64,000 bases of DNA from Gemmatimonadaceae bacterium (GTDB lineage Bacteria; Gemmatimonadota; Gemmatimonadetes; Gemmatimonadales; Gemmatimonadaceae), in contig JAUSJA010000033.1 in assembly GCA_030647905.1 (NCBI GenBank), forward strand, positions 62,001 through 126,000, read 5' to 3'. This document shows, in pieces, positions 1 to 64,000 of the stretch (the stretch's first letter is position 1; the number at the start of each line of letters is the position of its first letter). A model generated the notes under the pieces. The model saw nothing but the letters and a program-made list of their open reading frames with translations, searched no databases and was not told where the DNA came from. Made by a program: the position numbers and the translations under genes.

Positions 1-620
1 CGGCGCCGTTGACCTTCTTCGACGGCTCCATCCACATGGGGCCGGCCGTGGTGCTTCGTGGAAGCGACGACGCTCCGGCGTACTACCGGACGCTGCTCGC
101 AGAACTCGAGCAGCGGGTCGAAAACCGTGTCGCCGCCGTGCCGGGCGAGACACTGCGCCTGTATTGGGACGGCATGCCGGTCTGGGGACGGTTGCGGGCG
201 CTATCGACGATGTTCGCTGAGTTCCATACCGCGGTCGTGGCTTCGACCTACTGCAACAGCTGGGCATTTGCGGACCTCGACCCCGCTGAGCCGTGGCGGT
301 CCGTCGCCCGTGCCTCGCTCGAACTGTTCATCGCGCGCTCCGAAGCACCGAAGGAGCGGTACATCGCCCGCATGGTGAAATTCTACGACGTCGATGGCGT
401 GATTTTCCACGACTGCCGCACGTGCCCAAACAATTCGAACACGCGCTACGGCATGCCGGGACGTATCACCGAACGCCTTGGGATCCCGACACTGGTGCTC
501 GACGGGGACGTCAACGATCTGCGGTGTTTCTCCGACGAGCAGGCGCGCACGAATATCGAGGGATTCGTCGAACAACTGACCGATGCGCGCGGGGCGACGT
601 CAGCGAGGGGATCGCGCTGA
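1..620 (+). CDS. bcrB: Benzoyl-CoA reductase BcrB-type subunit (HgdB family), C-terminal part
   Basis: The frame is open at the left edge, so the gene starts outside the window; about 205 C-terminal residues are present, against roughly 400-440 for the family. The tail shows family motifs: HDCRTCPNNSNTRYGMP, then GIPTLVLDGDVNDLR and a Ser-Asp-Glu-Gln-Ala-Arg stretch. Class I benzoyl-CoA reductases use ferredoxin and ATP to dearomatise benzoyl-CoA in the cytoplasm; this subunit type carries the substrate-reducing Fe-S site. The stop overlaps the next start by one base (TGATG), so it is coupled to the activator ATPase. A 2-hydroxyacyl-CoA dehydratase subunit is the alternative, but the Had-like gene downstream favours benzoyl-CoA reductase. 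The choice between subunits B and C is less certain. Confidence 0.75.
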   Translation, partial: APLTFFDGSIHMGPAVVLRGSDDAPAYYRTLLAELEQRVENRVAAVPGETLRLYWDGMPVWGRLRALSTMFAEFHTAVVASTYCNSWAFADLDPAEPWRSVARASLELFIARSEAPKERYIARMVKFYDVDGVIFHDCRTCPNNSNTRYGMPGRITERLGIPTLVLDGDVNDLRCFSDEQARTNIEGFVEQLTDARGATSARGSR

Positions 621-1432
621 TGAAATTCTACGCCGGCGTCGACAGCGGATCCTGGACGACGAAGGCAGCCGTCATCGACGAAGAGGGCCACGTGCTCGGC
701 ACCGCCGTTACGCGGTCCGGCGCCGACCTGGCCGCGGCGGCCGAACGCGCGTATGCGACGGCCCTGGCAAACAGCGGCCGTACGGGCGACGACATCGAGG
801 CGGTATGGTCAACAGGTTTTGGCCGGAACACGATTCCATTCGCGGACGGATCGCGCACGGAACTCGACTGTCACGGGCGCGGCGTGGCCTATTACCTCAA
901 GGGACCGCTCGTGGTGATCGACGTCGGCGGGCAGGACGCGAAGGTCATCCGTCTCGATGCCGCGGGGCATCGTCTGTCGCATCGCATGAACCGAAAATGC
1001 GCCGCCGGCACCGGGAGCTTCCTCGACGAAATCTCGCTGCGGCTTGGCATCGACATCGGCGAACTGAATGCGCTGGGTCGCGGCGCGACCGAGAGTCTGG
1101 AACTCTCGAGTTTCTGCACGGTGTTCGCCGGAACCGAGTTGCTCACGCTGATCCGCAGCGGCAAGCGACCCGCCGACCTGGCGATGGCTGCATACCGCTC
1201 GCTCGTCAAACGCATCGTCTCAATGGACGTACTTGAAGGTCGCATCGCTGCGACGGGCGGCGTCGTGGCCTACCATCCGATCGTTGTCGAGCTGATCGGC
1301 GCTGCATGTCGCGGCGAAGTGGTCGTGCCTCCCCACCCTCAGGAGATCGGCGCGTTTGGCGCGGCGCTCGCCGCATTGGCCGCGTGCGAGGAGCACGACA
1401 CGTCGGACACGGCGGAGTTGGTTCAACCATGA
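620..1432 (+). CDS. BcrA/BcrD/BadF/BadG-family activator ATPase
   Basis: This 270-aa protein of the ASKHA fold powers electron transfer into benzoyl-CoA reductase or a 2-hydroxyacyl-CoA dehydratase. The phosphate-binding motif GVDSGSWTTKAA is at residues 6-17 and DVGGQDAKVI at 101-110. Cysteines C127 (KCAAGTG) and C166 (SFCTVFAG) match the positions that bridge a [4Fe-4S] cluster between two subunits. The ATG at 620 overlaps the upstream stop by one base; longer in-frame starts would run through the upstream gene and are rejected. Only one such subunit is visible. Thauera-type enzymes need two (A and D), so the second is probably to the left of the window, or this one forms a homodimer. Confidence 0.8.
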   Translation: MKFYAGVDSGSWTTKAAVIDEEGHVLGTAVTRSGADLAAAAERAYATALANSGRTGDDIEAVWSTGFGRNTIPFADGSRTELDCHGRGVAYYLKGPLVVIDVGGQDAKVIRLDAAGHRLSHRMNRKCAAGTGSFLDEISLRLGIDIGELNALGRGATESLELSSFCTVFAGTELLTLIRSGKRPADLAMAAYRSLVKRIVSMDVLEGRIAATGGVVAYHPIVVELIGAACRGEVVVPPHPQEIGAFGAALAALAACEEHDTSDTAELVQP

Positions 1433-3327
1433 ACCTCGCTGGCTCATCCGTCCGCGACGGAAACGTCATTTACTCGCTGCTGTCGCCGATCGGCGAGCGC
1501 GAGACCGTCGGGGCAATGCTGGCGCGCAATGCGGCCCGGCTCGCAGACCACGCCATGTATGGCGTCAAGCAGCGCGACGGACAGTTTCATCGCGTCACGT
1601 GGGGGCAATGCCTGCGCGATGTCGTCACGTTCGGACGATTCCTGGCGGAGGCAGGCGTGGATCCGAACACGCGCGTCGTGTCTTTCTCGCCGAATCGCGG
1701 TGAGACGCTGGTCGTCGAGCTGGCGACGATGTGCCTCGGCGCGACGTACGTCCCGATCTTTGCCGGCTATCCCTCCGCGGAGGCGCGCGACCTCATCGAA
1801 TACGCTGATCCGACGGTGCTCGTCGTGCCCGGACAGCAGCAGATCATGCGGGCGTGCGTTCCGCAGACGGTGCGCGCACTGATCACACTGGATCCGCTCG
1901 CGGACGCCGAACGCGATGCGGTGCTGGCCGGCACGCGAGCGGCGCATACGACATTCGCCGGGGTGCTGGAGCGCGGAGCCAGCGATGCCGATGGCTCCAC
2001 CGCTGGACATTTCCTCGATGCCGCGAAGCGGCTGGATCCGTCCACGCCCTGCCTGATGATGTACACATCCGGAACGAGCGGGCGCATGAAAGGCGTGGTG
2101 CTCACCCATGACAACATTCTCTCGCAGCAGCGCTCGCTCGCCGCGATATGGAACGTCACGCCGGAGGATCGCTTTCTGTCGTACCTGCCGTGGCACCACA
2201 GTTTCGGCGGCATTTTCGAGAAGTACACGGCCCTCTACAACGGCGCGACGCTCTTTATTGACGATTCGCTGGGCAAGGACACGACACGGTTGCTGGCCAA
2301 CTGGATGAACATCCAGCCCACGATCTACTTCAGCGTTCCGCAGATCTACCAACAACTGGTCGTGCACGCGCAAACGCACGCCGAGGACGAGTCGCGCATC
2401 TTCCATCCGGGGTTGCGGTTCGTTTTCACTGCCGCCGCACCATTGCCGGCGAATATTTCGGCGTACTTCGCCGCCAGGCGCATTCCCGTAATCGAAGGAT
2501 GGGGACTGACTGAGACGTCCCCTTGCTGCACGGTCACGGATCTCATGGAGCCTCGCACGTTGCCCGGGATGGTCGGGTATCCGATTCCAGGCGTGAAGCT
2601 GGGCATCGCCGACGACGGCGAGATCCTGGTGAAGGGACCCAACGTCATGCGGGGCTACGACAACGACTCTGCCGCGACGTTGGCGGCGCTGCCCGGCGAC
2701 GGCTGGTTCCACACGGGTGACCTCGGGGAATTCGTTGGCGCCGGGCTCAAGCTCATCACTCGCAAAGACCGCGTTTTCAAGATGCTGAACGCGGAGAAGA
2801 TCGTTCCGACGGAGATGGAGAATCGCCTCGCCGGAATGAACAGCTTCATACGGCATGTGATCGTTGCTGGCGACGGACGGCGATTCCTCGCCGCCCTCAT
2901 CTACCCGGATTACTTCCGGATTGCCGAGCAGTTTGGAAACGACCGCGCCACCGCGGAGCGCGTCGTCAAGCAATCACTCCGCGAGACGATCCTGCAGTTC
3001 AATTGCGAGCGCCCAGCCAAGTATGAACGGATCGAAGCATTCGCCGTAGTCGCCAGGGAACTGTCGCTCGAGGCCCGCGAGCTCACGCCGTCGATGAAGG
3101 TGCGCGTGCGCAATGTGCTGCAGAACGCGGAAGCGTACCTCGAAGCCATTTACGAGCCGACCATCGACTGCGACTGCCGTTTTCTGCAGAAAGTCATGCG
3201 GCTCACGACCGACGAACGGGGTTGCTTTGCAGGACAGGCGCGCACGCTCGATCGCTGCCACGAGTGCGGCAGCTTCGTGTTCGGTGATGCATCCGTGCCA
3301 ATATCGGAGAGCGACAGGAATCCATGA
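1429..3327 (+). CDS. AMP-forming acyl-CoA ligase with cysteine-rich C-terminal tail
   Basis: A 632-aa ANL-superfamily adenylate-forming ligase. The P-loop is YTSGTSGRMKGVVLTH (about residue 220), followed by GWGLTETSP and WFHTGDLGEF. The overall type is that of long-chain fatty acyl-CoA synthetases rather than classic benzoate-CoA ligases, so its acid substrate is not certain. The start at 1429 overlaps the upstream stop (ATGA), and its own stop overlaps the had start the same way. About the last 70 residues are unusual: after the ligase core come DCDC, then single cysteines and CHECG, a possible metal-binding tail. It may activate the aromatic or alicyclic acid that feeds the pathway. Confidence 0.78.
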   Translation: MNLAGSSVRDGNVIYSLLSPIGERETVGAMLARNAARLADHAMYGVKQRDGQFHRVTWGQCLRDVVTFGRFLAEAGVDPNTRVVSFSPNRGETLVVELATMCLGATYVPIFAGYPSAEARDLIEYADPTVLVVPGQQQIMRACVPQTVRALITLDPLADAERDAVLAGTRAAHTTFAGVLERGASDADGSTAGHFLDAAKRLDPSTPCLMMYTSGTSGRMKGVVLTHDNILSQQRSLAAIWNVTPEDRFLSYLPWHHSFGGIFEKYTALYNGATLFIDDSLGKDTTRLLANWMNIQPTIYFSVPQIYQQLVVHAQTHAEDESRIFHPGLRFVFTAAAPLPANISAYFAARRIPVIEGWGLTETSPCCTVTDLMEPRTLPGMVGYPIPGVKLGIADDGEILVKGPNVMRGYDNDSAATLAALPGDGWFHTGDLGEFVGAGLKLITRKDRVFKMLNAEKIVPTEMENRLAGMNSFIRHVIVAGDGRRFLAALIYPDYFRIAEQFGNDRATAERVVKQSLRETILQFNCERPAKYERIEAFAVVARELSLEARELTPSMKVRVRNVLQNAEAYLEAIYEPTIDCDCRFLQKVMRLTTDERGCFAGQARTLDRCHECGSFVFGDASVPISESDRNP

Positions 3328-4412
3328 CGAATATGACACACGCAAACAGCATGTGGGACGCGTGGGTGATGACGGCGCCGGGTGCGCTACTCGAACACCG
3401 CCCGCGGCCGGCGGAGACGCCGGGCCCCGGTGAGGCGACAATCGAGGTGGCGGGATGCGGCGTCTGCCACACCGATCTCTCGTTTCTCCACGACGGTGTG
3501 CGCACTCGATCGGCGTTACCGCTCGTGCTGGGTCATGAGATCAGCGGATACGTGCGACAAGTGGGACCCGACGTCGACACCGCACTGGTAGGACATCCGG
3601 TGGTCGTGCCGGCCGTTCTCCCATGTGGCGAGTGCGACCTGTGCCGGGCTGGCCGACGCTCCATCTGTCGCATGCAGGTTATGCCGGGTAACGACCGGCA
3701 TGGCGGATTCGCCTCGCACGTCGTCCTGCCGGCACGGTTTTTCTGCCCCGTCCCCGACGCGGTTCTTCGGCAGCACGATCTCTGGGAGCTGAGTGTCGTC
3801 GCAGACGCCGTGTCGACGCCGTTTCAGGCCGTTAAGCGCTCCGGCCTCGCGGCAGGCGACCTCGCCGTGTGCGTAGGGGTTGGCGGCATCGGCGTGTACG
3901 GCGTGCAGATCGCGGCTGCGGTTGGCGCGAAAGTCGTCGCGCTCGACATTGACGACGCCAAGCTTGCGCAAGCGCGCGCGGCCGGTGCGCACGCGACGCT
4001 CAACGTCAAAGACCTGGCGGCACAGGACGCGCGAAAGCAGGTAAAACGTCTGGCCGACGAACTGGGAGCGAGCCAGTTCCTGTGGAAGATCTTCGAGACC
4101 TCGGGCACGCGCGCGGGGCAGGAACTAGCCTACGCGCTCATTGGCTACGGTGCGACACTGTCGGTGGTTGGCTACGCGACGGGCAAGATCGAGATTTGCC
4201 TCTCGAACCTGATGGCGTTCGACGCCGTCGCGCAGGGAAACTGGGGCGCCGACCCGCTGGTGTATCCGGAGCTCCTGCAGTGGATCGGCGACGGCCGGAT
4301 TGCCGTGCGGCCATACGTTGAGCGGCACGCGCTCGCCGACATCAACGACGTGTTCGATCGGGCGCACCACGGCAAGCTCGTCAAGCGCGCGGTGCTGGTC
4401 CCGGCAGCGTGA
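3324..4412 (+). CDS. had: 6-hydroxycyclohex-1-ene-1-carbonyl-CoA dehydrogenase-like zinc alcohol dehydrogenase
   Basis: A 362-aa medium-chain dehydrogenase/reductase. Catalytic-zinc ligands lie in GCGVCHTD (C48) and GHEISG (H71, E72). Four structural-zinc cysteines are at 101, 104, 107 and 115, and the NAD-binding loop GVGGIG is at 185-190. The stretch around MPGNDRHGGFASH resembles Had, which oxidises the 6-hydroxy intermediate of the benzoyl-CoA pathway. Position directly after benzoyl-CoA reductase genes supports this. The partner genes dch and oah are not in the window. The ATGA overlap with the ligase indicates one transcript. Another zinc alcohol dehydrogenase activity cannot be excluded from sequence alone. 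Confidence 0.72.
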   Translation: MTNMTHANSMWDAWVMTAPGALLEHRPRPAETPGPGEATIEVAGCGVCHTDLSFLHDGVRTRSALPLVLGHEISGYVRQVGPDVDTALVGHPVVVPAVLPCGECDLCRAGRRSICRMQVMPGNDRHGGFASHVVLPARFFCPVPDAVLRQHDLWELSVVADAVSTPFQAVKRSGLAAGDLAVCVGVGGIGVYGVQIAAAVGAKVVALDIDDAKLAQARAAGAHATLNVKDLAAQDARKQVKRLADELGASQFLWKIFETSGTRAGQELAYALIGYGATLSVVGYATGKIEICLSNLMAFDAVAQGNWGADPLVYPELLQWIGDGRIAVRPYVERHALADINDVFDRAHHGKLVKRAVLVPAA

Positions 4413-4460
4413 ATGCGCATTGCAATGCACACATGGCAGCGTCCTTCGCGGAGGAGTCCC

Positions 4461-4577
4461 ATGCGTCGTCTTCTGGCCGGTTTGGTTCTGTGTTCCGCTC
4501 TCGCCGCCGATGCCGGTGGTCAGGCGATTTTCGGGATGTACACCACGACTCCGGTGCAAGGGGGGGCGCGTCAGTGA
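4461..4577 (+). pseudogene. Truncated secreted-protein start (38 codons)
   Basis: A GGAGG-like ribosome site (gcggaggagtcc) precedes an ATG followed by a typical signal peptide (MRRLLAGLVLCSALAADAGG). The frame stops after 38 residues, just past a run of seven G bases. Adding one base in that run would open a frame reading GASVTLVLKKDPQ before a stop. This looks like the 5' end of an exported-protein gene broken by a frameshift, or a very short secreted peptide. I do not recognise it. Confidence 0.35.
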
Positions 4578-5025
4578 CCCTCGTGTTGAAGAAGGACCCG
4601 CAATGAAAGGTGACAGGATCGCTCTCCGGCAACGGCATGTCCTATACGCGGTCCAGGGCGAGATGCCAGCAGCATGTGCGATTCGACGAGGTTGGAGAAC
4701 GACAGCAGCAACCTCTGTTTGTCGGCGACCTGGATGAGCGGGGGGAAAATGCCGAGCGCCCGTACGTGTCGCATAGCTTCGCCCGAGATACCAGGTTCAC
4801 AATGTCGCCGGCGCGACGCGGACGTAGCGCGCCGCCTCCGCGAGCGGGTGACTCCTTGCGCCGCGCCACCCCGCCCGTACCTTTCCCAGCGATAGGAAGA
4901 GGGAACCAGACCAATGGATGGAGGGTATTTTTCTGCCCTACGAGAACGGTATGGTTTCGCGAATTAAGTCCGCGCGCGCTCACGACGATACTTCACCGGC
5001 GATGGGTGCCAACACGGAGGATCAC
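4578..5025. other. Non-coding or decayed stretch between the aromatic cluster and the island
   Basis: About 450 bases without a convincing gene. Frames here are short, rich in arginine and proline, and have no family motif. It includes the end of the broken secreted-protein frame and marks the left border of the accessory island. Confidence 0.4.
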
Positions 5026-5214
5026 ATGGCCATCGAAGTCAACTTGCAGGCGCGTTTCGTCGCCGCGAATGAGTTTCAAATTGTTGAACAGCTCGGCCCC
5101 GCAGAGGCGAAGAGTGACAGCAGCACCCCAGCGGTTCGGCCCGCGGCCGACCGCGTGGTTCCCAGCGGCTCAAGCACAATCGCCCCGGGAATGAGTATCG
5201 TGGTCTCTTGGTAG
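5026..5214 (+). CDS. Small protein of unknown function (62 aa)
   Basis: The start is supported by a strong ribosome site (ACGGAGG, 6 bases before the ATG at 5026). The product has a charged and polar N-terminal half, a Ser/Pro/Ala-rich middle and a short hydrophobic end (GMSIVVSW). No signal peptide or known motif is visible. It converges on the SDH-type protease gene with one base between the two stop codons. Function unknown. Confidence 0.45.
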   Translation: MAIEVNLQARFVAANEFQIVEQLGPAEAKSDSSTPAVRPAADRVVPSGSSTIAPGMSIVVSW

Positions 5215-5215
5215 G

Positions 5216-6361
5216 CTAAGACTCCAGCCGCCACCGCCCCTCGCGGAACGAGTACTCTGCTCCGACGAGGGGCGCTTGGTTTTTCAGAGCCTGCTGAACG
5301 GCGTGTTGCGCCTGTTGCACCAGACTCTGCTGCGCCTGCTGCATAAGCTCCTGAAGGAGTTGCTGCGCGCTCTGCGGAATCTTCGCGACGTCGATAGTCG
5401 GCGGGAGCTGCAAATTCAGTGCGACGTTCACCGTGAGCGCTTGCGGCATCTGCCGCTTGGCGCGGACTTCAATCTTGCCGGCGAACGACCACGTGGCTGC
5501 CCGCGATTCCACCATCCCGATCGTCGCGTCTTCTGAATAGAAGTCCGTGGCCGCCACAACGGCCGCAGGGTCGAGCGGCTCGCGGAGCTTCATGTGCGTC
5601 TCGTACTCACCGAGCAAGCGCCACATCAGTGTGTCCAGCGTGGCGTCCGCCGCCTTGACGGGGAGGCCGATGTCTTGGGCATCCTTCATTCCAATCGCGT
5701 GACCGTGCGCATAGACCTTCTCCGCGAGCGTCTGCACGATTGTGGTGAGCGCCTCCTCGCTTGGGGGAGCCTTGCGCGACTGTAGAATCCGCCGCGCGAC
5801 ATCCCGAATATGCGTGTGGGTGCGGTACACGTTGCCCAAGACGACCGCATCGAGACGATCGGTCAGTTTCGCCAAGCTGGCGGTCAACGCGGTCTGTTCC
5901 GACAAGCCGGCTCGTTCCTGCACGAACTTCACGTAGGCCATCACGTCTTCTACGCTCACAGCCTCCTGAACGTCGCTGCCGGGGCGCACGACGTTCAGTT
6001 GCGGATCAATCGGCCCCAACTCCCCTTGGGGCCCGAGCACGATCGAGTCGGCACCAAGCGCGATCAACGTGGCCGCGCTATTCGCGCGATAGGGAACAAG
6101 CACGTTCCACTCGTCGCTGTACCGCCTGATCGCGTTCACAACTCGCCAGGGAACGTCAATGGCGCCGCCGCGGCTGTAGATGAAAAGGTCGATGCGCGGT
6201 ACGTGCCCCATCTCGCGGAGCTGCTCGTACAGCGGCCGCAACGCGTCGTCCGACACTTGCGCGGTCACCGGGGACCGGTCGCCCGTGATGTACGTGATCA
6301 CGCGGCTCTCCCGCGTCGTCTCGATCTGCTGGATCAACTCCCTACGCTCAGCCTGGCCCAT
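5216..6361 (-). CDS. SDH-family Clp-fold serine protease
   Basis: A 381-aa protein of the SDH/SppA-like Clp-protease fold (serine dehydrogenase proteinase family). The core motifs are LFIYSRGGAIDVPWRVVNAIR (about residues 78-98, the oxyanion-forming strand), PYRANSAATLIALGADS with the candidate catalytic serine, and GPQGELGPIDPQ. The C-terminal third is glutamine-rich (QQLLQELMQQAQQSLVQQAQ) and probably coiled. No signal peptide is seen, so it is likely cytoplasmic. It is transcribed divergently from BREX across a shared 262-bp control region. Proteins of this family occur in defence islands, but a role in defence here is inference from position only. Confidence 0.75.
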   Translation of the reverse strand: MGQAERRELIQQIETTRESRVITYITGDRSPVTAQVSDDALRPLYEQLREMGHVPRIDLFIYSRGGAIDVPWRVVNAIRRYSDEWNVLVPYRANSAATLIALGADSIVLGPQGELGPIDPQLNVVRPGSDVQEAVSVEDVMAYVKFVQERAGLSEQTALTASLAKLTDRLDAVVLGNVYRTHTHIRDVARRILQSRKAPPSEEALTTIVQTLAEKVYAHGHAIGMKDAQDIGLPVKAADATLDTLMWRLLGEYETHMKLREPLDPAAVVAATDFYSEDATIGMVESRAATWSFAGKIEVRAKRQMPQALTVNVALNLQLPPTIDVAKIPQSAQQLLQELMQQAQQSLVQQAQHAVQQALKNQAPLVGAEYSFREGRWRLES

Positions 6362-6435
6362 CGGATTGTTCCTCCGTTCACGTCGCAGAAAGTACTTCGC
6401 TCAGCTCAGTGGACTCCGCACCCAATCTCATCGTT

Positions 6436-6527
6436 GTGTAGACACGTTAATGCCGGCGACTTTGCCGGCGATAAGTGTAGACACCATCTTGCATTGTGTC
6501 AACAGATGCCGGCAAGTTTGCCGGCGA
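6436..6527. promoter_or_regulatory. Repeat array in the divergent SDH-protease/BREX control region
   Basis: Three copies of a GTGTNNACAC-type palindrome lie at 6436-6445 and 6475-6484 (identical, GTGTAGACAC) and 6496-6505 (GTGTCAACAG). Between and after them are two near-identical 22-bp units at 6450-6471 and 6506-6527. Each unit holds two GCCGGC palindromes 6 bases apart (first unit GCCGGCGACTTTGCCGGC), so each can also fold as a hairpin. The second and third palindromes are 21 bp apart, about two helical turns. This is a likely operator for a dimeric regulator controlling both directions. No regulator gene is adjacent. Confidence 0.6.
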
Positions 6528-6623
6528 GGCTTGCGACAATCCAGCTGGTGGTTCATATTTGCGTTTCCGACGCGGCTTAGCGCAACCGGTCAAGCGACCA
6601 ATCACGACCACTGAGAATCCACC

Positions 6624-7397
6624 GTGCAATTCATCCGGGACCCCAACAACGCAGACCGGATCGGCTTCCGAATGGGTGACAAGGGCACACACACCAGCCG
6701 AACCATCATGCTCGACGATCTCTCGCTGACACTGGCTGCGGCCGGACCCGACTCGCGTCGCGCCGACTTCGCCGATGAGATCATTGAGCACAACTGCCTG
6801 GCCAAGACGACTGTCGCCACCCGTCGCCTCAGCAATCAACGTCTTGGTGAGCTGTATGCCCTCGATCCTGGCGTACCGTTGTTCCGCGTGCTGCGCCACC
6901 TTTGGCGTGTGGACGAACCCGGGCGGCCCCTTCTGGCGATGCTCGCAGCCATTGGTCGCGACCCCCTGCTGGCGGCATCAGCCGCCGCGATCCTTCCGCT
7001 CGCCGAGGGCGATCCGCTGGACCGGGATCAGCTCGCGCGAGTAATCCGGGCGCAGGCTGGCGAGCGCCTCAGCGATGCCACCGCGGGCAAAGTTGCGCGG
7101 AACGTCGCAAGCTCGTGGGAGCAGTCGGGGCACCTACAAGGACGCACCTTCAAAAAGCGCCGCCGGGTTGGCGCCACGCCGCACACCATGGCCTTCGCGC
7201 TCTACCTCGGCCACGCCGCCGGCTACCGCGGCCAGGAACTCCTGGCAAATCCTTGGGTCGATGTGCTCGATTGCTCTCCGACGGCGGCCCGTCAACTGGC
7301 ACTGGAAGCAAAGCGCATTGGGCTCATCGATTTGCGAAGTGCCGGCGACGTGCTCTCCATCGAACTCGGTCGACTCGATCCCGCAGGAATCCGATAA
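6624..7397 (+). CDS. BREX first-gene protein in the brxA position
   Basis: A 257-aa cytoplasmic protein encoded immediately before brxB, where type 1 BREX has brxA (DUF1819, about 200 aa). The N-terminal half is not familiar. The C-terminal half (from about residue 145, KVARNVASSWEQSGHL, to the end, AGDVLSIEL) has the helical pattern I associate with BrxA, so it may be a divergent BrxA with an N-terminal extension. The start given is GTG; an internal ATG at 6672 (MGDKGTHTSRTIML) is a real alternative. Two bases separate it from brxB. Assignment rests mostly on position. Confidence 0.55.
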   Translation: MQFIRDPNNADRIGFRMGDKGTHTSRTIMLDDLSLTLAAAGPDSRRADFADEIIEHNCLAKTTVATRRLSNQRLGELYALDPGVPLFRVLRHLWRVDEPGRPLLAMLAAIGRDPLLAASAAAILPLAEGDPLDRDQLARVIRAQAGERLSDATAGKVARNVASSWEQSGHLQGRTFKKRRRVGATPHTMAFALYLGHAAGYRGQELLANPWVDVLDCSPTAARQLALEAKRIGLIDLRSAGDVLSIELGRLDPAGIR

Positions 7398-7399
7398 AA

Positions 7400-7954
7400 A
7401 TGGGACGTCTTGAGGATTTCGCCGACCGGTACGGCCAACACATCGCTACTCCCTGGCAGCGCACCATCGCCGGCGCGCAACGGATCGTGATGCTCGTATA
7501 CGACAAGGAACTCGAGCGGACGCTGCGCGCGCGCAAGAGCCTCTTCGAGCTGGAGACACACAAGGCGCTTCATGAGTGGCTCGAGGTGGACGTGACCGAC
7601 GCCTTTGCAACATGGATGGGCGCTGACGAGTACCGTGACGCCTACTTCGAATCGCCGGACGATCTACAACTCAAACTCGACAGCGAGTTCGCCGACTTTG
7701 TCGCGACGCGGATTCGCGAAGTGCTGAAGGGTGCGTCGGCCAACGCGGTGGTCGCCGTCTTCGGCGTGGGCTCGCTATTCGGTTTTGTGCGAGTGTCGCA
7801 CGTCTTGCGTGCTGTTGAACCGGATATCGTCGGCCGGCTCGCTGTCTTTTTCCCTGGCCAGTACGAAGGCAATAACTACCGCTTGCTCGACGCGCGTGAT
7901 GGGTGGAACTACCTCGCGGTCCCGATAACGATGCACGGAATGGAGAACGCCTGA
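7400..7954 (+). CDS. brxB: BREX protein BrxB (DUF1788)
   Basis: A 184-aa protein matching the small BrxB family in length, gene position and C-terminal pattern (GVGSLFGFVRVSHVLRAV, then a phenylalanine- and glycine-containing FFPGQYEGNNYRLLD segment). BrxB is essential for BREX phage restriction in studied systems, but its biochemical role is poorly defined. The stop overlaps the brxC ATG by one base (TGATG), so translation is coupled. Confidence 0.82.
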   Translation: MGRLEDFADRYGQHIATPWQRTIAGAQRIVMLVYDKELERTLRARKSLFELETHKALHEWLEVDVTDAFATWMGADEYRDAYFESPDDLQLKLDSEFADFVATRIREVLKGASANAVVAVFGVGSLFGFVRVSHVLRAVEPDIVGRLAVFFPGQYEGNNYRLLDARDGWNYLAVPITMHGMENA

Positions 7955-10900
7955 TGCACATCAAGGATACGCTACAGCGCGACCCCTCAACGCACCCGTT
8001 GGTGAATCAGGGGCAAGCGCGTATCACAGACCGTTCCGACGATCGCACCTGGGACGAACTTCGCGCAGAGCTGTCCACCTTCGTCTGCGAGGGGCAATAC
8101 CAGGAAGGATTGCAGCGCATTCTATCGTCCTTCCTGTCCAACCTTGGCCACACGAGCCAGAAAGGGGCGTGGGTCAGCGGCTTTTACGGCAGCGGCAAGT
8201 CGCACTTGCTCAAGATGCTGTGCCACCTGTGGCAAAACACAGAGTTCCCTGACGGCACGACCGCGCGGGAGCTTGTGCCATCGCTCCCGGCGGATGTGCG
8301 TGCACTGCTCAAGGAGTTGGACACGCAAGGGAAGCGGCGAGGCGGTCTCTTTGCCGCCGCTGGCGCTCTCCCCAGCGGCACATCCGCTCACGTGCGGTTG
8401 ACAGTGCTGGGCCTGGTGCTGAGGAGCGCGGGGCTTCCGGAGAAGTACGCCCAGGCGCGCTTTGTCATGTGGCTAACGGACGAAGGGCATCTCCACTCCG
8501 TACAGAGAGCGGTAGCCGCCGCGGGCAAAGTGTGGGAGGCGGAACTGAACAATCTGTACGTAAGTCCTGTCATCGCGAAGGCAGTGCTCGCATGCGACAC
8601 CAACTTCGCGACGACCGAATCGGACGCTCGCCAAATGATCAAGGCGCAGTTTCCTCAGCCCACCACGGATGTCAGCACCGAAGACTTCCTCGTGATGCTG
8701 CGTCGCGTCCTGTCGCAGCGTGGAAAAAACGGACGGCTCCCATGCACGGTGATCGCCCTTGACGAAGTGCAGCAGTACATCGGGAGCGACGTTGAACGCT
8801 CGTCGTTGGTGTCCGAGGTAGCGGAGGCTGTGTCCAAGGAGCTTGGCAGCTCGGCGATCATAGTCGCCGCCGGACAGAGCGCCCTGTCCGATTCCAAAGA
8901 CTTGCAGCGGCTGATGGATCGGTTCACAATCCGCGTCCCGCTATCAGATACGGACGTAGAAGCAGTGACGCGGAAGGTTCTTCTTCAGAAGAAGCCCTCT
9001 GTGATCGCTCCTCTCCGCGCTCTCCTCGACAAGCACGCCGGAGAGATCTCTCGGCAGCTGGCCAACACACGCATCGCTGAAACGGGATCCGACCATGACA
9101 CGATCATTGACGACTACCCGCTACTACCTATTCGCCGCCGATTCTGGGAGCAGTGTTTTCGCCAAGTAGACTTGGCAGGGACAAACAGCCAACTGAGGTC
9201 ACAGCTTCGCATCATCCACGACGCGGTGACGAAGATCGCGGACCGCCCGTTGGGCGCTGTCATCCCGGCGGATGAACTCTACGATCAGCTTGCGCCGGAG
9301 ATGGTCAACACTGGCGTCCTGCTGAGAGAGATCAATGAGCGCATCATCAATCTTGCCAGAGATGGATCCGCGGAAGGCATTCTCGCCAGCCGACTCTGCG
9401 GCCTGATCTTCCTCATTGGCAAGTTGCCGCGCGAAACCGGCGCGGACATTGGCGTTCGTGCTACCAAGGAGCACCTCTGCGACTTACTCGTTGACGACGT
9501 GGCGGCCGACAACGGCAAGCTTCGCTCGGCGGTGGCTGCGGCGCTCACGCGCATGGCCAGCGATGGCGTGCTACTCGAGGTTGGTGACGAGTACCGCTTG
9601 CAGACGCGCGAAGGAACGGAATGGGACCGCGAGCTCAAGAACCGTCAAACGCGGTTCAGTAACGCCACGGCGGATCTCCAACTCCGTCATGATCAACTGC
9701 TCTACGCCGAGATCGATCGCATCGTGCGCTCGATCAAGGTGATGCAGGGCGCCGCGCGAGAGGTTCGCCCACTGGCGATTCACCGCGCGGACACTCCGCC
9801 AAACGTGACAGGTGAGTCGATTCCCGTATGGGTGCGCGATCAATGGTCGTGCGCCGAAAAGGATCACGTGGCGGCGGCGCAAAAAGCTGGTTTGGACAGC
9901 CCCGTGGTCTACGTCTTTATCCCCAAGCGTGACGCCGATCCTCTGCGCGAGGCCATCATCAATGCCGAAGCTGCGCGTCAGACGTTGGAGTACAAGGGAG
10001 CGCCCGCCACACCGGAGGGTGAGGAAGCGCGCCGAGCGATGGACAGCAGGCGCCTCCTGGCAGAGAGACAACGCGACGTATTGGTGCGACAGATCGTCGC
10101 CAACGCCAAGGTATTTCAAGGGGGCGGGTCGGAGATCTTGCAACTCACCCTGGAAGACCGCATCCGATCCGCAGCCGAAGCGTCCCTCGTCCGTCTCTTT
10201 CCGGAATTCTCCAAGGCGGACGCGCCGGCTACTGCGTGGGAGGCGGTCAAGAAGCGCTCACAGGAGGGTGCCGATCACCTATTTCAGCCTGTGGGTCACA
10301 CTGGGGCGATCGATCAGCACCCCGTCTCGCAACAGGTGCTCGCGACTATTGGCGCAGGCAAGGTCGGGAGCGAGGTGCGCAAGGCGCTCGGCGGCAAGCC
10401 GTTTGGATGGCCAAAGGAGGCTATTGATGCAACGCTGATCGCGTTGCACCGCTCACAGCATCTGTCGGCTGTGCTCAACGGCGCGCCGGTGATTGCGGGG
10501 CAACTTGATCACAACAAGATTCCCAAAGCCGAGTTCCGAGTCGAGCGGACGATCCTCACCGCAAACGATCGGATCAAGATCCGCGGAGTATTCCAAGCTG
10601 CTGGCGTACCCTGCAAGAGCGGTGAGGAACCGGCCAAAGGGGGCGAGTTTGTGCGCGCTATGCTCGACCTTGCGCGATCCGCCGGCGGCGATGCGCCGCT
10701 TCCGCCAAGCCCCGACGTCGCTGCGCTCGAGGATATCGGCCGCTTGACGGGCACAGAACAACTCGCCGCCATCCGTGACGCCGCTAGTGACCTCGAGACC
10801 CGCGTCGCAAGCTGGAAAGAGCGAGCGCGACTCGCTGCGGAGCGCGTCCCGGGATGGGAAACACTTCAACGACTGGCGCATTTCGCCGCGGAGCTGCCGG

Positions 10901-11418
10901 CCGCCTCTGACGCGTTGACCGAGCTATCGCACATACGCAGCCAGCGCCTGTTGCTTGAATCTTCAAACCCGGTTGACCCAGTGCGCGTAAAGCTTGGCGG
11001 TTTTCTCCGCGCGGCGCTTGGCGAAGCACATCAAGCATTGGCATCGGCGCGCGCCACCGCGGTCGCCGACCTGGAGCGAAACGAGACATGGCGTGCTGTG
11101 GGCGAAACTGATCGAGCGAAAATCCTGACGGATGTCGGCCTGTCTTTGCCCGTTCCGCTGTCGGCGGCAGACGATCTTGGGTTGATGTATGCGCTGGACG
11201 CGCGCAACCTGCCCGCGCGACGCGCGGAGGTGGATGCCGTTCCCGGCCGCGCGCAGCGCGCGCTGGAGTTGGCCGCGCGGATCCTCGAGCCTCAGGTGCA
11301 GCCGGTCACGCTCGACCGCGCGACGTTGCGCACGAGCGACGATGTACGCGCATGGGTTGCTCGGCAGGAGTCGATCCTCTTGGAAGCCGTTAAGCGCGGC
11401 CCGGTGCTCATTCGATGA
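7954..11418 (+). CDS. brxC: BREX P-loop ATPase BrxC
   Basis: A 1154-aa cytoplasmic ATPase. Walker A GFYGSGKS is at residues 76-83 and the Walker B strand VIALDEVQQYI at about 266. The N-terminal DPSTHPLVNQGQARI stretch and the large helical C-terminal region fit BrxC. In type 1 BREX, BrxC is required for phage exclusion and probably acts with PglX and PglZ in one complex. The start was placed at 7954 because it overlaps the brxB stop by one base; the frame extends upstream only inside brxB. The end overlaps pglX by ATGA. Confidence 0.88.
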   Translation: MHIKDTLQRDPSTHPLVNQGQARITDRSDDRTWDELRAELSTFVCEGQYQEGLQRILSSFLSNLGHTSQKGAWVSGFYGSGKSHLLKMLCHLWQNTEFPDGTTARELVPSLPADVRALLKELDTQGKRRGGLFAAAGALPSGTSAHVRLTVLGLVLRSAGLPEKYAQARFVMWLTDEGHLHSVQRAVAAAGKVWEAELNNLYVSPVIAKAVLACDTNFATTESDARQMIKAQFPQPTTDVSTEDFLVMLRRVLSQRGKNGRLPCTVIALDEVQQYIGSDVERSSLVSEVAEAVSKELGSSAIIVAAGQSALSDSKDLQRLMDRFTIRVPLSDTDVEAVTRKVLLQKKPSVIAPLRALLDKHAGEISRQLANTRIAETGSDHDTIIDDYPLLPIRRRFWEQCFRQVDLAGTNSQLRSQLRIIHDAVTKIADRPLGAVIPADELYDQLAPEMVNTGVLLREINERIINLARDGSAEGILASRLCGLIFLIGKLPRETGADIGVRATKEHLCDLLVDDVAADNGKLRSAVAAALTRMASDGVLLEVGDEYRLQTREGTEWDRELKNRQTRFSNATADLQLRHDQLLYAEIDRIVRSIKVMQGAAREVRPLAIHRADTPPNVTGESIPVWVRDQWSCAEKDHVAAAQKAGLDSPVVYVFIPKRDADPLREAIINAEAARQTLEYKGAPATPEGEEARRAMDSRRLLAERQRDVLVRQIVANAKVFQGGGSEILQLTLEDRIRSAAEASLVRLFPEFSKADAPATAWEAVKKRSQEGADHLFQPVGHTGAIDQHPVSQQVLATIGAGKVGSEVRKALGGKPFGWPKEAIDATLIALHRSQHLSAVLNGAPVIAGQLDHNKIPKAEFRVERTILTANDRIKIRGVFQAAGVPCKSGEEPAKGGEFVRAMLDLARSAGGDAPLPPSPDVAALEDIGRLTGTEQLAAIRDAASDLETRVASWKERARLAAERVPGWETLQRLAHFAAELPAASDALTELSHIRSQRLLLESSNPVDPVRVKLGGFLRAALGEAHQALASARATAVADLERNETWRAVGETDRAKILTDVGLSLPVPLSAADDLGLMYALDARNLPARRAEVDAVPGRAQRALELAARILEPQVQPVTLDRATLRTSDDVRAWVARQESILLEAVKRGPVLIR

Positions 11419-14400
11419 CGATGCTCGATCGCGCACACCGACGGCTGCTGGAGCAGGCAGCGCGTAAGGCGCGCCGCGCAGCGGAGGCGGGCGCTGAACA
11501 GGCATTGGAACATCTGGCTGTTGCGCACCATGAGCCGCGCGCACACCTGACGCCTGCTCAGCGTGCGCTTCGGAATCGTCTGCGTGCACGAGGCAAACAA
11601 CTCGGCGATCGGCGCAACGCTCAAGGACGACAGGAGACTACCCGTCTCGTTGAGCAGTGCGCGTATGAGCATTGGCATCGCATTCTGTTTGCGCGGTTCC
11701 TGGCGGAGAACGAGTTCCTGATTGAGCCGAGTCGCGGTGTCGCGATTTCGCTTGACGATTGTCGGGAATTGGCGGCTGAGCAGAGACGGCCCTGGATAGC
11801 AGTGGCGAGCGAGTACGCAGTGCGGATGCTACCGCAGGTGTTTCGTGCAGACGATCCCGTGTTGGAGGTCGAGCTGCCGGCCGAGCGACGCGCCGAACTG
11901 GAGACGTTGCTCGAGGAGCTTCCCGTGGATGTGTTCACGGCGACGGATAGTCTTGGATGGACGTATCAGTTCTGGCAGGCGGACGCCAAGGATGCGGTGA
12001 ACGCTTCAGGGGAGAAAATCGGCGCGGAGGAGCTGGGCCCGGTCACCCAGCTCTTCACCGAGGACTACATGGTGGACTTTCTCCTGCACAACACGCTCGG
12101 TGCGTGGTGGGCAGGGAAGTTGGGGCCGATTGCGGCGGCGAGCGAAGACGAAGCTCGCGCGAAAGCTTCGCTGCCGGCGCGTGACGGCTTGCCGATTTTA
12201 GAATGGCGATATCTGCGTTTCATGCAGAGTGAAAACGGAATGTGGAGACCGGCGGCCGGAATGTTCGACGGATGGCCGACGACTGCGCAAGAGATCACGG
12301 TTCTCGATCCGTGTATGGGCAGCGGACACTTTCTGGTCTTTGCGCTGCCACTGCTGGCGCGCCTCCGGGCCGAGGAAGAGCATTTGCACGCTGCAGAAGC
12401 AGTGGCGGTGGTGCTCCGTGACAACCTCTTTGGACTGGAATTGGACGAGCGCTGCACGCAGATCGCTGCGTTCAATCTGGCACTCGTGGCATGGCGTCTC
12501 GCCGGCTATCGCGTTTTGCCGCGGCTCAATCTGGCGTGTTCGGGACTCAACATCAGTGCGACTGAGAACGAATGGACCGCCTTGGCGAACGGTGATTTGC
12601 GGCTGGCTGGTGGCATGAAGAGGCTTTACGAGCTCTTCCGACAGGCGCCAACACTTGGAAGCCTTGTCGATCCGCGCGCCATGTGGGGAGAGGTGTTCGA
12701 AGCAGGTTTTGATGAGCTTGGACCCTTGCTGACACGCGCGGTCTCCAGCGAGCGAGGCGATGAGAACGGTCATGAGCTTGCGGTCACCGCGCAGGGCGTG
12801 GCGAAGGCCGCGGAGATATTGGCCGGCACCTTTACCCTCGTGGTTACCAACGTGCCGTACCTTGGCCGTGGAAAGCAGGATGACGTTTTGAAGGACTACT
12901 GTGAGCGACGCTACCCAAAGTCGAAGGCAGACTTGGCGACGTGTTTTGTCGAGCGGTGCGTCGCGTTTTGTTCGGAGTCCGGCAGCTCCGCATTCGTCAC
13001 ACCACAATCGTGGCATTTTCTGGATACATACAAGCATCTGCGCAAGCAGCTCCTCACAAGAGTTGAGTGGAACGCCGTTGCTCGATTGGGTGTACGCGCA
13101 TTCGAGACAATCGGTGGTGAAGTTGTGAACGTGGCGCTCACCACGCTCACTGCCCGTGCGCCGGCTGCTGCGACCGCATTTCTTGGAATTGACGTGAGTG
13201 GCGCCGACAATCCAGAGTCGAAGGCTGCATCGTTGAGAACCATTGGAGTCTCGATGGTCTCACAAGCGGGGCAGCTAGCGAACCCAGATGCCATTTTGAC
13301 GTTCGACACTGCCACATCCCGCGGCAGGCTCGGTCAGTACGCTCAGTGCTTTCAGGGAATTTCTACCGGTGATTCCGACCGCCTAGTCCGGCGTTTTTGG
13401 GAGTCGCCTCAGCCTTCCTCTAGGTGGCGGCCGTTCCAATCCCCAGCATCTGGGCGCGCTAGCCATTCCGGAAAAACTTCGATTGTCGATTGGAAGACTC
13501 TTGACGCCGGCTTTGAGTCGGCGGCGATACGGGGTGGCGAGGCATGGGGTCGCCGCGGCGTGTCGATCGGCCAAATGAGCGACCTTCCAGCGTCGCTCTT
13601 CGATGGCGAATTGTTTTCGAATTCCACACCGGTCATCATACCCACGCGAGAGGACTACCTGCCTGCTGTTTGGGCCTTCGTGAGTTCATCGCACTTTGCT
13701 TCCGAAATGCGACGGCTCAACCCGAAGGTCTCAGTTGACAATGGATATGTTGGCAAAGTGGAATTTGATCTTGCGTACTGGGAACAGCGCGCGCACGAGC
13801 GGTACCCTGATGGTCTTCCCAAGCCGCATTCCAACGACCCTAGCCAATGGCTCTTTGCCGGACAACCGCGAGGCTCCGAGAGCCCACTTCACGTCGCTGT
13901 GGCGCGCTTGGTGGGCTTTAGGTGGCCGCGACAATCGGGATCCTCTTTCCCAGAGTGCGCCGCACTCGGAGATGACGGACTGGAGCATCACGCAGACGTT
14001 GACGGAATCGTTTGCCTGCAAGCGCTTCAGCGTGAGCACCCAGCACCAACCCGACTCCGCTCTCTTCTTGCCGACGCGTTCGGTAGCGAATGGAACGGTG
14101 CTAAGGAGCGCGAATTACTCACGGACACAGGAGCGGCCAGCGATTCTCTTGAGGAATGGCTGCGCGACGAATTTTTTGAACAGCATTGTGCCCTGTTCGG
14201 GCAGCGCCCGTTTGTGTGGCACATCTGGGACGGGCGTGTCGACGGGTTTAGCGCTCTTGTCAACTACCACAACCTCGCCGGTCCCGACGGTGGAGGTCGC
14301 CGCACCCTCGACAGGCTGACACACACTTACCTGGGCGACTGGATCACCCGCCAGCGCGCGGCCGTCAGCGCGCGTGAGGATGGAGCGGAAGGACGCCTCG

Positions 14401-14822
14401 CTGCCGCCGAACATCTCAAGGCCCAACTCGAGCGCATCCTCGAAGGTGAATCGCCATACGACTTGTTCGTACGATGGAAGCCGCTTTACGAGCAGGCCAT
14501 TGGGTGGGCACCGGATATCAACGACGGCGTTCGGATGAACATTCGCCCGTTCATGACGGCTCGTCCGTTCAGCGCGCGCGGCAAGAATTCATGCATTCTT
14601 CGCGTAACTCCGAGAATCAAGTGGAACAAGGACCGCGGAAAGGAACCCGAGCGCCCAAGAGAAGACTTTCCTTGGTTCTGGGAGTGGGACGGCGCCGCAC
14701 TGAACTTTGCTGGTGGTCGCAACTTCGACCGGGTCCGGTGGAATGACCTCCACTACTCCCGGGACAGGAAGCAGGAGGCCCGTGAGGCGCAGGCGGCGCG
14801 CGAACCGGGGACCGCGCGATGA
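11415..14822 (+). CDS. pglX: BREX adenine-specific DNA methyltransferase PglX
   Basis: A 1135-aa Eco57I-like N6-adenine methyltransferase that marks host DNA for self-recognition in BREX. The SAM-binding motif ITVLDPCMGSGHFLVF is at about residue 295. The catalytic motif is TNVPYLGRG at about 476, so the second position of the usual NPPY tetrad is valine. The C-terminal half would hold the target-recognition region. Length fits type 1 PglX (about 1100-1200 aa). Coupled by ATGA overlaps to brxC upstream and pglZ downstream. Confidence 0.9.
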   Translation: MTMLDRAHRRLLEQAARKARRAAEAGAEQALEHLAVAHHEPRAHLTPAQRALRNRLRARGKQLGDRRNAQGRQETTRLVEQCAYEHWHRILFARFLAENEFLIEPSRGVAISLDDCRELAAEQRRPWIAVASEYAVRMLPQVFRADDPVLEVELPAERRAELETLLEELPVDVFTATDSLGWTYQFWQADAKDAVNASGEKIGAEELGPVTQLFTEDYMVDFLLHNTLGAWWAGKLGPIAAASEDEARAKASLPARDGLPILEWRYLRFMQSENGMWRPAAGMFDGWPTTAQEITVLDPCMGSGHFLVFALPLLARLRAEEEHLHAAEAVAVVLRDNLFGLELDERCTQIAAFNLALVAWRLAGYRVLPRLNLACSGLNISATENEWTALANGDLRLAGGMKRLYELFRQAPTLGSLVDPRAMWGEVFEAGFDELGPLLTRAVSSERGDENGHELAVTAQGVAKAAEILAGTFTLVVTNVPYLGRGKQDDVLKDYCERRYPKSKADLATCFVERCVAFCSESGSSAFVTPQSWHFLDTYKHLRKQLLTRVEWNAVARLGVRAFETIGGEVVNVALTTLTARAPAAATAFLGIDVSGADNPESKAASLRTIGVSMVSQAGQLANPDAILTFDTATSRGRLGQYAQCFQGISTGDSDRLVRRFWESPQPSSRWRPFQSPASGRASHSGKTSIVDWKTLDAGFESAAIRGGEAWGRRGVSIGQMSDLPASLFDGELFSNSTPVIIPTREDYLPAVWAFVSSSHFASEMRRLNPKVSVDNGYVGKVEFDLAYWEQRAHERYPDGLPKPHSNDPSQWLFAGQPRGSESPLHVAVARLVGFRWPRQSGSSFPECAALGDDGLEHHADVDGIVCLQALQREHPAPTRLRSLLADAFGSEWNGAKERELLTDTGAASDSLEEWLRDEFFEQHCALFGQRPFVWHIWDGRVDGFSALVNYHNLAGPDGGGRRTLDRLTHTYLGDWITRQRAAVSAREDGAEGRLAAAEHLKAQLERILEGESPYDLFVRWKPLYEQAIGWAPDINDGVRMNIRPFMTARPFSARGKNSCILRVTPRIKWNKDRGKEPERPREDFPWFWEWDGAALNFAGGRNFDRVRWNDLHYSRDRKQEAREAQAAREPGTAR

Positions 14823-17170
14823 CCGCCGTCGCTTCCGCAAGCACCACACCGCACCGCACGCTCCTCGATGCGTTAATTGCGTCGTTCGCCGAAGCGCGCC
14901 GCGTACCGAACGACGTCTCCGAGCCCGCGGTAATCCTTTGGCCCGATCCGGAGCACCAGTGGCAGCCGCTGGTCTCTCGTCTTCGCGAGTCGTTTCCGTT
15001 CGTATATACCCTCGGCGCGTACGCGCCGGACACCGGAACTGGCCCGGCCATCTGGCTGCGCTGCATCGCCGATCGAACACTCCCCAACGTTTCGCCGTCC
15101 CTCGACACGGTTCCGGTGTTCTACCTGCCTGGAGTCAGCCGCCAGGTGCTGCGCGCCGGCGCAGAGTGCCCGGTCGAGCTGCAGCCGTTGATTGAGCTCC
15201 AGTACCGGGGAACTGTCTGGCATCAGAAAAACGGCCGCGATTGGACCGTCGAGGCCTTCGTCGGATCGCGACAGGGACTCGGCCTCGAGATGGCGCAGGA
15301 CGCACGCACGCGCGAGGCGCTTCTGCGCACGCTGTCGATCGTCGCCGACGCCGACCTCACGCCGCTCCGCGATCGCAGGCTGGAGGCCGAACACTTTGAT
15401 GCGCTGGCGGTGGACGATCCGGTGCGGGACCTACTGCGGTGGATGAACGATCCCGACGGTACTCGTCGCGCGCTCGACGCCGTTCGGTGGCAGGCTCTCT
15501 GCAGCCGCGCGCGTGCAACATTCGACTTCGACCCGGCAAGCGATAGCGCGCTCGACGCAGCGGATCGATTGGCGCGCGCTGATTCACGATGGAATTCAAT
15601 ATGGCGCCGGTTTGTCGAAAACCCGCGGCTCTATCCCGCCATTCCGGCGCTACTGCGCCAGGCCGATGTCGAGAGCGGTGAGCTGGCGCTCGATTCCAGT
15701 CGCCGGCCCAAGGCCAATGACGACGCGGAAGCAAGCGTACGCGTCGCGCTGGATGGAATCCAAGAGCTGCCGCACCATGAGGCGTGCGCCCGCGTGCTGG
15801 AACTCGAACGGACCCACGGGCATCGTCGCGACTATGTATGGGCGCAATTGAGCGAGAGTCCGCTCGCCGCAGTGTTGGCGCCACTAGCCCGAGTTGCCTC
15901 GATGTCGGGATCTCCTTTGGCGGGAATGACGCTTGACGCCGTAGCGTCGGCCTATGCTAAAGATGGATGGCGGTGCGACGCCGCAGCCATCGAGGCGCTC
16001 GCGAGCGTCGCGCGTCCGGCGGATGCACACATCATCGGTGGCGTGGTGCGCGCGCTCTATCTGCCGTGGCTCGACTCATCAGCGCGACACTTTCAGGAGA
16101 TAGCGGCACGCGAGGTTGGCCGATTGCATGCCCTCGCCGGAACAGTGGTTCCGGATGCCGATACCTGTGTGCTGTTTGCCGACGGTCTGCGCTTTGACGT
16201 TGCCGCGGCGTTGCAGTCGCTACTCGAGACTCGCGGCTTTCTATCCCGGCTGTCGCATCGAATTGCCGCAATCCCAACGGCCACGCCGACCGCCAAGCCT
16301 GTGGCATCGCCTGCGGCTGACGCATTGACCGGTTCTGCGGATCCAGTGGATTTCACGCCTGTCTTTCGCGCCACCCAGCAGATGTGTACCGCGCAGCGAC
16401 TGCGCGATGAGATATCGCGTCGCGATATCGTCGTTCTCGACGCCGACGAAGTGCGACTCCCAAGCGGCGCTGGCGGCGGGTGGACAGAAGCCGGACAACT
16501 CGATGAGCTCGGCCACAAGCTCGGTGTCCGCCTCGCCGATGAGTTGTCGCGTGAGGTAGAACGGCTCGCCGAACGCATCGCAACGCTCATCGAGAGTGGG
16601 TGGCAACAGGTTCGCGTTGTCACCGATCACGGCTGGCTGCTCATGCCGGGTGGGTTGCCGAAGGTCGCGATGCCGAAATCGGTCGCCGCCACGAAGTGGG
16701 CGCGATGCGCGGTAGTCACTGGAGAGTCCGTCACGGAGATGCCAGTGTGGCCGTGGTATTGGGATCCACAGGTACGCATTGCCTGCCCGCCGGGGGTCGC
16801 CTCTTTCGTTGCCGGTCGCGAGTATGCGCACGGTGGAATTAGTCCCCAGGAGAGCGTGATTCCCGAGCTGGTCGTGGAGCGCGGTATTCAGCCGGTTCAC
16901 GCCACCATCGTTGACGTCACATGGACGCGGCTCCGCTGCCGAACCACGGTGCATGACGCAGCGCTCGGCTACATGGTGGACATTCGCACAAATGGCAAAG
17001 ACCCACGGACTTCGATAGTCGGCTCGCCAAAGGCGCCCGATGCAGCAGGCCTCGTGAGTCTCGTCGTTCCGGATGATGAGTATGAGGGCGCGGCCGCGAT
17101 CGTCGTGCTGCTTGACGCCAGCGGCAGTGTTGTCGCGAAGAGGGTCACGACAGTCGGAGAGTCCCAATGA
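14819..17170 (+). CDS. pglZ: BREX phosphatase-like protein PglZ (type B-like)
   Basis: A 783-aa member of the alkaline-phosphatase superfamily. Metal-site motifs are visible: CVLFADGLRFD at about residue 450, VVTDHGWLLMPGG at about 600, and AHGGISPQESVIPE at about 670. The N-terminal 400 residues are helical and PglZ-specific. The sequence resembles the 'type B' PglZ of BREX-1 rather than the E. coli-like form; that sub-typing is from recall. PglZ is needed for BREX methylation and restriction, though its substrate is unknown. ATGA overlaps join it to pglX and brxL. Confidence 0.87.
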   Translation: MTAVASASTTPHRTLLDALIASFAEARRVPNDVSEPAVILWPDPEHQWQPLVSRLRESFPFVYTLGAYAPDTGTGPAIWLRCIADRTLPNVSPSLDTVPVFYLPGVSRQVLRAGAECPVELQPLIELQYRGTVWHQKNGRDWTVEAFVGSRQGLGLEMAQDARTREALLRTLSIVADADLTPLRDRRLEAEHFDALAVDDPVRDLLRWMNDPDGTRRALDAVRWQALCSRARATFDFDPASDSALDAADRLARADSRWNSIWRRFVENPRLYPAIPALLRQADVESGELALDSSRRPKANDDAEASVRVALDGIQELPHHEACARVLELERTHGHRRDYVWAQLSESPLAAVLAPLARVASMSGSPLAGMTLDAVASAYAKDGWRCDAAAIEALASVARPADAHIIGGVVRALYLPWLDSSARHFQEIAAREVGRLHALAGTVVPDADTCVLFADGLRFDVAAALQSLLETRGFLSRLSHRIAAIPTATPTAKPVASPAADALTGSADPVDFTPVFRATQQMCTAQRLRDEISRRDIVVLDADEVRLPSGAGGGWTEAGQLDELGHKLGVRLADELSREVERLAERIATLIESGWQQVRVVTDHGWLLMPGGLPKVAMPKSVAATKWARCAVVTGESVTEMPVWPWYWDPQVRIACPPGVASFVAGREYAHGGISPQESVIPELVVERGIQPVHATIVDVTWTRLRCRTTVHDAALGYMVDIRTNGKDPRTSIVGSPKAPDAAGLVSLVVPDDEYEGAAAIVVLLDASGSVVAKRVTTVGESQ

Positions 17171-19221
17171 CCATTACGCTGGACGCGCTCGATACGCTCG
17201 CGGCGTCCGCCTTTGAAGGATTTGTGGTGCGCAAGGATCTTGTACGGAAGTACGCACGCCAGTATCCGGTGCCCACCTACGTCGTCGAGTTCCTCCTTGG
17301 GCGGTACTGCGCCAGCACGGACGAGCGGGAGATTCAGGAAGGATTGGAGATCGTCGAGAACCAGTTGCGCGACCGCACTGTCCGCTCAGGCGAGCAGGAG
17401 TTGTTCAAGGCGAGGGCGCGAGAGAAGGGGTCGGTGAAACTGATCGACCTCATCAAGGCTCGCCTCGACGCCAAGAACGATTGTTATCTCGTTGAGCTGT
17501 CTAGTGTCGGTTTGCGCGATGTGCGCATTCCGGACGCGATGGTACGCGAGAATGAGCGCATGCTCACCGATGGCTTTTATGCCGAGGTGACGCTGGGATA
17601 TGACGCGATCGTGGCGCAGGAGCAGGGGGGACGGCCGTTCGCGGTTGACGGCATCCGACCGATTCAGATGTCAAAGTCGGATATCATCGAGACGCTGAAC
17701 CGTGGGCGCCAGGCCCTCAGCACGGACGAGTGGAAGGACTTGTTGATCCGATCGGTGGGTCTGGAGCCGTCGTCGCTGAATGACCGCGCCAAGAAAGTCC
17801 TGTTCTTGCGCATGGTGTCGTTCGTCGAGCGCAACTACAACCTCGTGGAGCTCGGCCCGCGAGGCACGGGCAAGAGTCATCTGTTCCAGCAAATCTCGCC
17901 GTACTCCCACCTGATTTCAGGCGGAAAGGCGACGGTGGCCAAGATGTTCGTCAACAACGCCAACGGGCAGCGGGGCCTCGTGTGCCAGTATGACGTCGTC
18001 TGTTTCGACGAGGTTGCCGGCATCTCGTTCGATCAAAAGGACGGCGTCAACATCATGAAGGGGTACATGGCGGCCGGGCAGTTCAGCCGCGGCAAGGAGA
18101 ATATCCGGGCCGAGGGTTCGATTGTGATGCTCGGCAACCTGGACGTGGACGTGGAGCAGCAGCAGCGCGCTGGCCATTTGCTCAGCGCGTTGCCGCCGGA
18201 GATGCGCGACGACACCGCATTCATGGACCGGCTCCATGCGTATGCCGCCGGCTGGGAGTTTCCCAAGCTCAATCCCAATCAGCATCTCACGGATCGGTTT
18301 GGACTGGTGAGCGATTTTCTGAGCGAATGTTGGAGCAAGCTCCGGAATGGCAGCCGTGCGTCAGTGATGCAGGGTCGGATCTATCTGGGCGGCGCGCTGA
18401 GCGGACGCGACATTGAAGCGGTCAGCAAGACCGTCAGCGGTCTCACCAAGCTGCTCTATCCCGATCCGTCGGTATCACCGTCGGATGAAGATCTCGAGTG
18501 GATGGTTCGGCTCGCACTGGAATCCCGCAGACGCGTGAAGGAACAGCAGAAGCGCGTCTTCAAGAGCGAGTTTCGGAACACGCACTTCAGTTACACGTTG
18601 GGAGCGGATGGCGTGGAACAGTTCGTGTCAACGCCGGAGCTCCATAGCGACGAAGCCATTGAAGGGGACCCTCTACCGCCGGGGCAGGTGTGGGCCGTGA
18701 GCCCAGGCACTGGTGAGACCGGTCCGGGGCTCTGCCGAGTTGAGGTGACCTCAGGGCCAGGCGGGGGCGTCCGGATTCTCAATCAGCCGACACCGGCCGC
18801 GTTCCGCGAGAGCGTCAAGGTGGGCGAGCAGAACCTCTACCAACGGGCGAAAGAGCTTGTTGGTGACCGCGACCCGCGCGAGCACGAGTTCAGCGTGCAG
18901 TTGCGGGCGTTCGACGCGGACAAGAGCGGGAATGGGGTGGGCGTCGCGGTGCTTGTGGCGTTGGCGGGATCGCTGCTTGGTCGCAATACACGGGGGGGAA
19001 CACTCGTGGTTGGCTCTCTAAACCTGGGCGGTTCCGTCGATCTGTTGCGAAACGCGGTGGCGATTGCGGAACTGGCGGTGGACAAGCAGGCGCAGACGCT
19101 ATTGATGCCCGTTTCGGCGCGGCGGCAGTTGAATGATTTGCCTGACGAGATGTGGACGCGGATTGGGATTGAGTTCTACAAAGATGCGTCGGATGCGGTG
19201 TTCAAGGCGTTGGTGGAGTAG
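17167..19221 (+). CDS. brxL: BREX AAA+ Lon-like protein BrxL
   Basis: A 684-aa AAA+ protein. Walker A GPRGTGKS is at residues 230-237 and Walker B VVCFDE ends at E282; the C-terminal Lon-protease-like domain covers about residues 560-684. Published BrxL structures show an ATP-dependent DNA-binding ring resembling MCM helicases rather than a protease. In this copy the position of the Lon catalytic serine reads KSGNGVG (Gly instead of Ser), and the lysine motif GGLKEK reads GGSVDL. This fits a non-proteolytic role. It is the last gene of the BREX operon; its final 20 bases overlap the end of a convergent membrane-protein gene. Confidence 0.9.
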   Translation: MTITLDALDTLAASAFEGFVVRKDLVRKYARQYPVPTYVVEFLLGRYCASTDEREIQEGLEIVENQLRDRTVRSGEQELFKARAREKGSVKLIDLIKARLDAKNDCYLVELSSVGLRDVRIPDAMVRENERMLTDGFYAEVTLGYDAIVAQEQGGRPFAVDGIRPIQMSKSDIIETLNRGRQALSTDEWKDLLIRSVGLEPSSLNDRAKKVLFLRMVSFVERNYNLVELGPRGTGKSHLFQQISPYSHLISGGKATVAKMFVNNANGQRGLVCQYDVVCFDEVAGISFDQKDGVNIMKGYMAAGQFSRGKENIRAEGSIVMLGNLDVDVEQQQRAGHLLSALPPEMRDDTAFMDRLHAYAAGWEFPKLNPNQHLTDRFGLVSDFLSECWSKLRNGSRASVMQGRIYLGGALSGRDIEAVSKTVSGLTKLLYPDPSVSPSDEDLEWMVRLALESRRRVKEQQKRVFKSEFRNTHFSYTLGADGVEQFVSTPELHSDEAIEGDPLPPGQVWAVSPGTGETGPGLCRVEVTSGPGGGVRILNQPTPAAFRESVKVGEQNLYQRAKELVGDRDPREHEFSVQLRAFDADKSGNGVGVAVLVALAGSLLGRNTRGGTLVVGSLNLGGSVDLLRNAVAIAELAVDKQAQTLLMPVSARRQLNDLPDEMWTRIGIEFYKDASDAVFKALVE

Positions 19222-19897
19222 AGGAATGGTCCGGGGCGTCTGTGTTCATGCCTCGCATCATGGCCGCAGAATGAGAACGGTAGGCAACGACAGTTCGTGC
19301 CCATCCGTCCCACTCAGACCTCCATGTCGGGGCCGCTTTGGGCCATTCCGGATGACTCTGCTCCATTTCTGCAACGCGGACCTCCCAAAGGCCCTCTGGC
19401 GCCAAGCGCCAATCCTTGGGGATGACTTCAGCGGCACTCCAGTCTGGAGCTGGAAGCGAAGCCTTGGACTCGTCGGTTCTAAGTTGGACGAACCAGTCAA
19501 GACCGAACACAACGACTGTCGCAGTCCCGATGAAAAGCGTATGCCCGAGTAATGTGCGCAGCCCCGCCCCAAGCTGTGCAAAGTGGTTGGTGTCGAGGCC
19601 GATACGGTTTTGGATGACCCAGTTAACTCGGTGCAAATACTGAAATACGTGAACAAAGAAGTGGGTGGATGCATAGACGGCTATGCAGACTAACGCCCAC
19701 CTCTCGCGAAGGCGGCGGCGTTCCCGCCGCGCTTCTGACCCGAGCAGACCGTTCGCAGCAACTGCTTCCAATCGGCGGCGGCGACGGCTGGCCGGTCCAA
19801 ACTCCCCTGCACGCCATATGAGAAGCGAGCCAACTATCGCCGCTATGCCTAGAAGCTGCGCCAGTGCAATCCCGATCTCTGCTTCCCAATCAGACAT
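19202..19897 (-). CDS. Unknown membrane protein at the end of the ABC operon
   Basis: A 231-aa protein. The chosen ATG at 19897 (MSDWEAEIG) overlaps the ATPase stop by 8 bases (ATGTCTGA). Three likely membrane helices are visible: about residues 7-27 (IGIALAQLLGIAAIVGSLLIW), about 65-85 (VCIAVYASTHFFVHVFQYL) and about 115-135. A basic cluster (SRRRRR) follows helix 1. The C-terminal region is soluble and tryptophan-rich. No family recognised. Its 3' end overlaps brxL convergently by 20 bases. As the last gene of the four-gene operon it is probably an accessory subunit. Confidence 0.6.
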   Translation of the reverse strand: MSDWEAEIGIALAQLLGIAAIVGSLLIWRAGEFGPASRRRRRLEAVAANGLLGSEARRERRRLRERWALVCIAVYASTHFFVHVFQYLHRVNWVIQNRIGLDTNHFAQLGAGLRTLLGHTLFIGTATVVVFGLDWFVQLRTDESKASLPAPDWSAAEVIPKDWRLAPEGLWEVRVAEMEQSHPEWPKAAPTWRSEWDGWARTVVAYRSHSAAMMRGMNTDAPDHSSTPPTP

Positions 19898-20993
19898 CTG
19901 TACGCGGTGACAATTGCTGTTCCGGCCTGCTAGAATCTCGCTCCCGCGCCGTGACAGAGCTGAGGGCCGTCCTATACTTCCGTAGCAATACTCGGCTGTC
20001 ACGGTGAACATGATCGACTAAGCGTTCATCAAACTGGCCTATCCCTGCAGCCGCTGCCGCAAGCGCACAAAGTATGATGCGCTGTCCGCCACTAAGTTGC
20101 CCAATCTCCGGCGCCTGGACGAATGGCCAGTCGGTGATCATTCGTTTGATCCATTGACGCACGTTCACCACCCGCCCCGCCATCATTGCGCGCCTCAGCA
20201 GGCGTATCGGGTCATTATCGAGCTCGAGCAATCGTTCGGCATCACAATAGTATGGTAGCCTATGGGCATCACTCGGTGTCGGTGGCGCAACGGTCTCATT
20301 GTGAATCAACAGTGCCACCGCTTCGGACGGAGAGATAACAGATGGCGGCTTGCGACGGTGAAGCAATAGGACGCGATCCGCGGCTTTCAATCCGGCTGCC
20401 ACATCATGCTCGACCAAAACGACTGCAGTCATTGGCAATAGTGACTTAAGAGCTAGGTAGCCGTCATCGTGGCGGAGGGCGGATTTCGCACGCGCATCGA
20501 TCTCGTCTAGGATTAGCACGCTTGGGGCGGATAGTATGCCGGTTACTAAGTCGAACAGCGGGGAAACGATCCGGTCGTCCTTGACTAGGCCCAATTCTGT
20601 GAACTGATTCTTAAGGCTCATCAGAGCCGCTTCGTTGTAGAGGCCGGGCCGTGAGCCCATCGCAAGAGCCACAGCATCCGACCAAGACTGGTCAGTCCCG
20701 GGCAGCGCCGGCTCCTGGGCAACGTAGACCATGCCGACTCTGAACCGATCGAAGCGCGAGTGCGGTCGGAGGTGGCGCCCGTCCACCTCCACGCGTCCGC
20801 CGCAGACCGGCGCGCTGCCAGCAATCCCACGTAATAGCGTGCTCTTGCCAGCCCCGTTCCACCCAATCACCACAAGCCACTGTCCGGGCTCCAGCGACAC
20901 CGAGATGGCTGCCCGCGCGTGATGGCCGCCAACGCCGCGCTTCGTTGTCCACGCGCTCCATAGACTTCGCAACACGAGCACGGGCGGTGCCAT
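19890..20993 (-). CDS. ABC ATPase with displaced signature motif (LivF/LivG-like)
   Basis: A 367-aa nucleotide-binding protein. Walker A GWNGAGKST is at residues 44-52, the Q-loop glutamine at 93, Walker B SVLILDE at 158-164 and the H-loop LVEHD at 193-197. The LSGGQ signature expected just before Walker B is absent. A perfect LSGGQR occurs instead at 300-305, about 100 residues after the H-loop, in a C-terminal segment lacking its own Walker motifs. It could be a LivG-LivF fusion whose halves each kept only part of one composite site. It starts one base into the permease stop (TAATG). Confidence 0.7.
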   Translation of the reverse strand: MAPPVLVLRSLWSAWTTKRGVGGHHARAAISVSLEPGQWLVVIGWNGAGKSTLLRGIAGSAPVCGGRVEVDGRHLRPHSRFDRFRVGMVYVAQEPALPGTDQSWSDAVALAMGSRPGLYNEAALMSLKNQFTELGLVKDDRIVSPLFDLVTGILSAPSVLILDEIDARAKSALRHDDGYLALKSLLPMTAVVLVEHDVAAGLKAADRVLLLHRRKPPSVISPSEAVALLIHNETVAPPTPSDAHRLPYYCDAERLLELDNDPIRLLRRAMMAGRVVNVRQWIKRMITDWPFVQAPEIGQLSGGQRIILCALAAAAAGIGQFDERLVDHVHRDSRVLLRKYRTALSSVTARERDSSRPEQQLSPRTDV

Positions 20994-22741
20994 TACGGCT
21001 CCTTGAGCCTGCGATTAGTTGTAAGCGCAAATACGGCGAGTAGCAGACCGATCGCCAAATCGAGCAAAACCCCCTTGCCGGCGAGCCAGCGTTCGATGAA
21101 TGCGCTTAGGAACACGACGCCAGACGCCCCTAGAACAAACGGAATCGTGCTAAGGACACTCGATACCAAGAGAATAAGCAACCCCAGACCAACTGAAATA
21201 TCACGGTCGGAAAGAACCGCAGCATCCGCGCTGAATGCGATTCCCGCGAACATTGCCGCTAGCGCCAGCGTCCCTGATCCGGCAACGAGCGCCGTGATCG
21301 TGCGTTGTCCGTGATTCTCACCATTCGCGAGGTTGACTAGACCGAGAATGGTGGCACGGCCTCTTTGCCCTCGTGCGAGCCAAGGAATTCCTGTCCATAA
21401 GATTCCGACGATCCCAGCAAGAACGCTGGCCACAACAGCGAGTGACCACGTAGCTCCTAATGCCGCGAACTGACGAGCACCCTCACTACCAAAGACGCTG
21501 TGCGACGTCGCGAGTTGCACGACGGAAACAGTCGCTGCCAAGTCAATAACGAGGGCGGACGCAGTCGGAAGAGCCCGGAGGGCAAGTGCGTATACCGACC
21601 AGATCGTGACGACGAGCAACGCAAACAGGATGACGGATTCCGGGCCGGCGCTCCGTGCGACCGCAAGCGGGCCTGCGGCTGCGAGAAGCGGCCAAGCGAT
21701 CGAGCGAACTCCAAGTATGCGCGCGCTCTGAGCCGCGCATAATGTGAGTGCAAGCACAAAAAGCCCGCGCACTAGCCCGTGAGCGGTCGGCGCAGCCGAC
21801 AAAAGGATCCATCCGAGAACCGCGGCGCCAAACATCACAGCTAAGGCCGGATGCGTCAGAAGCGACCTGTTCGCCGGCCTAGCGCCACGCCCAAATGGCC
21901 AACCCGGCCACGCAGGGAAAACTGTCTCGACCAACCGTGAACCGGTGATGAGCCCCGTCGGCCAATAACGCACGGTCACAAAGGTCCCCAGAAGCAGCAG
22001 TACCACAGAAGACGCGGCCGTGCCGACGTGAAGGAAGCTGCCCTCGACAAAACGCATCACTACAAGCGCCGCTGCAGAAATCACGAAGGCGCGGCCTGCA
22101 TCAAACCGTGTCGCACACACTGCCAAGACGGGTACGATCGTGAGGAACTCGTTACCCGGAATACCATGCAGTGTTGGCCCGGCGAAGACGCCAACAAGCA
22201 ACAGCAAGCCTATTTCCAAAAGCAGCACCATGCTTACTAAACGCCATACCGGAGAGCTATTGTCGGAGACGCGAGCACGAAGGGCGATACGACTGAACCA
22301 CCCTGAATTCTTAGCCCAGATCGCTGATCCAACAATGACAGATATGCCCAGCCAGCAGACCCAGTCGGGCAATGCGTTGGGCGGAATCCGTGATTGCCAA
22401 CTAGCGACAAACCATCGCGAACTGATTGCATCGGCTGCTCGGTGGCACCCTAACGTCACGAGCAGGAATGCGAGTGGACGCTCAAGAACGTTTCGTCGCA
22501 GCACCAAGGCCGACCCAGCTTGCAACAGGGCAACCGCCGAGAGCGGTAACAAGCCGACGAGGTTCAGGGCTGTGAGTGGCTGCCGCCCGACGATTGCCAT
22601 GGCGCTGAGCCCAAGCCAACCGCCGATCGTCACCCAAGTGCCTGCTGCAAGATTGAGCGTGCCAAAGGCGCGCGCACTCGCGCTCAGAACGAGCGCAATA
22701 GACCCGTATATGAGCGCCTCTGTCAGCAAGTGCGAAATCAC
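20993..22741 (-). CDS. Fused LivH-LivM-like ABC permease
   Basis: A 582-aa, very hydrophobic protein with many membrane helices along its whole length. The N-terminal segment LLTEALIYGSIALVLSASARAFGTLNLAAGTW resembles the start of LivH (helix 1 followed by an LNFAHG-like loop). Branched-chain amino-acid permeases are normally two proteins of about 300 and 320 aa, so this length suggests both halves in one chain. It would carry the substrate through the inner membrane. The start overlaps the receptor gene's stop by ATGA. Base use looks less GC-rich than in flanking genes. Confidence 0.65.
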   Translation of the reverse strand: MISHLLTEALIYGSIALVLSASARAFGTLNLAAGTWVTIGGWLGLSAMAIVGRQPLTALNLVGLLPLSAVALLQAGSALVLRRNVLERPLAFLLVTLGCHRAADAISSRWFVASWQSRIPPNALPDWVCWLGISVIVGSAIWAKNSGWFSRIALRARVSDNSSPVWRLVSMVLLLEIGLLLLVGVFAGPTLHGIPGNEFLTIVPVLAVCATRFDAGRAFVISAAALVVMRFVEGSFLHVGTAASSVVLLLLGTFVTVRYWPTGLITGSRLVETVFPAWPGWPFGRGARPANRSLLTHPALAVMFGAAVLGWILLSAAPTAHGLVRGLFVLALTLCAAQSARILGVRSIAWPLLAAAGPLAVARSAGPESVILFALLVVTIWSVYALALRALPTASALVIDLAATVSVVQLATSHSVFGSEGARQFAALGATWSLAVVASVLAGIVGILWTGIPWLARGQRGRATILGLVNLANGENHGQRTITALVAGSGTLALAAMFAGIAFSADAAVLSDRDISVGLGLLILLVSSVLSTIPFVLGASGVVFLSAFIERWLAGKGVLLDLAIGLLLAVFALTTNRRLKEP

Positions 22742-23910
22742 TTATTGGGCATATCACGAGGAACGAACCGTCCGTTGCTGATCCGAAATGTTGCAAATGC
22801 CGAGGCATCCAATCCCGCGTGATCAGTGGGACTAAACCGGAACGTTCCCGTGACGCCGTAATATGTGCCCAGGTTTTCCAACCCATCCCGCACGGCCGCA
22901 CGGGTATGGATGCCCGGCTTGGAAAACACTTGCATCAAAGCCTGGAACCCATCGCGCGCGTGGCCACCGAAATGCGAAGGGGGACCACGGAAGTCTCTCT
23001 TGCCCCAGAACAGCTGGTAGTCGCTGATCACCTTGTCGGCCGGGAGAGCGGGGTTCAGAGCGCTTTGCTCAAGCAGCACCCGCGAGCCGATCACGACGAG
23101 CCCTTCCGCATCTGCACCCAGGTTTGCGAGAAAATCCTGGGAGGCATTGCCGTGGCTTAGATAGATGCTGGTCGGGCCGCGCTTGCGGAGCGCGTGAATA
23201 ATTTCAGTTGGCCCGGGCGCAGTTCCCCAGATGACCACTGCGTCCAAGGCAGGTGGCAGCCCGCGCACGACAGGCTCTGCCGTTGTTAGTTTCGGGTCAT
23301 AGGCGGACACATAAAGCACCCGAACCGCGCCGAGTTGTGACGCTGCGCGCTTAAACTGCTCTGCTCCACTCTTTCCAAATCCGTCATCGGAATATAGCAA
23401 CCCCACGGTCGTTTTTCCGTCGGCGGTGAGCGCCGTGAGAAGTGCAGCGGCGGCCAAATCATCATTCTGAGCGAACTTGAACATCCACGGCCGAACGTGA
23501 TCCGTGGTGTCGACAACAATCTTCTTGCTGGCGGCGAGGGCTAGCACGGGCAGTTTCAGCTCGTCGGCCAGGCTGCTCACCGCGATTGCTTCGCCGGAGG
23601 TGGACGGTCCTATCACCGCGAGAACAGTCGTATCTGCGGCGAAATCGCGGTAGAGCGAAGCAGCGCGGGCGGGATCTCCTGCGGAGTTCACAATTCGCAA
23701 CCGGAATGGCATGGGCGTACTTGGCGCCAAAGAGTATTCCTTCTCCAGCGCCTCGAGCACTTGCTGTTCCGGCCGGCCGATGTAGTCAGCCGGGCCTTCA
23801 CTCGCAACGATCACCCCGACGGTTGGCAGAGTCGTAGGCTGCTCGCTGCAGGCACTGACTGTGAGCAACAAGAAGAAGAGCAGCGGCGAATACGGGCGTG
23901 GCGTTCCCAT
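22738..23910 (-). CDS. Branched-chain-type substrate-binding lipoprotein
   Basis: A 390-aa periplasmic-binding protein of the Leu/Ile/Val family (Peripla_BP_6 type). A signal peptide ends in the lipobox LTVSAC, so it is probably tethered to a membrane in the periplasm. The binding-protein core includes VIGPSTSGEAIAVSSLADEL and TVGLLYSDDGFGKSG. It is the first gene of the four-gene minus-strand operon, with a ribosome site (AGGGGA) 5 bases before the ATG. Ligands of this family include branched-chain amino acids, amides, urea and aromatic acids; the ligand here cannot be read from sequence. Confidence 0.8.
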   Translation of the reverse strand: MGTPRPYSPLLFFLLLTVSACSEQPTTLPTVGVIVASEGPADYIGRPEQQVLEALEKEYSLAPSTPMPFRLRIVNSAGDPARAASLYRDFAADTTVLAVIGPSTSGEAIAVSSLADELKLPVLALAASKKIVVDTTDHVRPWMFKFAQNDDLAAAALLTALTADGKTTVGLLYSDDGFGKSGAEQFKRAASQLGAVRVLYVSAYDPKLTTAEPVVRGLPPALDAVVIWGTAPGPTEIIHALRKRGPTSIYLSHGNASQDFLANLGADAEGLVVIGSRVLLEQSALNPALPADKVISDYQLFWGKRDFRGPPSHFGGHARDGFQALMQVFSKPGIHTRAAVRDGLENLGTYYGVTGTFRFSPTDHAGLDASAFATFRISNGRFVPRDMPNK

Positions 23911-24096
23911 TAGCGTCCCCTGATATCTGGCCTGGTTGGTCTAGCGATCGATAGCCTTCCGCAGGACATCACAGGTGGTTCTGACAATCTCGTGCCCATG
24001 CGGTGCGCGCGTGCCCGTACGAATGCAGCGGATTGGAAAATGCGTGCGCGCGGTTCAGAGTATACGTTGCGCAAAATGGGCGCGCGAGGGGGCAAG

Positions 24097-24431
24097 TGCT
24101 CAATTTGGAGAAGCTTGGCCCACGAGGCACCGGCAAGAATCGCCTGTCCCAGCAAATCTAGCCGTATTCCCATCTGATTTCGGGCGGCAAGGCCACGGTC
24201 GCCAAGATGTTCGTCAACAACGCCAGCGGGCAGCGGGGCCTCGTGTGCCAGTATGACGTCGTCTGTTTCGACGAGGTGGCCGGCATCTCCCAGGATCAGA
24301 AGGACGGTGTCAACATCATGAAGGGGTACATGGCGGCCGGGCAGTTCAGCCGCGGCAAAGAGAATATCCCGACCGAGGGTTCGATTGTGATGCTCGGCGA
24401 CGTGGACGTGGAGCAGCGGCAGCGCGTATGA
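24097..24431 (+). pseudogene. Decayed second brxL (AAA+ core fragment)
   Basis: Aligns closely with brxL from just before Walker A to just after Walker B (compare 17845-18165). It carries an in-frame TAG after SQQI (about 24158), a Walker A ending GTGKN instead of GTGKS, and a two-codon deletion near the end. It stops at 24431, with no N-terminal domain or Lon-like domain. The many synonymous and non-synonymous differences from brxL argue against a fresh duplication. It looks like the remnant of a different BREX locus. Confidence 0.85.
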
Positions 24432-24539
24432 CGGAACGGGGACAAAGTGAGCATTGTTGCATTGGTCCATCCGAAGACGGTGCGGCAGGAAGCGAAGCCA
24501 CTATCTGCCGATGCGCGAAAGCGTCTGACGAGAATTGTC

Positions 24540-24818
24540 GTTAGCGATGATGAGCCGGACAGCGTGCCGACCGACGATCTTCGGGCGACCGGACGACACA
24601 TGCCGCAACCAGAGTTGCAGTCCATTGCTGAACGGGTTGAGTAATAACAACGCTCCACCGATCAGGGCCAACCGCTGCAAATGGCCCGCCGGAATCACCG
24701 TGTCGAAGATATAGCGCAAGATCACGGCAAAGGGCCCAAGCAGGACGGCCTGCGCCAACGCTAACACGGCACAAAGCGGCGCTGCTTCCGCAGCGGGCGG
24801 CGCGATGAGCCGAGGCAC
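24540..24818 (-). pseudogene. Fragment of an ABC exporter membrane domain
   Basis: About 90 residues match the start of the transmembrane region of peptidase- or bacteriocin-type ABC exporters: a helix (LCAVLALAQAVLLGPFAVIL), the loop YIFDTVIPAG, a second helix (LALIGGALLLLNPFSNGLQL) and RHVSSGRPK. No ATPase domain or further helices follow, and the frame then reads into unrelated sequence near the decayed brxL. A relic of a toxin or peptide export gene is the best reading. Confidence 0.55.
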
Positions 24819-24903
24819 AACCGCGCAGGACCAGCAGCTCTGAAACCTGTTGACGAGTACCGCGTGCGAGTTCAGCTACTCGGGTTCGACGACGTCCACC
24901 CGA

Positions 24904-25107
24904 GGCTCGGGTGGGGCGACGCGAACCAGGCGCGGCGTGGGCAGCAACTCGAGTGGACAGCAGGCGCGATGGAAGGTCGAGAACGGCCAGTTGATGCTGT
25001 GCGCCAACGGCGTCCAGTGGGTCCCTCAGCCGATGAAGATCGAGAACAACTCGAACGGCCATCCGATCGTCACGACCGGCGGAAAAGAATACATGATGTG
25101 CAAGTAG
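24904..25107 (+). pseudogene. C-terminal fragment of an unknown protein
   Basis: Only the last 45 or so residues look like real protein (RWKVENGQLMLCANGVQW and a tail ending GGKEYMMCK). The upstream part of the frame is low-complexity Ser/Thr/Gly/Arg, suggesting a frameshift or truncation. The tail looks like the end of a small secreted beta-rich protein. Function unknown. Confidence 0.35.
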
Positions 25108-25149
25108 GGACACTCAGCGACGACGCACATCCTGCACGGCCGGCGCCAC

Positions 25150-25224
25150 TCACGGAATGACGATGAACGTGAGCGCCGTGACGAAGCCCTGCGTTGCCAC
25201 CATCACCAACTGATAGATCGTCAC
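25150..25224 (-). CDS. Possible 24-aa hydrophobic micro-protein
   Basis: A GTG overlaps the hemerythrin stop (GTGA) and opens a 24-residue frame that is almost entirely one membrane helix (MTIYQLVMVATQGFVTALTF). Coupling and composition make it credible, but it is short enough to arise by chance. It could also be the tail of a lost membrane gene. Confidence 0.25.
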   Translation of the reverse strand: MTIYQLVMVATQGFVTALTFIVIP

Positions 25225-25811
25225 GAGCACGCATCGTCTAGCTTCATCGCCGCTGCTTCGCGGTCGAGTCTTTCGGCGAGCGCTCGGAAGCTTTCGTGGG
25301 CCTCAGCCCCGACATCTTCGCGTTGGACCCGCTCGAAGTCCTGCAACACGCTGCGCTGCTGCTCGGCGGAGAACATTTCGTCCGCCATCGGAAAGAGCAT
25401 TTCGTCTTCCTTGATGATGTGATCCCGCAGCAACGCGACGTATCGTCGCGCGTTGGAGATGGCCGCCGCGCGCGCACCTGTGTCGCCCGCCTGGAGCTGG
25501 AGCGCGGCATCGCGCATACCACGCGTGAAAGCGCGTCCCTGCACGTGCTCGTCGAGGAACATGTCGAGAGGTCCGTCGGACCGGGGGACACCGCTCTCGA
25601 CCATCGCTCCGAAGAGCACGCCTTCTTCCTTCCTGTGATGGCACCCATCAGCGAAGCCGGCGATGAAATCAGCGGCCTCAAGGAAAAACTCCGCGCGCAC
25701 CGGATGCCCCTTCTCAAGATGCCAGGTCGCCGTTTCGAGCGCGTCGAGTATGCGCTCGATAAGCCGGTGCTCCTGCATCAGTTCGTCGGTGGCTCTCGCG
25801 AATTCGCCCAT
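25221..25811 (-). CDS. Hemerythrin HHE-domain protein
   Basis: A 196-aa four-helix protein with hemerythrin-type iron ligands: DELMQEHRLIERIL near residue 15, CHHRKEEGVLF near 57, LDEHVQG near 87 and LLRDHIIKEDEMLFPMAD near 130. Such proteins bind a di-iron centre and sense or buffer oxygen, nitric oxide or iron. No signal peptide is visible, so it is likely cytoplasmic. It fits an organism that runs oxygen-sensitive ferredoxin chemistry nearby, but that link is inference. Confidence 0.85.
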   Translation of the reverse strand: MGEFARATDELMQEHRLIERILDALETATWHLEKGHPVRAEFFLEAADFIAGFADGCHHRKEEGVLFGAMVESGVPRSDGPLDMFLDEHVQGRAFTRGMRDAALQLQAGDTGARAAAISNARRYVALLRDHIIKEDEMLFPMADEMFSAEQQRSVLQDFERVQREDVGAEAHESFRALAERLDREAAAMKLDDACS

Positions 25812-25879
25812 TACGCTTCCCCCCGGTGTGTGAGTCGTCCGCTGACCGGCGGATCGGCTGGAAGTTTAGTCTAATCGGG

Positions 25880-26869
25880 CTAGTCGGCGCTGGCGAACTC
25901 CGTTGCCGACGGGGACGGTACTGCCGCAACACTCACGTCTATCGGGAGCCTGACCCCGTTGTGCGTCTGGACTACGTCGAGCACGCCCTGCCACACGCTC
26001 GCGAACGAGTGACCCACTTCAATGGGCTCCTTGTCCTCGGAGAAGCCGCGTCCGCTGGCGATCCAGAACGGCGGCTGGTCGAGCTTTCCGGCGCTGACGA
26101 ACACACTCGCAACGTCGTGATAGATGAGCTTCGCGTTGTAGTCGTGGACGTAATAGCCGGGCCTGTACCGGCTGTCCGCGATGACACGCTTCGTCCACTC
26201 CGTGTAGTAGTCGCGCATCGCTGCGGGCACCCTGTCCATGCGCTCGATGTCGAGAAACACTACTGTACCGGGAGCGAACCCTTCGCGAGCCGCGTGAGCG
26301 ATGGCGTCGTTCGCGTCGGTGCGTCCGCGCGCGCCGCTCACGAGGTGCGTCGAGCACGACTGGCCCGGCTCGGCACGCGCGTACGTCACCACCTTCACGG
26401 GCACTTTCTTCTTGGCGTTGCGCGTTACGCGCTGTCCATCCACCCAGCGAACCTGTTTCACCGTCTTCGTGACCCACCTGGTCTTCACGATGCGATGCCG
26501 CGGCGTCCCGCTCCACACCTGCTGTCCAACGTAGATGACCGCGAGGCCCCAGCCCATGTCGGCAAGAGTCTGCCGCTTCCCGCCCCACGTCTCGCCCTTA
26601 TGGCAGGGAGCGGAAGGGAGATAGTAACCGACCCATTCGTATGGCGCGCCGTCCTGGCGCCAGGCGCGCATCGCTTCGTCACCGGGATACGCGTACGTGT
26701 CGAAACCGAGGTGTCTGCCAGCCCGGAGATTGCTCGTAATGTTGTACGACGCCTCGCTGACTGCTTCTCCGAGCGCCGCTACCGGATTTGGCACCGGGCG
26801 CGACGGGTCGTAACTGACAACGAAGGGCAGCATCAGCAGAGCCAGCGCCGTAGTCCTGAGCCTGGACAT
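25880..26869 (-). CDS. DUF1906 glycoside-hydrolase-like secreted protein
   Basis: A 329-aa protein starting with a signal peptide (LRTTALALLMLPFVVSYD). The core begins HLGFDTYAYPGDEAMRAW and has WVGYYLPSAP, then VVFLDIERMD, matching the Rv2525c-like (DUF1906) TIM-barrel family, thought to act on cell-wall or surface sugars. A basic insert around residues 120-155 (KTRWVTKTVKQVRW ... KKKVPVKV) interrupts the barrel and is unusual. Enzymatic activity is not proven for the family. Confidence 0.7.
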   Translation of the reverse strand: MSRLRTTALALLMLPFVVSYDPSRPVPNPVAALGEAVSEASYNITSNLRAGRHLGFDTYAYPGDEAMRAWRQDGAPYEWVGYYLPSAPCHKGETWGGKRQTLADMGWGLAVIYVGQQVWSGTPRHRIVKTRWVTKTVKQVRWVDGQRVTRNAKKKVPVKVVTYARAEPGQSCSTHLVSGARGRTDANDAIAHAAREGFAPGTVVFLDIERMDRVPAAMRDYYTEWTKRVIADSRYRPGYYVHDYNAKLIYHDVASVFVSAGKLDQPPFWIASGRGFSEDKEPIEVGHSFASVWQGVLDVVQTHNGVRLPIDVSVAAVPSPSATEFASAD

Positions 26870-27001
26870 CGCACCTCACAAAGCTGCTGGAACAGCGCGC
26901 ACCAGTGACGTACGCACATATGAGAGTGATACCGCTGCGATCCTCGCTTGTTCCTGGCAATCCGGTGTTTCCCCCTCTGAAATCCAGGCGACAATTCACG
27001 C

Positions 27002-28402
27002 GTGGCGGTGTGCTTCTTGCTCGACGAGGAATCACACACTCCCGGGGTGTTCTTGTCGTTACGGCACAATCGCAGCGCAATCGTGGCTTCGTCGTTCGTC
27101 CTGGCGGCAGTCGGTGGCGGATGCGCAAACGCGAGTAGCTCAGGCACAGCGGCGATGCCTGCGGCCAGTGTCAGTGCCACGTGCGCGGCTGATAACGCCG
27201 GACTGATGCTCCCTGACGGTTTCTGCGCCGGCATCTTTGCCGACAGCCTGGGCCGCGCGCGCTATCTCACGGTCGCCCCAAACGGCGACGTGTACGTCGC
27301 GATCGAAGGCACGCGGCCAGTGCAGCCTGGTCAGACGGCGGCTACCACTCCGGCATTCCTCGCGCTCCGCGACACGAATCACGACGGGCGGGCCGACATG
27401 ATCGAGCGAGTTGGCTCCCGCGGCAACACGGGAATCGCGCTTTACAATGGCTACGTCTATGTGGACCAGGGAGAGCGCATCACCCGGTACGCGTTGACCG
27501 CGGGTACGCTCGCGCCGTCCGGCCCACCGGAGGTGGTGGTCGAAGGGCTGCCAATAAGTCCGGGGCACCGTGCACGCAATTTCGCGATCGGCGCCGACGG
27601 ATCTCTCTTCGTGAACGTCGGCTCGCCGAACAACGCATGCCAGGTGAAGGACCGCACGCTCGAGTCGCCGGGCAAGGACCCGTGCACGGACCTCGAGACG
27701 CGCGCGGGTATCTGGAAGTTCGACGCGAATCGTACGAACCAGAGCTTCAGTCCTTCGGCTCGATACGCGACTGGTGCGCGCAACAGCACGGGGATGGCGT
27801 TCGCGCCCAACAGCCTGCTTTACGCGATGACACACGGTCGAGACCAGCTTCACGAGAACTGGCCGAAAGTGTTTCCCGACAGCGAGTATGGCCAGGAGAA
27901 TCCCGCCGAATCGCTGCTGCAGTTGAGCCAGGGCGACGACTTCGGGTGGCCGTACTGCTTCTATTCGATGCACCAGATGAAGCTCGTGGATACGCCGGAA
28001 TACGGAGGCGACGGGCTCAAGGCTACACGTTGCGCGCAGAAGAAGGAGCCGGCCGCGGTGTATCCTGCGCACTGGGCCCCGCTCGACCTTGTTTTCTACC
28101 GGTCGTCGGTATTTCCCGAAAAATACCGGAACGGCGCCTTCATTTCCTTCCACGGATCGTGGAACCGGGCGCCGGGGCTGCAGGCCGGAGGAAAGATCGT
28201 CTTCCAGCCGATGTCCGCGACCGGACCCAGCGGGAAATACGAAATCTTCGCCGACGGGTTTGCGGGATTGCCGCCTCAGGAAATTCAGCCCAATCGCGCC
28301 AAGCATCGGCCGGTCGGTCTCGCCGTCGGGCCTGACGGATCGCTATACGTCGCTGACGACGCCGGGGGCAGAATCTACCGAATCACCTGGCGCGGACGGT
28401 AA
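27002..28402 (+). CDS. PQQ-dependent sugar/sorbosone dehydrogenase-like protein
   Basis: A beta-propeller oxidoreductase frame of 466 aa. The core runs from LPDGFCAGIFADSLGRARYL through repeated blades (VAPNGDVYVAIEG, FAIGADGSLFVNVGS, LAVGPDGSLYVADD). GDDFGWPYCFY and FISFHGSWNRAP match soluble-glucose-dehydrogenase / L-sorbosone-dehydrogenase relatives. The N-terminus holds an export signal ending near GGGCANASS, probably a lipoprotein, and places it in the periplasm. The GTG at 27002 is listed, but GTG at 27047 starts closer to the signal helix and may be the true start. The substrate is unknown. Confidence 0.75.
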   Translation: MAVCFLLDEESHTPGVFLSLRHNRSAIVASSFVLAAVGGGCANASSSGTAAMPAASVSATCAADNAGLMLPDGFCAGIFADSLGRARYLTVAPNGDVYVAIEGTRPVQPGQTAATTPAFLALRDTNHDGRADMIERVGSRGNTGIALYNGYVYVDQGERITRYALTAGTLAPSGPPEVVVEGLPISPGHRARNFAIGADGSLFVNVGSPNNACQVKDRTLESPGKDPCTDLETRAGIWKFDANRTNQSFSPSARYATGARNSTGMAFAPNSLLYAMTHGRDQLHENWPKVFPDSEYGQENPAESLLQLSQGDDFGWPYCFYSMHQMKLVDTPEYGGDGLKATRCAQKKEPAAVYPAHWAPLDLVFYRSSVFPEKYRNGAFISFHGSWNRAPGLQAGGKIVFQPMSATGPSGKYEIFADGFAGLPPQEIQPNRAKHRPVGLAVGPDGSLYVADDAGGRIYRITWRGR

Positions 28403-28408
28403 GGACCG

Positions 28409-28487
28409 CTACCCGTTACCCGCTACCCGCTACCCGTCAGGTAACAGGTAACAGGTAACGGTTAACAGGCAGCGGGTAGCGGGTACT
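28409..28487. repeat. Inverted array of 7-bp repeats between convergent genes
   Basis: Four heptads of (C/T)TACCCG run from 28409 to 28436. After two bases, seven heptads of the complementary type follow (AGGTAAC three times, then GGTTAAC, AGGCAGC, GGGTAGC, GGGTACT). The arms can pair into a long imperfect hairpin. It fills the 83-bp gap between two convergent genes, so it may act as a two-way terminator; it also looks like an expandable intergenic repeat. Confidence 0.75.
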
Positions 28488-28890
28488 AGGCATCCTCGCG
28501 ATCAATGATCGCGAGGGTGCATCGGGCGACGCAAACGGGGCGGCCCTGCTCATCCTCGATGCGGATGTCCCACACGTGCGTCCGGCGACCGCGATGCAGC
28601 GGCGTCGCGCTCGCGGTGACTGTGCCCGTGGTCTTGCCGCGCAGGTGATTGGCATTCAGCTCGAGCCCCACCGCCATCTGCTTCTCGAGATCTATGTTCA
28701 TGGACGCGCCGAACGATGCCACGGTCTCGGCGAGTGCGGCGGACGCGCCGCCGTGCAGCAGGCCGAACTCCTGCCGCGTCCGCTCGTCCACCGGCATCGT
28801 GGCCACGACGAGATCCGCGCGAAGCGTCGTCAGCTCGATACCAATGGCATGTGCCATTCCCGTCTGAAGACGGTTGAGATCGTCGACCAT
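28486..28890 (-). CDS. Hotdog-fold acyl-CoA thioesterase (PaaI-like)
   Basis: A 134-aa single-domain hotdog protein. The family motif EFGLLHGGASAALAETVAS is at residues 41-59, with the helix-capping HGG and the catalytic acid AE. Proteins of this type hydrolyse aryl- or acyl-CoA thioesters in the cytoplasm and often rescue stalled CoA in aromatic catabolism. The start is the ATG at 28890; a GTG six bases upstream is possible. It ends the long minus-strand catabolic cluster. Confidence 0.8.
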   Translation of the reverse strand: MVDDLNRLQTGMAHAIGIELTTLRADLVVATMPVDERTRQEFGLLHGGASAALAETVASFGASMNIDLEKQMAVGLELNANHLRGKTTGTVTASATPLHRGRRTHVWDIRIEDEQGRPVCVARCTLAIIDREDA

Positions 28891-28984
28891 GGTCACGCCT
28901 GTTTCTGCAAATCCATTGGAGCACCTACGAGCGAAGACCATGCCATGATCGGACTCGCCTGTTCTATCACTTCGGATTTGGCGC

Positions 28985-29539
28985 TTACCGCCAACGCAGC
29001 TCCCATTCGCAGAATGCATCGCCCTCCGCGACGCATCTGACGTGCGACGCAAGTGGCTCCTGCCCTCCCGCTTCGGTGAGCACGCGCCGAAGGCCACCGG
29101 TTTGCCGGCGGCAGAAGAGCGGATCGGCCTGATCGAATCCGACGAGACGCAGCACCGCGTGCTCCTCTTCCTCCTCCACCACTTCCATGTTGCCGGGATG
29201 ATAGTAGAGGCGGAACAGTGACACGCGCTGCGTGAGGAACTCGCGCGGCGAAGACTTCCTGAGAATTCCGCTGTACATGCGGACTCCTGGCACTTCGATA
29301 GCATAGCCGCCGGCCCGCTCGACCCAGTCCGGCTCGTCCGCGCGCAGCTCTTCGTCCGCGGAACGCCAGAGCATGAGAGCGAGATCGAGCGGCACTTCCT
29401 CGGTCGGCTTGCATGAGAGGATACGCCTGCGGTCGCTCGACGGAATCGCCTCGAGCACGCGGGCGAGCACATCCTCTCCCTTTTCCGCGCGAATGAAATC
29501 CATCGTCGCGATGATCGCGGAGCCTTTCGCTTTTGCCAT
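28985..29539 (-). CDS. DUF2378/V4R-like protein of unknown function
   Basis: A 184-aa soluble protein. It has a helical N-terminal half (LARVLEAIPSSDRRRIL) and a C-terminal half ending HVRCVAEGDAFCEWELRW, which resembles the Cys-containing end of V4R/DUF2378 small-molecule-binding domains. The central HPGNMEVVEEEEEHAVLRL stretch fits a beta-sheet. Such proteins are usually ligand sensors or scaffolds. One base separates its start from the stop of the ligase upstream, so they share a transcript. Assignment is tentative. Confidence 0.4.
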   Translation of the reverse strand: MAKAKGSAIIATMDFIRAEKGEDVLARVLEAIPSSDRRRILSCKPTEEVPLDLALMLWRSADEELRADEPDWVERAGGYAIEVPGVRMYSGILRKSSPREFLTQRVSLFRLYYHPGNMEVVEEEEEHAVLRLVGFDQADPLFCRRQTGGLRRVLTEAGGQEPLASHVRCVAEGDAFCEWELRWR

Positions 29540-29540
29540 T

Positions 29541-31085
29541 CTATGCTCGCACCGGATCCGGTTCGGCTGACGGGGCCTGCGACGCCAGAGCGCGCCGGTC
29601 GGGCTTGCCCGATCCGAGCCGCGGAAAGTCGCTGAGGAAGACTATCAGGCGCGGCACCTTGTAGCCCGCCAGATGCTGCCGCGCAAACGCCGCAATTTCC
29701 TCCGGTGATGGAGCGGCGACCGACGCGGGATCGCGCAGAATGACGAAGGCGCATCCGACTTCGCCCCACAGCGAGTGCGGCACGCCAACAACGACGACCT
29801 CGGCGACATCGGGATGCGAAGCGAGAGTGGATTCGACTTCGGCGGGAAAGACGTTCTCACCACCGGAGATGTACATCTCCTTGCGGCGACCGCAAATGGC
29901 GAAGAGACCGCTTTCGTCGCGCATCGCGAGATCACCGGTGCGCAGCCACCCTCCGGGCGCGAGCGCGTCGGCCGTTCGCTCGGCGTCGTGCAGATATCCA
30001 CCGAACATCTGCGGGCCTCTCAGGAGCAACTCACCTGGCTCTCCATCAGAAACGTCGTGCAGATCTTCGGAGACGAGACGCATCTCGAGAAATGGCACTG
30101 GGCGTCCGACTTTTCCCGGATTGCGGAGTGATTCTTCGCTCGAGATCGCAAAGCAGTTGGGCCCGCACTCGGTGAGGCCGTATCCTTCGCGCAGCGTGTA
30201 GCCGGCGGCGCGCACCTTTTCGGCGAGTGCCGGCGGGCACGGAGCGCCCCCCGAAATGAAAAACCGGAGATCGGGCAGCTCCCTTCCCCAGCTCGAGCTG
30301 GCGTGCATCATCACGAGCTGTGTCGGGACGGTGAGAACGACCGTGCAGCGCTCTTCCGCAAGGCCGTCGAGAAACGTCGCCGGATCGAACTGGTCGAACA
30401 GCACGACCGTGCCGCCGCGATGCCAGAGCGGAGTCGCGAAGACGTTCCACCCGCCGGTGTGAAAGAAAGGGGTCGCGACTGGCGCGACGTCGGTGTGCCC
30501 GAGTTCCCATGCCGTCGTCGTTGCGATGGCGTTGAAGAGAATCTGCCGTTGCGGGATGATGACGCCTTTCGGCTGGCCGGTGCTCCCCGACGTATACAAT
30601 ATGAGTGCGGGATCGTCCGCCTCGAGCTCGACATCGGACACGGGGTCAGAGGCGGTGCGGAGCAGCCGCGGCGCATCATCGTCGAGATCTATCCATCGGT
30701 GATCGGTCGCGCCGGTGCTCTCGAGCGATGCGCGGAACCGCGATTCACCGACAAGCAGCTTCACCCGGGCGTGCACGAGTATGCCCGACAGCTCCTGCGG
30801 GGCGAGACGCCAGTTGAGCGGAACGAGCGCTGCGCCGATTCGCGTGCAGGCGAAAAAGAGCTGCGCGACCTCGGCGCGGTTGCCTGCAACCACTGCGACG
30901 CGGTCGCCCTTCTCGACTCCCGCTTCGCGGAGAACTGATGCCCAACGGTCGCAGCTCGCGTCGAGCTCGGCGTAGCTCTGCCGAGAATCGCGTGACCTGT
31001 CCACCAGCGCTATCCGCGCGGGCGCAATGTCCCGCCACTGCCTCAGCGGATCGTTATGCCAGGGGAAAACCGGCCAGGTATCCAT
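29541..31085 (-). CDS. AMP-dependent acyl-CoA ligase
   Basis: A 514-aa ANL ligase. Motifs are LILYTSGSTGQPKGVI (about residue 165), GYGLTECGPN, WLRTGDLA and the C-terminal GSGKPDRRAL with the catalytic lysine. The ATG at 31085 (MDTWPVFPWHND) was chosen because family similarity starts there. It activates a carboxylic acid with CoA; the family includes medium-chain and aromatic acid ligases, and the substrate is unknown. It lies in the LacI-linked cluster, 5 bp after the esterase gene. Confidence 0.85.
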   Translation of the reverse strand: MDTWPVFPWHNDPLRQWRDIAPARIALVDRSRDSRQSYAELDASCDRWASVLREAGVEKGDRVAVVAGNRAEVAQLFFACTRIGAALVPLNWRLAPQELSGILVHARVKLLVGESRFRASLESTGATDHRWIDLDDDAPRLLRTASDPVSDVELEADDPALILYTSGSTGQPKGVIIPQRQILFNAIATTTAWELGHTDVAPVATPFFHTGGWNVFATPLWHRGGTVVLFDQFDPATFLDGLAEERCTVVLTVPTQLVMMHASSSWGRELPDLRFFISGGAPCPPALAEKVRAAGYTLREGYGLTECGPNCFAISSEESLRNPGKVGRPVPFLEMRLVSEDLHDVSDGEPGELLLRGPQMFGGYLHDAERTADALAPGGWLRTGDLAMRDESGLFAICGRRKEMYISGGENVFPAEVESTLASHPDVAEVVVVGVPHSLWGEVGCAFVILRDPASVAAPSPEEIAAFARQHLAGYKVPRLIVFLSDFPRLGSGKPDRRALASQAPSAEPDPVRA

Positions 31086-31090
31086 GGCGC

Positions 31091-32026
31091 TCAATTCCGA
31101 GGATGTTCCATAAGAAACCGCAGCATCTCGCGACTGGCGTCGGGTCCCTTCGGATCGGTGTACGTACCGTCCTTCGATCCGCCGGACCACGCATGCCCGA
31201 GCTCGCTCACGACCCATTTCTCGACGACCAGGCAGCCGTTGCCGTATACCTGTTTCGTGAAGTGGTATCCGCCTTCGGTCTCACCGCTCACCTCCGAAAG
31301 CTTTTCCAGTGGCCTCGGCGCGAACGACTGAGTGAGCTGCTCCACGATCTGCGACGCATTCACGACATTGACGCTCCTGTCGCTCGCTCCCTGAAACACG
31401 ATAGCCGGAAAATATCGTGTGCTCCCCATTCCCTTCACGACCGCCGCGGCAAGCCCGGCTGGATCGGCCGCACCGGCCCCCATCGCCTTGATCGCCTCGG
31501 CCGGTGACGAAACGGTTCCATAGGCGATGCCGGAGTGGATTGCCACGGCGGCGAAGATCTCGGGATACGCGTACGCGGTCGTGAGCGCCATTGCTCCTCC
31601 GGCCGACAGTCCGGCGATGTAAACTCGTCGCGCGTCAACAGTGTAATCGCCGATGACGCGCTGCGTGATCGCCGCGATGAGCGCCGGCTCTCCCTGATTT
31701 CGCTTCTGGTGCGCTGGATCGAACCAGTTCCAGCACTTGAGCCCATTCGCCTTCTGCGGCTGCTCGGGATACGCGACGAGCATGTTCGCCTCTTCGGCCA
31801 GCGCATTGAAGCGCGTACCGCGCGCGACATCGTCGGGGTCCTGCGTGCATCCGTGCAACACGACGAGTAGCGGCGCGGGTCTTCCGCTCTCGTATCGCGA
31901 CGGCACGTAGAGCTTGAATCGCCGCGGGCCTTCAGGCGTAGCGATCTCCTGCATCAGGAACTGTCCCTGGCTCGCGGGTGCGGCTTCGGCCACGATCGCG
32001 GGCGGTGGCGTCACGTCAGCCATCAT
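31091..32026 (-). CDS. PHB-depolymerase-family esterase
   Basis: A 311-aa alpha/beta hydrolase of the polyhydroxybutyrate depolymerase/feruloyl esterase type. The oxyanion segment is LLVVLHGCTQDPD. The nucleophile elbow GLSAGG is near residue 130, the acid is in GASDRSVNVVN, and the histidine in ELGHAWSGGS. No convincing signal peptide is seen, so an intracellular ester substrate is likely. It starts inside the maoC stop (ATGA overlap). With the hydratase and ligases it suggests breakdown of an ester or polyester down to acyl-CoA. Confidence 0.85.
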   Translation of the reverse strand: MMADVTPPPAIVAEAAPASQGQFLMQEIATPEGPRRFKLYVPSRYESGRPAPLLVVLHGCTQDPDDVARGTRFNALAEEANMLVAYPEQPQKANGLKCWNWFDPAHQKRNQGEPALIAAITQRVIGDYTVDARRVYIAGLSAGGAMALTTAYAYPEIFAAVAIHSGIAYGTVSSPAEAIKAMGAGAADPAGLAAAVVKGMGSTRYFPAIVFQGASDRSVNVVNASQIVEQLTQSFAPRPLEKLSEVSGETEGGYHFTKQVYGNGCLVVEKWVVSELGHAWSGGSKDGTYTDPKGPDASREMLRFLMEHPRN

Positions 32027-32430
32027 TCATCCGCCATGAGCACGGTCGCCTCGCCGTCGAGCACGGTTTCGCCATTCTGGTTGCGGCATACGGTGGAAAG
32101 CTTCACGCGGTTCTTCGGCAGCAGCTCCGTGACGGCCACGAGGACGGTTACAGTGTCGCCGATTCGCACGGGCCTGGTGAATCGAAGCGTCTGCCCCAGA
32201 TAGATAGAGCCCGGTCCGGGCATCCGATTGGCGATCGCCGCCGAGATGAGGCCGGCGCTCAGCATCCCGTGCGCGATGCGGCTGCCGAATCGCGATTTTG
32301 CGGCTGCCTCTTCGTCCACGTGAACCGGATTGAAATCTCCCGTCACCGCGGCAAAGCTCATCACGTCAGCGTCGCTGATGGTACGGGAGAATTCGGCGGA
32401 CTGCCCGACGGCGAGCTCGTCGTAGCGCAT
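32023..32430 (-). CDS. MaoC-like (R)-specific enoyl-CoA hydratase
   Basis: A 135-aa hotdog hydratase similar to PhaJ. The active-site segment ISDADVMSFAAVTGDFNPVHVDEE (about residues 18-41) holds the Asp and His of the hydratase-2 motif, followed by FGSRIAHGMLSAGLIS. It interconverts enoyl-CoA and (R)-3-hydroxyacyl-CoA. It sits between the sodium symporter and the esterase in the same operon. Confidence 0.85.
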   Translation of the reverse strand: MRYDELAVGQSAEFSRTISDADVMSFAAVTGDFNPVHVDEEAAAKSRFGSRIAHGMLSAGLISAAIANRMPGPGSIYLGQTLRFTRPVRIGDTVTVLVAVTELLPKNRVKLSTVCRNQNGETVLDGEATVLMADE

Positions 32431-32431
32431 G

Positions 32432-33958
32432 TCAGAGCTCCATGATGAGCTTCACGTCGGGATCGAGAGCCGCCTTCGCGGACTCCCGCGTGAGCCACGA
32501 CACGAAGAAGAAGACGAGGAAGGAAAGCACCAGCGCAACCGCCGACGCCGTGACCCCCGACGGAAAAGTGAACGCCTTGGAATAGGCCGAGATCTCGAGC
32601 GACAGCGTGACGATCAATCCTGTCGCGATCGAAGCAATGGCACCGGCGCGCGTGGCACCATCCCAGTTGAGCCCCACTGCTAGCGCCGGCACAAGCGTGG
32701 ACGCGAACAGCCCCCATCCGAAGATTCCCAGGAATGCGACCATCGTTCCCGATTTCTGCGCGACGAGCGCCGCCGCGATGGCGATCAGCACCGTGACCGC
32801 GCGTCCCCACGCAAGCTCGTTTCTGAGCCGCCTGCCGAAGGCGATGGGGAGATCGTGCATCACCACCGCGGCGCCGATGTTGATGAAGGAATTGGCGGCG
32901 CTCATCGTCGCCGCCGCTATGCCGGAGAACACGAGCGCGGCAAGAAACAGCGGCGTGACACTGAGCAGCAGGCTGGGTGTGGCCTGGTCAGGAGCGGAGA
33001 GCGGCGCCATGCGGCCGCTCAGCACAAACGCCTTCACGCCGATACCGACACCAAAGTAGAGCAGCAGCACGAGTACCAACCCGAGCGTCTTGAGCAGCGG
33101 ATACCATTTGAGCTGCATGGGATCGCGCAGCATGTAGTACTTGTGCACGCCTTGCGGCTGGCCGAGCGATCCCATGCCGAACACGAAGAAGAACGACAGC
33201 GCCGCCAGCGGAGTCATCTTTCCCCATGGCGCCATGAACTTCGGATCGCTGGCGAGAATCGTGTGCGAAATCCCGCCGAGCCCGCCACCGACCTTGAGCA
33301 CGAAGAGAAAGACGAGCAGAGACGCGACGGCCATCAGAGTGCCCTGGAACACGTCGTTGTAGATGCCGGCAAGAATTCCGCCGGCCACCGAGTACGCCAG
33401 CGTGACCCCCATGCCCAGCCAGATTCCCCAGCCGATGCCGATGCCGAAGATAGCGTTGATCACGACGCCCATCGCCAGCGCGTTAGTCGCCATGTAGCCG
33501 ATGATTCCCACGAGCATCGCGACGCCGGCGAGACCCTGCGCCGCCGGCGACCGATACCGCGCGCCGATCGCGTCCGGAACGGTCATCAGCCCCCGCGCTT
33601 CGCCGAGCAGGCGCATGCGCTTGGCGAGCACCCACGCACCCATGACGTTCGTGACCGACGCCGGCAGCACGATGAACATCGCGCCAAGCCCAACCGTATA
33701 AATGAGCCCCGGCCCGCCAATGAACGCGAACCCCGACACCGCCGTTGAGACCGACGCGACGGTGAGCGCGATCAGCCCGATGCCATGACCCGCGACGAAG
33801 AAATCGCTGGCGGTGCGCGTACGGCGTGCCGCCCACACGCTGATCGCGATGATGACGGCGAAATAGGCGAGCCCGACGCCGATCACCACCGGCTGGGCAA
33901 CGTGCGGGAGCGACGTCTGGATCAGCGAAAGAAGCGGCAGAAGCGACGGAATTGTCAC
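32432..33958 (-). CDS. Sodium:solute symporter (SSS family)
   Basis: A 508-aa inner-membrane protein with about 13 hydrophobic helices. Features of the SSS fold are visible: ARRTRTASDFFVAGHGIG after helix 1, VSTAVSGFAFIGGPG (sodium-site region) and ATMSAANSFINIGAAVV. It would import a carboxylate or similar solute with Na+. Its start overlaps the stop of a small membrane-protein gene by 4 bp, as in symporters with a small partner subunit. Rnf could supply a sodium gradient, but that is inference. Confidence 0.85.
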   Translation of the reverse strand: MTIPSLLPLLSLIQTSLPHVAQPVVIGVGLAYFAVIIAISVWAARRTRTASDFFVAGHGIGLIALTVASVSTAVSGFAFIGGPGLIYTVGLGAMFIVLPASVTNVMGAWVLAKRMRLLGEARGLMTVPDAIGARYRSPAAQGLAGVAMLVGIIGYMATNALAMGVVINAIFGIGIGWGIWLGMGVTLAYSVAGGILAGIYNDVFQGTLMAVASLLVFLFVLKVGGGLGGISHTILASDPKFMAPWGKMTPLAALSFFFVFGMGSLGQPQGVHKYYMLRDPMQLKWYPLLKTLGLVLVLLLYFGVGIGVKAFVLSGRMAPLSAPDQATPSLLLSVTPLFLAALVFSGIAAATMSAANSFINIGAAVVMHDLPIAFGRRLRNELAWGRAVTVLIAIAAALVAQKSGTMVAFLGIFGWGLFASTLVPALAVGLNWDGATRAGAIASIATGLIVTLSLEISAYSKAFTFPSGVTASAVALVLSFLVFFFVSWLTRESAKAALDPDVKLIMEL

Positions 33959-34458
33959 GCCTCTTCCTCCGCCTGCGCCGCCAGGCGCTGGCGAGCCAGC
34001 TCGCGAGCCAGCTCGCGCACGCGCTCGATGTCGGACTCATTCAGTGTCTGCGTATCGAAAGTCAGCGCATACGCCACCGGCAGCACGACGATCGGCAGCA
34101 GGCCTATACCATATATGACGATCGCTGCCCGATGGGGCAGACCGAGCCAGAGGGCTGTGTTCGGGCCCTCGGTGGCCGGAAGGCCCAAGGCGAGACAGAA
34201 CCCCGACGCGAGGACGATGAAGACGAACGCGAACGGCAGCTTGAGCTTGCCTATGCCGGCGCTGCCCCGGGCCGCGCCGAGAATCATGATCGCGCCGAGC
34301 GCGGCGGGAATCCCGATGCCAAGAAGCCACGGCGCCCAGGGTGGCGCGCCACCGGGAATGAACGCCGCCGCATATGCGCTGGCTATCGCGCAGATCGCGA
34401 GCACCAGCGCAAACCGCGCGGCCCTGCGCGTGACGTCGATCTTGCCGTCCATGCTCAT
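33955..34458 (-). CDS. Small membrane partner of the symporter
   Basis: A 167-aa protein with about four hydrophobic helices and a charged C-terminal tail (ESDIERVRELARELARQRLAAQ) likely to form a helix or coil. The start at 34458 (MSMDGKIDV) overlaps the upstream stop by ATGA. It is coupled to the symporter gene as DUF485/DUF4212-type partners are, though no such motif is clear here. Confidence 0.6.
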   Translation of the reverse strand: MSMDGKIDVTRRAARFALVLAICAIASAYAAAFIPGGAPPWAPWLLGIGIPAALGAIMILGAARGSAGIGKLKLPFAFVFIVLASGFCLALGLPATEGPNTALWLGLPHRAAIVIYGIGLLPIVVLPVAYALTFDTQTLNESDIERVRELARELARQRLAAQAEEEA

Positions 34459-35477
34459 TGCGCGCTCCGCGAGTGAGGATGCCATTCGAGAGCGAGCGAC
34501 CCCATCGCGAGGCCAGCCCCCGATCCCGTCATGAGAATCAGGTCACCTTCGCCGATGCGCCCGGTGCGGACTGCGTCATCCAGCGCCATGGGAATGCAAG
34601 CGGCGCCCGTGTAGCCCCACTTTCCCATCACGGTATGCGCCTTCTCGATCGGCTCGCCGAGTGTCGTCATGACTTCGTAAATGGTCGAGCGGTTCACCTG
34701 CGTCCACAGCCATTCGTCCACATCCGACGTGGTTCGGCCAATGCGCTCGAGCACCGAGCGCGCGATACGCGGCCATCCGACCTCGTTCACTTCGCGCGGA
34801 TACTTCGTGACGAATCGCAGCTTGTTGCGCGTTCCGTCGCGCAGCACTTCTTCGGTGATCGGCTCTGCTGTCCCGCCGGCGAACACCCCCATGCCGGGAG
34901 CGAGTCGCCCGTCGGCGTAGAGCTCGGATGCGAGAATGCCCGGTATGTCGGACCGCTCAAGCACTACCGCTCCCGCCCCGTCGGCGAAGATCGTGGAAGT
35001 TTTCTTGTCGTGCGGGTCCACGAACTTGGACATCGCGTACGCGCCGACGACGAGAACGCGATTGTAGCGCTCGTCGGCGCGGACGTACTTCCACGCGGCG
35101 TCGAGCGCGGTGACGAACCCGGCGCACGCGCTGTTGATGTCGAACGCCCCCGCCTTCCACGCGCCGATGCGCGCCTGCACCACTGGCGCCGTCGCGGGAG
35201 AGATGTATTCCGGCGTATCCGTCGCGACGATCAGCAGATCGAGATTCGCCGCCTCCACGCCCGCCGACTCGAGAGCGTTCCGCGCCGCGGCTGCCGCCAG
35301 GTCCGCCGTGGACTCGTCGGCCGCGCAGTAGCGGCGCTCGCGGATACCCAGCGTATTGGACACAAAATCATCGATGTCCTCGCCGAGTATCGCCGAGAGC
35401 TCGGCGTTGGTGACCACCCGCTCGGGGACGTACGAGCCGGTGCCGGTAATGACGGCTTCGCGTTGAGAGGTGCTCAC
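34455..35477 (-). CDS. KAS III-like thiolase-fold enzyme lacking catalytic His and Asn
   Basis: A 340-aa FabH-type protein. The nucleophile Cys is kept at residue 118 (NSACAGFV). FabH's catalytic His (PHQAN) aligns with T259 (WTQVN) and its Asn (GNTSAAS) with Y289 (GYTGAAC). A decarboxylating condensation is therefore unlikely. KAS III relatives with altered triads act as acyltransferases. The GTG start at 35477 overlaps the lacI stop (GTGA). Its place in a catabolic cluster suggests acyl transfer or a retro-condensation; this is inference. Confidence 0.8.
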   Translation of the reverse strand: MSTSQREAVITGTGSYVPERVVTNAELSAILGEDIDDFVSNTLGIRERRYCAADESTADLAAAAARNALESAGVEAANLDLLIVATDTPEYISPATAPVVQARIGAWKAGAFDINSACAGFVTALDAAWKYVRADERYNRVLVVGAYAMSKFVDPHDKKTSTIFADGAGAVVLERSDIPGILASELYADGRLAPGMGVFAGGTAEPITEEVLRDGTRNKLRFVTKYPREVNEVGWPRIARSVLERIGRTTSDVDEWLWTQVNRSTIYEVMTTLGEPIEKAHTVMGKWGYTGAACIPMALDDAVRTGRIGEGDLILMTGSGAGLAMGSLALEWHPHSRSAQ

Positions 35478-36514
35478 TGATTGCGGTTCGCTTGTGGAGG
35501 TGCGGTGGTGCCACGCACCACGAGGCGCGAAGCAATCGTACGTTGCGGGCGGGGAGGAGTTCGCGATTCGCCATCCTCGCCCTTGATCGCCTGCAACAGC
35601 AATCTCGCCGCGCGCGCGCCGAGCTCGCGCGCCGGGATGGCGATCGTCGTGAGCTCCGGCACGAGCAGTGACGCGAGCTCGATGTCGTCGCACCCGACGA
35701 TGGAGATTTCTTGCGGGACGCGGACCCCTTCCATCGAGCACACCTTGAGCGCGCCCGCCGCCACGAGGTCATTGCTGCAGAAGACAGCGGTGGGCGGCGA
35801 TTCGAGATCGAGGAGCGCGCGCATCCCTTTCTGCCCGCCCGCGGCCGTTGCCGCGACGCGACGAAGCATTGGCGACTCGAGGCGAATCCCTTTTTCGGTG
35901 AGTGCTGCCACGAATCCCCGTTCCCGCATGCGAATTGCGTGCACGTTCGTCGCCGGTCCGAGAAACCCGAAGCGCTTGTGGCCGAGCGACAGCAGATGCT
36001 CGGCGGCCAGACGTCCCGCGCCGACGGCGTCGCTCGCGACACCCGGCCATCTGTCTGGCGGCTCGTCAATGAGCACGAGGTTCACTCCGACCATCATCGG
36101 CTCGGGGAGGGACGCGGCACCAATCGCGTCCACCATGATTCCATCCACCTGGCGCTCGAGCAGCGCCTGAATGTGGCGGTCGCGCGGAATCTCGCGCGTC
36201 TCGCACAGCAGCACGGCATAGCCCGCCTCCGAAACGACCCTTTCCGCCCCGCTCACCACTTCGGCGAAGAACGGATTGCGCAGATCCGGAACGATCACGC
36301 CGATCGCATATGAGCGGCTGCGGACGAGCGAGCGAGCGACGACGTTGGGGACGTATCCAAGCTCGCGCGCCGCTTCCAGTACGCGCTCGCGCGTTTCGGC
36401 CGACACGCGCGCTCTCGCGTTCTTGCTGAGCACGAGCGACACCGTCGGCTGCGAGACACCCGCTCGCTTCGCCACGTCGTGCGTGGTGACCCGTTTGATG
36501 CGCGACTGTTCCAC
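35474..36514 (-). CDS. LacI-family transcriptional regulator
   Basis: A 346-aa repressor-type protein. The N-terminal helix-turn-helix TTHDVAKRAGVSQPTVSLVLS is at residues 10-30, with the hinge helix (ARSLVRSRS) near 60. The remainder is a sugar-binding-protein-like core (IGVIVPDLRNPFFAEVVSGAE, SNDLVAAGALKV, VGCDDIELASLLVPELTTI). It binds a palindromic operator with central CG and an unknown inducer. A matching palindrome lies upstream of the TonB-receptor gene at 41620. It is coupled to the KAS III-like gene. Confidence 0.9.
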   Translation of the reverse strand: MEQSRIKRVTTHDVAKRAGVSQPTVSLVLSKNARARVSAETRERVLEAARELGYVPNVVARSLVRSRSYAIGVIVPDLRNPFFAEVVSGAERVVSEAGYAVLLCETREIPRDRHIQALLERQVDGIMVDAIGAASLPEPMMVGVNLVLIDEPPDRWPGVASDAVGAGRLAAEHLLSLGHKRFGFLGPATNVHAIRMRERGFVAALTEKGIRLESPMLRRVAATAAGGQKGMRALLDLESPPTAVFCSNDLVAAGALKVCSMEGVRVPQEISIVGCDDIELASLLVPELTTIAIPARELGARAARLLLQAIKGEDGESRTPPRPQRTIASRLVVRGTTAPPQANRNQ

Positions 36515-36539
36515 GTCGTGAATCTACGGACCACGCCGG

Positions 36540-37439
36540 TCACTCGCCCGGCGCATCGCCTGCGAGAAATTGGTCGATCTCGTGACGCACGATCGCGGCG
36601 TTGGCGCCGAATACCATCGTAAGGTGATTCCCCGGAACCGCAACGTAACGGCAATGGGGGAATGCCTCCGCGGTCATCTTCGCATGCTCGGGCGGGACGA
36701 GAGGTGGACTCCCGGGAAGTCCATACCCTTCCTTTGCATTGAGCAGAAGCACCGGGTGGCGAACGCTCGCGACGAGCTCCGCCCACGGCTCGTCCTGCAC
36801 GCCGAGCAATGCCTGCTCGACGGCGTTCGCGCTCGTCAGCGACTGCGCGGTTCCATCGGGGTTCTGCTGCAGCTCCGCGCGGAAGTAGCCTTCGATCGCG
36901 CTGTCCCACAGTCCCGCGACGTATGGCGCGCCACGCATTTCATCGAGGTACGCGTCGGTTGACGGAAGGACGCGAGCGAGTCGCGCCAGAGATGGCTTCA
37001 GCATGTCCACCACATCGGGATGAAACACGATAGCCGCGTCTATCACGATTACCTTCGATACGCGATCGGGATGATGCGCCGCAATGTAGATGGCGAGGAG
37101 TGCGCCGAACGAATGGCCGCCCATCACCACCTCGTCGAGACCGAGCTCATCGAGCAGAGCGATGACATCCGCGGCGTGCTCGGCCATCGAGTAGCCGGTC
37201 TCCGGTTTCCCCGAGCGGCCACGACCGCGGAGGTCCGGCGCGACCACGCGATGAGTTTCTGCCAGGCCGTGGTCCATCAGGCCGCCGAACTCGTTCGCGT
37301 TGGCCGACAATCCATGCAGCAGGATGATCGCCGGCTCGGGTCCGGGATAGTCGAGATAATGAACGCGCAGGCCGCGCACGGTCGCATACCTGTCGTACTC
37401 GGCGCGATCGTCAATCACGACACGGGGGTCAGCGGTCAT
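36540..37439 (-). CDS. Alpha/beta-fold hydrolase
   Basis: A 299-aa hydrolase. The oxyanion motif is ILLHGLSANANEF, the nucleophile elbow GGHSFGA is near residue 117, and the histidine is in VPGNHLTMV; a DLRGRGRSGKP segment is typical of C-C and ester hydrolases. Its start overlaps the ligase stop (ATGA). It may open or de-esterify the cluster's substrate before CoA activation. Confidence 0.8.
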   Translation of the reverse strand: MTADPRVVIDDRAEYDRYATVRGLRVHYLDYPGPEPAIILLHGLSANANEFGGLMDHGLAETHRVVAPDLRGRGRSGKPETGYSMAEHAADVIALLDELGLDEVVMGGHSFGALLAIYIAAHHPDRVSKVIVIDAAIVFHPDVVDMLKPSLARLARVLPSTDAYLDEMRGAPYVAGLWDSAIEGYFRAELQQNPDGTAQSLTSANAVEQALLGVQDEPWAELVASVRHPVLLLNAKEGYGLPGSPPLVPPEHAKMTAEAFPHCRYVAVPGNHLTMVFGANAAIVRHEIDQFLAGDAPGE

Positions 37440-38977
37440 GCCGATGCCTCCGCGCGGGACGATGAGTGCGTTTCGCGAAGGACGCGCTTCAGCGTCTTGC
37501 CCGCGGTGCTGCGGGGAAAATCGTCGGTGATGATGACCTCGTGAATCTGCTGGTATCGCGCCGCGACGCGCGCGTTGATCCATGTCCGCAGATCTTCCGC
37601 GGAGATGGCACCGGTGCTCTTCAGGATGACCGCGGCGACCGGCGATTCTCCCCACTTCTTGTCGGGAATGCCGAATACCGCAACTTCGCGCACGGACGGA
37701 TGCTGCACGACGATCTCCTCTATGTCCTTGGGAAACACGTTCACTCCGCCGGAGATTATCAGATCCTTCTTCCTGTCCACCAGGTGAAGGAATCCATCCT
37801 TATCGGCGAATCCCACGTCGCCCGTGTGCAGCCAGCCGTCCACTATCGCCTGCGCCGTGAGGTCGGGGCGCTTGTAGTAGCCAGTCATGAGCAGAGGACC
37901 ACGGCCGGTGATCTCGCCGATCTCCCCCGCCGGAAGCTCGTGTCCGTCGTCGGCGATGATGCGCATTTCGCTGAACGGGATCGGCACCCCGACCGAATCT
38001 ATCTTCGAGGCAAAGTCGCGGCTGTCGAGCACGGTAACGAATCCTTCGGTCAGTCCGTACAGCTCGTACAGCGAATCGGGCAGTATGGGCACCAGCCGCT
38101 CCTTGTGCTCGCGATGCCACGGCGCGCCCACCGAGCAGAGCATGCGCAATGACTTGAGCTTCTCCGGAGCGAACGTCGGCGCGTTCATCACGGCCACGAT
38201 TTGCGACGGTACCATCATCACGTGCGTCACGCCCTCGCGCTCGACGGTCTCGAGGAACACGTCCGGATCGAAGCGATGCTGGAGGATGTAGGTGCACCCG
38301 AGGTACCATGCCGGCATCAGCGTCACGAATGCGCCGTTGAAGACGAGCGAGCCCGCGTGCATCACGACGCTCTCGGGAGTGAAGCGGAAGCTTCCCGCGA
38401 ACTGAGTGCAGTACATCGCGCGAATGTAATGCGTGTGAACGATTCCCTTCGGAGAGCCCGTCGTACCGCTGGAGTAGATGATGTTGTAGAGATCGTCGTC
38501 ACCGATTTCGGCGGCGGGCGGGGCGTCGCCGCTCCGGCCGGCGATGAGGTCCGCATAGCCGAGGTAGCCGCGGCGGTCGGACGCGTCGGTCAGGATGTAA
38601 TTGCCTTCAGGAATTCCCGGCATCTCTGCACGGGCTTCGTCCAGCGCATCCACCATGGATGCGCAAGAGAGGACAGCGACCGAGTCCGAGTCGCGCAGCA
38701 GCGAGACCAGGCCGGCGCCGCGGAGAAGCGGACTGAGCGGCACGGCGACGATGCCGAGCAGGGCGGCCGCACGGTAGGCGTAGAGCAGCTCGATGCAGTT
38801 GGGGAGAACCAGCGCAAGCTTGTCGCCTTTGCGCAGCCCGAGAGCGAGCAACGCGTTGGCAAGCCGGTTCACACGAGCGTCGAGCTCGGCGAACGTGAGC
38901 CGTTCGTCGCCGCATATGACTGCGGGATGGTCAGGCCGGAAGCGGGCGTGCCACGGCAGAAGGGATCCGACGTTCAT
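37436..38977 (-). CDS. AMP-dependent acyl-CoA ligase
   Basis: A 513-aa ANL ligase. Motifs are IIYSSGTTGSPKGIVHTH (about residue 170), LYGLTEGFV, WLHTGDVGFADKDG and the C-terminal STAGKTLKRVL with the catalytic lysine. It is the second ligase of the cluster and follows the TonB receptor after a hairpin. The specificity pocket is too variable to name a substrate; cluster context suggests an imported acid. Confidence 0.85.
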   Translation of the reverse strand: MNVGSLLPWHARFRPDHPAVICGDERLTFAELDARVNRLANALLALGLRKGDKLALVLPNCIELLYAYRAAALLGIVAVPLSPLLRGAGLVSLLRDSDSVAVLSCASMVDALDEARAEMPGIPEGNYILTDASDRRGYLGYADLIAGRSGDAPPAAEIGDDDLYNIIYSSGTTGSPKGIVHTHYIRAMYCTQFAGSFRFTPESVVMHAGSLVFNGAFVTLMPAWYLGCTYILQHRFDPDVFLETVEREGVTHVMMVPSQIVAVMNAPTFAPEKLKSLRMLCSVGAPWHREHKERLVPILPDSLYELYGLTEGFVTVLDSRDFASKIDSVGVPIPFSEMRIIADDGHELPAGEIGEITGRGPLLMTGYYKRPDLTAQAIVDGWLHTGDVGFADKDGFLHLVDRKKDLIISGGVNVFPKDIEEIVVQHPSVREVAVFGIPDKKWGESPVAAVILKSTGAISAEDLRTWINARVAARYQQIHEVIITDDFPRSTAGKTLKRVLRETHSSSRAEASA

Positions 38978-39027
38978 CCCAGCCTCTCTCCCTGAATTGT
39001 TGAACCTGGAATAGTCGAGGGGGAGTC

Positions 39028-39066
39028 ACTCCCTGCCGCCCGGATGTTCTGCGGACGGCAGGGAGT
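39028..39066. terminator. Hairpin between the TonB-receptor gene and the ligase gene
   Basis: A perfect 11-bp stem (ACTCCCTGCCG at 39028-39038 with CGGCAGGGAGT at 39056-39066) and a 17-base loop, just after the receptor stop on the minus strand. No U-run follows, so it may attenuate or protect the receptor mRNA end rather than fully terminate. Confidence 0.6.
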
Positions 39067-39076
39067 CAAAGTGCTT

Positions 39077-41557
39077 CTATCGGTCGAGACGCACGCCGAG
39101 GAACGCCATCGTTCCGATCTCCGGCATGTTGATCATCTCGATGTGCTTCTTGCCGAGTCCGCACTCCTGTTTGGAGGTGTAGATGGACGGCTTTGTTGCG
39201 GCGATCCAGCCATTGATCGCGGACGTTCCGCCGCGGCAGGCAAGCAGGTTCTGGACGCTGAGGTTGATGCTGGCACCGAGCGCCGGCAGCCTGTAGCCGG
39301 CGGTGAAGTCGAACGTGCTGAACGTCGGAATCTTTCCGTTGTTCACTCCCGAGAGGAAGTGATAACCGTTCACGTAACGGACCGTGAAGCCGCCGTGGAG
39401 CTGGTTGTTCCAGAGGTTGGCGAAGTCCATTCCGACGTTGAACTTCGTCGTCGGGCTGTTGAACGCCGTCGCCTCCTTGGGATCACCCGCCTTGCTCTTG
39501 ACCGTATCGAGCTTCTGGAGGCTGGCCGTGCCGTTGAGCGCGATCGTGGGAGTGAGAAGGAACTTGAGCCCCATGTCCGTACCCGTGATCTGCGCATCGC
39601 CAACGTTGAAGTAGGTGAGCGGGATCTGCAGCCCGCCTGTTGCGCTGGTGAGCTTGTCTCCCGTCTTCGCGTCGAATGCGAAGGTCGGAGCGGCGGTTAG
39701 CGGATTGGCGATGATCACGAGCGGACTCATGAACTTCTTGAAGTTCGACCGATAGCCCGTGATGTCCACGAACATGCGATTCCCGAGAACGCCCTTGTAT
39801 CCGAGCTCCCAGGTGTCGTTCGTCTCGGGCTCGATCGGGGCGATCGTCCTAACGGTCACTCCCGCGGCGTTCTTGATCAGGTAGCCATTCGGATTTCCAA
39901 ACACGCCAACGAGCGGCGCGAAATCGGGGAAGAAGAAGCCGTACTGCAGAACCGACGGCGACTTGAACGCGCGGTTGTACGAGACGCGGAATGTCTGATC
40001 CTGGACCGGCGTGAGAAGCAGCGCCGCTTTCGGACTGAATTGACCGTCGAACAACTCGTGCTTGTCATAGCGGGCGGCGACGACGGCGCGGAGCATCGGA
40101 ACGATCGGGAGATCGGCCTGTCCGTAGATACCCTTCTGGTCGGTCGTGATATCCTTGCCCGTCTTCCGATCCACAAGCCACTGGCGCTTGGAGCTGACGA
40201 TGTCATGCCGATACTGTCCGCCCCATGTGAGACGAAGGCTATTGAGCTGCGGCACGACGAACGTGTTCTGAAGCTCGGCCGCCATCAGCCGTCCCTCGGC
40301 GGGGAAATCGGAGAGGTGCTTCACCGAATCCTCGCTGATCGTCGGATAGCGGAGGCGGTTCTGCGAGTACGCATTGAGCTGGTACGTGTCGCCGGAGAGC
40401 GACTGCGTCATGTACGCCTGAGCGAACCAGTTCGGGTGCGTAAACTTCACCTGGCCGTCGCGGTACTGCCAGTCAACGAGCTGGTTGCGTCCGACGCTCG
40501 TCTGTCCGATGGCGTTCGACTTGCTCGCGCCGCCGGTGAACTCGAGGCGGCTGAGATTCGGCATATAGTAGACGAGGGCGCCGCTGCCGCGCATGACATT
40601 GGTGTTCCAGTCGGCCGAGAGCTCGGGCGACGGAGTGGTGCCGGCGATGGGCGCGTAGATGTTCTTGTTGGAGAAGTCCTTCGCCTGCTGATATTCGCCG
40701 GAGAGCTTGTATCCCCAGTTGCCGTTGGCGAAGAGACCGGCCTGACGTCCCTGTATGTCAACGAAATTGCGGACGCCGGCGGCGACCTCGAGGGTAGTGC
40801 CGGGATACTCGCGCGGATCTTTCGTGGTGAGTGTGAGAACGCCGTTCGAGGCATCGGGTCCGTAGAGCGCCGAGCCCGGTCCGACGAGCACTTCGATGCC
40901 GGCGAGGTCAACCTTCGGCGTCGTGGTGAACGCGCCGACCGGAAGTCCGTTCTCCGGAAGCACCGCAATGCGGTTGTCTTCCATCATCAGCATGCGGTTG
41001 TTGAACGCCGAATTGAATCCGCGCGCGTTGATGGCGACCGCGGTGACGCCGACCTGGATGAAATCAATGCCCTTCACTTCCTTGAGCGCGGGGGCGAAGG
41101 AGTTGCCGACCGTGTTCTGGATCGCGGCTGCGTCTATGCGCGTGATCGTCGCTGGCGCGTCGGTGATCTTCTCAGCTCTGCGTGATGCCGAGACTACGAC
41201 CCCACCGAGTGAGAGAGGAACCGTGGCGAGCGAGACGTTGACCTGGGTCTCTTCACCCGGCTTGACGACGATGCCGCTGACCGTCTGGGCGCGCTGGCCA
41301 AGTCTCTGGACGCGGAGGTCGTATGTGCCGGCGGGTACGCCGCTGATGCTGAAGCGGCCGCTGACGTCGCTGACTCCGTTGAAGCGGGTACCGGCGACGG
41401 TGACCTGAGTGCCCGGGAGAACTGCGCGGGCGGAGTCGGTGACGGCGCCAGCAATTCTGCCGGTCTGTGCGGCGACCGATGAGGGCATGGCCGCGGCGAG
41501 CAGGAGTGCGCTCGCGATGGTGAAGATGGTTGCGAAGAGACTTCTCGATCGTGACAT
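39077..41557 (-). CDS. TonB-dependent outer-membrane receptor
   Basis: An 826-aa receptor. It has a signal peptide (residues 1-31, ending VAAQ), a carboxypeptidase-regulatory-like domain (about 33-115, GRIAGAVTDSARAVLPGTQV), a plug (about 130-260 with GPGSALYGPDASNGVLTL), and a beta-barrel to the C-terminus. The ATG at 41557 is used because GGGGAGGAG precedes it at normal spacing; a GTG two codons upstream would sit on that site. It takes up a ligand across the outer membrane with TonB energy. Its promoter carries a palindrome suited to the LacI regulator. Confidence 0.88.
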   Translation of the reverse strand: MSRSRSLFATIFTIASALLLAAAMPSSVAAQTGRIAGAVTDSARAVLPGTQVTVAGTRFNGVSDVSGRFSISGVPAGTYDLRVQRLGQRAQTVSGIVVKPGEETQVNVSLATVPLSLGGVVVSASRRAEKITDAPATITRIDAAAIQNTVGNSFAPALKEVKGIDFIQVGVTAVAINARGFNSAFNNRMLMMEDNRIAVLPENGLPVGAFTTTPKVDLAGIEVLVGPGSALYGPDASNGVLTLTTKDPREYPGTTLEVAAGVRNFVDIQGRQAGLFANGNWGYKLSGEYQQAKDFSNKNIYAPIAGTTPSPELSADWNTNVMRGSGALVYYMPNLSRLEFTGGASKSNAIGQTSVGRNQLVDWQYRDGQVKFTHPNWFAQAYMTQSLSGDTYQLNAYSQNRLRYPTISEDSVKHLSDFPAEGRLMAAELQNTFVVPQLNSLRLTWGGQYRHDIVSSKRQWLVDRKTGKDITTDQKGIYGQADLPIVPMLRAVVAARYDKHELFDGQFSPKAALLLTPVQDQTFRVSYNRAFKSPSVLQYGFFFPDFAPLVGVFGNPNGYLIKNAAGVTVRTIAPIEPETNDTWELGYKGVLGNRMFVDITGYRSNFKKFMSPLVIIANPLTAAPTFAFDAKTGDKLTSATGGLQIPLTYFNVGDAQITGTDMGLKFLLTPTIALNGTASLQKLDTVKSKAGDPKEATAFNSPTTKFNVGMDFANLWNNQLHGGFTVRYVNGYHFLSGVNNGKIPTFSTFDFTAGYRLPALGASINLSVQNLLACRGGTSAINGWIAATKPSIYTSKQECGLGKKHIEMINMPEIGTMAFLGVRLDR

Positions 41558-41619
41558 GCTCACTCCTCCCCGGGCGGGGAAATGGGCTAGTGCGGCGGTT
41601 TTTAGGCTCGGGAACGGGT

Positions 41620-41651
41620 GCTAATACGTATTAGCTGGCTGGGAATGTCAA
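41620..41651 (-). promoter_or_regulatory. Putative promoter and LacI-type operator of the receptor gene
   Basis: A perfect 16-bp palindrome, GCTAATACGTATTAGC (41620-41635), has the central CG typical of LacI-family operators. Ten bases upstream on the minus strand is a consensus -35 hexamer TTGACA (41646-41651). The -10 (TATTAG or GTATTA, spacing 18-19) falls inside the palindrome, so a bound repressor would block RNA polymerase. Confidence 0.7.
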
Positions 41652-41777
41652 GGATTTCTTTTCGCAGGGGCGGAATTGCGGCATAAACAAATGTAGGGCA
41701 AGCAACTGACAAGCAACTGACAAGCGCCTGGCTTTGAGCTCGGAAGCTGCTGCTGAACCGCCGGGATTCTGAAAGAG

Positions 41778-42125
41778 CTATGAGAGCTTGATCGCGTTCC
41801 GCTTTGATGTCGTCCCGCACTGGGAGCAGATGCAGTACTCACGACTCACGATCACGAAGTCGGTCGAGCTGTCGCACGCAGGGCACTGCGCCTTCACGAT
41901 CGGCTGCATCTTTGTCTGCAGGCCGTTTCGTACAAGCCGCGCCGCCATCACAACCGGAGGCACCGCGCCCAACGGGCAGAGAGCACCGGAGCAATGCTCC
42001 CCGATCTCGAGACAAACAACCTCACGGTCATGAATCGGTGAAGGGTCGTCCTGCACCGGCTCATCGGTGAGCACGAGGCGCACTTCATGATCGCATGCCG
42101 AACAGTAGGCGTCGATGGTTTTCAT
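41778..42125 (-). CDS. Zinc-ribbon protein, last gene of the Rnf operon
   Basis: A 115-aa protein with two zinc-ribbon-like modules: CSACDHEV (residues 8-15) paired with a mid-protein CSGALC, and CPACDSS paired with CICSQC near the end. A strong ribosome site (GGAGGTCGT) precedes the ATG. No family recognised. Location after rnfA and apbE suggests a role in Fe-S or flavin assembly, or regulation of the operon. Confidence 0.65.
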   Translation of the reverse strand: MKTIDAYCSACDHEVRLVLTDEPVQDDPSPIHDREVVCLEIGEHCSGALCPLGAVPPVVMAARLVRNGLQTKMQPIVKAQCPACDSSTDFVIVSREYCICSQCGTTSKRNAIKLS

Positions 42126-42180
42126 TACGACCTCCGTGGTTCCTGCGCGGCGGCGTCACCGCAACGCATAGATGGGTGCA

Positions 42181-42300
42181 TTACCTATCCACTCCGACAG
42201 TTTGCAGCCGTCCGGCCGAGCGAAAGCGCATCAGCATCTTCACGAGCACGATTACCGCGACCAGCAATCCTCCGATAGGCCTTGCATGCGCTTTTCTCAT
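42181..42300 (-). CDS. 39-aa single-helix membrane peptide
   Basis: The ATG overlaps the apbE stop (ATGA). The product is a basic N-terminus, one membrane helix (PIGGLLVAVIVLVKMLM) and a basic tail (RFRSAGR). The coupling makes it likely to be translated. It could be a small subunit or assembly peptide of the Rnf complex; no homologue is recognised. Confidence 0.5.
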   Translation of the reverse strand: MRKAHARPIGGLLVAVIVLVKMLMRFRSAGRLQTVGVDR

Positions 42301-43289
42301 GCGATGCGTACTACCGTGGTTCCTGGGGCGCAGCGCGCGAAAAGCGCGTTCGCCTTTGCGGCGGTCAATCCATACGCCGCCGTTGCCGCGACGTCGGCAT
42401 GCATGCAACTGTCCGACCGAACCGTGAAGCTCCGCACTAGGGTCTCGCGCGGCGCGCCTGTCGAGGGATCGAGCAGATGATGATAGTCATGGCCCCGATA
42501 ACGGAAATGCTGGATGTACGTTCCGGAGGTGGCGATCGCTGCATCGGCGACTTCCACAATCCCGATCGTCGCGGCTTCGTCTGCCGGATCCTGAATTCCG
42601 ACGCGCCAGGGCGACCCGTCAACCGATGCGCCGATTGCGTATAGATCCCCGCCGACACTCACGAGCCCCCGGCGAATCCCGCGCTCACGCAGCACCGCCG
42701 CCGCGCGATCCACTGCGTACCCCTTGGCGATGGAGCCGAGATCTACTTTGACCTCCGGATCGTGATAGAGCATCACCGGCGAGCGGTTGTTCGTCCCGAG
42801 CTCCACTTTCCGATGAAGCGCTCTCGCACGATAGCGTGAGACGGCAGCCTCGGGCGGCGGCTCGTGCCGGTGCGTCACGTCCCACAACGCCACCGCACCT
42901 CCAATCGCCGGGTCGTATGCTCCACCCGTAAATTCGGCCCACCGAAGCGCTGCCTCGACGACGAGCGCTGTCTCCGCGCTGATTCGCACCGGCCGGTCAC
43001 TCGCGAAGTGATTGGCGCGGCCGATGTCGGAGCTGAACCTGAACCGCGTCATCATGCTTTCGATGCGGGTCAGCTCCGCCATGGCAGCATCCATCGCGGA
43101 GTGAGCGTACGGCGCGTCGCGATGCACCACAGCGAGATCGGCGATGGTTCCCATGACGGGCATCGTGCGGCGCACGAGGCGTTCGCGTCGCGACGCTGCA
43201 AGTGGGATCGATGCGACAACGAATGCGCCCGCACCGAGCGCCACGAATTCGCGGCGCGACATCTCGCGACGGGACTCCTTGCCTGACAT
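42297..43289 (-). CDS. apbE: FAD:protein FMN transferase ApbE
   Basis: A 330-aa flavin transferase that attaches FMN covalently to threonine in RnfD and RnfG. It starts with a twin-arginine-like signal (MSRREFVALGAGAF), so it acts in the periplasm. Family motifs are RRTMPVMGTIADL, GAYDPAIGG, KVDLGSIAKGYAVDRA, LVSVGGDLYAIG and HHLLDPSTGAP. The ATG at 43289 has a near-perfect ribosome site (AAAGGAGG) and overlaps the preceding stop by one base. Confidence 0.9.
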   Translation of the reverse strand: MSGKESRREMSRREFVALGAGAFVVASIPLAASRRERLVRRTMPVMGTIADLAVVHRDAPYAHSAMDAAMAELTRIESMMTRFRFSSDIGRANHFASDRPVRISAETALVVEAALRWAEFTGGAYDPAIGGAVALWDVTHRHEPPPEAAVSRYRARALHRKVELGTNNRSPVMLYHDPEVKVDLGSIAKGYAVDRAAAVLRERGIRRGLVSVGGDLYAIGASVDGSPWRVGIQDPADEAATIGIVEVADAAIATSGTYIQHFRYRGHDYHHLLDPSTGAPRETLVRSFTVRSDSCMHADVAATAAYGLTAAKANALFARCAPGTTVVRIA

Positions 43290-43435
43290 TACGACCTCCT
43301 TTCCTTCAGGGCGCAGTCGGATGCGCCGGTGCACGAGCCGCAGTTTCCGGAGCACTCACGCACCGGCCTGATAAGCGTGAAGCAGATGAAGAGCGCGGCC
43401 ACCGCCACCGCCGCGACAATCGTCGAGACCATCAT
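43289..43435 (-). CDS. 48-aa cysteine-rich single-helix membrane peptide
   Basis: Starts on the rnfA stop (TGA inside ATGATG) and ends one base into the apbE start. It has one membrane helix (TIVAAVAVAALFICFTLI) followed by a Cys-rich tail, REC..NCGSCTGASDC, with four cysteines, and a basic end. The tail resembles FeoB-associated Cys-rich peptides, or a small Fe-S or metal site. The gene order makes a role in Rnf assembly or electron transfer attractive but unproven. Confidence 0.65.
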   Translation of the reverse strand: MMVSTIVAAVAVAALFICFTLIRPVRECSGNCGSCTGASDCALKERRS

Positions 43436-44013
43436 GCGCCACTCAGCAGGCCGGCGAACCCCATGAACGCCAGTGAGAGGCTGCCCGCTATGATGAGAAC
43501 TATTGCCGTCCCTTTTGCCACCGCCGGGACGGTCGCGAACTGGAGCTTTTCGCGAATGGACGCCATCAGTGTCAGCGCCAGGATGAGACCGGCACCAGCG
43601 CCGAGTGCGAAGACCTGGCCCTCGATGAAAGTGTAGTTCCGGTTGGTCTGGAAAATCGCCAGCGCGAGTATGGCGCAGTTCGTCGTTATGAGAGGCAGGT
43701 AAATCCCAAGCTCACGAAAGAGCATCGGGCTCAGTTTCTTGATCGCCATCTCCACGATCTGCACCAGCGACGCGATCACGATGATGAAAGTGATGAGCCG
43801 CAGATACGGCGCCGAGCCGAGCACAAAATTATTGAGCAGCGACACGCTCGCCGCGGTCAGCACGAGGACGAAGAGGTTCGCGAATCCCAGGCGAAGCGCG
43901 GTCGGGATGTTGTTGGTCACGCCAAAGAACGAGCACAGCCCGAGGAACAGGACCAGCGTAAAGTTGTTCACCAGCATCGACGAGACAAAAATCCAGAGGA
44001 GATTGGCCATCAT
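43432..44013 (-). CDS. rnfA: Rnf complex membrane subunit RnfA
   Basis: A 193-aa protein with about six membrane helices. The paired cysteine segments (FLGLCSFFGV near residue 25 and LITTNCAILA near 110) match those that, with RnfE, hold a membrane [2Fe-2S] cluster passing electrons across the bilayer. Its start overlaps the rnfE stop by 4 bp. Confidence 0.93.
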   Translation of the reverse strand: MMANLLWIFVSSMLVNNFTLVLFLGLCSFFGVTNNIPTALRLGFANLFVLVLTAASVSLLNNFVLGSAPYLRLITFIIVIASLVQIVEMAIKKLSPMLFRELGIYLPLITTNCAILALAIFQTNRNYTFIEGQVFALGAGAGLILALTLMASIREKLQFATVPAVAKGTAIVLIIAGSLSLAFMGFAGLLSGA

Positions 44014-44747
44014 GCGACCTTCGCCGGTCCGGCAGGCGCCTCCAGTAGCTGAATCATCGCTTTCGCGGCTGTGACGGTTCGCCCTCGCGCGGGGCGATCA
44101 CGCATCTCACGCCGCCAGCCGAGCGCGAGAAGAATGAAGCCGAGCGTGAGAAAACCGCCCGGAGGCAGCAGCATGATCACCCAGGGCTCGAAGCGCGGAC
44201 CGAATACGCTGACGCCGAGGATCGTGCCCGCGCCGAGGATTTCGCGGATGGTGCCCATCATCAGCATGGCGACGGTGAACCCGGCTCCCATTCCGAGAGC
44301 GTCGAGAACCGATCTCCATACCGTGTTCCTGGCGGAGAACGCCTCCTGCCGTCCGAGGATGATGCAGTTCACCACGATGAGCGCGACGAATGCGCCGAGC
44401 GCCTTGTGCGTGTCTGGAACCAGCGCCTCGAGCGACATGTCGGCGATCGTCACGAACGTCGCGATGATGAGAACGTAAGACGAGATGCGCACCTCGTTCG
44501 GAATGAGCTTGCGCAGGCTCGACACGAAGAAACTCGAGAACACGAGGACGAGGAGCGTGGCGACCCCCATGGTCAGAGCGTTCATCACGCTGTTCGTGAC
44601 CGCGAGCATCGGACAGAGGCCGAGCAGCTGAACGAGAACCGGATTCTCTTTCCAGAGCCCCTTGAGGAGATCGTCACGCGCGGTTGGACCCTTGCTCGCC
44701 ATGGAAGGTGCCGGAGCGCTCGCCGCGCCAAGCATGTGATCGTGCAT
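44010..44747 (-). CDS. rnfE: Rnf complex membrane subunit RnfE
   Basis: A 245-aa paralogue of RnfA with six helices. Cysteine segments LLGLCPMLAVT and VVNCIILGR are the counterparts of those in RnfA. The start at 44747 overlaps the rnfG stop by one base and gives a short extra N-terminus. It pairs with RnfA to carry electrons between the cytoplasmic and periplasmic cofactors. Confidence 0.92.
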   Translation of the reverse strand: MHDHMLGAASAPAPSMASKGPTARDDLLKGLWKENPVLVQLLGLCPMLAVTNSVMNALTMGVATLLVLVFSSFFVSSLRKLIPNEVRISSYVLIIATFVTIADMSLEALVPDTHKALGAFVALIVVNCIILGRQEAFSARNTVWRSVLDALGMGAGFTVAMLMMGTIREILGAGTILGVSVFGPRFEPWVIMLLPPGGFLTLGFILLALGWRREMRDRPARGRTVTAAKAMIQLLEAPAGPAKVA

Positions 44748-45427
44748 CACTTCTGCCCTCGCTGATATTTCTCGAGCAACGGCTGCCACCGCTTTGCCGC
44801 GTTGTTGATCTCGCGTATCACCGTTCGGGACGAGATGGTAGCACCGGTGATCATCTCGATCGCGCTTTTGTCACCGGAGGGCACTTTGCCCTTCACCCCG
44901 ACGAGCGGCGCGATCCTGCTGGCGAACTGAGCGGTGAACGTGGGACGCTCGATCTTGTCGCCGAGGCCCGGTGTCTCCTTGCTCGAGAGGATCTTGAGCC
45001 CGAGCACCTGTTTCTGCGCTGGATCATAGCCGATGATCAGCCCAATCTGGTCAACGAACCCCGCTTCGGAAGTGCTGATGGCATACCCCAAGACGTGGCC
45101 GTCAGCCGCGTAGCCCTTGTAGATCCGATCGAGCTTCGACCGGTCCGTCGCGGCAGCCGGCTTGTCGGTGAGCGCGCCCTGATCGAGATAGATGGTGTCG
45201 GTGCGCTGAGGTGAATGCAGCACCTCCTCGATCGCAGCGCGTAGCAGCTTGGCGTTGTGCGCATCAATCCGCGGCCGCGTCCAGTCGTAGGCGAGCACTA
45301 TCAACAGGCCGGCGAGCGCTCCGGCGCCTCCCAGTGTCAGGAGAAGCCGCCACGACTGAGGATGCGGCTGAACTGGCACGTTCTCCGCGCCGCCCATCGG
45401 CATTCCCGACTCGCTCAATCCGGTCAT
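44747..45427 (-). CDS. rnfG: Rnf complex FMN-binding subunit RnfG
   Basis: A 226-aa protein with one N-terminal membrane helix and a periplasmic FMN-binding domain. The attachment site is the threonine of MITGATISSRTV near the C-terminus; ApbE would add the flavin. KETPGLGDKIE is also typical. The start overlaps the rnfD stop by 4 bp. Confidence 0.92.
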   Translation of the reverse strand: MTGLSESGMPMGGAENVPVQPHPQSWRLLLTLGGAGALAGLLIVLAYDWTRPRIDAHNAKLLRAAIEEVLHSPQRTDTIYLDQGALTDKPAAATDRSKLDRIYKGYAADGHVLGYAISTSEAGFVDQIGLIIGYDPAQKQVLGLKILSSKETPGLGDKIERPTFTAQFASRIAPLVGVKGKVPSGDKSAIEMITGATISSRTVIREINNAAKRWQPLLEKYQRGQK

Positions 45428-46437
45428 GCGGCCGCCTTCGCGCGACTCACGCCGAACGGAGTCGGCTGCGTCGCCCGGTTGATGAAGGGGACCATCGCGT
45501 TCATGAGCAGTATCGCGTACATCACTCCTTCCGGCAGTCCGCCCCAGACGCGAATGACCACGACGAGTATTCCGATGCCGAGTCCGAAGATCCACCGCCC
45601 CAGATTCGTCACCGGCGCGGTCACCATGTCAGTCGCCATGAAAACGGCGCCAAGGATGAGCCCGCCGGAAAACACCATGAAGAGAGACGTCGCGTAGCGC
45701 GCCGGGTCCAGCGCGTGGAGCGCCGCGGAGAATGCGGCTACCGTCGCCAGAATGGAGACCGGTATCCGCCAGTTCAGAAATCCGCGAATCGCCAGCCACG
45801 CGCCGCAAATCAGGATCAGGATTCCCGCAGTCTCGCCAAGCGAGCCGCTCGTCGTGCCGATCATGAGATCCCAAAGGGCCGTCGGCTTGTGCTCGAACTT
45901 CATGAGACCGAGTGGCGTCGCGGACGTGACGATATCGGCGACGCGAGGGCTCATGAGAGGAATCGCGAAGTTGTCTCCGCGGAGTGCCAGCCAGCTCCCG
46001 CCCGTCGCCGGCCACGTGGTGATCGCCACCGGAAACGCCGCCTGCAGGAACGCGCGCCCGAGAAGCGCCGGATTGAAGATGTTGTAGCCCAATCCGCCGA
46101 AGATGAGCTTCCCCAATCCAATGCCGAACGCGGCACCAAGCACGACCATCCACAGTGGCATTCCCGCGGGTAGCGTCAGACCGAGAAGTAGCCCGGTGAT
46201 CGCCGCCGATCCGTCGGCGATCGTTCCGCCCTTGCCGAACACACGCTCCGTGGCGACAGCGCCTCCCACCGACGCCGCGAGCACGAGAAGCGCGCTCGGT
46301 CCGAAAAACCACACCGCAGCGCCAACGATCGGAGCGAGGCTCGCCACGACGTTCCACATGATGTACGGCGTGCTGTCGCGCTTCCTGATGTGCGGCGACG
46401 CCGTCACCACGAGGGAGCGGCCGAGTCTCAGGCTCAT
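45424..46437 (-). CDS. rnfD: Rnf complex membrane subunit RnfD
   Basis: A 337-aa protein with nine to ten membrane helices. The covalent FMN site is in the VTSATPLGLMK segment (about residue 172). GGLGYNIFNPALLGRAFLQ and FMATDMVTAPVT are family motifs. RnfD is thought to form the ion pathway. The start was chosen at the ATGA overlap with rnfC; longer frames only read through rnfC. Confidence 0.93.
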   Translation of the reverse strand: MSLRLGRSLVVTASPHIRKRDSTPYIMWNVVASLAPIVGAAVWFFGPSALLVLAASVGGAVATERVFGKGGTIADGSAAITGLLLGLTLPAGMPLWMVVLGAAFGIGLGKLIFGGLGYNIFNPALLGRAFLQAAFPVAITTWPATGGSWLALRGDNFAIPLMSPRVADIVTSATPLGLMKFEHKPTALWDLMIGTTSGSLGETAGILILICGAWLAIRGFLNWRIPVSILATVAAFSAALHALDPARYATSLFMVFSGGLILGAVFMATDMVTAPVTNLGRWIFGLGIGILVVVIRVWGGLPEGVMYAILLMNAMVPFINRATQPTPFGVSRAKAAA

Positions 46438-47771
46438 GCGGCCCCCGCCTTCACTCTCTTGAGAGCGCTCTTGCTCGCCTGGAACAGCTGCGCGAGCGGA
46501 ATGTTCGACGGACACACATACGTGCACGATCCGCACAGCATGCAATCCGCGAGATGCTCCGCTTCCATTTCGCCGTATCGCCCCGTGCGGGCGAGGTCGC
46601 CGAGCAGCGACGGATTGAGCATCATCGGACACGCGTCGAGACAGCGTCCGCAGTGAATGCAGGGATAGGATCGCGCATCGGGAACCTGCGCGAAGGTGAG
46701 GACGATGACGCCGGTGGTTCCCTTGATGATCGGTGCATCGAGGTTTCCCTGCGCCACGCCCATCATCGGTCCGCCGAAAACGATCTCGGCCGCGTCGTCG
46801 GTGACGCCGCCACACATGTCGAGCAGATCGCCGACTTTTGTACCGACGGGAACGATCAGGTTGGCGGGATGCTTCACTCCCGGTCCGGAGACTGTGACGA
46901 TTCGCTCGAGCAGCGGAAGTCCGGTCTCGAAAACTTCGCCGATCGAAGCCGCCGACCCGACGTTCTGCACGAGCACGCCAAGACTCACAGGCAGCTTGCC
47001 CGATGGAACCTCGCGCCCCGTGACGGCGTGGATCAGCATCTTCTCCGCGCCCTGCGGGTACTTCACCGTGAGTGGCAGAACCGATACATCTATGTCCGTG
47101 GGCAGAGTCGCGCGAAGAGCTTCGATGGCGTCCGGCTTGTTTCGCTCGACACCGATCACCACTCTCTTTGCGCCGAGTGTGTGGAGCATGATGCGGGCGC
47201 CGAGCTGAACTCGCCCGGGATACTCGACCATGATACGATGATCGGTCGTGAGATATGGCTCGCACTCCGCGCCGTTGAGAATGATCGTCTCGACTGAAAC
47301 ATCGGGCGGCGGCGCAAGCTTCACGTGGGTTGGAAAGGCCGCGCCACCCAGTCCGACGACTCCCGCATTCTGAACGGCGGCGACGATCTCCTTTGGAGTG
47401 AGACCCTCCCAGTGTGGCACCATGCGCGGACGAGTTACCTGGGGCGAGTAACGGTCGACTTCGATTCTCACCGCGTCACTCATCGTGCCGTCGGGATGCG
47501 GCCATAGTCCGATGTCCACGACTGTTCCCGAGGCGGAGGCATGCACCGGCGCGGAGACGAAGCCGGATGCCGTAGCGATCGTGTCGCCTCTGATCACCCG
47601 GTCGCCTTTATTCACGGCGAGTTTCGCGGGCGCGCCAGCATGCTGTCTGAGTGGAAGCACGACCTCGTCCGGGTACGGCATGCGGCGGATCGGCAAGTGC
47701 GACGTGAGCTCCTTGAGCTCCGGCGGGTGCACGCCGTGATCGAAATGCGGGCCGCGGTAGAAGAGTCTCAT
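46434..47771 (-). CDS. rnfC: Rnf complex NADH-binding subunit RnfC
   Basis: A 445-aa cytoplasmic subunit. The N-terminus (YRGPHFDHGVHPPELKEL), the flavin/NADH domain (GVVGLGGAAFPTHVK, NGAECEPYLTTDHR) and two complete 4Fe-4S motifs (CIHCGRCLDACP and CMLCGSCTYVCP) are present. It passes electrons between NAD(H) and the complex. It lies 7 bp after the oxidoreductase gene. Confidence 0.93.
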   Translation of the reverse strand: MRLFYRGPHFDHGVHPPELKELTSHLPIRRMPYPDEVVLPLRQHAGAPAKLAVNKGDRVIRGDTIATASGFVSAPVHASASGTVVDIGLWPHPDGTMSDAVRIEVDRYSPQVTRPRMVPHWEGLTPKEIVAAVQNAGVVGLGGAAFPTHVKLAPPPDVSVETIILNGAECEPYLTTDHRIMVEYPGRVQLGARIMLHTLGAKRVVIGVERNKPDAIEALRATLPTDIDVSVLPLTVKYPQGAEKMLIHAVTGREVPSGKLPVSLGVLVQNVGSAASIGEVFETGLPLLERIVTVSGPGVKHPANLIVPVGTKVGDLLDMCGGVTDDAAEIVFGGPMMGVAQGNLDAPIIKGTTGVIVLTFAQVPDARSYPCIHCGRCLDACPMMLNPSLLGDLARTGRYGEMEAEHLADCMLCGSCTYVCPSNIPLAQLFQASKSALKRVKAGAA

Positions 47772-47778
47772 CTGCGGC

Positions 47779-50700
47779 TCAGCTGAAAGGCGCCGCGCGC
47801 TTGATCCACTTCTCGAGATCCTTCTCCTTCGGGTTCAGCGGCGTGCCGGGGTGAATGATCCCGACCGGGCACCGCTCGGCCGCGACAACCAGCTGCTGGA
47901 ACGTTCCCGCCCGCGGATCCCTGATGATCGCCTGCTTCTCGGCGTTGTACACAAACATCTTTCCGTTGAGGTTCGTGCACTCGTTGCAGGTGGTGCATCG
48001 CTCGGATTCGATGTATGGATCCATCGAGAGGCCGACTTCCGCTTCAGGTGGCACAGCGGTCGCGGTTGCCGTCGAGGCCGCCACTGCGACTGCTTCGACA
48101 GGCTTTGCAGCGGCGACTGGTACAGGACGCTCCGCGACCGGAGCCACAGTCACGCGAGAGAGAAGATCCTCCATTCCTGACGCGGCCTTCGGTCCCTTGA
48201 GCAGGGCTTCCGCCATTCGTCGCGCAATCGCAACAGGATACGTCGCGCGCAGCTCGGCCATCTTCCCCTCGTAATCGGCACGGAGCTGCTCGAGGCGCTG
48301 CTCGTACTCCGCCTGGACCTGCGAGACGAGTCGGTCGCGCACGGTAGCCGAAGGCTCCAGTCCGGCGAGCTCTCTCAACTGCCCCCAGAATTGCAGCCGC
48401 TCCTCGGCCAGCATCACGATCTCGCGCGAGACTTCCAGGCGATTGAGCCGCTTGTCCGCTGCGAGTGTGTAGATGAATGGTGTCTTGCCTTCACGATCCG
48501 ACAGAGACAACTCGAGGAAGCTGTGGAACGGAATCATGTCGTCGTTCCATTTGTCGGCAGGCACCGCGTGGAAATGCCGTTTGAACCTTCCCTCGGTTGC
48601 CGCCCAGTCGGCAATGGTGAGAGGCAGGTCCATGCGCTGATTCCCGCCTTCGCCGTCAACGTACTCGAGCGCATACATCGGCCAGAGCTCGTCCAGCGCG
48701 GGGTTACCGTCGAGCGTCAGCGCATCGGACACGAGCGGGCCTGCGTCGGGATCGTACGTGAGGAACGGGAACGCGCGTGACTCCAGCGCGAGCCGTGCAG
48801 CGCGTGTGGACCAGTCGTCGGCAAGTCCGTGCTCGACAGGGCACGGAGTGTAGATGTTGAAGATTGCAGGGCGCCGCTTGTTGAGCCCTCGCAGAACGCC
48901 GCTGATGAGGTGAGACGCCGATGCCTGCGACGACTGATGCACGAACACTCCACGGTGCGCGATGGCCATCAGCGCCATCTCTTTCCGAACCTCGGTCTTT
49001 CCGTGTTGCGCTTCGCCGTACGCGGCCATGTCGGACACCTGGCCGGTGTAGCCGCTGGTGCACGCCTGACCGCCGGTGTTGGAGTAGACCTGCGTGTCGA
49101 GAACGATCACGCGGATCGGCTTGCCCGAGGCCAGAAGGCGGGAGAGGTTCTGGAATCCGATGTCCAGCATTGCGCCGTCGCCACCCATCGCCACGATCGG
49201 TGGGCACATCCCGAATTCCTCGTCGCTGAACGATTTCCAGTCGAGCTTTGCAAGCTCGTCCTCATCCCTCGCGACGTCGTAATTGTCCGCGAGCAGGAGC
49301 TCAGCGCGCCGTACCTCGACGAACTGGTCGGACATCTTCCGCATCTGCCCCTCGAACAGGCCGATCGCGATGGACGGCGAATCCTGGAAGAGGTGATTCA
49401 CCCACGGGAATGGATACGGATTGTACGGATAGGTGCTGCCCCATACCGACGAGCATCCCGTGCTGTTCGCCATGCCGAGCTGAGCGCGGCCCTTTCCGCC
49501 GGGCCCTTCGGTGTAGCGCCACCTGAGATCTCGAAGAGCGTGGATCGTCTGCGTAATGCGCTCGAGCTCCGCGCGCTTGGCGGGAGCGAGAGGCACCGCG
49601 ATCTCGGATGCTGACGTGGATGAGGCGCGCTCGAGATCGGCATCCGACGCGAGTATCGCCCGCGCCTTCGTGTCGAGCTGCGAAATCATGTCATCGAGCC
49701 GCGCCAGGTAAGCTGCGACCCGCGGAAGCATCAGCGAGTGAATCGCCGAAATGATGAGATGCACGGCGGTCTTCTCGCCGCATCCCATGCATGCTCCATC
49801 CCCTCCGACCATCGAGCGGTACGCGTCCTTACTGAGCAGCAACGAGGAGAGAATGCCGACACCCTCGTCGATGTTCGTGACGTGCGCGAACCGCTCCGGA
49901 GTATCGGGGAGTTTCTCCCAGATCTTCCAGTTGTTGCGCAGCGTTTCGACTATCGCGGCATCCTGCCGCACGCTTTCCAGCGCGCCGTCCGGACATACCG
50001 CAACGCACAGGTTGCAGCCTTTGCATGCTTCCGGATTGACCGTTATCGAGAGAAGCGCGCCCGTTCCCGGCTGCTTCGACTCGGGATTATCGAAGAAGGG
50101 AGCCGTCTTCGCGACAGGGAAATCGGCGAGCACATCCTTCACTCGCGAGAACTCGCCGGCGAGCTCCGCGCGGCGCGCATCGTCCCACCCGAGCTTCGGC
50201 ACGACATTGTCGAAAGCAGCCGAGAAAACGTCGGTGAACTTTCCCATTCCATTGGTCGTGAGGAGCCGCCTCGTCTCCTTCACGAGATGCTTCGAGACCT
50301 GACGCATGCGGTCGAGGGATTTACCGTTTGCCGCCACTCCCATCGCGACGTCTATGAGCTGGTCGATCTCGGTGACGAGTCCCGGTATCGCCGAGTCGGG
50401 ACATTGCACCCAGCACTGGCTGCATCCGGTGCACTTGTCCGGATGGAAGAGCGGGACTTCCATGCGGACGTCAGTCATGTCGCGCACCGCGCCGGTTGCG
50501 GCGGGTATCGCGCTCAGCGCGGCGAACGGATCGGCGATCCCGTCTTGCCCCGCTCTGGTGGGGAAGCATACCTGTTCCCAGAACCTGCCCGGATTTCCGA
50601 ACCCATCACGCGCCGCAGGCACGTCGAGAAGCGATGGCATTTCGGGGATCGCTGCCTCTACGCCACCCTGCATTGGGAGGGACGAGTAGTCGAGCGCTCG

Positions 50701-52800
50701 CATCTCGTGGAAGCCGCGGTCCATCACGCGGATGTTGTCCTCGACGACGCTGGCGCCAAGCCGCGCAAACTTCTTCTCGAGCTGCCGGCGAATTCCCGCA
50801 AACAGCTTCGCCTCGTCGAGTCCCGCTTCCTTCACGAGCGGTGACACCGCGAAGAACGCACCCATGAATGCCGCGCCCTGCATGCGGTAGCGAAGCTCGG
50901 TGTCGGACGCTTCCCCGCTCGCGATTTTGAATCCGTCGAGCAGGTAGACCTTGACGCCCCTCTCGTGCATTTCCTGTCGCGCCCATACCGGCACGCGATC
51001 CCAGAACTGCTCCGGGGGCCGGTCAGTCTGGATGACGAACGCTCCGCCCTTGACGAGTCCCGCGAGCGGATTGGAGTGCAGGAACACGTTCGGATCGGGA
51101 GAGAGCACCACGTCCACGTTGCGCAGCTCGCAGTTGAGTCGAATCGGCTCAGGAGCGAACGTGGCATAGAACGTCGTGGGCTGGCCTTTCTTCTCCGAGC
51201 CGTATTTGGGGTTCGCCTTGATGTGAAGCCCGAACAGCTCGAACACCGTGGACGCGACGTTCTTGCCCATGGTGATCGCGCCCCATCCGCCGACGGAGTG
51301 AATGCGGAGCGATACCGAGCCGGCGGGAAGAAGGTTGACTTCTTCTGCGCTCTTGAGCGACAGCTCCTCGAGGTCCGGATACTCAGCCTCGAGCTTCTCC
51401 TGCCATATCTGGAGCTTCGGAAGCTTCGTTCCCGGTCGGATGAAATCGATGCCAAGGTAGAACTGTCGGCGATGCGCGCCGCCGGGCAGCATGTTCTCGA
51501 CCGCGGCAATGATGTCCGAAGGCTGCAGATCCCGGCTTCCCAGGCCAAAGCATCCGGAATAGAAATCCGGAACCTCGGCGGGCTCGAGCGCGGCGAGCTT
51601 ACGGAACGGCAGCTCCTCCGCCGTGCGAACGCGTCCGTTCTCCATCGCCTGCGCCATCGCGGCGCGCAGCTCGCGCAGAAGCGGCGCATCCACCGCGAGC
51701 GGCTGATCCGTCCTCTCGAGTACCACCACGCCTTTCTTTCCGCGCAGCATTCGCGAGACGAGGTCGGCAGGAAACGGCCGGAACATGGCGAGGTTCATCA
51801 CGCCGACGCGCAGTCCGCGCACGTCCCTTAGATGATCACACACCGCTTCGGCGTTGCTCACAACGGATCCCTGCCCGACGATCGCGTACTCCGCGTCATC
51901 GAGACGATACCCTTCGGCGCGTGTATAGCTGCGCCCGGTGAGATGGGCAAACTCGGCGAATGCCTGATCCGACAGATCGGCGATGTGATCGAAGTAGAAC
52001 GGCCGCTGCGCTGCGACGCCCTGCGCGTAGCTCTCCTGATTCTGCACCACACCGAGCATCGCCGGATAATCCAGGTCGAACATCTCAGGAATCCGGCGTC
52101 GCTTTGCTCCGAAGACGAGTCGCTGCGCGGCAGTCGGCGCGTCAATCATGTCGGCTGGATCGCCGAGGAACTCACGAACGAGGTCCCGCTCGGGAAGATA
52201 CAGCGACTCGATGACGTGACTCGTGAGGAAGCCATCCTGCGCGCAGATCCCGGGATTCAGCGAGAGCTCGGCGACGCGGTGCGCGATGAGATTGAAATCG
52301 GCGCTCTGCTGGACATCCTTCGCAAAGAGCTGGAAGAAGCCAGTATCGTCGATCGCGTGATAATCATCGTGACCAGCGTGAACGTTGAGCGAGTGCTTCG
52401 TCATCGCACGGCATGCGACGTTGAGCACGTAGGTGAGCCGCTTGCCGACCGCCGCGTAAAGCGACTCGTGCATGTACGCGATGCCCTGGCCGCTTGAGAA
52501 GTTCGTCGCGCGGAGACCCACCATGCTCATGCCCGCCGTGACAGCGGCCGCTGCGTGTTCGCCTTCGGGCTCGAAGAAGAGAAGACGCCGACCGTTGACG
52601 TTCCGCTTTCCATCCGCGACCGCCGCGGCCCATCCCTCACCCATCTGCGTGGACGGCGTTATCGGATACGCGCCTGCTGCTTCGCTGCCCGCGGTTTCCA
52701 TCGCCACGATCGCGGCGCTTCCGTCCATCGCCGCCCTGATTCCAGGGAAGCGGGGACGCTCGGGTGATGCAACCGCGGTTCTGCCCGGCCAGAGCTTCAT
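47779..52800 (-). CDS. nifJ: Giant pyruvate:ferredoxin (flavodoxin) oxidoreductase with extra C-terminal ferredoxin domain
   Basis: A 1673-aa single-chain 2-oxoacid oxidoreductase; the usual length is about 1170-1200. Domains in order: pyrimidine-binding half (AYPITPST near residue 45), gamma-type domain (SVGGWGAITMGKNVA near 510), two complete 4Fe-4S motifs (CTGCSQCWVQCP, CKGCNLCVAVCP), and a ThDP domain (CMGCGEKTAVH, GDGAMLDIGFQN, VYSNTGGQ). Then come a predicted coiled coil (SQVQAEYEQRLEQLRADYEG), an Ala/Val/Pro linker and a one-cluster ferredoxin-like end (CTTCNEC ... RCPVGI). It oxidises pyruvate (probably) to acetyl-CoA and reduces ferredoxin. The start at 52800 overlaps the rnfB stop. 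Confidence 0.88.
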   Translation of the reverse strand: MKLWPGRTAVASPERPRFPGIRAAMDGSAAIVAMETAGSEAAGAYPITPSTQMGEGWAAAVADGKRNVNGRRLLFFEPEGEHAAAAVTAGMSMVGLRATNFSSGQGIAYMHESLYAAVGKRLTYVLNVACRAMTKHSLNVHAGHDDYHAIDDTGFFQLFAKDVQQSADFNLIAHRVAELSLNPGICAQDGFLTSHVIESLYLPERDLVREFLGDPADMIDAPTAAQRLVFGAKRRRIPEMFDLDYPAMLGVVQNQESYAQGVAAQRPFYFDHIADLSDQAFAEFAHLTGRSYTRAEGYRLDDAEYAIVGQGSVVSNAEAVCDHLRDVRGLRVGVMNLAMFRPFPADLVSRMLRGKKGVVVLERTDQPLAVDAPLLRELRAAMAQAMENGRVRTAEELPFRKLAALEPAEVPDFYSGCFGLGSRDLQPSDIIAAVENMLPGGAHRRQFYLGIDFIRPGTKLPKLQIWQEKLEAEYPDLEELSLKSAEEVNLLPAGSVSLRIHSVGGWGAITMGKNVASTVFELFGLHIKANPKYGSEKKGQPTTFYATFAPEPIRLNCELRNVDVVLSPDPNVFLHSNPLAGLVKGGAFVIQTDRPPEQFWDRVPVWARQEMHERGVKVYLLDGFKIASGEASDTELRYRMQGAAFMGAFFAVSPLVKEAGLDEAKLFAGIRRQLEKKFARLGASVVEDNIRVMDRGFHEMRALDYSSLPMQGGVEAAIPEMPSLLDVPAARDGFGNPGRFWEQVCFPTRAGQDGIADPFAALSAIPAATGAVRDMTDVRMEVPLFHPDKCTGCSQCWVQCPDSAIPGLVTEIDQLIDVAMGVAANGKSLDRMRQVSKHLVKETRRLLTTNGMGKFTDVFSAAFDNVVPKLGWDDARRAELAGEFSRVKDVLADFPVAKTAPFFDNPESKQPGTGALLSITVNPEACKGCNLCVAVCPDGALESVRQDAAIVETLRNNWKIWEKLPDTPERFAHVTNIDEGVGILSSLLLSKDAYRSMVGGDGACMGCGEKTAVHLIISAIHSLMLPRVAAYLARLDDMISQLDTKARAILASDADLERASSTSASEIAVPLAPAKRAELERITQTIHALRDLRWRYTEGPGGKGRAQLGMANSTGCSSVWGSTYPYNPYPFPWVNHLFQDSPSIAIGLFEGQMRKMSDQFVEVRRAELLLADNYDVARDEDELAKLDWKSFSDEEFGMCPPIVAMGGDGAMLDIGFQNLSRLLASGKPIRVIVLDTQVYSNTGGQACTSGYTGQVSDMAAYGEAQHGKTEVRKEMALMAIAHRGVFVHQSSQASASHLISGVLRGLNKRRPAIFNIYTPCPVEHGLADDWSTRAARLALESRAFPFLTYDPDAGPLVSDALTLDGNPALDELWPMYALEYVDGEGGNQRMDLPLTIADWAATEGRFKRHFHAVPADKWNDDMIPFHSFLELSLSDREGKTPFIYTLAADKRLNRLEVSREIVMLAEERLQFWGQLRELAGLEPSATVRDRLVSQVQAEYEQRLEQLRADYEGKMAELRATYPVAIARRMAEALLKGPKAASGMEDLLSRVTVAPVAERPVPVAAAKPVEAVAVAASTATATAVPPEAEVGLSMDPYIESERCTTCNECTNLNGKMFVYNAEKQAIIRDPRAGTFQQLVVAAERCPVGIIHPGTPLNPKEKDLEKWIKRAAPFS

Positions 52801-53651
52801 GCTATCTCTCTCTGAAGGAGTGACTCCTTCGGTTGGGACGTCGTAAGCTGTGGTCCGTCGAGCCAGACGATTGCCCCGGTGGGACAACGTCGCGTTGCCG
52901 ACTCGTCACCGGAGAGCGGGCTCGACGAATCCACTACCGCCACACCCGACGCAATACTGATCAATCCCGGTGGCGCATCGAGCACGCACTTGCCGCACGC
53001 AGTGCACGCAACCGAGCACTCGGCGAGTATTTCATCGCCGGCCATCAGGCTGCGGCACTGAACGAGCAGATGCTGCGGAAGCGGGAGAATCGTGAAGAGA
53101 TTCTTCGGGCATGCATCAACACAGTCTCCGCATGCGGTGCACTTTACGGGATCCACGACCGGCAGCCCGTTCTCGTTCATATGGAGAGCGTCGAACTCGC
53201 ACGAGACGGCGCAGTCACCGAGGCCAAGGCAGCCCCACGTGCAGCCCTTTCCGCCGCCGGACACCGTGGATGCCGCGGCGCAGGTCTGCAGTCCGCGATA
53301 TTCGGCACGCTGCACCGTCACGTTTGTGCCGCCGGCGCACAAGAGCCGCGCGACACGCCTGTCGGCTTCACCAGCCGACACGCCGAGATAATCGGCAATT
53401 GCAGTGATGCCCTCATCGTTGAGAACATTGCACTTGGCCGGCTGTATCTCGCCCGCGACAGCCTGCTCGGCGAATGCCCGGCAGCCGGGAAGACCACAGG
53501 CTCCGCAGTTCACGCCGGGCAGCATCGCCGCAAGCACATCTATTCGCGGATCCTCCCACACGTGCAGCTTCGAGTGCGCGAGCGCGATCATGATCGCGAA
53601 CACCAGCCCGACTCCGCCGAGGATCAGAACCGCGAGCAGCGTATCAGGCAT
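52797..53651 (-). CDS. rnfB: Rnf complex ferredoxin-accepting subunit RnfB (one cluster lost)
   Basis: A 284-aa subunit. It has one N-terminal membrane helix, the NCGACGLPGC...C cluster (about residues 49-73), and a ferredoxin region (CTWGCLGLGDCAVSC with CTACGDCVDACP). The last ferredoxin module keeps CTACGKC but has Ala-Pro where the fourth cysteine should be, and its second half keeps only RCPTGAI. That is exactly the set needed for one cluster instead of two. It accepts electrons from ferredoxin. rnfB is separated from rnfC by the oxidoreductase gene, an unusual order. Confidence 0.9.
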   Translation of the reverse strand: MPDTLLAVLILGGVGLVFAIMIALAHSKLHVWEDPRIDVLAAMLPGVNCGACGLPGCRAFAEQAVAGEIQPAKCNVLNDEGITAIADYLGVSAGEADRRVARLLCAGGTNVTVQRAEYRGLQTCAAASTVSGGGKGCTWGCLGLGDCAVSCEFDALHMNENGLPVVDPVKCTACGDCVDACPKNLFTILPLPQHLLVQCRSLMAGDEILAECSVACTACGKCVLDAPPGLISIASGVAVVDSSSPLSGDESATRRCPTGAIVWLDGPQLTTSQPKESLLQREIA

Positions 53652-53657
53652 GAGCCC

Positions 53658-54656
53658 TCAGGCGACGCCAGCGCGACTGGATTGATCGAGCAGCCAGGCG
53701 GTGAGCCGTTCAGCAGGATCCGCGTTGCCGCCCCCTATCGCCGCAATCAGTGCGTCAGCCGAATTCGCCGGCAGAACGGGTTGCTCGACGAGTGCTTTCA
53801 GGTGAGCCAGATCGTCGCGCTGCTGCCACGCGCTCCGAGTGCCAAGTGACTTTCGCGGCTGCGTGTCGGGCATATGAGTGACTTCGATGCGCTGCCATAT
53901 CGCCGACCCGGCGCGCGGGTCGTGAACGAATCGCGCCTCGGTCCCTTTCATGACGGCGATGACCGCCGGTCCATCGAGGTCAGCCACTTTTTCGACGACT
54001 TTCATGTCCCCGGCTTGAGCGACGAAGACACCGGGTGAGACGAGGCGCGCAAGAGGCGCGGGCGGACACGGCTCGTCTACGAGCAGAACGAGGCGCACGC
54101 AGCCGTCAAGGAGCGGAGCGAGCTCGAACGCGTCGAGGTCACGACCGTCGACGCGCACCACAACAGGCGGGGCGAGCTTGCGCTCGCCGGCCGTCCATTT
54201 CTCGAAGGGATGTTCCTTGAAGGGCAAACCGTGCTGCACAGGATCGTAGGTACGCCGTCGTACCAGCTCGACCAGAGTCGCGGCTCCGAACGCGGAGCCA
54301 AGAGTCGTCATGCGCGCACGAATCGCGGCGGCGGGGGATGTCCCAGGGTGCACGTCCACGACGAACTCCTCGTCGCCCGCCCGAAGGAGAGATTCGAGTG
54401 CCTCGGCGGCGCGCTCGACGACCGCGCGGCCGATCACGTCGAGCGGGGCCGAGCCCGCGGAAACCATCGCGAAGCGGTCGGGATCTATGCGTCCGCCGGC
54501 GAAGTCACCCAGTGCGACGCGCGTCTGACTCGGGCCGGACTCGGAAGCTAGCGTGGCTCTGGCTCGCTCGAGAGTGCCGGAGACGGCGAAACGAAAGAGC
54601 GCGATTTGCGGACGAACGGCGGAAAGCGCCGCCACGACGCGTTCGTCAGACTGCAT
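53658..54656 (-). CDS. Unknown protein between korB and rnfB
   Basis: A 332-aa soluble protein with no cysteine clusters, no membrane helix and no family that I recognise. It has repeated alternating strands (VVDVHPGTSPAAAIRARM, VVVRVDGRDLDAFELAPLLDG, PAVIAVMKGTEARFVHDP) and an Ala-rich helical end. Its ATG lies 11 bases inside the korB 3' end, and rnfB follows after 6 bp, so it is co-expressed with ferredoxin enzymes. A chaperone, docking or regulatory role is possible; function unknown. Confidence 0.7.
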   Translation of the reverse strand: MQSDERVVAALSAVRPQIALFRFAVSGTLERARATLASESGPSQTRVALGDFAGGRIDPDRFAMVSAGSAPLDVIGRAVVERAAEALESLLRAGDEEFVVDVHPGTSPAAAIRARMTTLGSAFGAATLVELVRRRTYDPVQHGLPFKEHPFEKWTAGERKLAPPVVVRVDGRDLDAFELAPLLDGCVRLVLLVDEPCPPAPLARLVSPGVFVAQAGDMKVVEKVADLDGPAVIAVMKGTEARFVHDPRAGSAIWQRIEVTHMPDTQPRKSLGTRSAWQQRDDLAHLKALVEQPVLPANSADALIAAIGGGNADPAERLTAWLLDQSSRAGVA

Positions 54657-55596
54657 AGTGGTCGAGCTCCGCGTTCAGGAGTGCGATTCGCTCGCTGCTC
54701 GTCACCTTGGGCGGCTTCCGCAGCAGATCGTAGCGCGCCCGGGCTTCGTTCCTGTAGAAGAGGCCGAGCCGGATGTGACCGCCGTCTTCGGCGAGCCGTC
54801 TCGCGGCATCGAGATCCGAGGGATCGTGAGCAACGCGATTCTTGTAGATCTTGTCGAGCTCGGGAGCGACGACGCCGTCGTCGTGAACCAGGAGCTCGAT
54901 CATCCCAGGATTTCTCACCGCTTCGTCGTACATCCCCTGCGTGAACAACGGACAGCGCTGAAGAATGCGCACGAAAGCGAAGCCCTGGTGCCGATATGCC
55001 GCGCGCAGTGTGGCGTAGAGATGCGCGGGAACCCACTCAGCCGTCTGCGCGACGAAAGATACGTTCGTGGTTCCCAGCGTCGTTGTCAGCGGATTCAGGG
55101 CCGGGAGGAAACTCCCGAACGGTTGAGTGTTGGTCTTGAATCCCTGCGGCGTGGTGGGCGACGTCTGCTTCTTCGTGAGGCCGTAGATGCTGTTGTCCAG
55201 CAGCATCACTACCATGCGGATGTTGTAGCGAATGGCGTGAATCCAGTGCCCGGCGCCGATGGAGCAGCAGTCGCCGTCTCCCATCACGACGAAGACCTCG
55301 AGATCGGGACGATGCAGCTTCACTCCGGTGGCGACGGGCAGCGCGCGTCCGTGCAGTCCGTGAAAGCCGTATGTCTTAAGATAGTGAGGGAATCGGCTCG
55401 AGCATCCGATTCCCGACACGAACACCGTTTGCTCCGGCTTGAGCTGCTCTGCGACGAGAAGTTTCTCGACAGCGGTGAGTACCGAATGGTCTCCGCACCC
55501 GGGGCACCAGCGGGCCGTGACTCCTTCGTAATCGTCGAGCTCGAACTCGCGATCGTCGTCGTCGAGGACCGGCAGGATGGCGCAGTGTGAAGTCAT
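54646..55596 (-). CDS. korB: 2-oxoacid:ferredoxin oxidoreductase beta subunit
   Basis: A 316-aa ThDP-binding subunit of the 2-oxoglutarate:ferredoxin oxidoreductase type. Motifs are ARWCPGCGDHSVL (residues 28-40, a Cys for the 4Fe-4S cluster), GIGCSSRFPHY, VMGDGDCCSIG and DNSIYGLTKKQTSPTT. With KorA it decarboxylates a 2-oxoacid and reduces ferredoxin; in Thauera the analogous enzyme feeds benzoyl-CoA reductase. 2-oxoglutarate specificity is by family resemblance. It overlaps korA by 4 bp. Confidence 0.88.
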   Translation of the reverse strand: MTSHCAILPVLDDDDREFELDDYEGVTARWCPGCGDHSVLTAVEKLLVAEQLKPEQTVFVSGIGCSSRFPHYLKTYGFHGLHGRALPVATGVKLHRPDLEVFVVMGDGDCCSIGAGHWIHAIRYNIRMVVMLLDNSIYGLTKKQTSPTTPQGFKTNTQPFGSFLPALNPLTTTLGTTNVSFVAQTAEWVPAHLYATLRAAYRHQGFAFVRILQRCPLFTQGMYDEAVRNPGMIELLVHDDGVVAPELDKIYKNRVAHDPSDLDAARRLAEDGGHIRLGLFYRNEARARYDLLRKPPKVTSSERIALLNAELDHYAV

Positions 55597-57497
55597 GGCT
55601 GGTCTCCGCCCGGCGTGAGCGCCGCGTCGCGTATCGCCTTGTGAATGAGTCCCGGGCGTAACGGCTCGCCTGGCACGCGTGTCCAGCAGTCCACGTCGCA
55701 GAGCGTCTGCGCGCGGAGAAGCATGGCGAGCTGCCCTCGCCGCCTGTTCTCTTCGGTGATGAATGGATCACCGCGCTGGTCGCTGTAGTTGATCTCGACC
55801 GTCATCACCTTCCGGAATCGCGAGAAGATCTCCTTGAGTCCCGGCTGCAGCGGCGACAGGAAAGTCAGATGCACCGATGATGCGCGAATCCCCTCTGCGC
55901 GTGCCCGGTCGACGGCTTCCTCGATAGCGCCCTTGGTGCTGCCCCAGCCGACGACGAGAAGGTCGCCGTCCTGGTCGCCATAGAGGGCGGGCCGGAGCAG
56001 CGTTTGTTGAAGGACCGCGAGCTTGCGGCTTCGCATCGCTGTCGAGTGCTGATGAACGCCTGCGTCGTACGCGACTTTACTCCCCTCGTCGTGCGAGAGC
56101 CCGGTCACGGTGAACATTCCGCCAGGCTGCCCTGGTATCGCGCGCGTTGAGGTGCCCATCCGCGCGTCCCACTCGTAGGGACGTTGCCCTTCCTTTACCG
56201 GCGCGAGGTCCAGCTCGGGAGCGAGCCACTCCTTCTTCAGCTGCGGACGGGGGAAGGGTTGAACTCCCGTCGACAGATTCGCGTCCGAGAGAATGATCAC
56301 CACCGCGCGGAAGGTTTCAGCGATCTGGCGCGCGGTGATCACGGAGTGGAAGCATTCCTCGATCGTCGCCGGGGCGATCACCACACGCGGCGCGTCGCCT
56401 GGCTCGGCGAACAACGCGGCGAGGAGATCCGACTGCTCCACCTTCGTCGGCAGACCGGTGCTCGGCCCGCCGCGCTGCACGTTCATGACGACGAGCGGAG
56501 TCTCGGTCATGACAGCCAATCCGATGAACTCCGTCTTCAGCGCGAAACCGGGGCCGGAAGTGATCGTGAACGCGACCTTTCCGGCGTATGATGCGCCGAT
56601 CGCGACACCGACGGCGGCGATCTCATCCTCTGCCTGATGCAGGATTCCGCCGAACTTCGTGAAGACTTCAGCCAGATAGTGGGAGACCGAAGTCGCCGGC
56701 GTGATGGGATACATCGCGCAAAGCTCCATTCCCGACGCAAGCGCACCCATGCCGAGCGCCTCGTTGCCGTTCATCACGACGAGGGCTTCGGTCGGCGGAT
56801 GAGTTGGAACGTCAATCCTGAAATCGAGATTCGCGGCGGCCCATTCGACGCCCAGCCGCATGAGCGCCACGTTTCTCTGGAAGACCTCTTCGGATTTCTT
56901 GCGGAACGCGTAGGCGATCTGGTCTTCGATCCGCTCGAGGCTGCGGTCGTAGATGTACGCCAGCAGTCCCAGGGCGAACATGTTCTTTCCTTTCCGCGGA
57001 TTCTCGTCGATGGTGAGGCACTGCTCTTCCATCGGGACTTCAATTATCCGGTACGACTGCGCGGAGAGCTCGGCGAGCGCCTTGTCCCAGGCGGCCCTGA
57101 TGTCGGGATTCGAGTTAGTGGCCCAGGAGTTCTCGAGCAGAACAATGGCGTCGCCCGCCATCGTGCCGAGCAGATGGCGGCCGAGGAGGACCTGTTCGTT
57201 GAAGGCGATGACGAGGTTGGTTTCGTCGCCCCAGTTGGTGACGGGGCCCGTGCCGAATCGGATGCGGTTGCCGCTTGCCCCTTCAGCGGTCCGGGGCGGG
57301 GGCTGGATCTCGGCGGGGATTATCTCCACCGTCCACACCCCATTGCCCATCTTGGCGGAAACGGCGCCGAAGATCTGGCCGCATTTCTGCGCACCTTCTC
57401 CGGAGTCGGAGACTATTTCTACAGTATGCTCCGGCCGTTTGAGGACGGTCGGAGCGGGACGAAGCCCAGATTCAACAGGCACGGCGACGGCGGTCAT
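55593..57497 (-). CDS. korA: 2-oxoacid:ferredoxin oxidoreductase alpha-gamma fused subunit
   Basis: A 634-aa protein with the gamma domain first (about residues 25-200) and the alpha domain after (GNEALGMGALASGMELCAMYPITPATSVSHYL near 245-275, then FTITSGPGFALKTEFIG). This is the usual KorA architecture. It is the first gene of the super-operon; a GAGAGGAGG ribosome site lies upstream of the ATG. It faces vapBC across a 307-bp gap. Confidence 0.88.
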   Translation of the reverse strand: MTAVAVPVESGLRPAPTVLKRPEHTVEIVSDSGEGAQKCGQIFGAVSAKMGNGVWTVEIIPAEIQPPPRTAEGASGNRIRFGTGPVTNWGDETNLVIAFNEQVLLGRHLLGTMAGDAIVLLENSWATNSNPDIRAAWDKALAELSAQSYRIIEVPMEEQCLTIDENPRKGKNMFALGLLAYIYDRSLERIEDQIAYAFRKKSEEVFQRNVALMRLGVEWAAANLDFRIDVPTHPPTEALVVMNGNEALGMGALASGMELCAMYPITPATSVSHYLAEVFTKFGGILHQAEDEIAAVGVAIGASYAGKVAFTITSGPGFALKTEFIGLAVMTETPLVVMNVQRGGPSTGLPTKVEQSDLLAALFAEPGDAPRVVIAPATIEECFHSVITARQIAETFRAVVIILSDANLSTGVQPFPRPQLKKEWLAPELDLAPVKEGQRPYEWDARMGTSTRAIPGQPGGMFTVTGLSHDEGSKVAYDAGVHQHSTAMRSRKLAVLQQTLLRPALYGDQDGDLLVVGWGSTKGAIEEAVDRARAEGIRASSVHLTFLSPLQPGLKEIFSRFRKVMTVEINYSDQRGDPFITEENRRRGQLAMLLRAQTLCDVDCWTRVPGEPLRPGLIHKAIRDAALTPGGDQP

Positions 57498-57804
57498 TGG
57501 CGGAAATGCCTCCTCTCGAGAAAACCGCGGATGCCGTAATTTCCCCCTAAGGCATCATGGTATCAGTCGGCGATAAGTGGGAGATCTTGTCAGGGATTCC
57601 CTTGTATTACCGACTTTACGGGAGACATCGGGATTGTAAGCGTCGAGGAGATGAAGGCGATCGTTCACGAGTGGCTTGTGACGCCGTTCGATGGCGGCCG
57701 GCACGCGCGAAAAAGTCGCGAGATCGATCAGCCGGAAAACGCAAAGTTGTGATTGTATAGACAAAAAGGTATATTTCTAGAATCTCCTTGTCGTAGAGCT
57801 GGTT
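57498..57804. promoter_or_regulatory. Divergent control region of korA and vapBC
   Basis: The vapBC side has a near-consensus promoter: TTGTGA (57747-57752), 17 bases, TATATT (57770-57775), 29 bases before the vapB ATG. Within the spacer lies the imperfect inverted repeat TATAGACAAAAAGGTATA, a possible VapB operator. The korA promoter must lie on the other strand (a weak CTGACA is visible near 57590). A 33-codon frame at 57651-57752 has no support. Confidence 0.6.
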
Positions 57805-58059
57805 ATGGCCTTCAGCATCAAGAACCCTGAAACGGATCGTCTCGCCAAGGAGCTCGCGAGAGTCACTGGCGAGAGCCTCACAACCGCGGTCACGATTGCG
57901 ATAAGAGAGCGCCTGGACGAGGTCGGCCGAAAACCCGGGAGCCCGCGTCTGGTCGCGGAGATCCGTCGAATTCAGGAATACGTCGCATCGCTCCCCGACA
58001 GAGACTTGCGGAGTCCTGAAGAGATCATCGGGTACAACGAGACCGGACTGCCCCGCTGA
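57805..58059 (+). CDS. vapB: VapB-family antitoxin
   Basis: An 84-aa protein of the Rv0623-like VapB antitoxin family. The N-terminal ribbon-helix-helix-like part (FSIKNPETDRLAKELARVTGE) binds DNA, and the C-terminal tail (SLPDRDLRSPEEIIGYNETG) would block the toxin's active site. It is two bases before vapC and likely represses its own promoter. Confidence 0.88.
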   Translation: MAFSIKNPETDRLAKELARVTGESLTTAVTIAIRERLDEVGRKPGSPRLVAEIRRIQEYVASLPDRDLRSPEEIIGYNETGLPR

Positions 58060-58061
58060 CA

Positions 58062-58457
58062 ATGGTGATCGACACGTCGGCGATACTGGCGTTGCTGCTC
58101 GGAGAGCCTGAAGCAGCCGCGATGGCAAAAGCGCTGTCGGAGGACAACATGAGACTCGTCGGCGCGCCCACACTCGTCGAAGCCGCTGCCGTGATGCTCA
58201 ACCGAAAAGGAAATGCCGGAGAAGTGGCGTTGGATGCGCTGCTTCAGCGTGCGGACATCACCGTCGTCGAGATGACACCAGCCGCAGCGGATTCAGCGCG
58301 CGATGCCTACGCGCGCTATGGAAAGGGAGTGGGGACGCCTCCGGTTCTCAACTATGGAGACTGCCTCGCCTACGGTGTCGCGATGGCGCTTGGGCAGCCG
58401 CTGCTGTTCAAGGGTTCGGATTTCGCGAGCACCGACGTGCCGGCAGTGCCGTATTGA
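58062..58457 (+). CDS. vapC: VapC PIN-domain toxin
   Basis: A 131-aa PIN ribonuclease. Acidic metal ligands are visible in MVIDTSA (D4), PTLVEAAAV (Glu about 45) and NYGDCLAYG (Asp about 104), with GSDFASTDV near the end. VapC toxins cut tRNA or rRNA when freed from VapB. All expected active-site residues are present, so it looks functional. It converges on pilC with 19 bp between. Confidence 0.9.
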   Translation: MVIDTSAILALLLGEPEAAAMAKALSEDNMRLVGAPTLVEAAAVMLNRKGNAGEVALDALLQRADITVVEMTPAAADSARDAYARYGKGVGTPPVLNYGDCLAYGVAMALGQPLLFKGSDFASTDVPAVPY

Positions 58458-58476
58458 ACTTGAGGTGCCGGGTCGT

Positions 58477-59670
58477 CTACTGCACCGCGTTGATCATGTC
58501 GAAGATCGGCAGGTACATGGACACCACCATTCCGCCGACCACAACGCCGAGGAACACGATCATCACCGGCTCGAGCAGCGACAAGAGGTTGCTCACCGCT
58601 GCATCCACCTCTTCGTCATAGAAATCGGCGATCTTCGAAAGCATCTCATCGAGTCCACCGGTCTGCTCTCCGACAGAGATCATCGAGATCACCATCGGCG
58701 GGAACACGCCCGACTTCTTGAGCGGCGCGGCGATGGTGTCACCACCGGCAATGGATGCGCGCGATTCCATGATCGCATCCTGCACCACGCGGTTGCCGGC
58801 GGTCTTCGCCGTAATCTCGAGGCCGTCGAGAATGCTCACGCCCGAGCTCACCAGTGTTCCAAGTGTACGCGTGAATCGGGACACGGCGGACTTGCGCAGT
58901 ACGTCGCCGAGCACGGGAACCTTCAGCAGGAGCCGGTCAATCTTGAGCCGACCGTCCGAGGTGGCGGCATACCTCTTGAACAGGAACACGCCGGCGCCGA
59001 TCGTGCCAAGCACGATGTACCAGTAGCCCTTCAGGAACCTCGACGCACCCATCACGATTCGCGTCGGCAGCGGCAGCGCCAGGCCGGCGGAAGCGAACAT
59101 GTTCTCGAACACCGGAATCACGAACATGAGCAGCACGGTCACGGCGATTCCCGCCACGGCCATGATGACGCCCGGATAGATCATCGCGCCCTTCACCTTC
59201 CGGATCAGCGCGTCGTTTTTTTCCATGAACGTCGCGAGACGCATCAGAATGGTGTCGAGAATACCGCCCGCCTCACCAGCCGCGACCATGTTCACGTACA
59301 GGTTGCTGAACGCCTGCGGGTGCTTGCCGAGCGCATCCGCCACGGTGTTTCCCGACTCCACGTCGAACACGACCTTCCGCATGACATCCGAGAGTGTTTT
59401 GTTCTCGCTTTGTTCCGCGAGAATCGTCATCGCCTGTACGAGCGGCAGACCGGCGTTGATCATCGTCGAGAACTGGCGCGTCAGGATGACGATGTCCCGC
59501 ATCTTGATGTTGCCGCGCTTCGGCTTCTTCGGCGTCGCCTCGTCAATCTTGACGACGTTCAGCCGCTGCCGCCTGAGCTGGGCGATCACGTCATCGCGTG
59601 ACGCCGCCTCGAGTGTCGCGGTCCGCATTTCGCCCGCGAACGACCGAGCAGTATATGTAAACGTCGCCAT
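58477..59670 (-). CDS. pilC: Type IV pilus inner-membrane platform protein PilC
   Basis: A 397-aa GspF/PilC protein with two repeated cytoplasmic T2SSF domains (from LTRQFSTMINAGLPLVQAM and RFTRTLGTLVSSGVSILDGL) and three membrane helices, including the C-terminal ILGVVVGG-like helix. It anchors the pilus motor ATPases. It follows pilB and pilT on the same strand. Confidence 0.92.
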   Translation of the reverse strand: MATFTYTARSFAGEMRTATLEAASRDDVIAQLRRQRLNVVKIDEATPKKPKRGNIKMRDIVILTRQFSTMINAGLPLVQAMTILAEQSENKTLSDVMRKVVFDVESGNTVADALGKHPQAFSNLYVNMVAAGEAGGILDTILMRLATFMEKNDALIRKVKGAMIYPGVIMAVAGIAVTVLLMFVIPVFENMFASAGLALPLPTRIVMGASRFLKGYWYIVLGTIGAGVFLFKRYAATSDGRLKIDRLLLKVPVLGDVLRKSAVSRFTRTLGTLVSSGVSILDGLEITAKTAGNRVVQDAIMESRASIAGGDTIAAPLKKSGVFPPMVISMISVGEQTGGLDEMLSKIADFYDEEVDAAVSNLLSLLEPVMIVFLGVVVGGMVVSMYLPIFDMINAVQ

Positions 59671-59755
59671 CCGGATTCTCCGTTACGTCCTTGAGTCGTC
59701 CCCCACCCGCACCGGCACCCCCTCTCGGCTGCCGGCACGGACGGAGGACACAGTT

Positions 59756-61018
59756 CTATCGCCTGCCCAGCCCGCCGGTGAGCGGCCTCGACGGCGGACC
59801 TGGCTTCTGCTCCGCCTCCGGCTCCTTTCCGATCATCCGCAGGAACGCCTCAGGCGAGGAGGTCACCTGGAGCGCGGCTTCCTCCGTGATGTCCTTGCTC
59901 ATGTAGAGCGCATACAGCGCGTCGTTCTGCGTCTGCATTCCGAACTTCTTGCCGGACTGCATGGAAGAGTAGATCTGATGCACCTTGTCGTCGCGAATCA
60001 GCGCGCGAATCGCGGGCGTCACGACGAGCACTTCGGCGGCCATGGCGCGCCCGCGGCCATTCGCGCGGGGCACGAGCGTCTGCGTCACGATTCCCTCAAG
60101 CACGAACGACAGCTGCGTGCGCACCTGGGACTGCTGATGCGACGGGAACACATCTATGATTCTGTTGATCGCCTCGGCGGCGGAATTCGTGTGGAGCGTC
60201 GCTAACGCGAGGTGACCGGTCTCGGCAATGGTGAGCGCGGCCTGAATAGTCTCCAGGTCGCGCATTTCACCGATGAGAATGACGTCCGGATCCTCACGCA
60301 GCGCGTACTTGAGGGCGTTGGCGAACGACTTGGTGTCAGTGCCGACCTCGCGCTGATTGATCAGGCATCCCTGGTGCTTGTGGATGAACTCGATCGGGTC
60401 TTCGACGGTGATGATGTGACCCTTTCTCTCGCGGTTGATCTTGTCAATCATCGCCGCGAGGGTCGTGGACTTTCCGGATCCGGTGGGACCGGTGACCAGC
60501 ACCAGGCCGCGCGGCTTCTCCGCCATTCTGGCGATGGAAGGGGGAAGCCCGAGATCCTGGAACGTCTTGATCAAAAACGGAATCTGCCGGATTACCATCG
60601 AGACGCAGCCGCGCTGCCTGAAGCAGTTTCCGCGGAAGCGCGCGAGACTCGCTATGCCGAACGAGAAATCGAGCTCGTCCTCGTTCTCGAACCGCTTCTT
60701 CTGGTTCTCGGTGAGGACGGAGTACGCGAGCTGAAGCGTGTCCTTGGGGCCGAGCACGCCGCCGGTGCTGGCGCTCGTGATCTCGCCGTCAATGCGAAGC
60801 TTGGGGGATTCACCGGCGACGATGTGCAGATCGGACGCGCCGGCCGAGACCATCTCCTCGAGGAGCGTGCGCAGGTTGAGGGCCATCGCCGGCGGCGCAG
60901 GCCCGATCACCGGAGGCGGCCGGGGCGGCTCATGAGCCGCCGGGCCGACAGGTGGTACTGGCGGGGCTCCCAGCGCTGGGCTCGCTTGTGTCGGGTCCGG
61001 CTGAAGGATGGCACTCAT
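59756..61018 (-). CDS. pilT: Type IV pilus retraction ATPase PilT
   Basis: A 420-aa hexameric ATPase. After a Pro-rich N-terminal extension of about 45 residues come LLEEMVSAGASDLHI, Walker A GPTGSGKST (near 180), ITVEDPIEF, the Walker B DPDVILIGEMRD, and the HTNSAAEAINRIIDVFP His box. The chosen ATG is at 61018; a longer start at 61033 adds five residues. It powers pilus retraction and DNA uptake or twitching. Confidence 0.92.
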   Translation of the reverse strand: MSAILQPDPTQASPALGAPPVPPVGPAAHEPPRPPPVIGPAPPAMALNLRTLLEEMVSAGASDLHIVAGESPKLRIDGEITSASTGGVLGPKDTLQLAYSVLTENQKKRFENEDELDFSFGIASLARFRGNCFRQRGCVSMVIRQIPFLIKTFQDLGLPPSIARMAEKPRGLVLVTGPTGSGKSTTLAAMIDKINRERKGHIITVEDPIEFIHKHQGCLINQREVGTDTKSFANALKYALREDPDVILIGEMRDLETIQAALTIAETGHLALATLHTNSAAEAINRIIDVFPSHQQSQVRTQLSFVLEGIVTQTLVPRANGRGRAMAAEVLVVTPAIRALIRDDKVHQIYSSMQSGKKFGMQTQNDALYALYMSKDITEEAALQVTSSPEAFLRMIGKEPEAEQKPGPPSRPLTGGLGRR

Positions 61019-61093
61019 TCGGTGGCGCTCCAATCTCAGAGGTTACTCGAACAAGGACGATTATCGTCACCCCGGGGTAAACAGCGCCGGGAG

Positions 61094-62920
61094 CTAAATG
61101 CTCGTCTCCCGGACTACGTGACCAAGCGAAGCGATGCCCTTGATGACCTTGAGCCATCCGTCCATGCGCAGCGTCAGCATGCCCTCCGAGATCGCCGCGG
61201 CGCCGATCTCCGCCGCTCCCACGTTTTTCATGATGAGCTTACGGAGCGCCGGCGTCATGTTCATTGTCTCGTAGAGTCCCTGCCGGCCCTTCACGCCCGC
61301 ACCCTGGCACGACTCACAGCCCCGTCCGCGGAAGAAGGGCAGCTCGCAGATCGGCGTGTCCAGCGTCACCTTGGCGAGATACGGCGCGGCGAACTTGGTG
61401 GCGCGGGGTTTGGTATCAGCGAGGGCGACGTCGCTGAACTTGAGATCGCGAAGCGTCATGCGCCCGTTGACCTTGGCGATCGCCAGCTCGGCGTCCTCCG
61501 GCATGTACTTCTCGGCGCAGTGCACGCAGATCTTCGGAACGAGACGCTGAGCGACGATGAGGTTGATAGCCGACGCGACGTTGAAGCTCTCGATGCCCAT
61601 GTCGAGGAGACGCGTCACCGTCTCGGGCGCCGAATTGGTGTGAAGCGTCGAGAGCACGAGGTGACCGGTGAGCGCCGCCTTGGTGGCGATGCTCGCCGTC
61701 TCGAGGTCGCGGATCTCTCCCACCATGATGATGTTCGGATCCTGGCGCAGGAACGCTCGCAGCGCGGCGGCGAAGGTCATTCCGATCTCCGAGCGCACGA
61801 GCACCTGATTGATTCCGAACAGGTTGTACTCGACGGGGTCTTCCGCCGTCATGATGTTGACGTCTATGCTGTTGACCTTGGAGAGCGCGGAGTAGAGCGT
61901 GGTCGTCTTTCCGGATCCCGTCGGCCCCGTAACCAGAACCATCCCGTACGGATTGGCGATGGCGTCGAACACCTCGCCCTCGGCGCGGGGCTCGAGTCCG
62001 AAGCTGCCGAGGTCGAGGTTGAGATTGCCCTTGTCGAGAATTCGCAGCACGACCTTTTCGCCGAACAGAGTCGGAAGGGTCGAGACACGGTAGTCAATCA
62101 CGCGGTTCAGGATCTTGAGCTTGATGCGCCCGTCCTGCGGTACGCGGCGCTCCGAGATGTTGAGGCTCGCCATGATCTTGAAGCGCGAGATGAGCGCCGA
62201 CCGCAGCTTGAGCGGCGGTTTCATGATTTCCTGCAGCACGCCGTCAATGCGATAGCGGACGCGGAGCTCGTGCTCGAAGCATTCGAAGTGAATGTCCGAC
62301 GCGCCTCGCGCGACGGCATCCGTGAGGAGGGCGTTGATGAGCTTGACGACGGGTGCGTCCTGAACGGCGATCGAGAGCGCCGCCGCCGACATCTCCTCGT
62401 CAATCTGCTCGACCAGCTCCACTTCGGTATCGCCGAACTTCGCGATATCCTTGAGGAGCGACTCCATCTGGACTTCGTTCGACTCGTAGTACCGCTCGAT
62501 GGAGTTTCGGAGCGTATACTCGCCGGCGATGACGGGGAAGATGTCGCACCGGGTGATGAACTTGAGATCTTCGAGGACGCTCGTGCCGGTGGGGTCCACC
62601 ATGGCGACGGTGAGCGTGCGGCCGTCGCGCTTGAGGGGGAGCACGAGGTGCTTGATCGCCATCTCGGCCGGAATCAGGCGCGCGATGCGCGGGTCGACCT
62701 CGAAGTTGGAGAGGTCTACCGCCGGCATGCGATACTGTCGGGCAAGCATTCTCGTCATGTCGGTTTCCTTCACGTACCCGAGCTTGACGAGGTTGTAGCC
62801 TACGCGAGTACCGTTTTCGGTCTGTTCCTGAAGAGCATGGTTGAGCTGTTCGCGCGTGATGAGTCCTTCACGTACGAGCATATCCCCGATGCGCTCGGAG
62901 ATTACGGCAGGTGCGGTCAA
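61094..62920 (-). CDS. pilB: Type IV pilus extension ATPase PilB
   Basis: A 608-aa GspE/PilB ATPase. The N-terminal T2SSE-N domain (GDMLVREGLITREQL), Walker A GPTGSGKTT (near 335), the Asp box AEDPVEYNL, Walker B DPNIIMVGEIRD and the zinc-binding pairs CVHC and CESC are present. It powers pilus assembly. The start overlaps the comEA stop by 4 bp. Confidence 0.93.
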   Translation of the reverse strand: MTAPAVISERIGDMLVREGLITREQLNHALQEQTENGTRVGYNLVKLGYVKETDMTRMLARQYRMPAVDLSNFEVDPRIARLIPAEMAIKHLVLPLKRDGRTLTVAMVDPTGTSVLEDLKFITRCDIFPVIAGEYTLRNSIERYYESNEVQMESLLKDIAKFGDTEVELVEQIDEEMSAAALSIAVQDAPVVKLINALLTDAVARGASDIHFECFEHELRVRYRIDGVLQEIMKPPLKLRSALISRFKIMASLNISERRVPQDGRIKLKILNRVIDYRVSTLPTLFGEKVVLRILDKGNLNLDLGSFGLEPRAEGEVFDAIANPYGMVLVTGPTGSGKTTTLYSALSKVNSIDVNIMTAEDPVEYNLFGINQVLVRSEIGMTFAAALRAFLRQDPNIIMVGEIRDLETASIATKAALTGHLVLSTLHTNSAPETVTRLLDMGIESFNVASAINLIVAQRLVPKICVHCAEKYMPEDAELAIAKVNGRMTLRDLKFSDVALADTKPRATKFAAPYLAKVTLDTPICELPFFRGRGCESCQGAGVKGRQGLYETMNMTPALRKLIMKNVGAAEIGAAAISEGMLTLRMDGWLKVIKGIASLGHVVRETSI

Positions 62921-63423
62921 TTCTCTGTCTCCCCCCGACGCGGTTTCCGTCGGCCCTTGGCGTGACGGGAAGACCGCAAAGATTCTGTGCTTGAAGGACG
63001 TGGAAGGAGCGAAAAGGTCACGCTGGAGTCGATCTTCAAGGAGAGCCTGGGACCGATGCCTTTCACACGTTGCAGCTCGTTCAGGCTGCCGAACGGACCG
63101 AGGCTGTCGCGATCGGCGACGATCCTGCGCGCCATGGCCGGCCCGATGCCCCGCAGCGTCTCGATCTGCTCCGCGGTGGCGATGTCGAGGTCAATGACCG
63201 CGGGGACGACGACCTCGGGTTTCTTCGACTTCCTTCCCTTCCCCTTCTTCCGGCCATGCTTGCGAGCGGAATCCACCGCGTCTATCTGACGCTCGATCGC
63301 CGCCTTCGCCGCGGGATCGGCGTGCGCCTCTCCACCGATCGCTCGCGCGACCCGCACGCTTCCGCCGAGTACGATGACGGCGCTGAGGAAGAGCAGCGCC
63401 TTCCGTTCGCCGGGGGTTCCCAT
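62917..63423 (-). CDS. ComEA-like helix-hairpin-helix protein
   Basis: A 168-aa protein with an N-terminal membrane helix (LLFLSAVIVLGGSVRVA), a basic Lys/Arg-rich linker (HGRKKGKGRKSKK) and two helix-hairpin-helix motifs (ETLRGIGPAMARRIVADR, LQRVKGIGPRLSLKI). This is the ComEA layout for binding incoming DNA in natural transformation. Coupling to pilB suggests a pilus-based DNA-uptake operon. A basic tail follows the second motif. Confidence 0.8.
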   Translation of the reverse strand: MGTPGERKALLFLSAVIVLGGSVRVARAIGGEAHADPAAKAAIERQIDAVDSARKHGRKKGKGRKSKKPEVVVPAVIDLDIATAEQIETLRGIGPAMARRIVADRDSLGPFGSLNELQRVKGIGPRLSLKIDSSVTFSLLPRPSSTESLRSSRHAKGRRKPRRGETEN

Positions 63424-63513
63424 GTGCGCATCATATCGCTGCGTTTGCCTCTGCCGTCATCGTCTGGTCTTGCGCGACATTCCAATCACGCGCCGGAGCC
63501 CCGGAAAAAAGCG

Positions 63514-64000
63514 CTATCGCAATAACGCCTCGGCAACCTCGCCGACAATGGACAGCGACTTCGTCGAGATCTTGTCGATCGTATCAGTCGGCCGGTGATG
63601 GTACGGATAGTCGATGTCGATCACATCGATCACACGATAACCGGCCTGCAGAAGCGGAACGTGATCGTCGGTGATCGCTGACTGCTCCACCGGGAGAAAC
63701 ACCCGGTCGTAACCCAACTCCGCGGCCTTGGACCAGACGCGATCGACGACCTCGGGAGCCTGCTGAACCGAATATCCCTCCTTCTTGATCGCGAGATCCT
63801 TGTCGCCGATCATGTCCCACAGCACTCCAAAGATCGGCCTGTATCCCGGCTCGGGTGGATTCTTCGCGAAGAACGCGCTCCCGATCAGAACATCCGCGAG
63901 CTTCTCATCGAACTGACCGTAGTCCTCGCCATCCACGAACAGCAGATCAACGCCTGCCGTCGTGGGGTTCTTCTTCAGGGCGTCGCCGAGCGCGATGAAC
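63514..64000 (-). CDS. M28-family metallopeptidase, C-terminal part
   Basis: The frame runs off the right edge, so the N-terminus and most zinc ligands are outside. The visible part holds VDLLFVDGEDYG (a zinc-ligand segment of M28 enzymes), the lid region, and the closing DIDYPYHHRPTDTIDKIS with the last His ligand. Such enzymes are secreted aminopeptidases or glutaminyl cyclases; which one cannot be told here. Confidence 0.75.
   Translation of the reverse strand, partial: FIALGDALKKNPTTAGVDLLFVDGEDYGQFDEKLADVLIGSAFFAKNPPEPGYRPIFGVLWDMIGDKDLAIKKEGYSVQQAPEVVDRVWSKAAELGYDRVFLPVEQSAITDDHVPLLQAGYRVIDVIDIDYPYHHRPTDTIDKISTKSLSIVGEVAEALLR

Follow-up and report, generated by a model that had tools for sequence, protein, structure and literature searches.

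The locus analysed here raises the question of why the gene of a pyruvate oxidoreductase should lie within a set of genes encoding an ion pump. The Rnf complex is usually described as fed by a diffusible pool of ferredoxin, while in aerobes the oxidative dehydrogenation of 2-oxoacids is usually described as yielding NADH with no pumping of ions; in strict aerobes a PFOR is not expected. In the window, a 64 000-nucleotide stretch of Gemmatimonadaceae DNA, a giant PFOR-type 2-oxoacid oxidoreductase (POR) with a C-terminal tethered ferredoxin is encoded between rnfB and rnfC. If the reading developed below is true, POR, the ferredoxin that it carries and Rnf would form a conserved unit and a third alternative, in which the PDH and OGDH steps are coupled to an ion gradient, strict aerobes included.

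Organization of the locus

The ten genes from korA to rnfA all lie on the minus strand, joined by overlaps of 1–11 bases or gaps of 6–7 bases; the initial annotation had described the joins so, and proved right almost to the base. Thus korA (55593..57497) overlaps korB (54646..55596) by 4 bases, korB overlaps orf332 (53658..54656) by 11, a gap of 6 bases separates orf332 from rnfB (52797..53651), and rnfB overlaps the POR gene (47779..52800) by 4. A gap of 7 bases leads to rnfC (46434..47771), followed by overlaps of 4 bases with rnfD (45424..46437), 4 between rnfD and rnfG (44747..45427), 1 between rnfG and rnfE (44010..44747) and 4 between rnfE and rnfA (43432..44013). On the same strand apbE (42297..43289 from an ATG, or starting at a GTG at 43355) follows rnfA after ∼76–142 bases, depending on the start, and a further gap of 171 bases precedes zf115 (41778..42125). 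The tight joins are not a matter of chance, since two of them recur elsewhere: the 11-base korB/orf332 overlap is present at 58 of 62 loci in several phyla, and the rnfB/POR overlap at 70 of 79. Promoter-like and terminator-like sites were found by consensus scan at the locus only at the levels of a shuffled background. The POR start is placed at the ATG at 52800 by comparison with homologues; a longer open reading frame starting with TTG was rejected, as the homologues do not support it.

The Rnf subunits and their order

Rnf subunits A, B, C, D, E and G are all encoded at the locus, and together are predicted to form a ferredoxin:NAD+ ion pump. RnfB (PF04060), the subunit accepting electrons from ferredoxin, has Rnf subunit B as its best match in the PDB (9eri_B, E = 6.6e-61), and RnfC, the FMN/NADH subunit (TIGR01945, 519.5 bits against a cut-off of 245.95), matches Rnf subunit C (9eri_C, E = 4e-114). 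RnfD (TIGR01946, 297.8 bits, cut-off 207) and RnfE (TIGR01948, 238 bits, cut-off 213) are similarly assigned. RnfB, RnfA (PF02508; TIGR01943, 205 bits, cut-off 229) and RnfG (FMN_bind, PF04205; TIGR01947, 99.5 bits, cut-off 102) fall just below their NCBIfam subfamily cut-offs, yet still match Pfam and/or solved Rnf subunits. RnfG carries a TGAT flavinylation motif, and ApbE is an FAD:protein FMN transferase (PF02424, E = 1.4e-72). The set therefore resembles the Rnf complexes of A. woodii, C. tetanomorphum and A. vinelandii in its six subunits, in RnfB and RnfC being closest to 9eri and 7zc6, and in the accompanying ApbE, but differs in the POR gene that sits between rnfB and rnfC.

The interruption of rnfB and rnfC by the oxidoreductase (1673 amino acids), noted in the initial annotation, is borne out by the gene coordinates. 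The gene order had also been thought unfamiliar, and here a distinction is needed. An order unknown to the field it is not, as rnfBCDGEA has been published for Bacteroidetes/Chlorobi and Caldithrix (PMC3534657, PMC5317091), and the rnf genes of our locus follow it exactly. What is unusual is the insertion: the published Caldithrix cluster has no POR between B and C, its genes being consecutive (Cabys_3129-3134). The accessible text of a 2025 review of Rnf and Nqr holds no mention of POR-Rnf gene linkage, and we found no description of such a module in the open-access literature searched, including that on Rnf in Marivirga and in Gemmatimonadota.

The giant POR and its tethered ferredoxin

POR contains the Pfam domains POR_N, PFOR_II, POR, Fer4, TPP_enzyme_C and Fer4_13, all above cut-off, and aligns with the PFOR of M. 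thermoacetica (6cin) with E = 1.3e-82. In an alignment of ∼100 homologues Cys790/793/796/800, Cys926/929/932/936, Cys1004/1007/1116/1320, Asp1208 and Thr1236 are invariant, so that all 12 internal cysteine ligands and the TPP residues are kept. The domains, the TPP and Mg residues and the internal [4Fe-4S] ligands place the protein in the PFOR/2-oxoacid:ferredoxin oxidoreductase superfamily. Thr48 and Arg131, which are kept nearly always, align with the substrate-binding threonine and arginine of D. africanus PFOR, as in a pyruvate-type OFOR, and the substrate would be pyruvate or a similar 2-oxoacid. POR shares with the PFOR/NifJ enzymes of D. africanus and M. thermoacetica the domain order, the TPP residues, three internal [4Fe-4S] clusters and the substrate Thr/Arg, and the PFOR thiamine domain is matched with Z = 27.9. 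It differs in its length (∼1670 compared with ∼1200 residues), its long insertions, its C-terminal linker and ferredoxin, and its location inside rnf. Since it scores only 377 bits against the NifJ equivalog TIGR02176, for which the cut-off is 911, we regard it as a divergent PFOR subfamily and not as NifJ in the NCBIfam definition.

The body of POR is connected by an Ala/Pro-rich linker of ∼50 residues (48028..48183, minus strand) to a terminal ferredoxin domain (47779..48027, minus strand). The linker varies in sequence among homologues and is predicted to be disordered, with pLDDT of ∼30–35 across model residues 570–611, while the ferredoxin domain is modelled with pLDDT of ∼82–92. The domain (Fer4_13) has the four ligands of a single [4Fe-4S] cluster in a CxxCxxC...C arrangement (Cys1602, 1605, 1608 and 1644) and is similar to D. 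africanus ferredoxin I (1dax/1fxr, E = 0.0015), which is a redox partner of D. africanus PFOR. In POR, in contrast, the ferredoxin is covalently tethered to the enzyme. There is a parallel in the pyruvate:NADP+ oxidoreductase of Euglena and Cryptosporidium, where PFOR is likewise fused to the next electron carrier; in those enzymes it is a flavoprotein reductase producing NADPH, whereas in POR it is a ferredoxin domain encoded beside an ion pump.

The four tail cysteines are found in all complete, unshifted Rnf-linked PORs of both clades described below, and the tail is missing from related PORs in five genomes without Rnf, a correlation that samples two Rnf-less lineages, one of which is a distant outgroup. 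There is one exception, a Chloroflexota MAG (L127) in which the tail is present and Rnf was not detected. At another locus (L144) the tail seems to be missing only on account of a break in the reading frame close to the 3′ end, and the locus was rejected as an example. The tethered ferredoxin suggests a concrete structural basis for bypassing free ferredoxin.

KorAB and orf332

korA encodes, as one fused chain, the gamma-alpha subunit of a KorAB-type 2-oxoacid:ferredoxin oxidoreductase with two subunits (TIGR03710, 525.7 bits, cut-off 482.75), and its nearest solved structure is 6n2n, listed as the Magnetococcus 2-oxoglutarate:ferredoxin oxidoreductase. korB encodes the thiamine diphosphate-containing beta subunit (PF02775, TPP_enzyme_C, and PF12367, PFO_beta_C, above cut-off; TIGR02177, 236.6 bits, below the cut-off of 261.9). 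The fused gamma-alpha plus beta architecture is that of known KorAB 2-oxoglutarate:ferredoxin oxidoreductases; unlike those, this one is Rnf-linked and followed by orf332 with its fixed overlap. No tethered ferredoxin is found in KorAB by Pfam.

orf332 has no match in Pfam or NCBIfam. Its AlphaFold model (pLDDT 87.7) gives only weak thiamine-enzyme matches in plain Foldseek (best E = 0.03), and its best PDB match by VIA-align is to residues ∼804–1170 of PFOR (Z = 8.9). Profile alignment by hhalign with POR 1184–1402 gives E = 5.5e-5, compared with 0.12 or worse for reversed-alignment controls. No cysteine is conserved in its alignment (the best column has 19 of 78 rows) and the GDG motif that binds TPP and Mg is not kept, so that it lacks the features of a thiamine diphosphate enzyme and is a paralogue by descent rather than an active enzyme. 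orf332 is thus probably a degenerate, non-catalytic copy of the thiamine diphosphate domain of POR, a pseudo-beta subunit, and its most likely role would be to dock KorAB with POR.

How widespread is the POR-Rnf unit?

The initial annotation had proposed surveying this gene order across phyla. rnfC comes after POR in 99 of the 106 non-redundant loci that could be evaluated, in at least eight phyla, strict aerobes such as Marivirga included, and the linkage is therefore not local. In a sample of 298 genomes of the phylum, both giant POR and Rnf occur in 59, POR alone in two (one a fragmented assembly), Rnf alone in six and neither in 231. The six with Rnf only belong to one divergent family and carry canonical PFORs on other contigs. 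Trees of POR, RnfB, RnfC and RnfD have 13–19 of 33–35 splits in common, where ∼0.2 would be expected by chance, including a deep split into two clades. apbE follows rnfA in most clade I loci.

In the window's genome the segment from rnfB to apbE (42297..53651, minus strand) has only 48–73% identity to a genome of the same genus (L041), compared with 82–93% for korA, korB, orf332 and zf115, with breakpoints at ∼53.6 and ∼42.2 kb. Judged from these identities rnfB-POR-rnfCDGEA-apbE has been exchanged as a single block of which korAB is not part; base composition does not mark the block. In several clade II loci, too, korAB is missing or placed elsewhere, and no orf332 was detected at the loci of this clade. 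Of the single coupled unit that had been suggested for korAB, POR and Rnf, the phylogenetic linkage of POR with Rnf is strong, while KorAB is the weaker part.

The window's genome encodes just two POR_N enzymes, both in this operon. The same number is found in each of four cultured Bacteroidota genomes, in all cases at the Rnf locus, and on a single contig in one Acidobacteriota MAG. PDH- and OGDH-type E1 and E2 homologues are also encoded in the window's genome, and therefore POR and KorAB are not the sole route; that they substitute for missing PDH and OGDH was rejected for this genome.

A substrate-fed ion pump?

The presence of POR inside the Rnf genes of at least eight phyla suggests a dedicated machine by which pyruvate oxidation might generate an ion gradient directly. 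We consider it probable, from gene content, order and retained residues, that the locus encodes a pyruvate-fed Rnf module in which the tethered ferredoxin supplies RnfB. POR would produce acyl-CoA by oxidatively decarboxylating pyruvate or a 2-oxoacid like it, with electrons passing from the thiamine diphosphate site through the three internal [4Fe-4S] clusters to the fourth on the flexibly tethered ferredoxin, and thence to RnfB. Rnf would reduce NAD+ at RnfC with export of Na+ or H+, RnfD and RnfG having been flavinylated by ApbE. KorAB would add electrons to the common pool from another 2-oxoacid, with 2-oxoglutarate the likeliest candidate, and orf332, its start locked to the end of korB, most likely docks KorAB with POR. 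The net result would be the dehydrogenation of 2-oxoacids with its energy conserved in an ion gradient. What the sequence shows is the gene content, the conserved order, the residues, the tail and the co-inheritance; the substrate, the passage of electrons to RnfB, the direct channelling proposed in the initial annotation and its direction, a physical complex and the part played by orf332 are inferred. A more far-reaching version we hold only tentatively: that Rnf has in POR a genuine accessory subunit with a swinging electron arm to RnfB, that orf332 docks KorAB and POR at the membrane, and that together they form an ion-pumping pyruvate/2-oxoglutarate dehydrogenase of aerobes and anaerobes in many phyla, bypassing free ferredoxin.

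The same components could run in reverse. In the reductive TCA cycle the two carboxylases that depend on ferredoxin are POR and KOR, and both are present at the locus; with NADH and the ion gradient, Rnf would reduce the tethered ferredoxin for reductive carboxylation by POR (as pyruvate synthase) and KorAB (as 2-oxoglutarate synthase), in CO2 assimilation or anaplerosis. The oxidative direction is moreover already covered by the PDH and OGDH homologues, and a reverse-running Rnf is known from Azotobacter (PMC12174285). Yet cultured carriers, Marivirga among them, are aerobes of a largely heterotrophic marine group (PMC11225308), and ATP-citrate lyase had no match in the window's genome, in a search without a working positive control; we think the reverse mode unlikely. 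Somewhat less unlikely, though still doubtful, is that the genes are only co-regulated, POR and KorAB reducing ordinary free ferredoxin that feeds Rnf, with the tail as one more cluster, for example an electron buffer. The genome contains small ORFs resembling free ferredoxins, a tethered ferredoxin is lacking in KorAB, and the Chloroflexota MAG has the tail without Rnf. Against this, the tail is present in all intact Rnf-linked PORs of two clades and neither of the Rnf-less clades sampled has it, the exchanged unit is POR with Rnf and ApbE rather than POR with KorAB, and in the six genomes of the same sample that have Rnf and a canonical PFOR the two lie on separate contigs.

Finally, the order could be kept by joint horizontal transfer of a mobile cassette, and not because POR and Rnf are functionally coupled. 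The cluster is patchily distributed in the window's genus, a block has been replaced in its genome, and copies lie on megaplasmids in Gemmatirosa kalamazoonensis and Persicobacter psychrovividus. This we regard as improbable: the genes stay adjacent and closely spaced in at least eight phyla and at ∼50% protein divergence, even as korAB changes place, and all the catalytic residues are retained.

The small CxxC/CxxC protein encoded by zf115 has no Pfam or NCBIfam match, and its position is conserved among Gemmatimonadota. POR-Rnf is present in cultured strains of Marivirga, Algoriphagus and Fulvivirga and in Gemmatirosa kalamazoonensis, and channelling from enzyme to pump becomes directly testable, the tail being a natural, separable arm.

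Organization of the locus

The genome containing the window (bases 62001–126000 of contig C33) comprises 3.1 Mb and is 98.6% complete. Gene calls on the minus strand, made from open reading frames, alignments and family searches, show that neighbouring genes from korA to rnfA overlap at seven joins, by 1, 4 or 11 bases, and are separated at the other two, by 6 and 7 bases, exactly as the initial annotation described. The same annotation considered the rnf order unfamiliar. The giant 2-oxoacid oxidoreductase (POR; 47779–52800, minus strand) does part rnfB from rnfC, but the remaining order is the rnfBCDGEA published for Bacteroidetes/Chlorobi and Caldithrix (PMC3534657, PMC5317091), identical except for the inserted POR. 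After rnfA come apbE and then zf115 (41778–42125, minus strand), which encodes a small protein with two CxxC pairs; a family search with it gave no match. Its place 3′ of apbE is conserved at many Rnf loci of Gemmatimonadota.

The giant POR comprises POR_N, PFOR_II and POR-gamma domains, two internal Fer4 sites, a thiamine-diphosphate domain and a C-terminal Fer4_13 domain, as found by family search. PFORs of solved structure align with it (6cin, E = 1.3e-82), the substrate-site Thr and Arg positions included, but it misses the NifJ equivalog cut-off by far (377 vs 911 bits). The AlphaFold model of residues 980–1673 contains the PFOR thiamine domain (Z = 27.9 to 6cin), a long helical extension, a linker of about 50 disordered residues (pLDDT about 30–35) and a ferredoxin domain predicted with good confidence (pLDDT about 82–92). 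The best PDB relative of this tail by sequence is ferredoxin I of D. africanus (1dax/1dfd/1fxr, E = 0.0015). Apart from gaps in one row, an alignment of 101 PORs from the two clades defined below shows the ligands of the internal clusters without variation and keeps those of the tail.

Linkage of POR and Rnf across bacteria

How widespread is this arrangement? Searches of 298 genomes of the phylum, the best 80 matches from GTDB contigs and 241 genomes of Marivirga's order together yielded at least 120 non-redundant POR loci. Of the loci listed, 106 are evaluable, with the whole of POR and 250 bases or more beyond it; in 99 of them, from at least eight phyla and falling into clades I and II, rnfC comes directly after POR, at a median distance of about 5 bases. 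Clade I has korA-korB-orf332-rnfB-POR-rnfCDGEA-apbE, in Gemmatimonadota and in MAGs labelled Planctomycetota, Gammaproteobacteria, Rokubacteria, Geobacter, Myxococcota and Chloroflexota. Clade II has POR-rnfCDGEA; rnfB lies immediately upstream of it or, in Bacteroidota, downstream with korAB. The other members of this clade are Calditrichota, Hydrogenedentota, Acidobacteriota and Halieaceae. In the sample of Marivirga's order each of the 19 giant PORs carries the tail and is followed by rnfC. Phylum labels of MAGs can stem from mis-binning; among the Bacteroidota carriers are named cultured strains, including the strictly aerobic M. arenosa (PMC11225308).

Trees of POR, RnfB, RnfC and RnfD share 13–19 splits, against about 0.2 by chance, and all four recover the division into clades I and II. 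The module of Halieaceae-related Gammaproteobacterial genomes (L131/L134 and L163/L171) occurs in both clades, which implies that it was acquired independently at least twice.

Of the 298 genomes, 59 have POR together with Rnf and 231 have neither; POR occurs without Rnf in 2 and Rnf without POR in 6. A partial rnfC at the end of one contig was counted as present, and because genomes share ancestry the Fisher p (1e-52) serves for description only. The six Rnf-only genomes belong to one divergent family, with canonical PFORs on other contigs. As to exceptions to adjacency, rnfC lies on another contig in L064, and in L127 (a Chloroflexota MAG) the tail is present and a search for Rnf found none. 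The POR of L080 (64% identical) is nested in clade I, and those of L075–L078 are about 36% identical; all are without Rnf and tail, and a search for RnfD found it absent from all five genomes. The L075–L078 proteins, from a few Gemmatimonadaceae, form a separate subfamily. In L080, where Rnf has gone, zf115 still adjoins POR.

Probable exchange of the rnfB-apbE block

Within the window's genus, the three genomes G061, G010 and G291 are about 82–97% identical to one another for every locus gene except orf332 (74–80%). The window's genes match theirs at 90–93% for korA and korB, 72–82% for orf332 and 83–89% for zf115, and at only about 48–73% for rnfB-POR-rnfCDGEA-apbE, except in the N-terminal third of POR, its most conserved part (78%). 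Across this block G061, the nearest sampled relative of the window's genome within the genus (korA 92% identical), resembles a genome from a different family (POR 75%, RnfC 86%) more than it does the window. Sliding DNA identity falls where orf332 meets rnfB (about 53.6 kb) and rises again where apbE meets zf115 (about 42.2 kb). The simplest reading of these sequence comparisons is that the block was exchanged as one piece in the window's genome, in which case the co-inherited unit would be POR, Rnf and ApbE, with KorAB and orf332 outside. Gemmatirosa kalamazoonensis and Persicobacter psychrovividus have copies of the module on large plasmids, in agreement with such mobility.

A putative docking subunit

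A family search with orf332 gave no match. Its structure model is confident (pLDDT 87.7); among solved structures it matches PFOR thiamine domains best (Z up to 8.9), followed by the beta subunits of oxalate oxidoreductase and M. acetivorans PFOR. Profile–profile comparison with the POR thiamine domain gives E = 5.5e-5, against 0.12 or worse for controls (other operon proteins and reversed alignments). Taken together with the modest Z values, this makes descent from the POR thiamine domain likely. No conserved Cys is found in the orf332 alignment, and the thiamine motif is not kept. In 58 of 62 loci the korB/orf332 overlap measures exactly 11 bases, and in L127 orf332 remains with korB and POR though rnfB is missing; from this we infer that it may serve KorAB and POR as a docking subunit.

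Direction of electron flow

The initial annotation proposed channelling of electrons from 2-oxoacids through ferredoxin to Rnf, and we consider an oxidative flow of this kind probable. POR would oxidise its substrate and pass electrons to the tethered ferredoxin and thence to RnfB, while Rnf would export ions, with NADH formed at RnfC. The same architecture would also serve in reverse, an ion gradient driving carboxylation; this main functional rival seems to us unlikely. Co-regulation alone, the rival on mechanism, is doubtful, if slightly less so; these readings partly overlap and are not mutually exclusive. E1/E2 proteins of the PDH and OGDH types are encoded in the genome too, so that the POR-Rnf module would provide an alternative, energy-conserving route.

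The individual parts of the module are all of known kinds. As far as a limited search of the open-access literature shows, the stable union of POR and Rnf with a tethered ferredoxin and a pseudo-enzyme partner is not described, and an earlier description is possible.

In clade II a 285-residue ferredoxin-NADP reductase/BoxA-like flavoprotein follows rnfA (L154:19416–20273, L163:19425–20285), hinting at a further NADP(H) branch. A second rnf set adjoins the POR-containing one at L106:21460–25148 and L169:418–4848; in the second set of L106 no giant POR separates rnfB from rnfC, and genome G283 has two rnfC genes on one contig.
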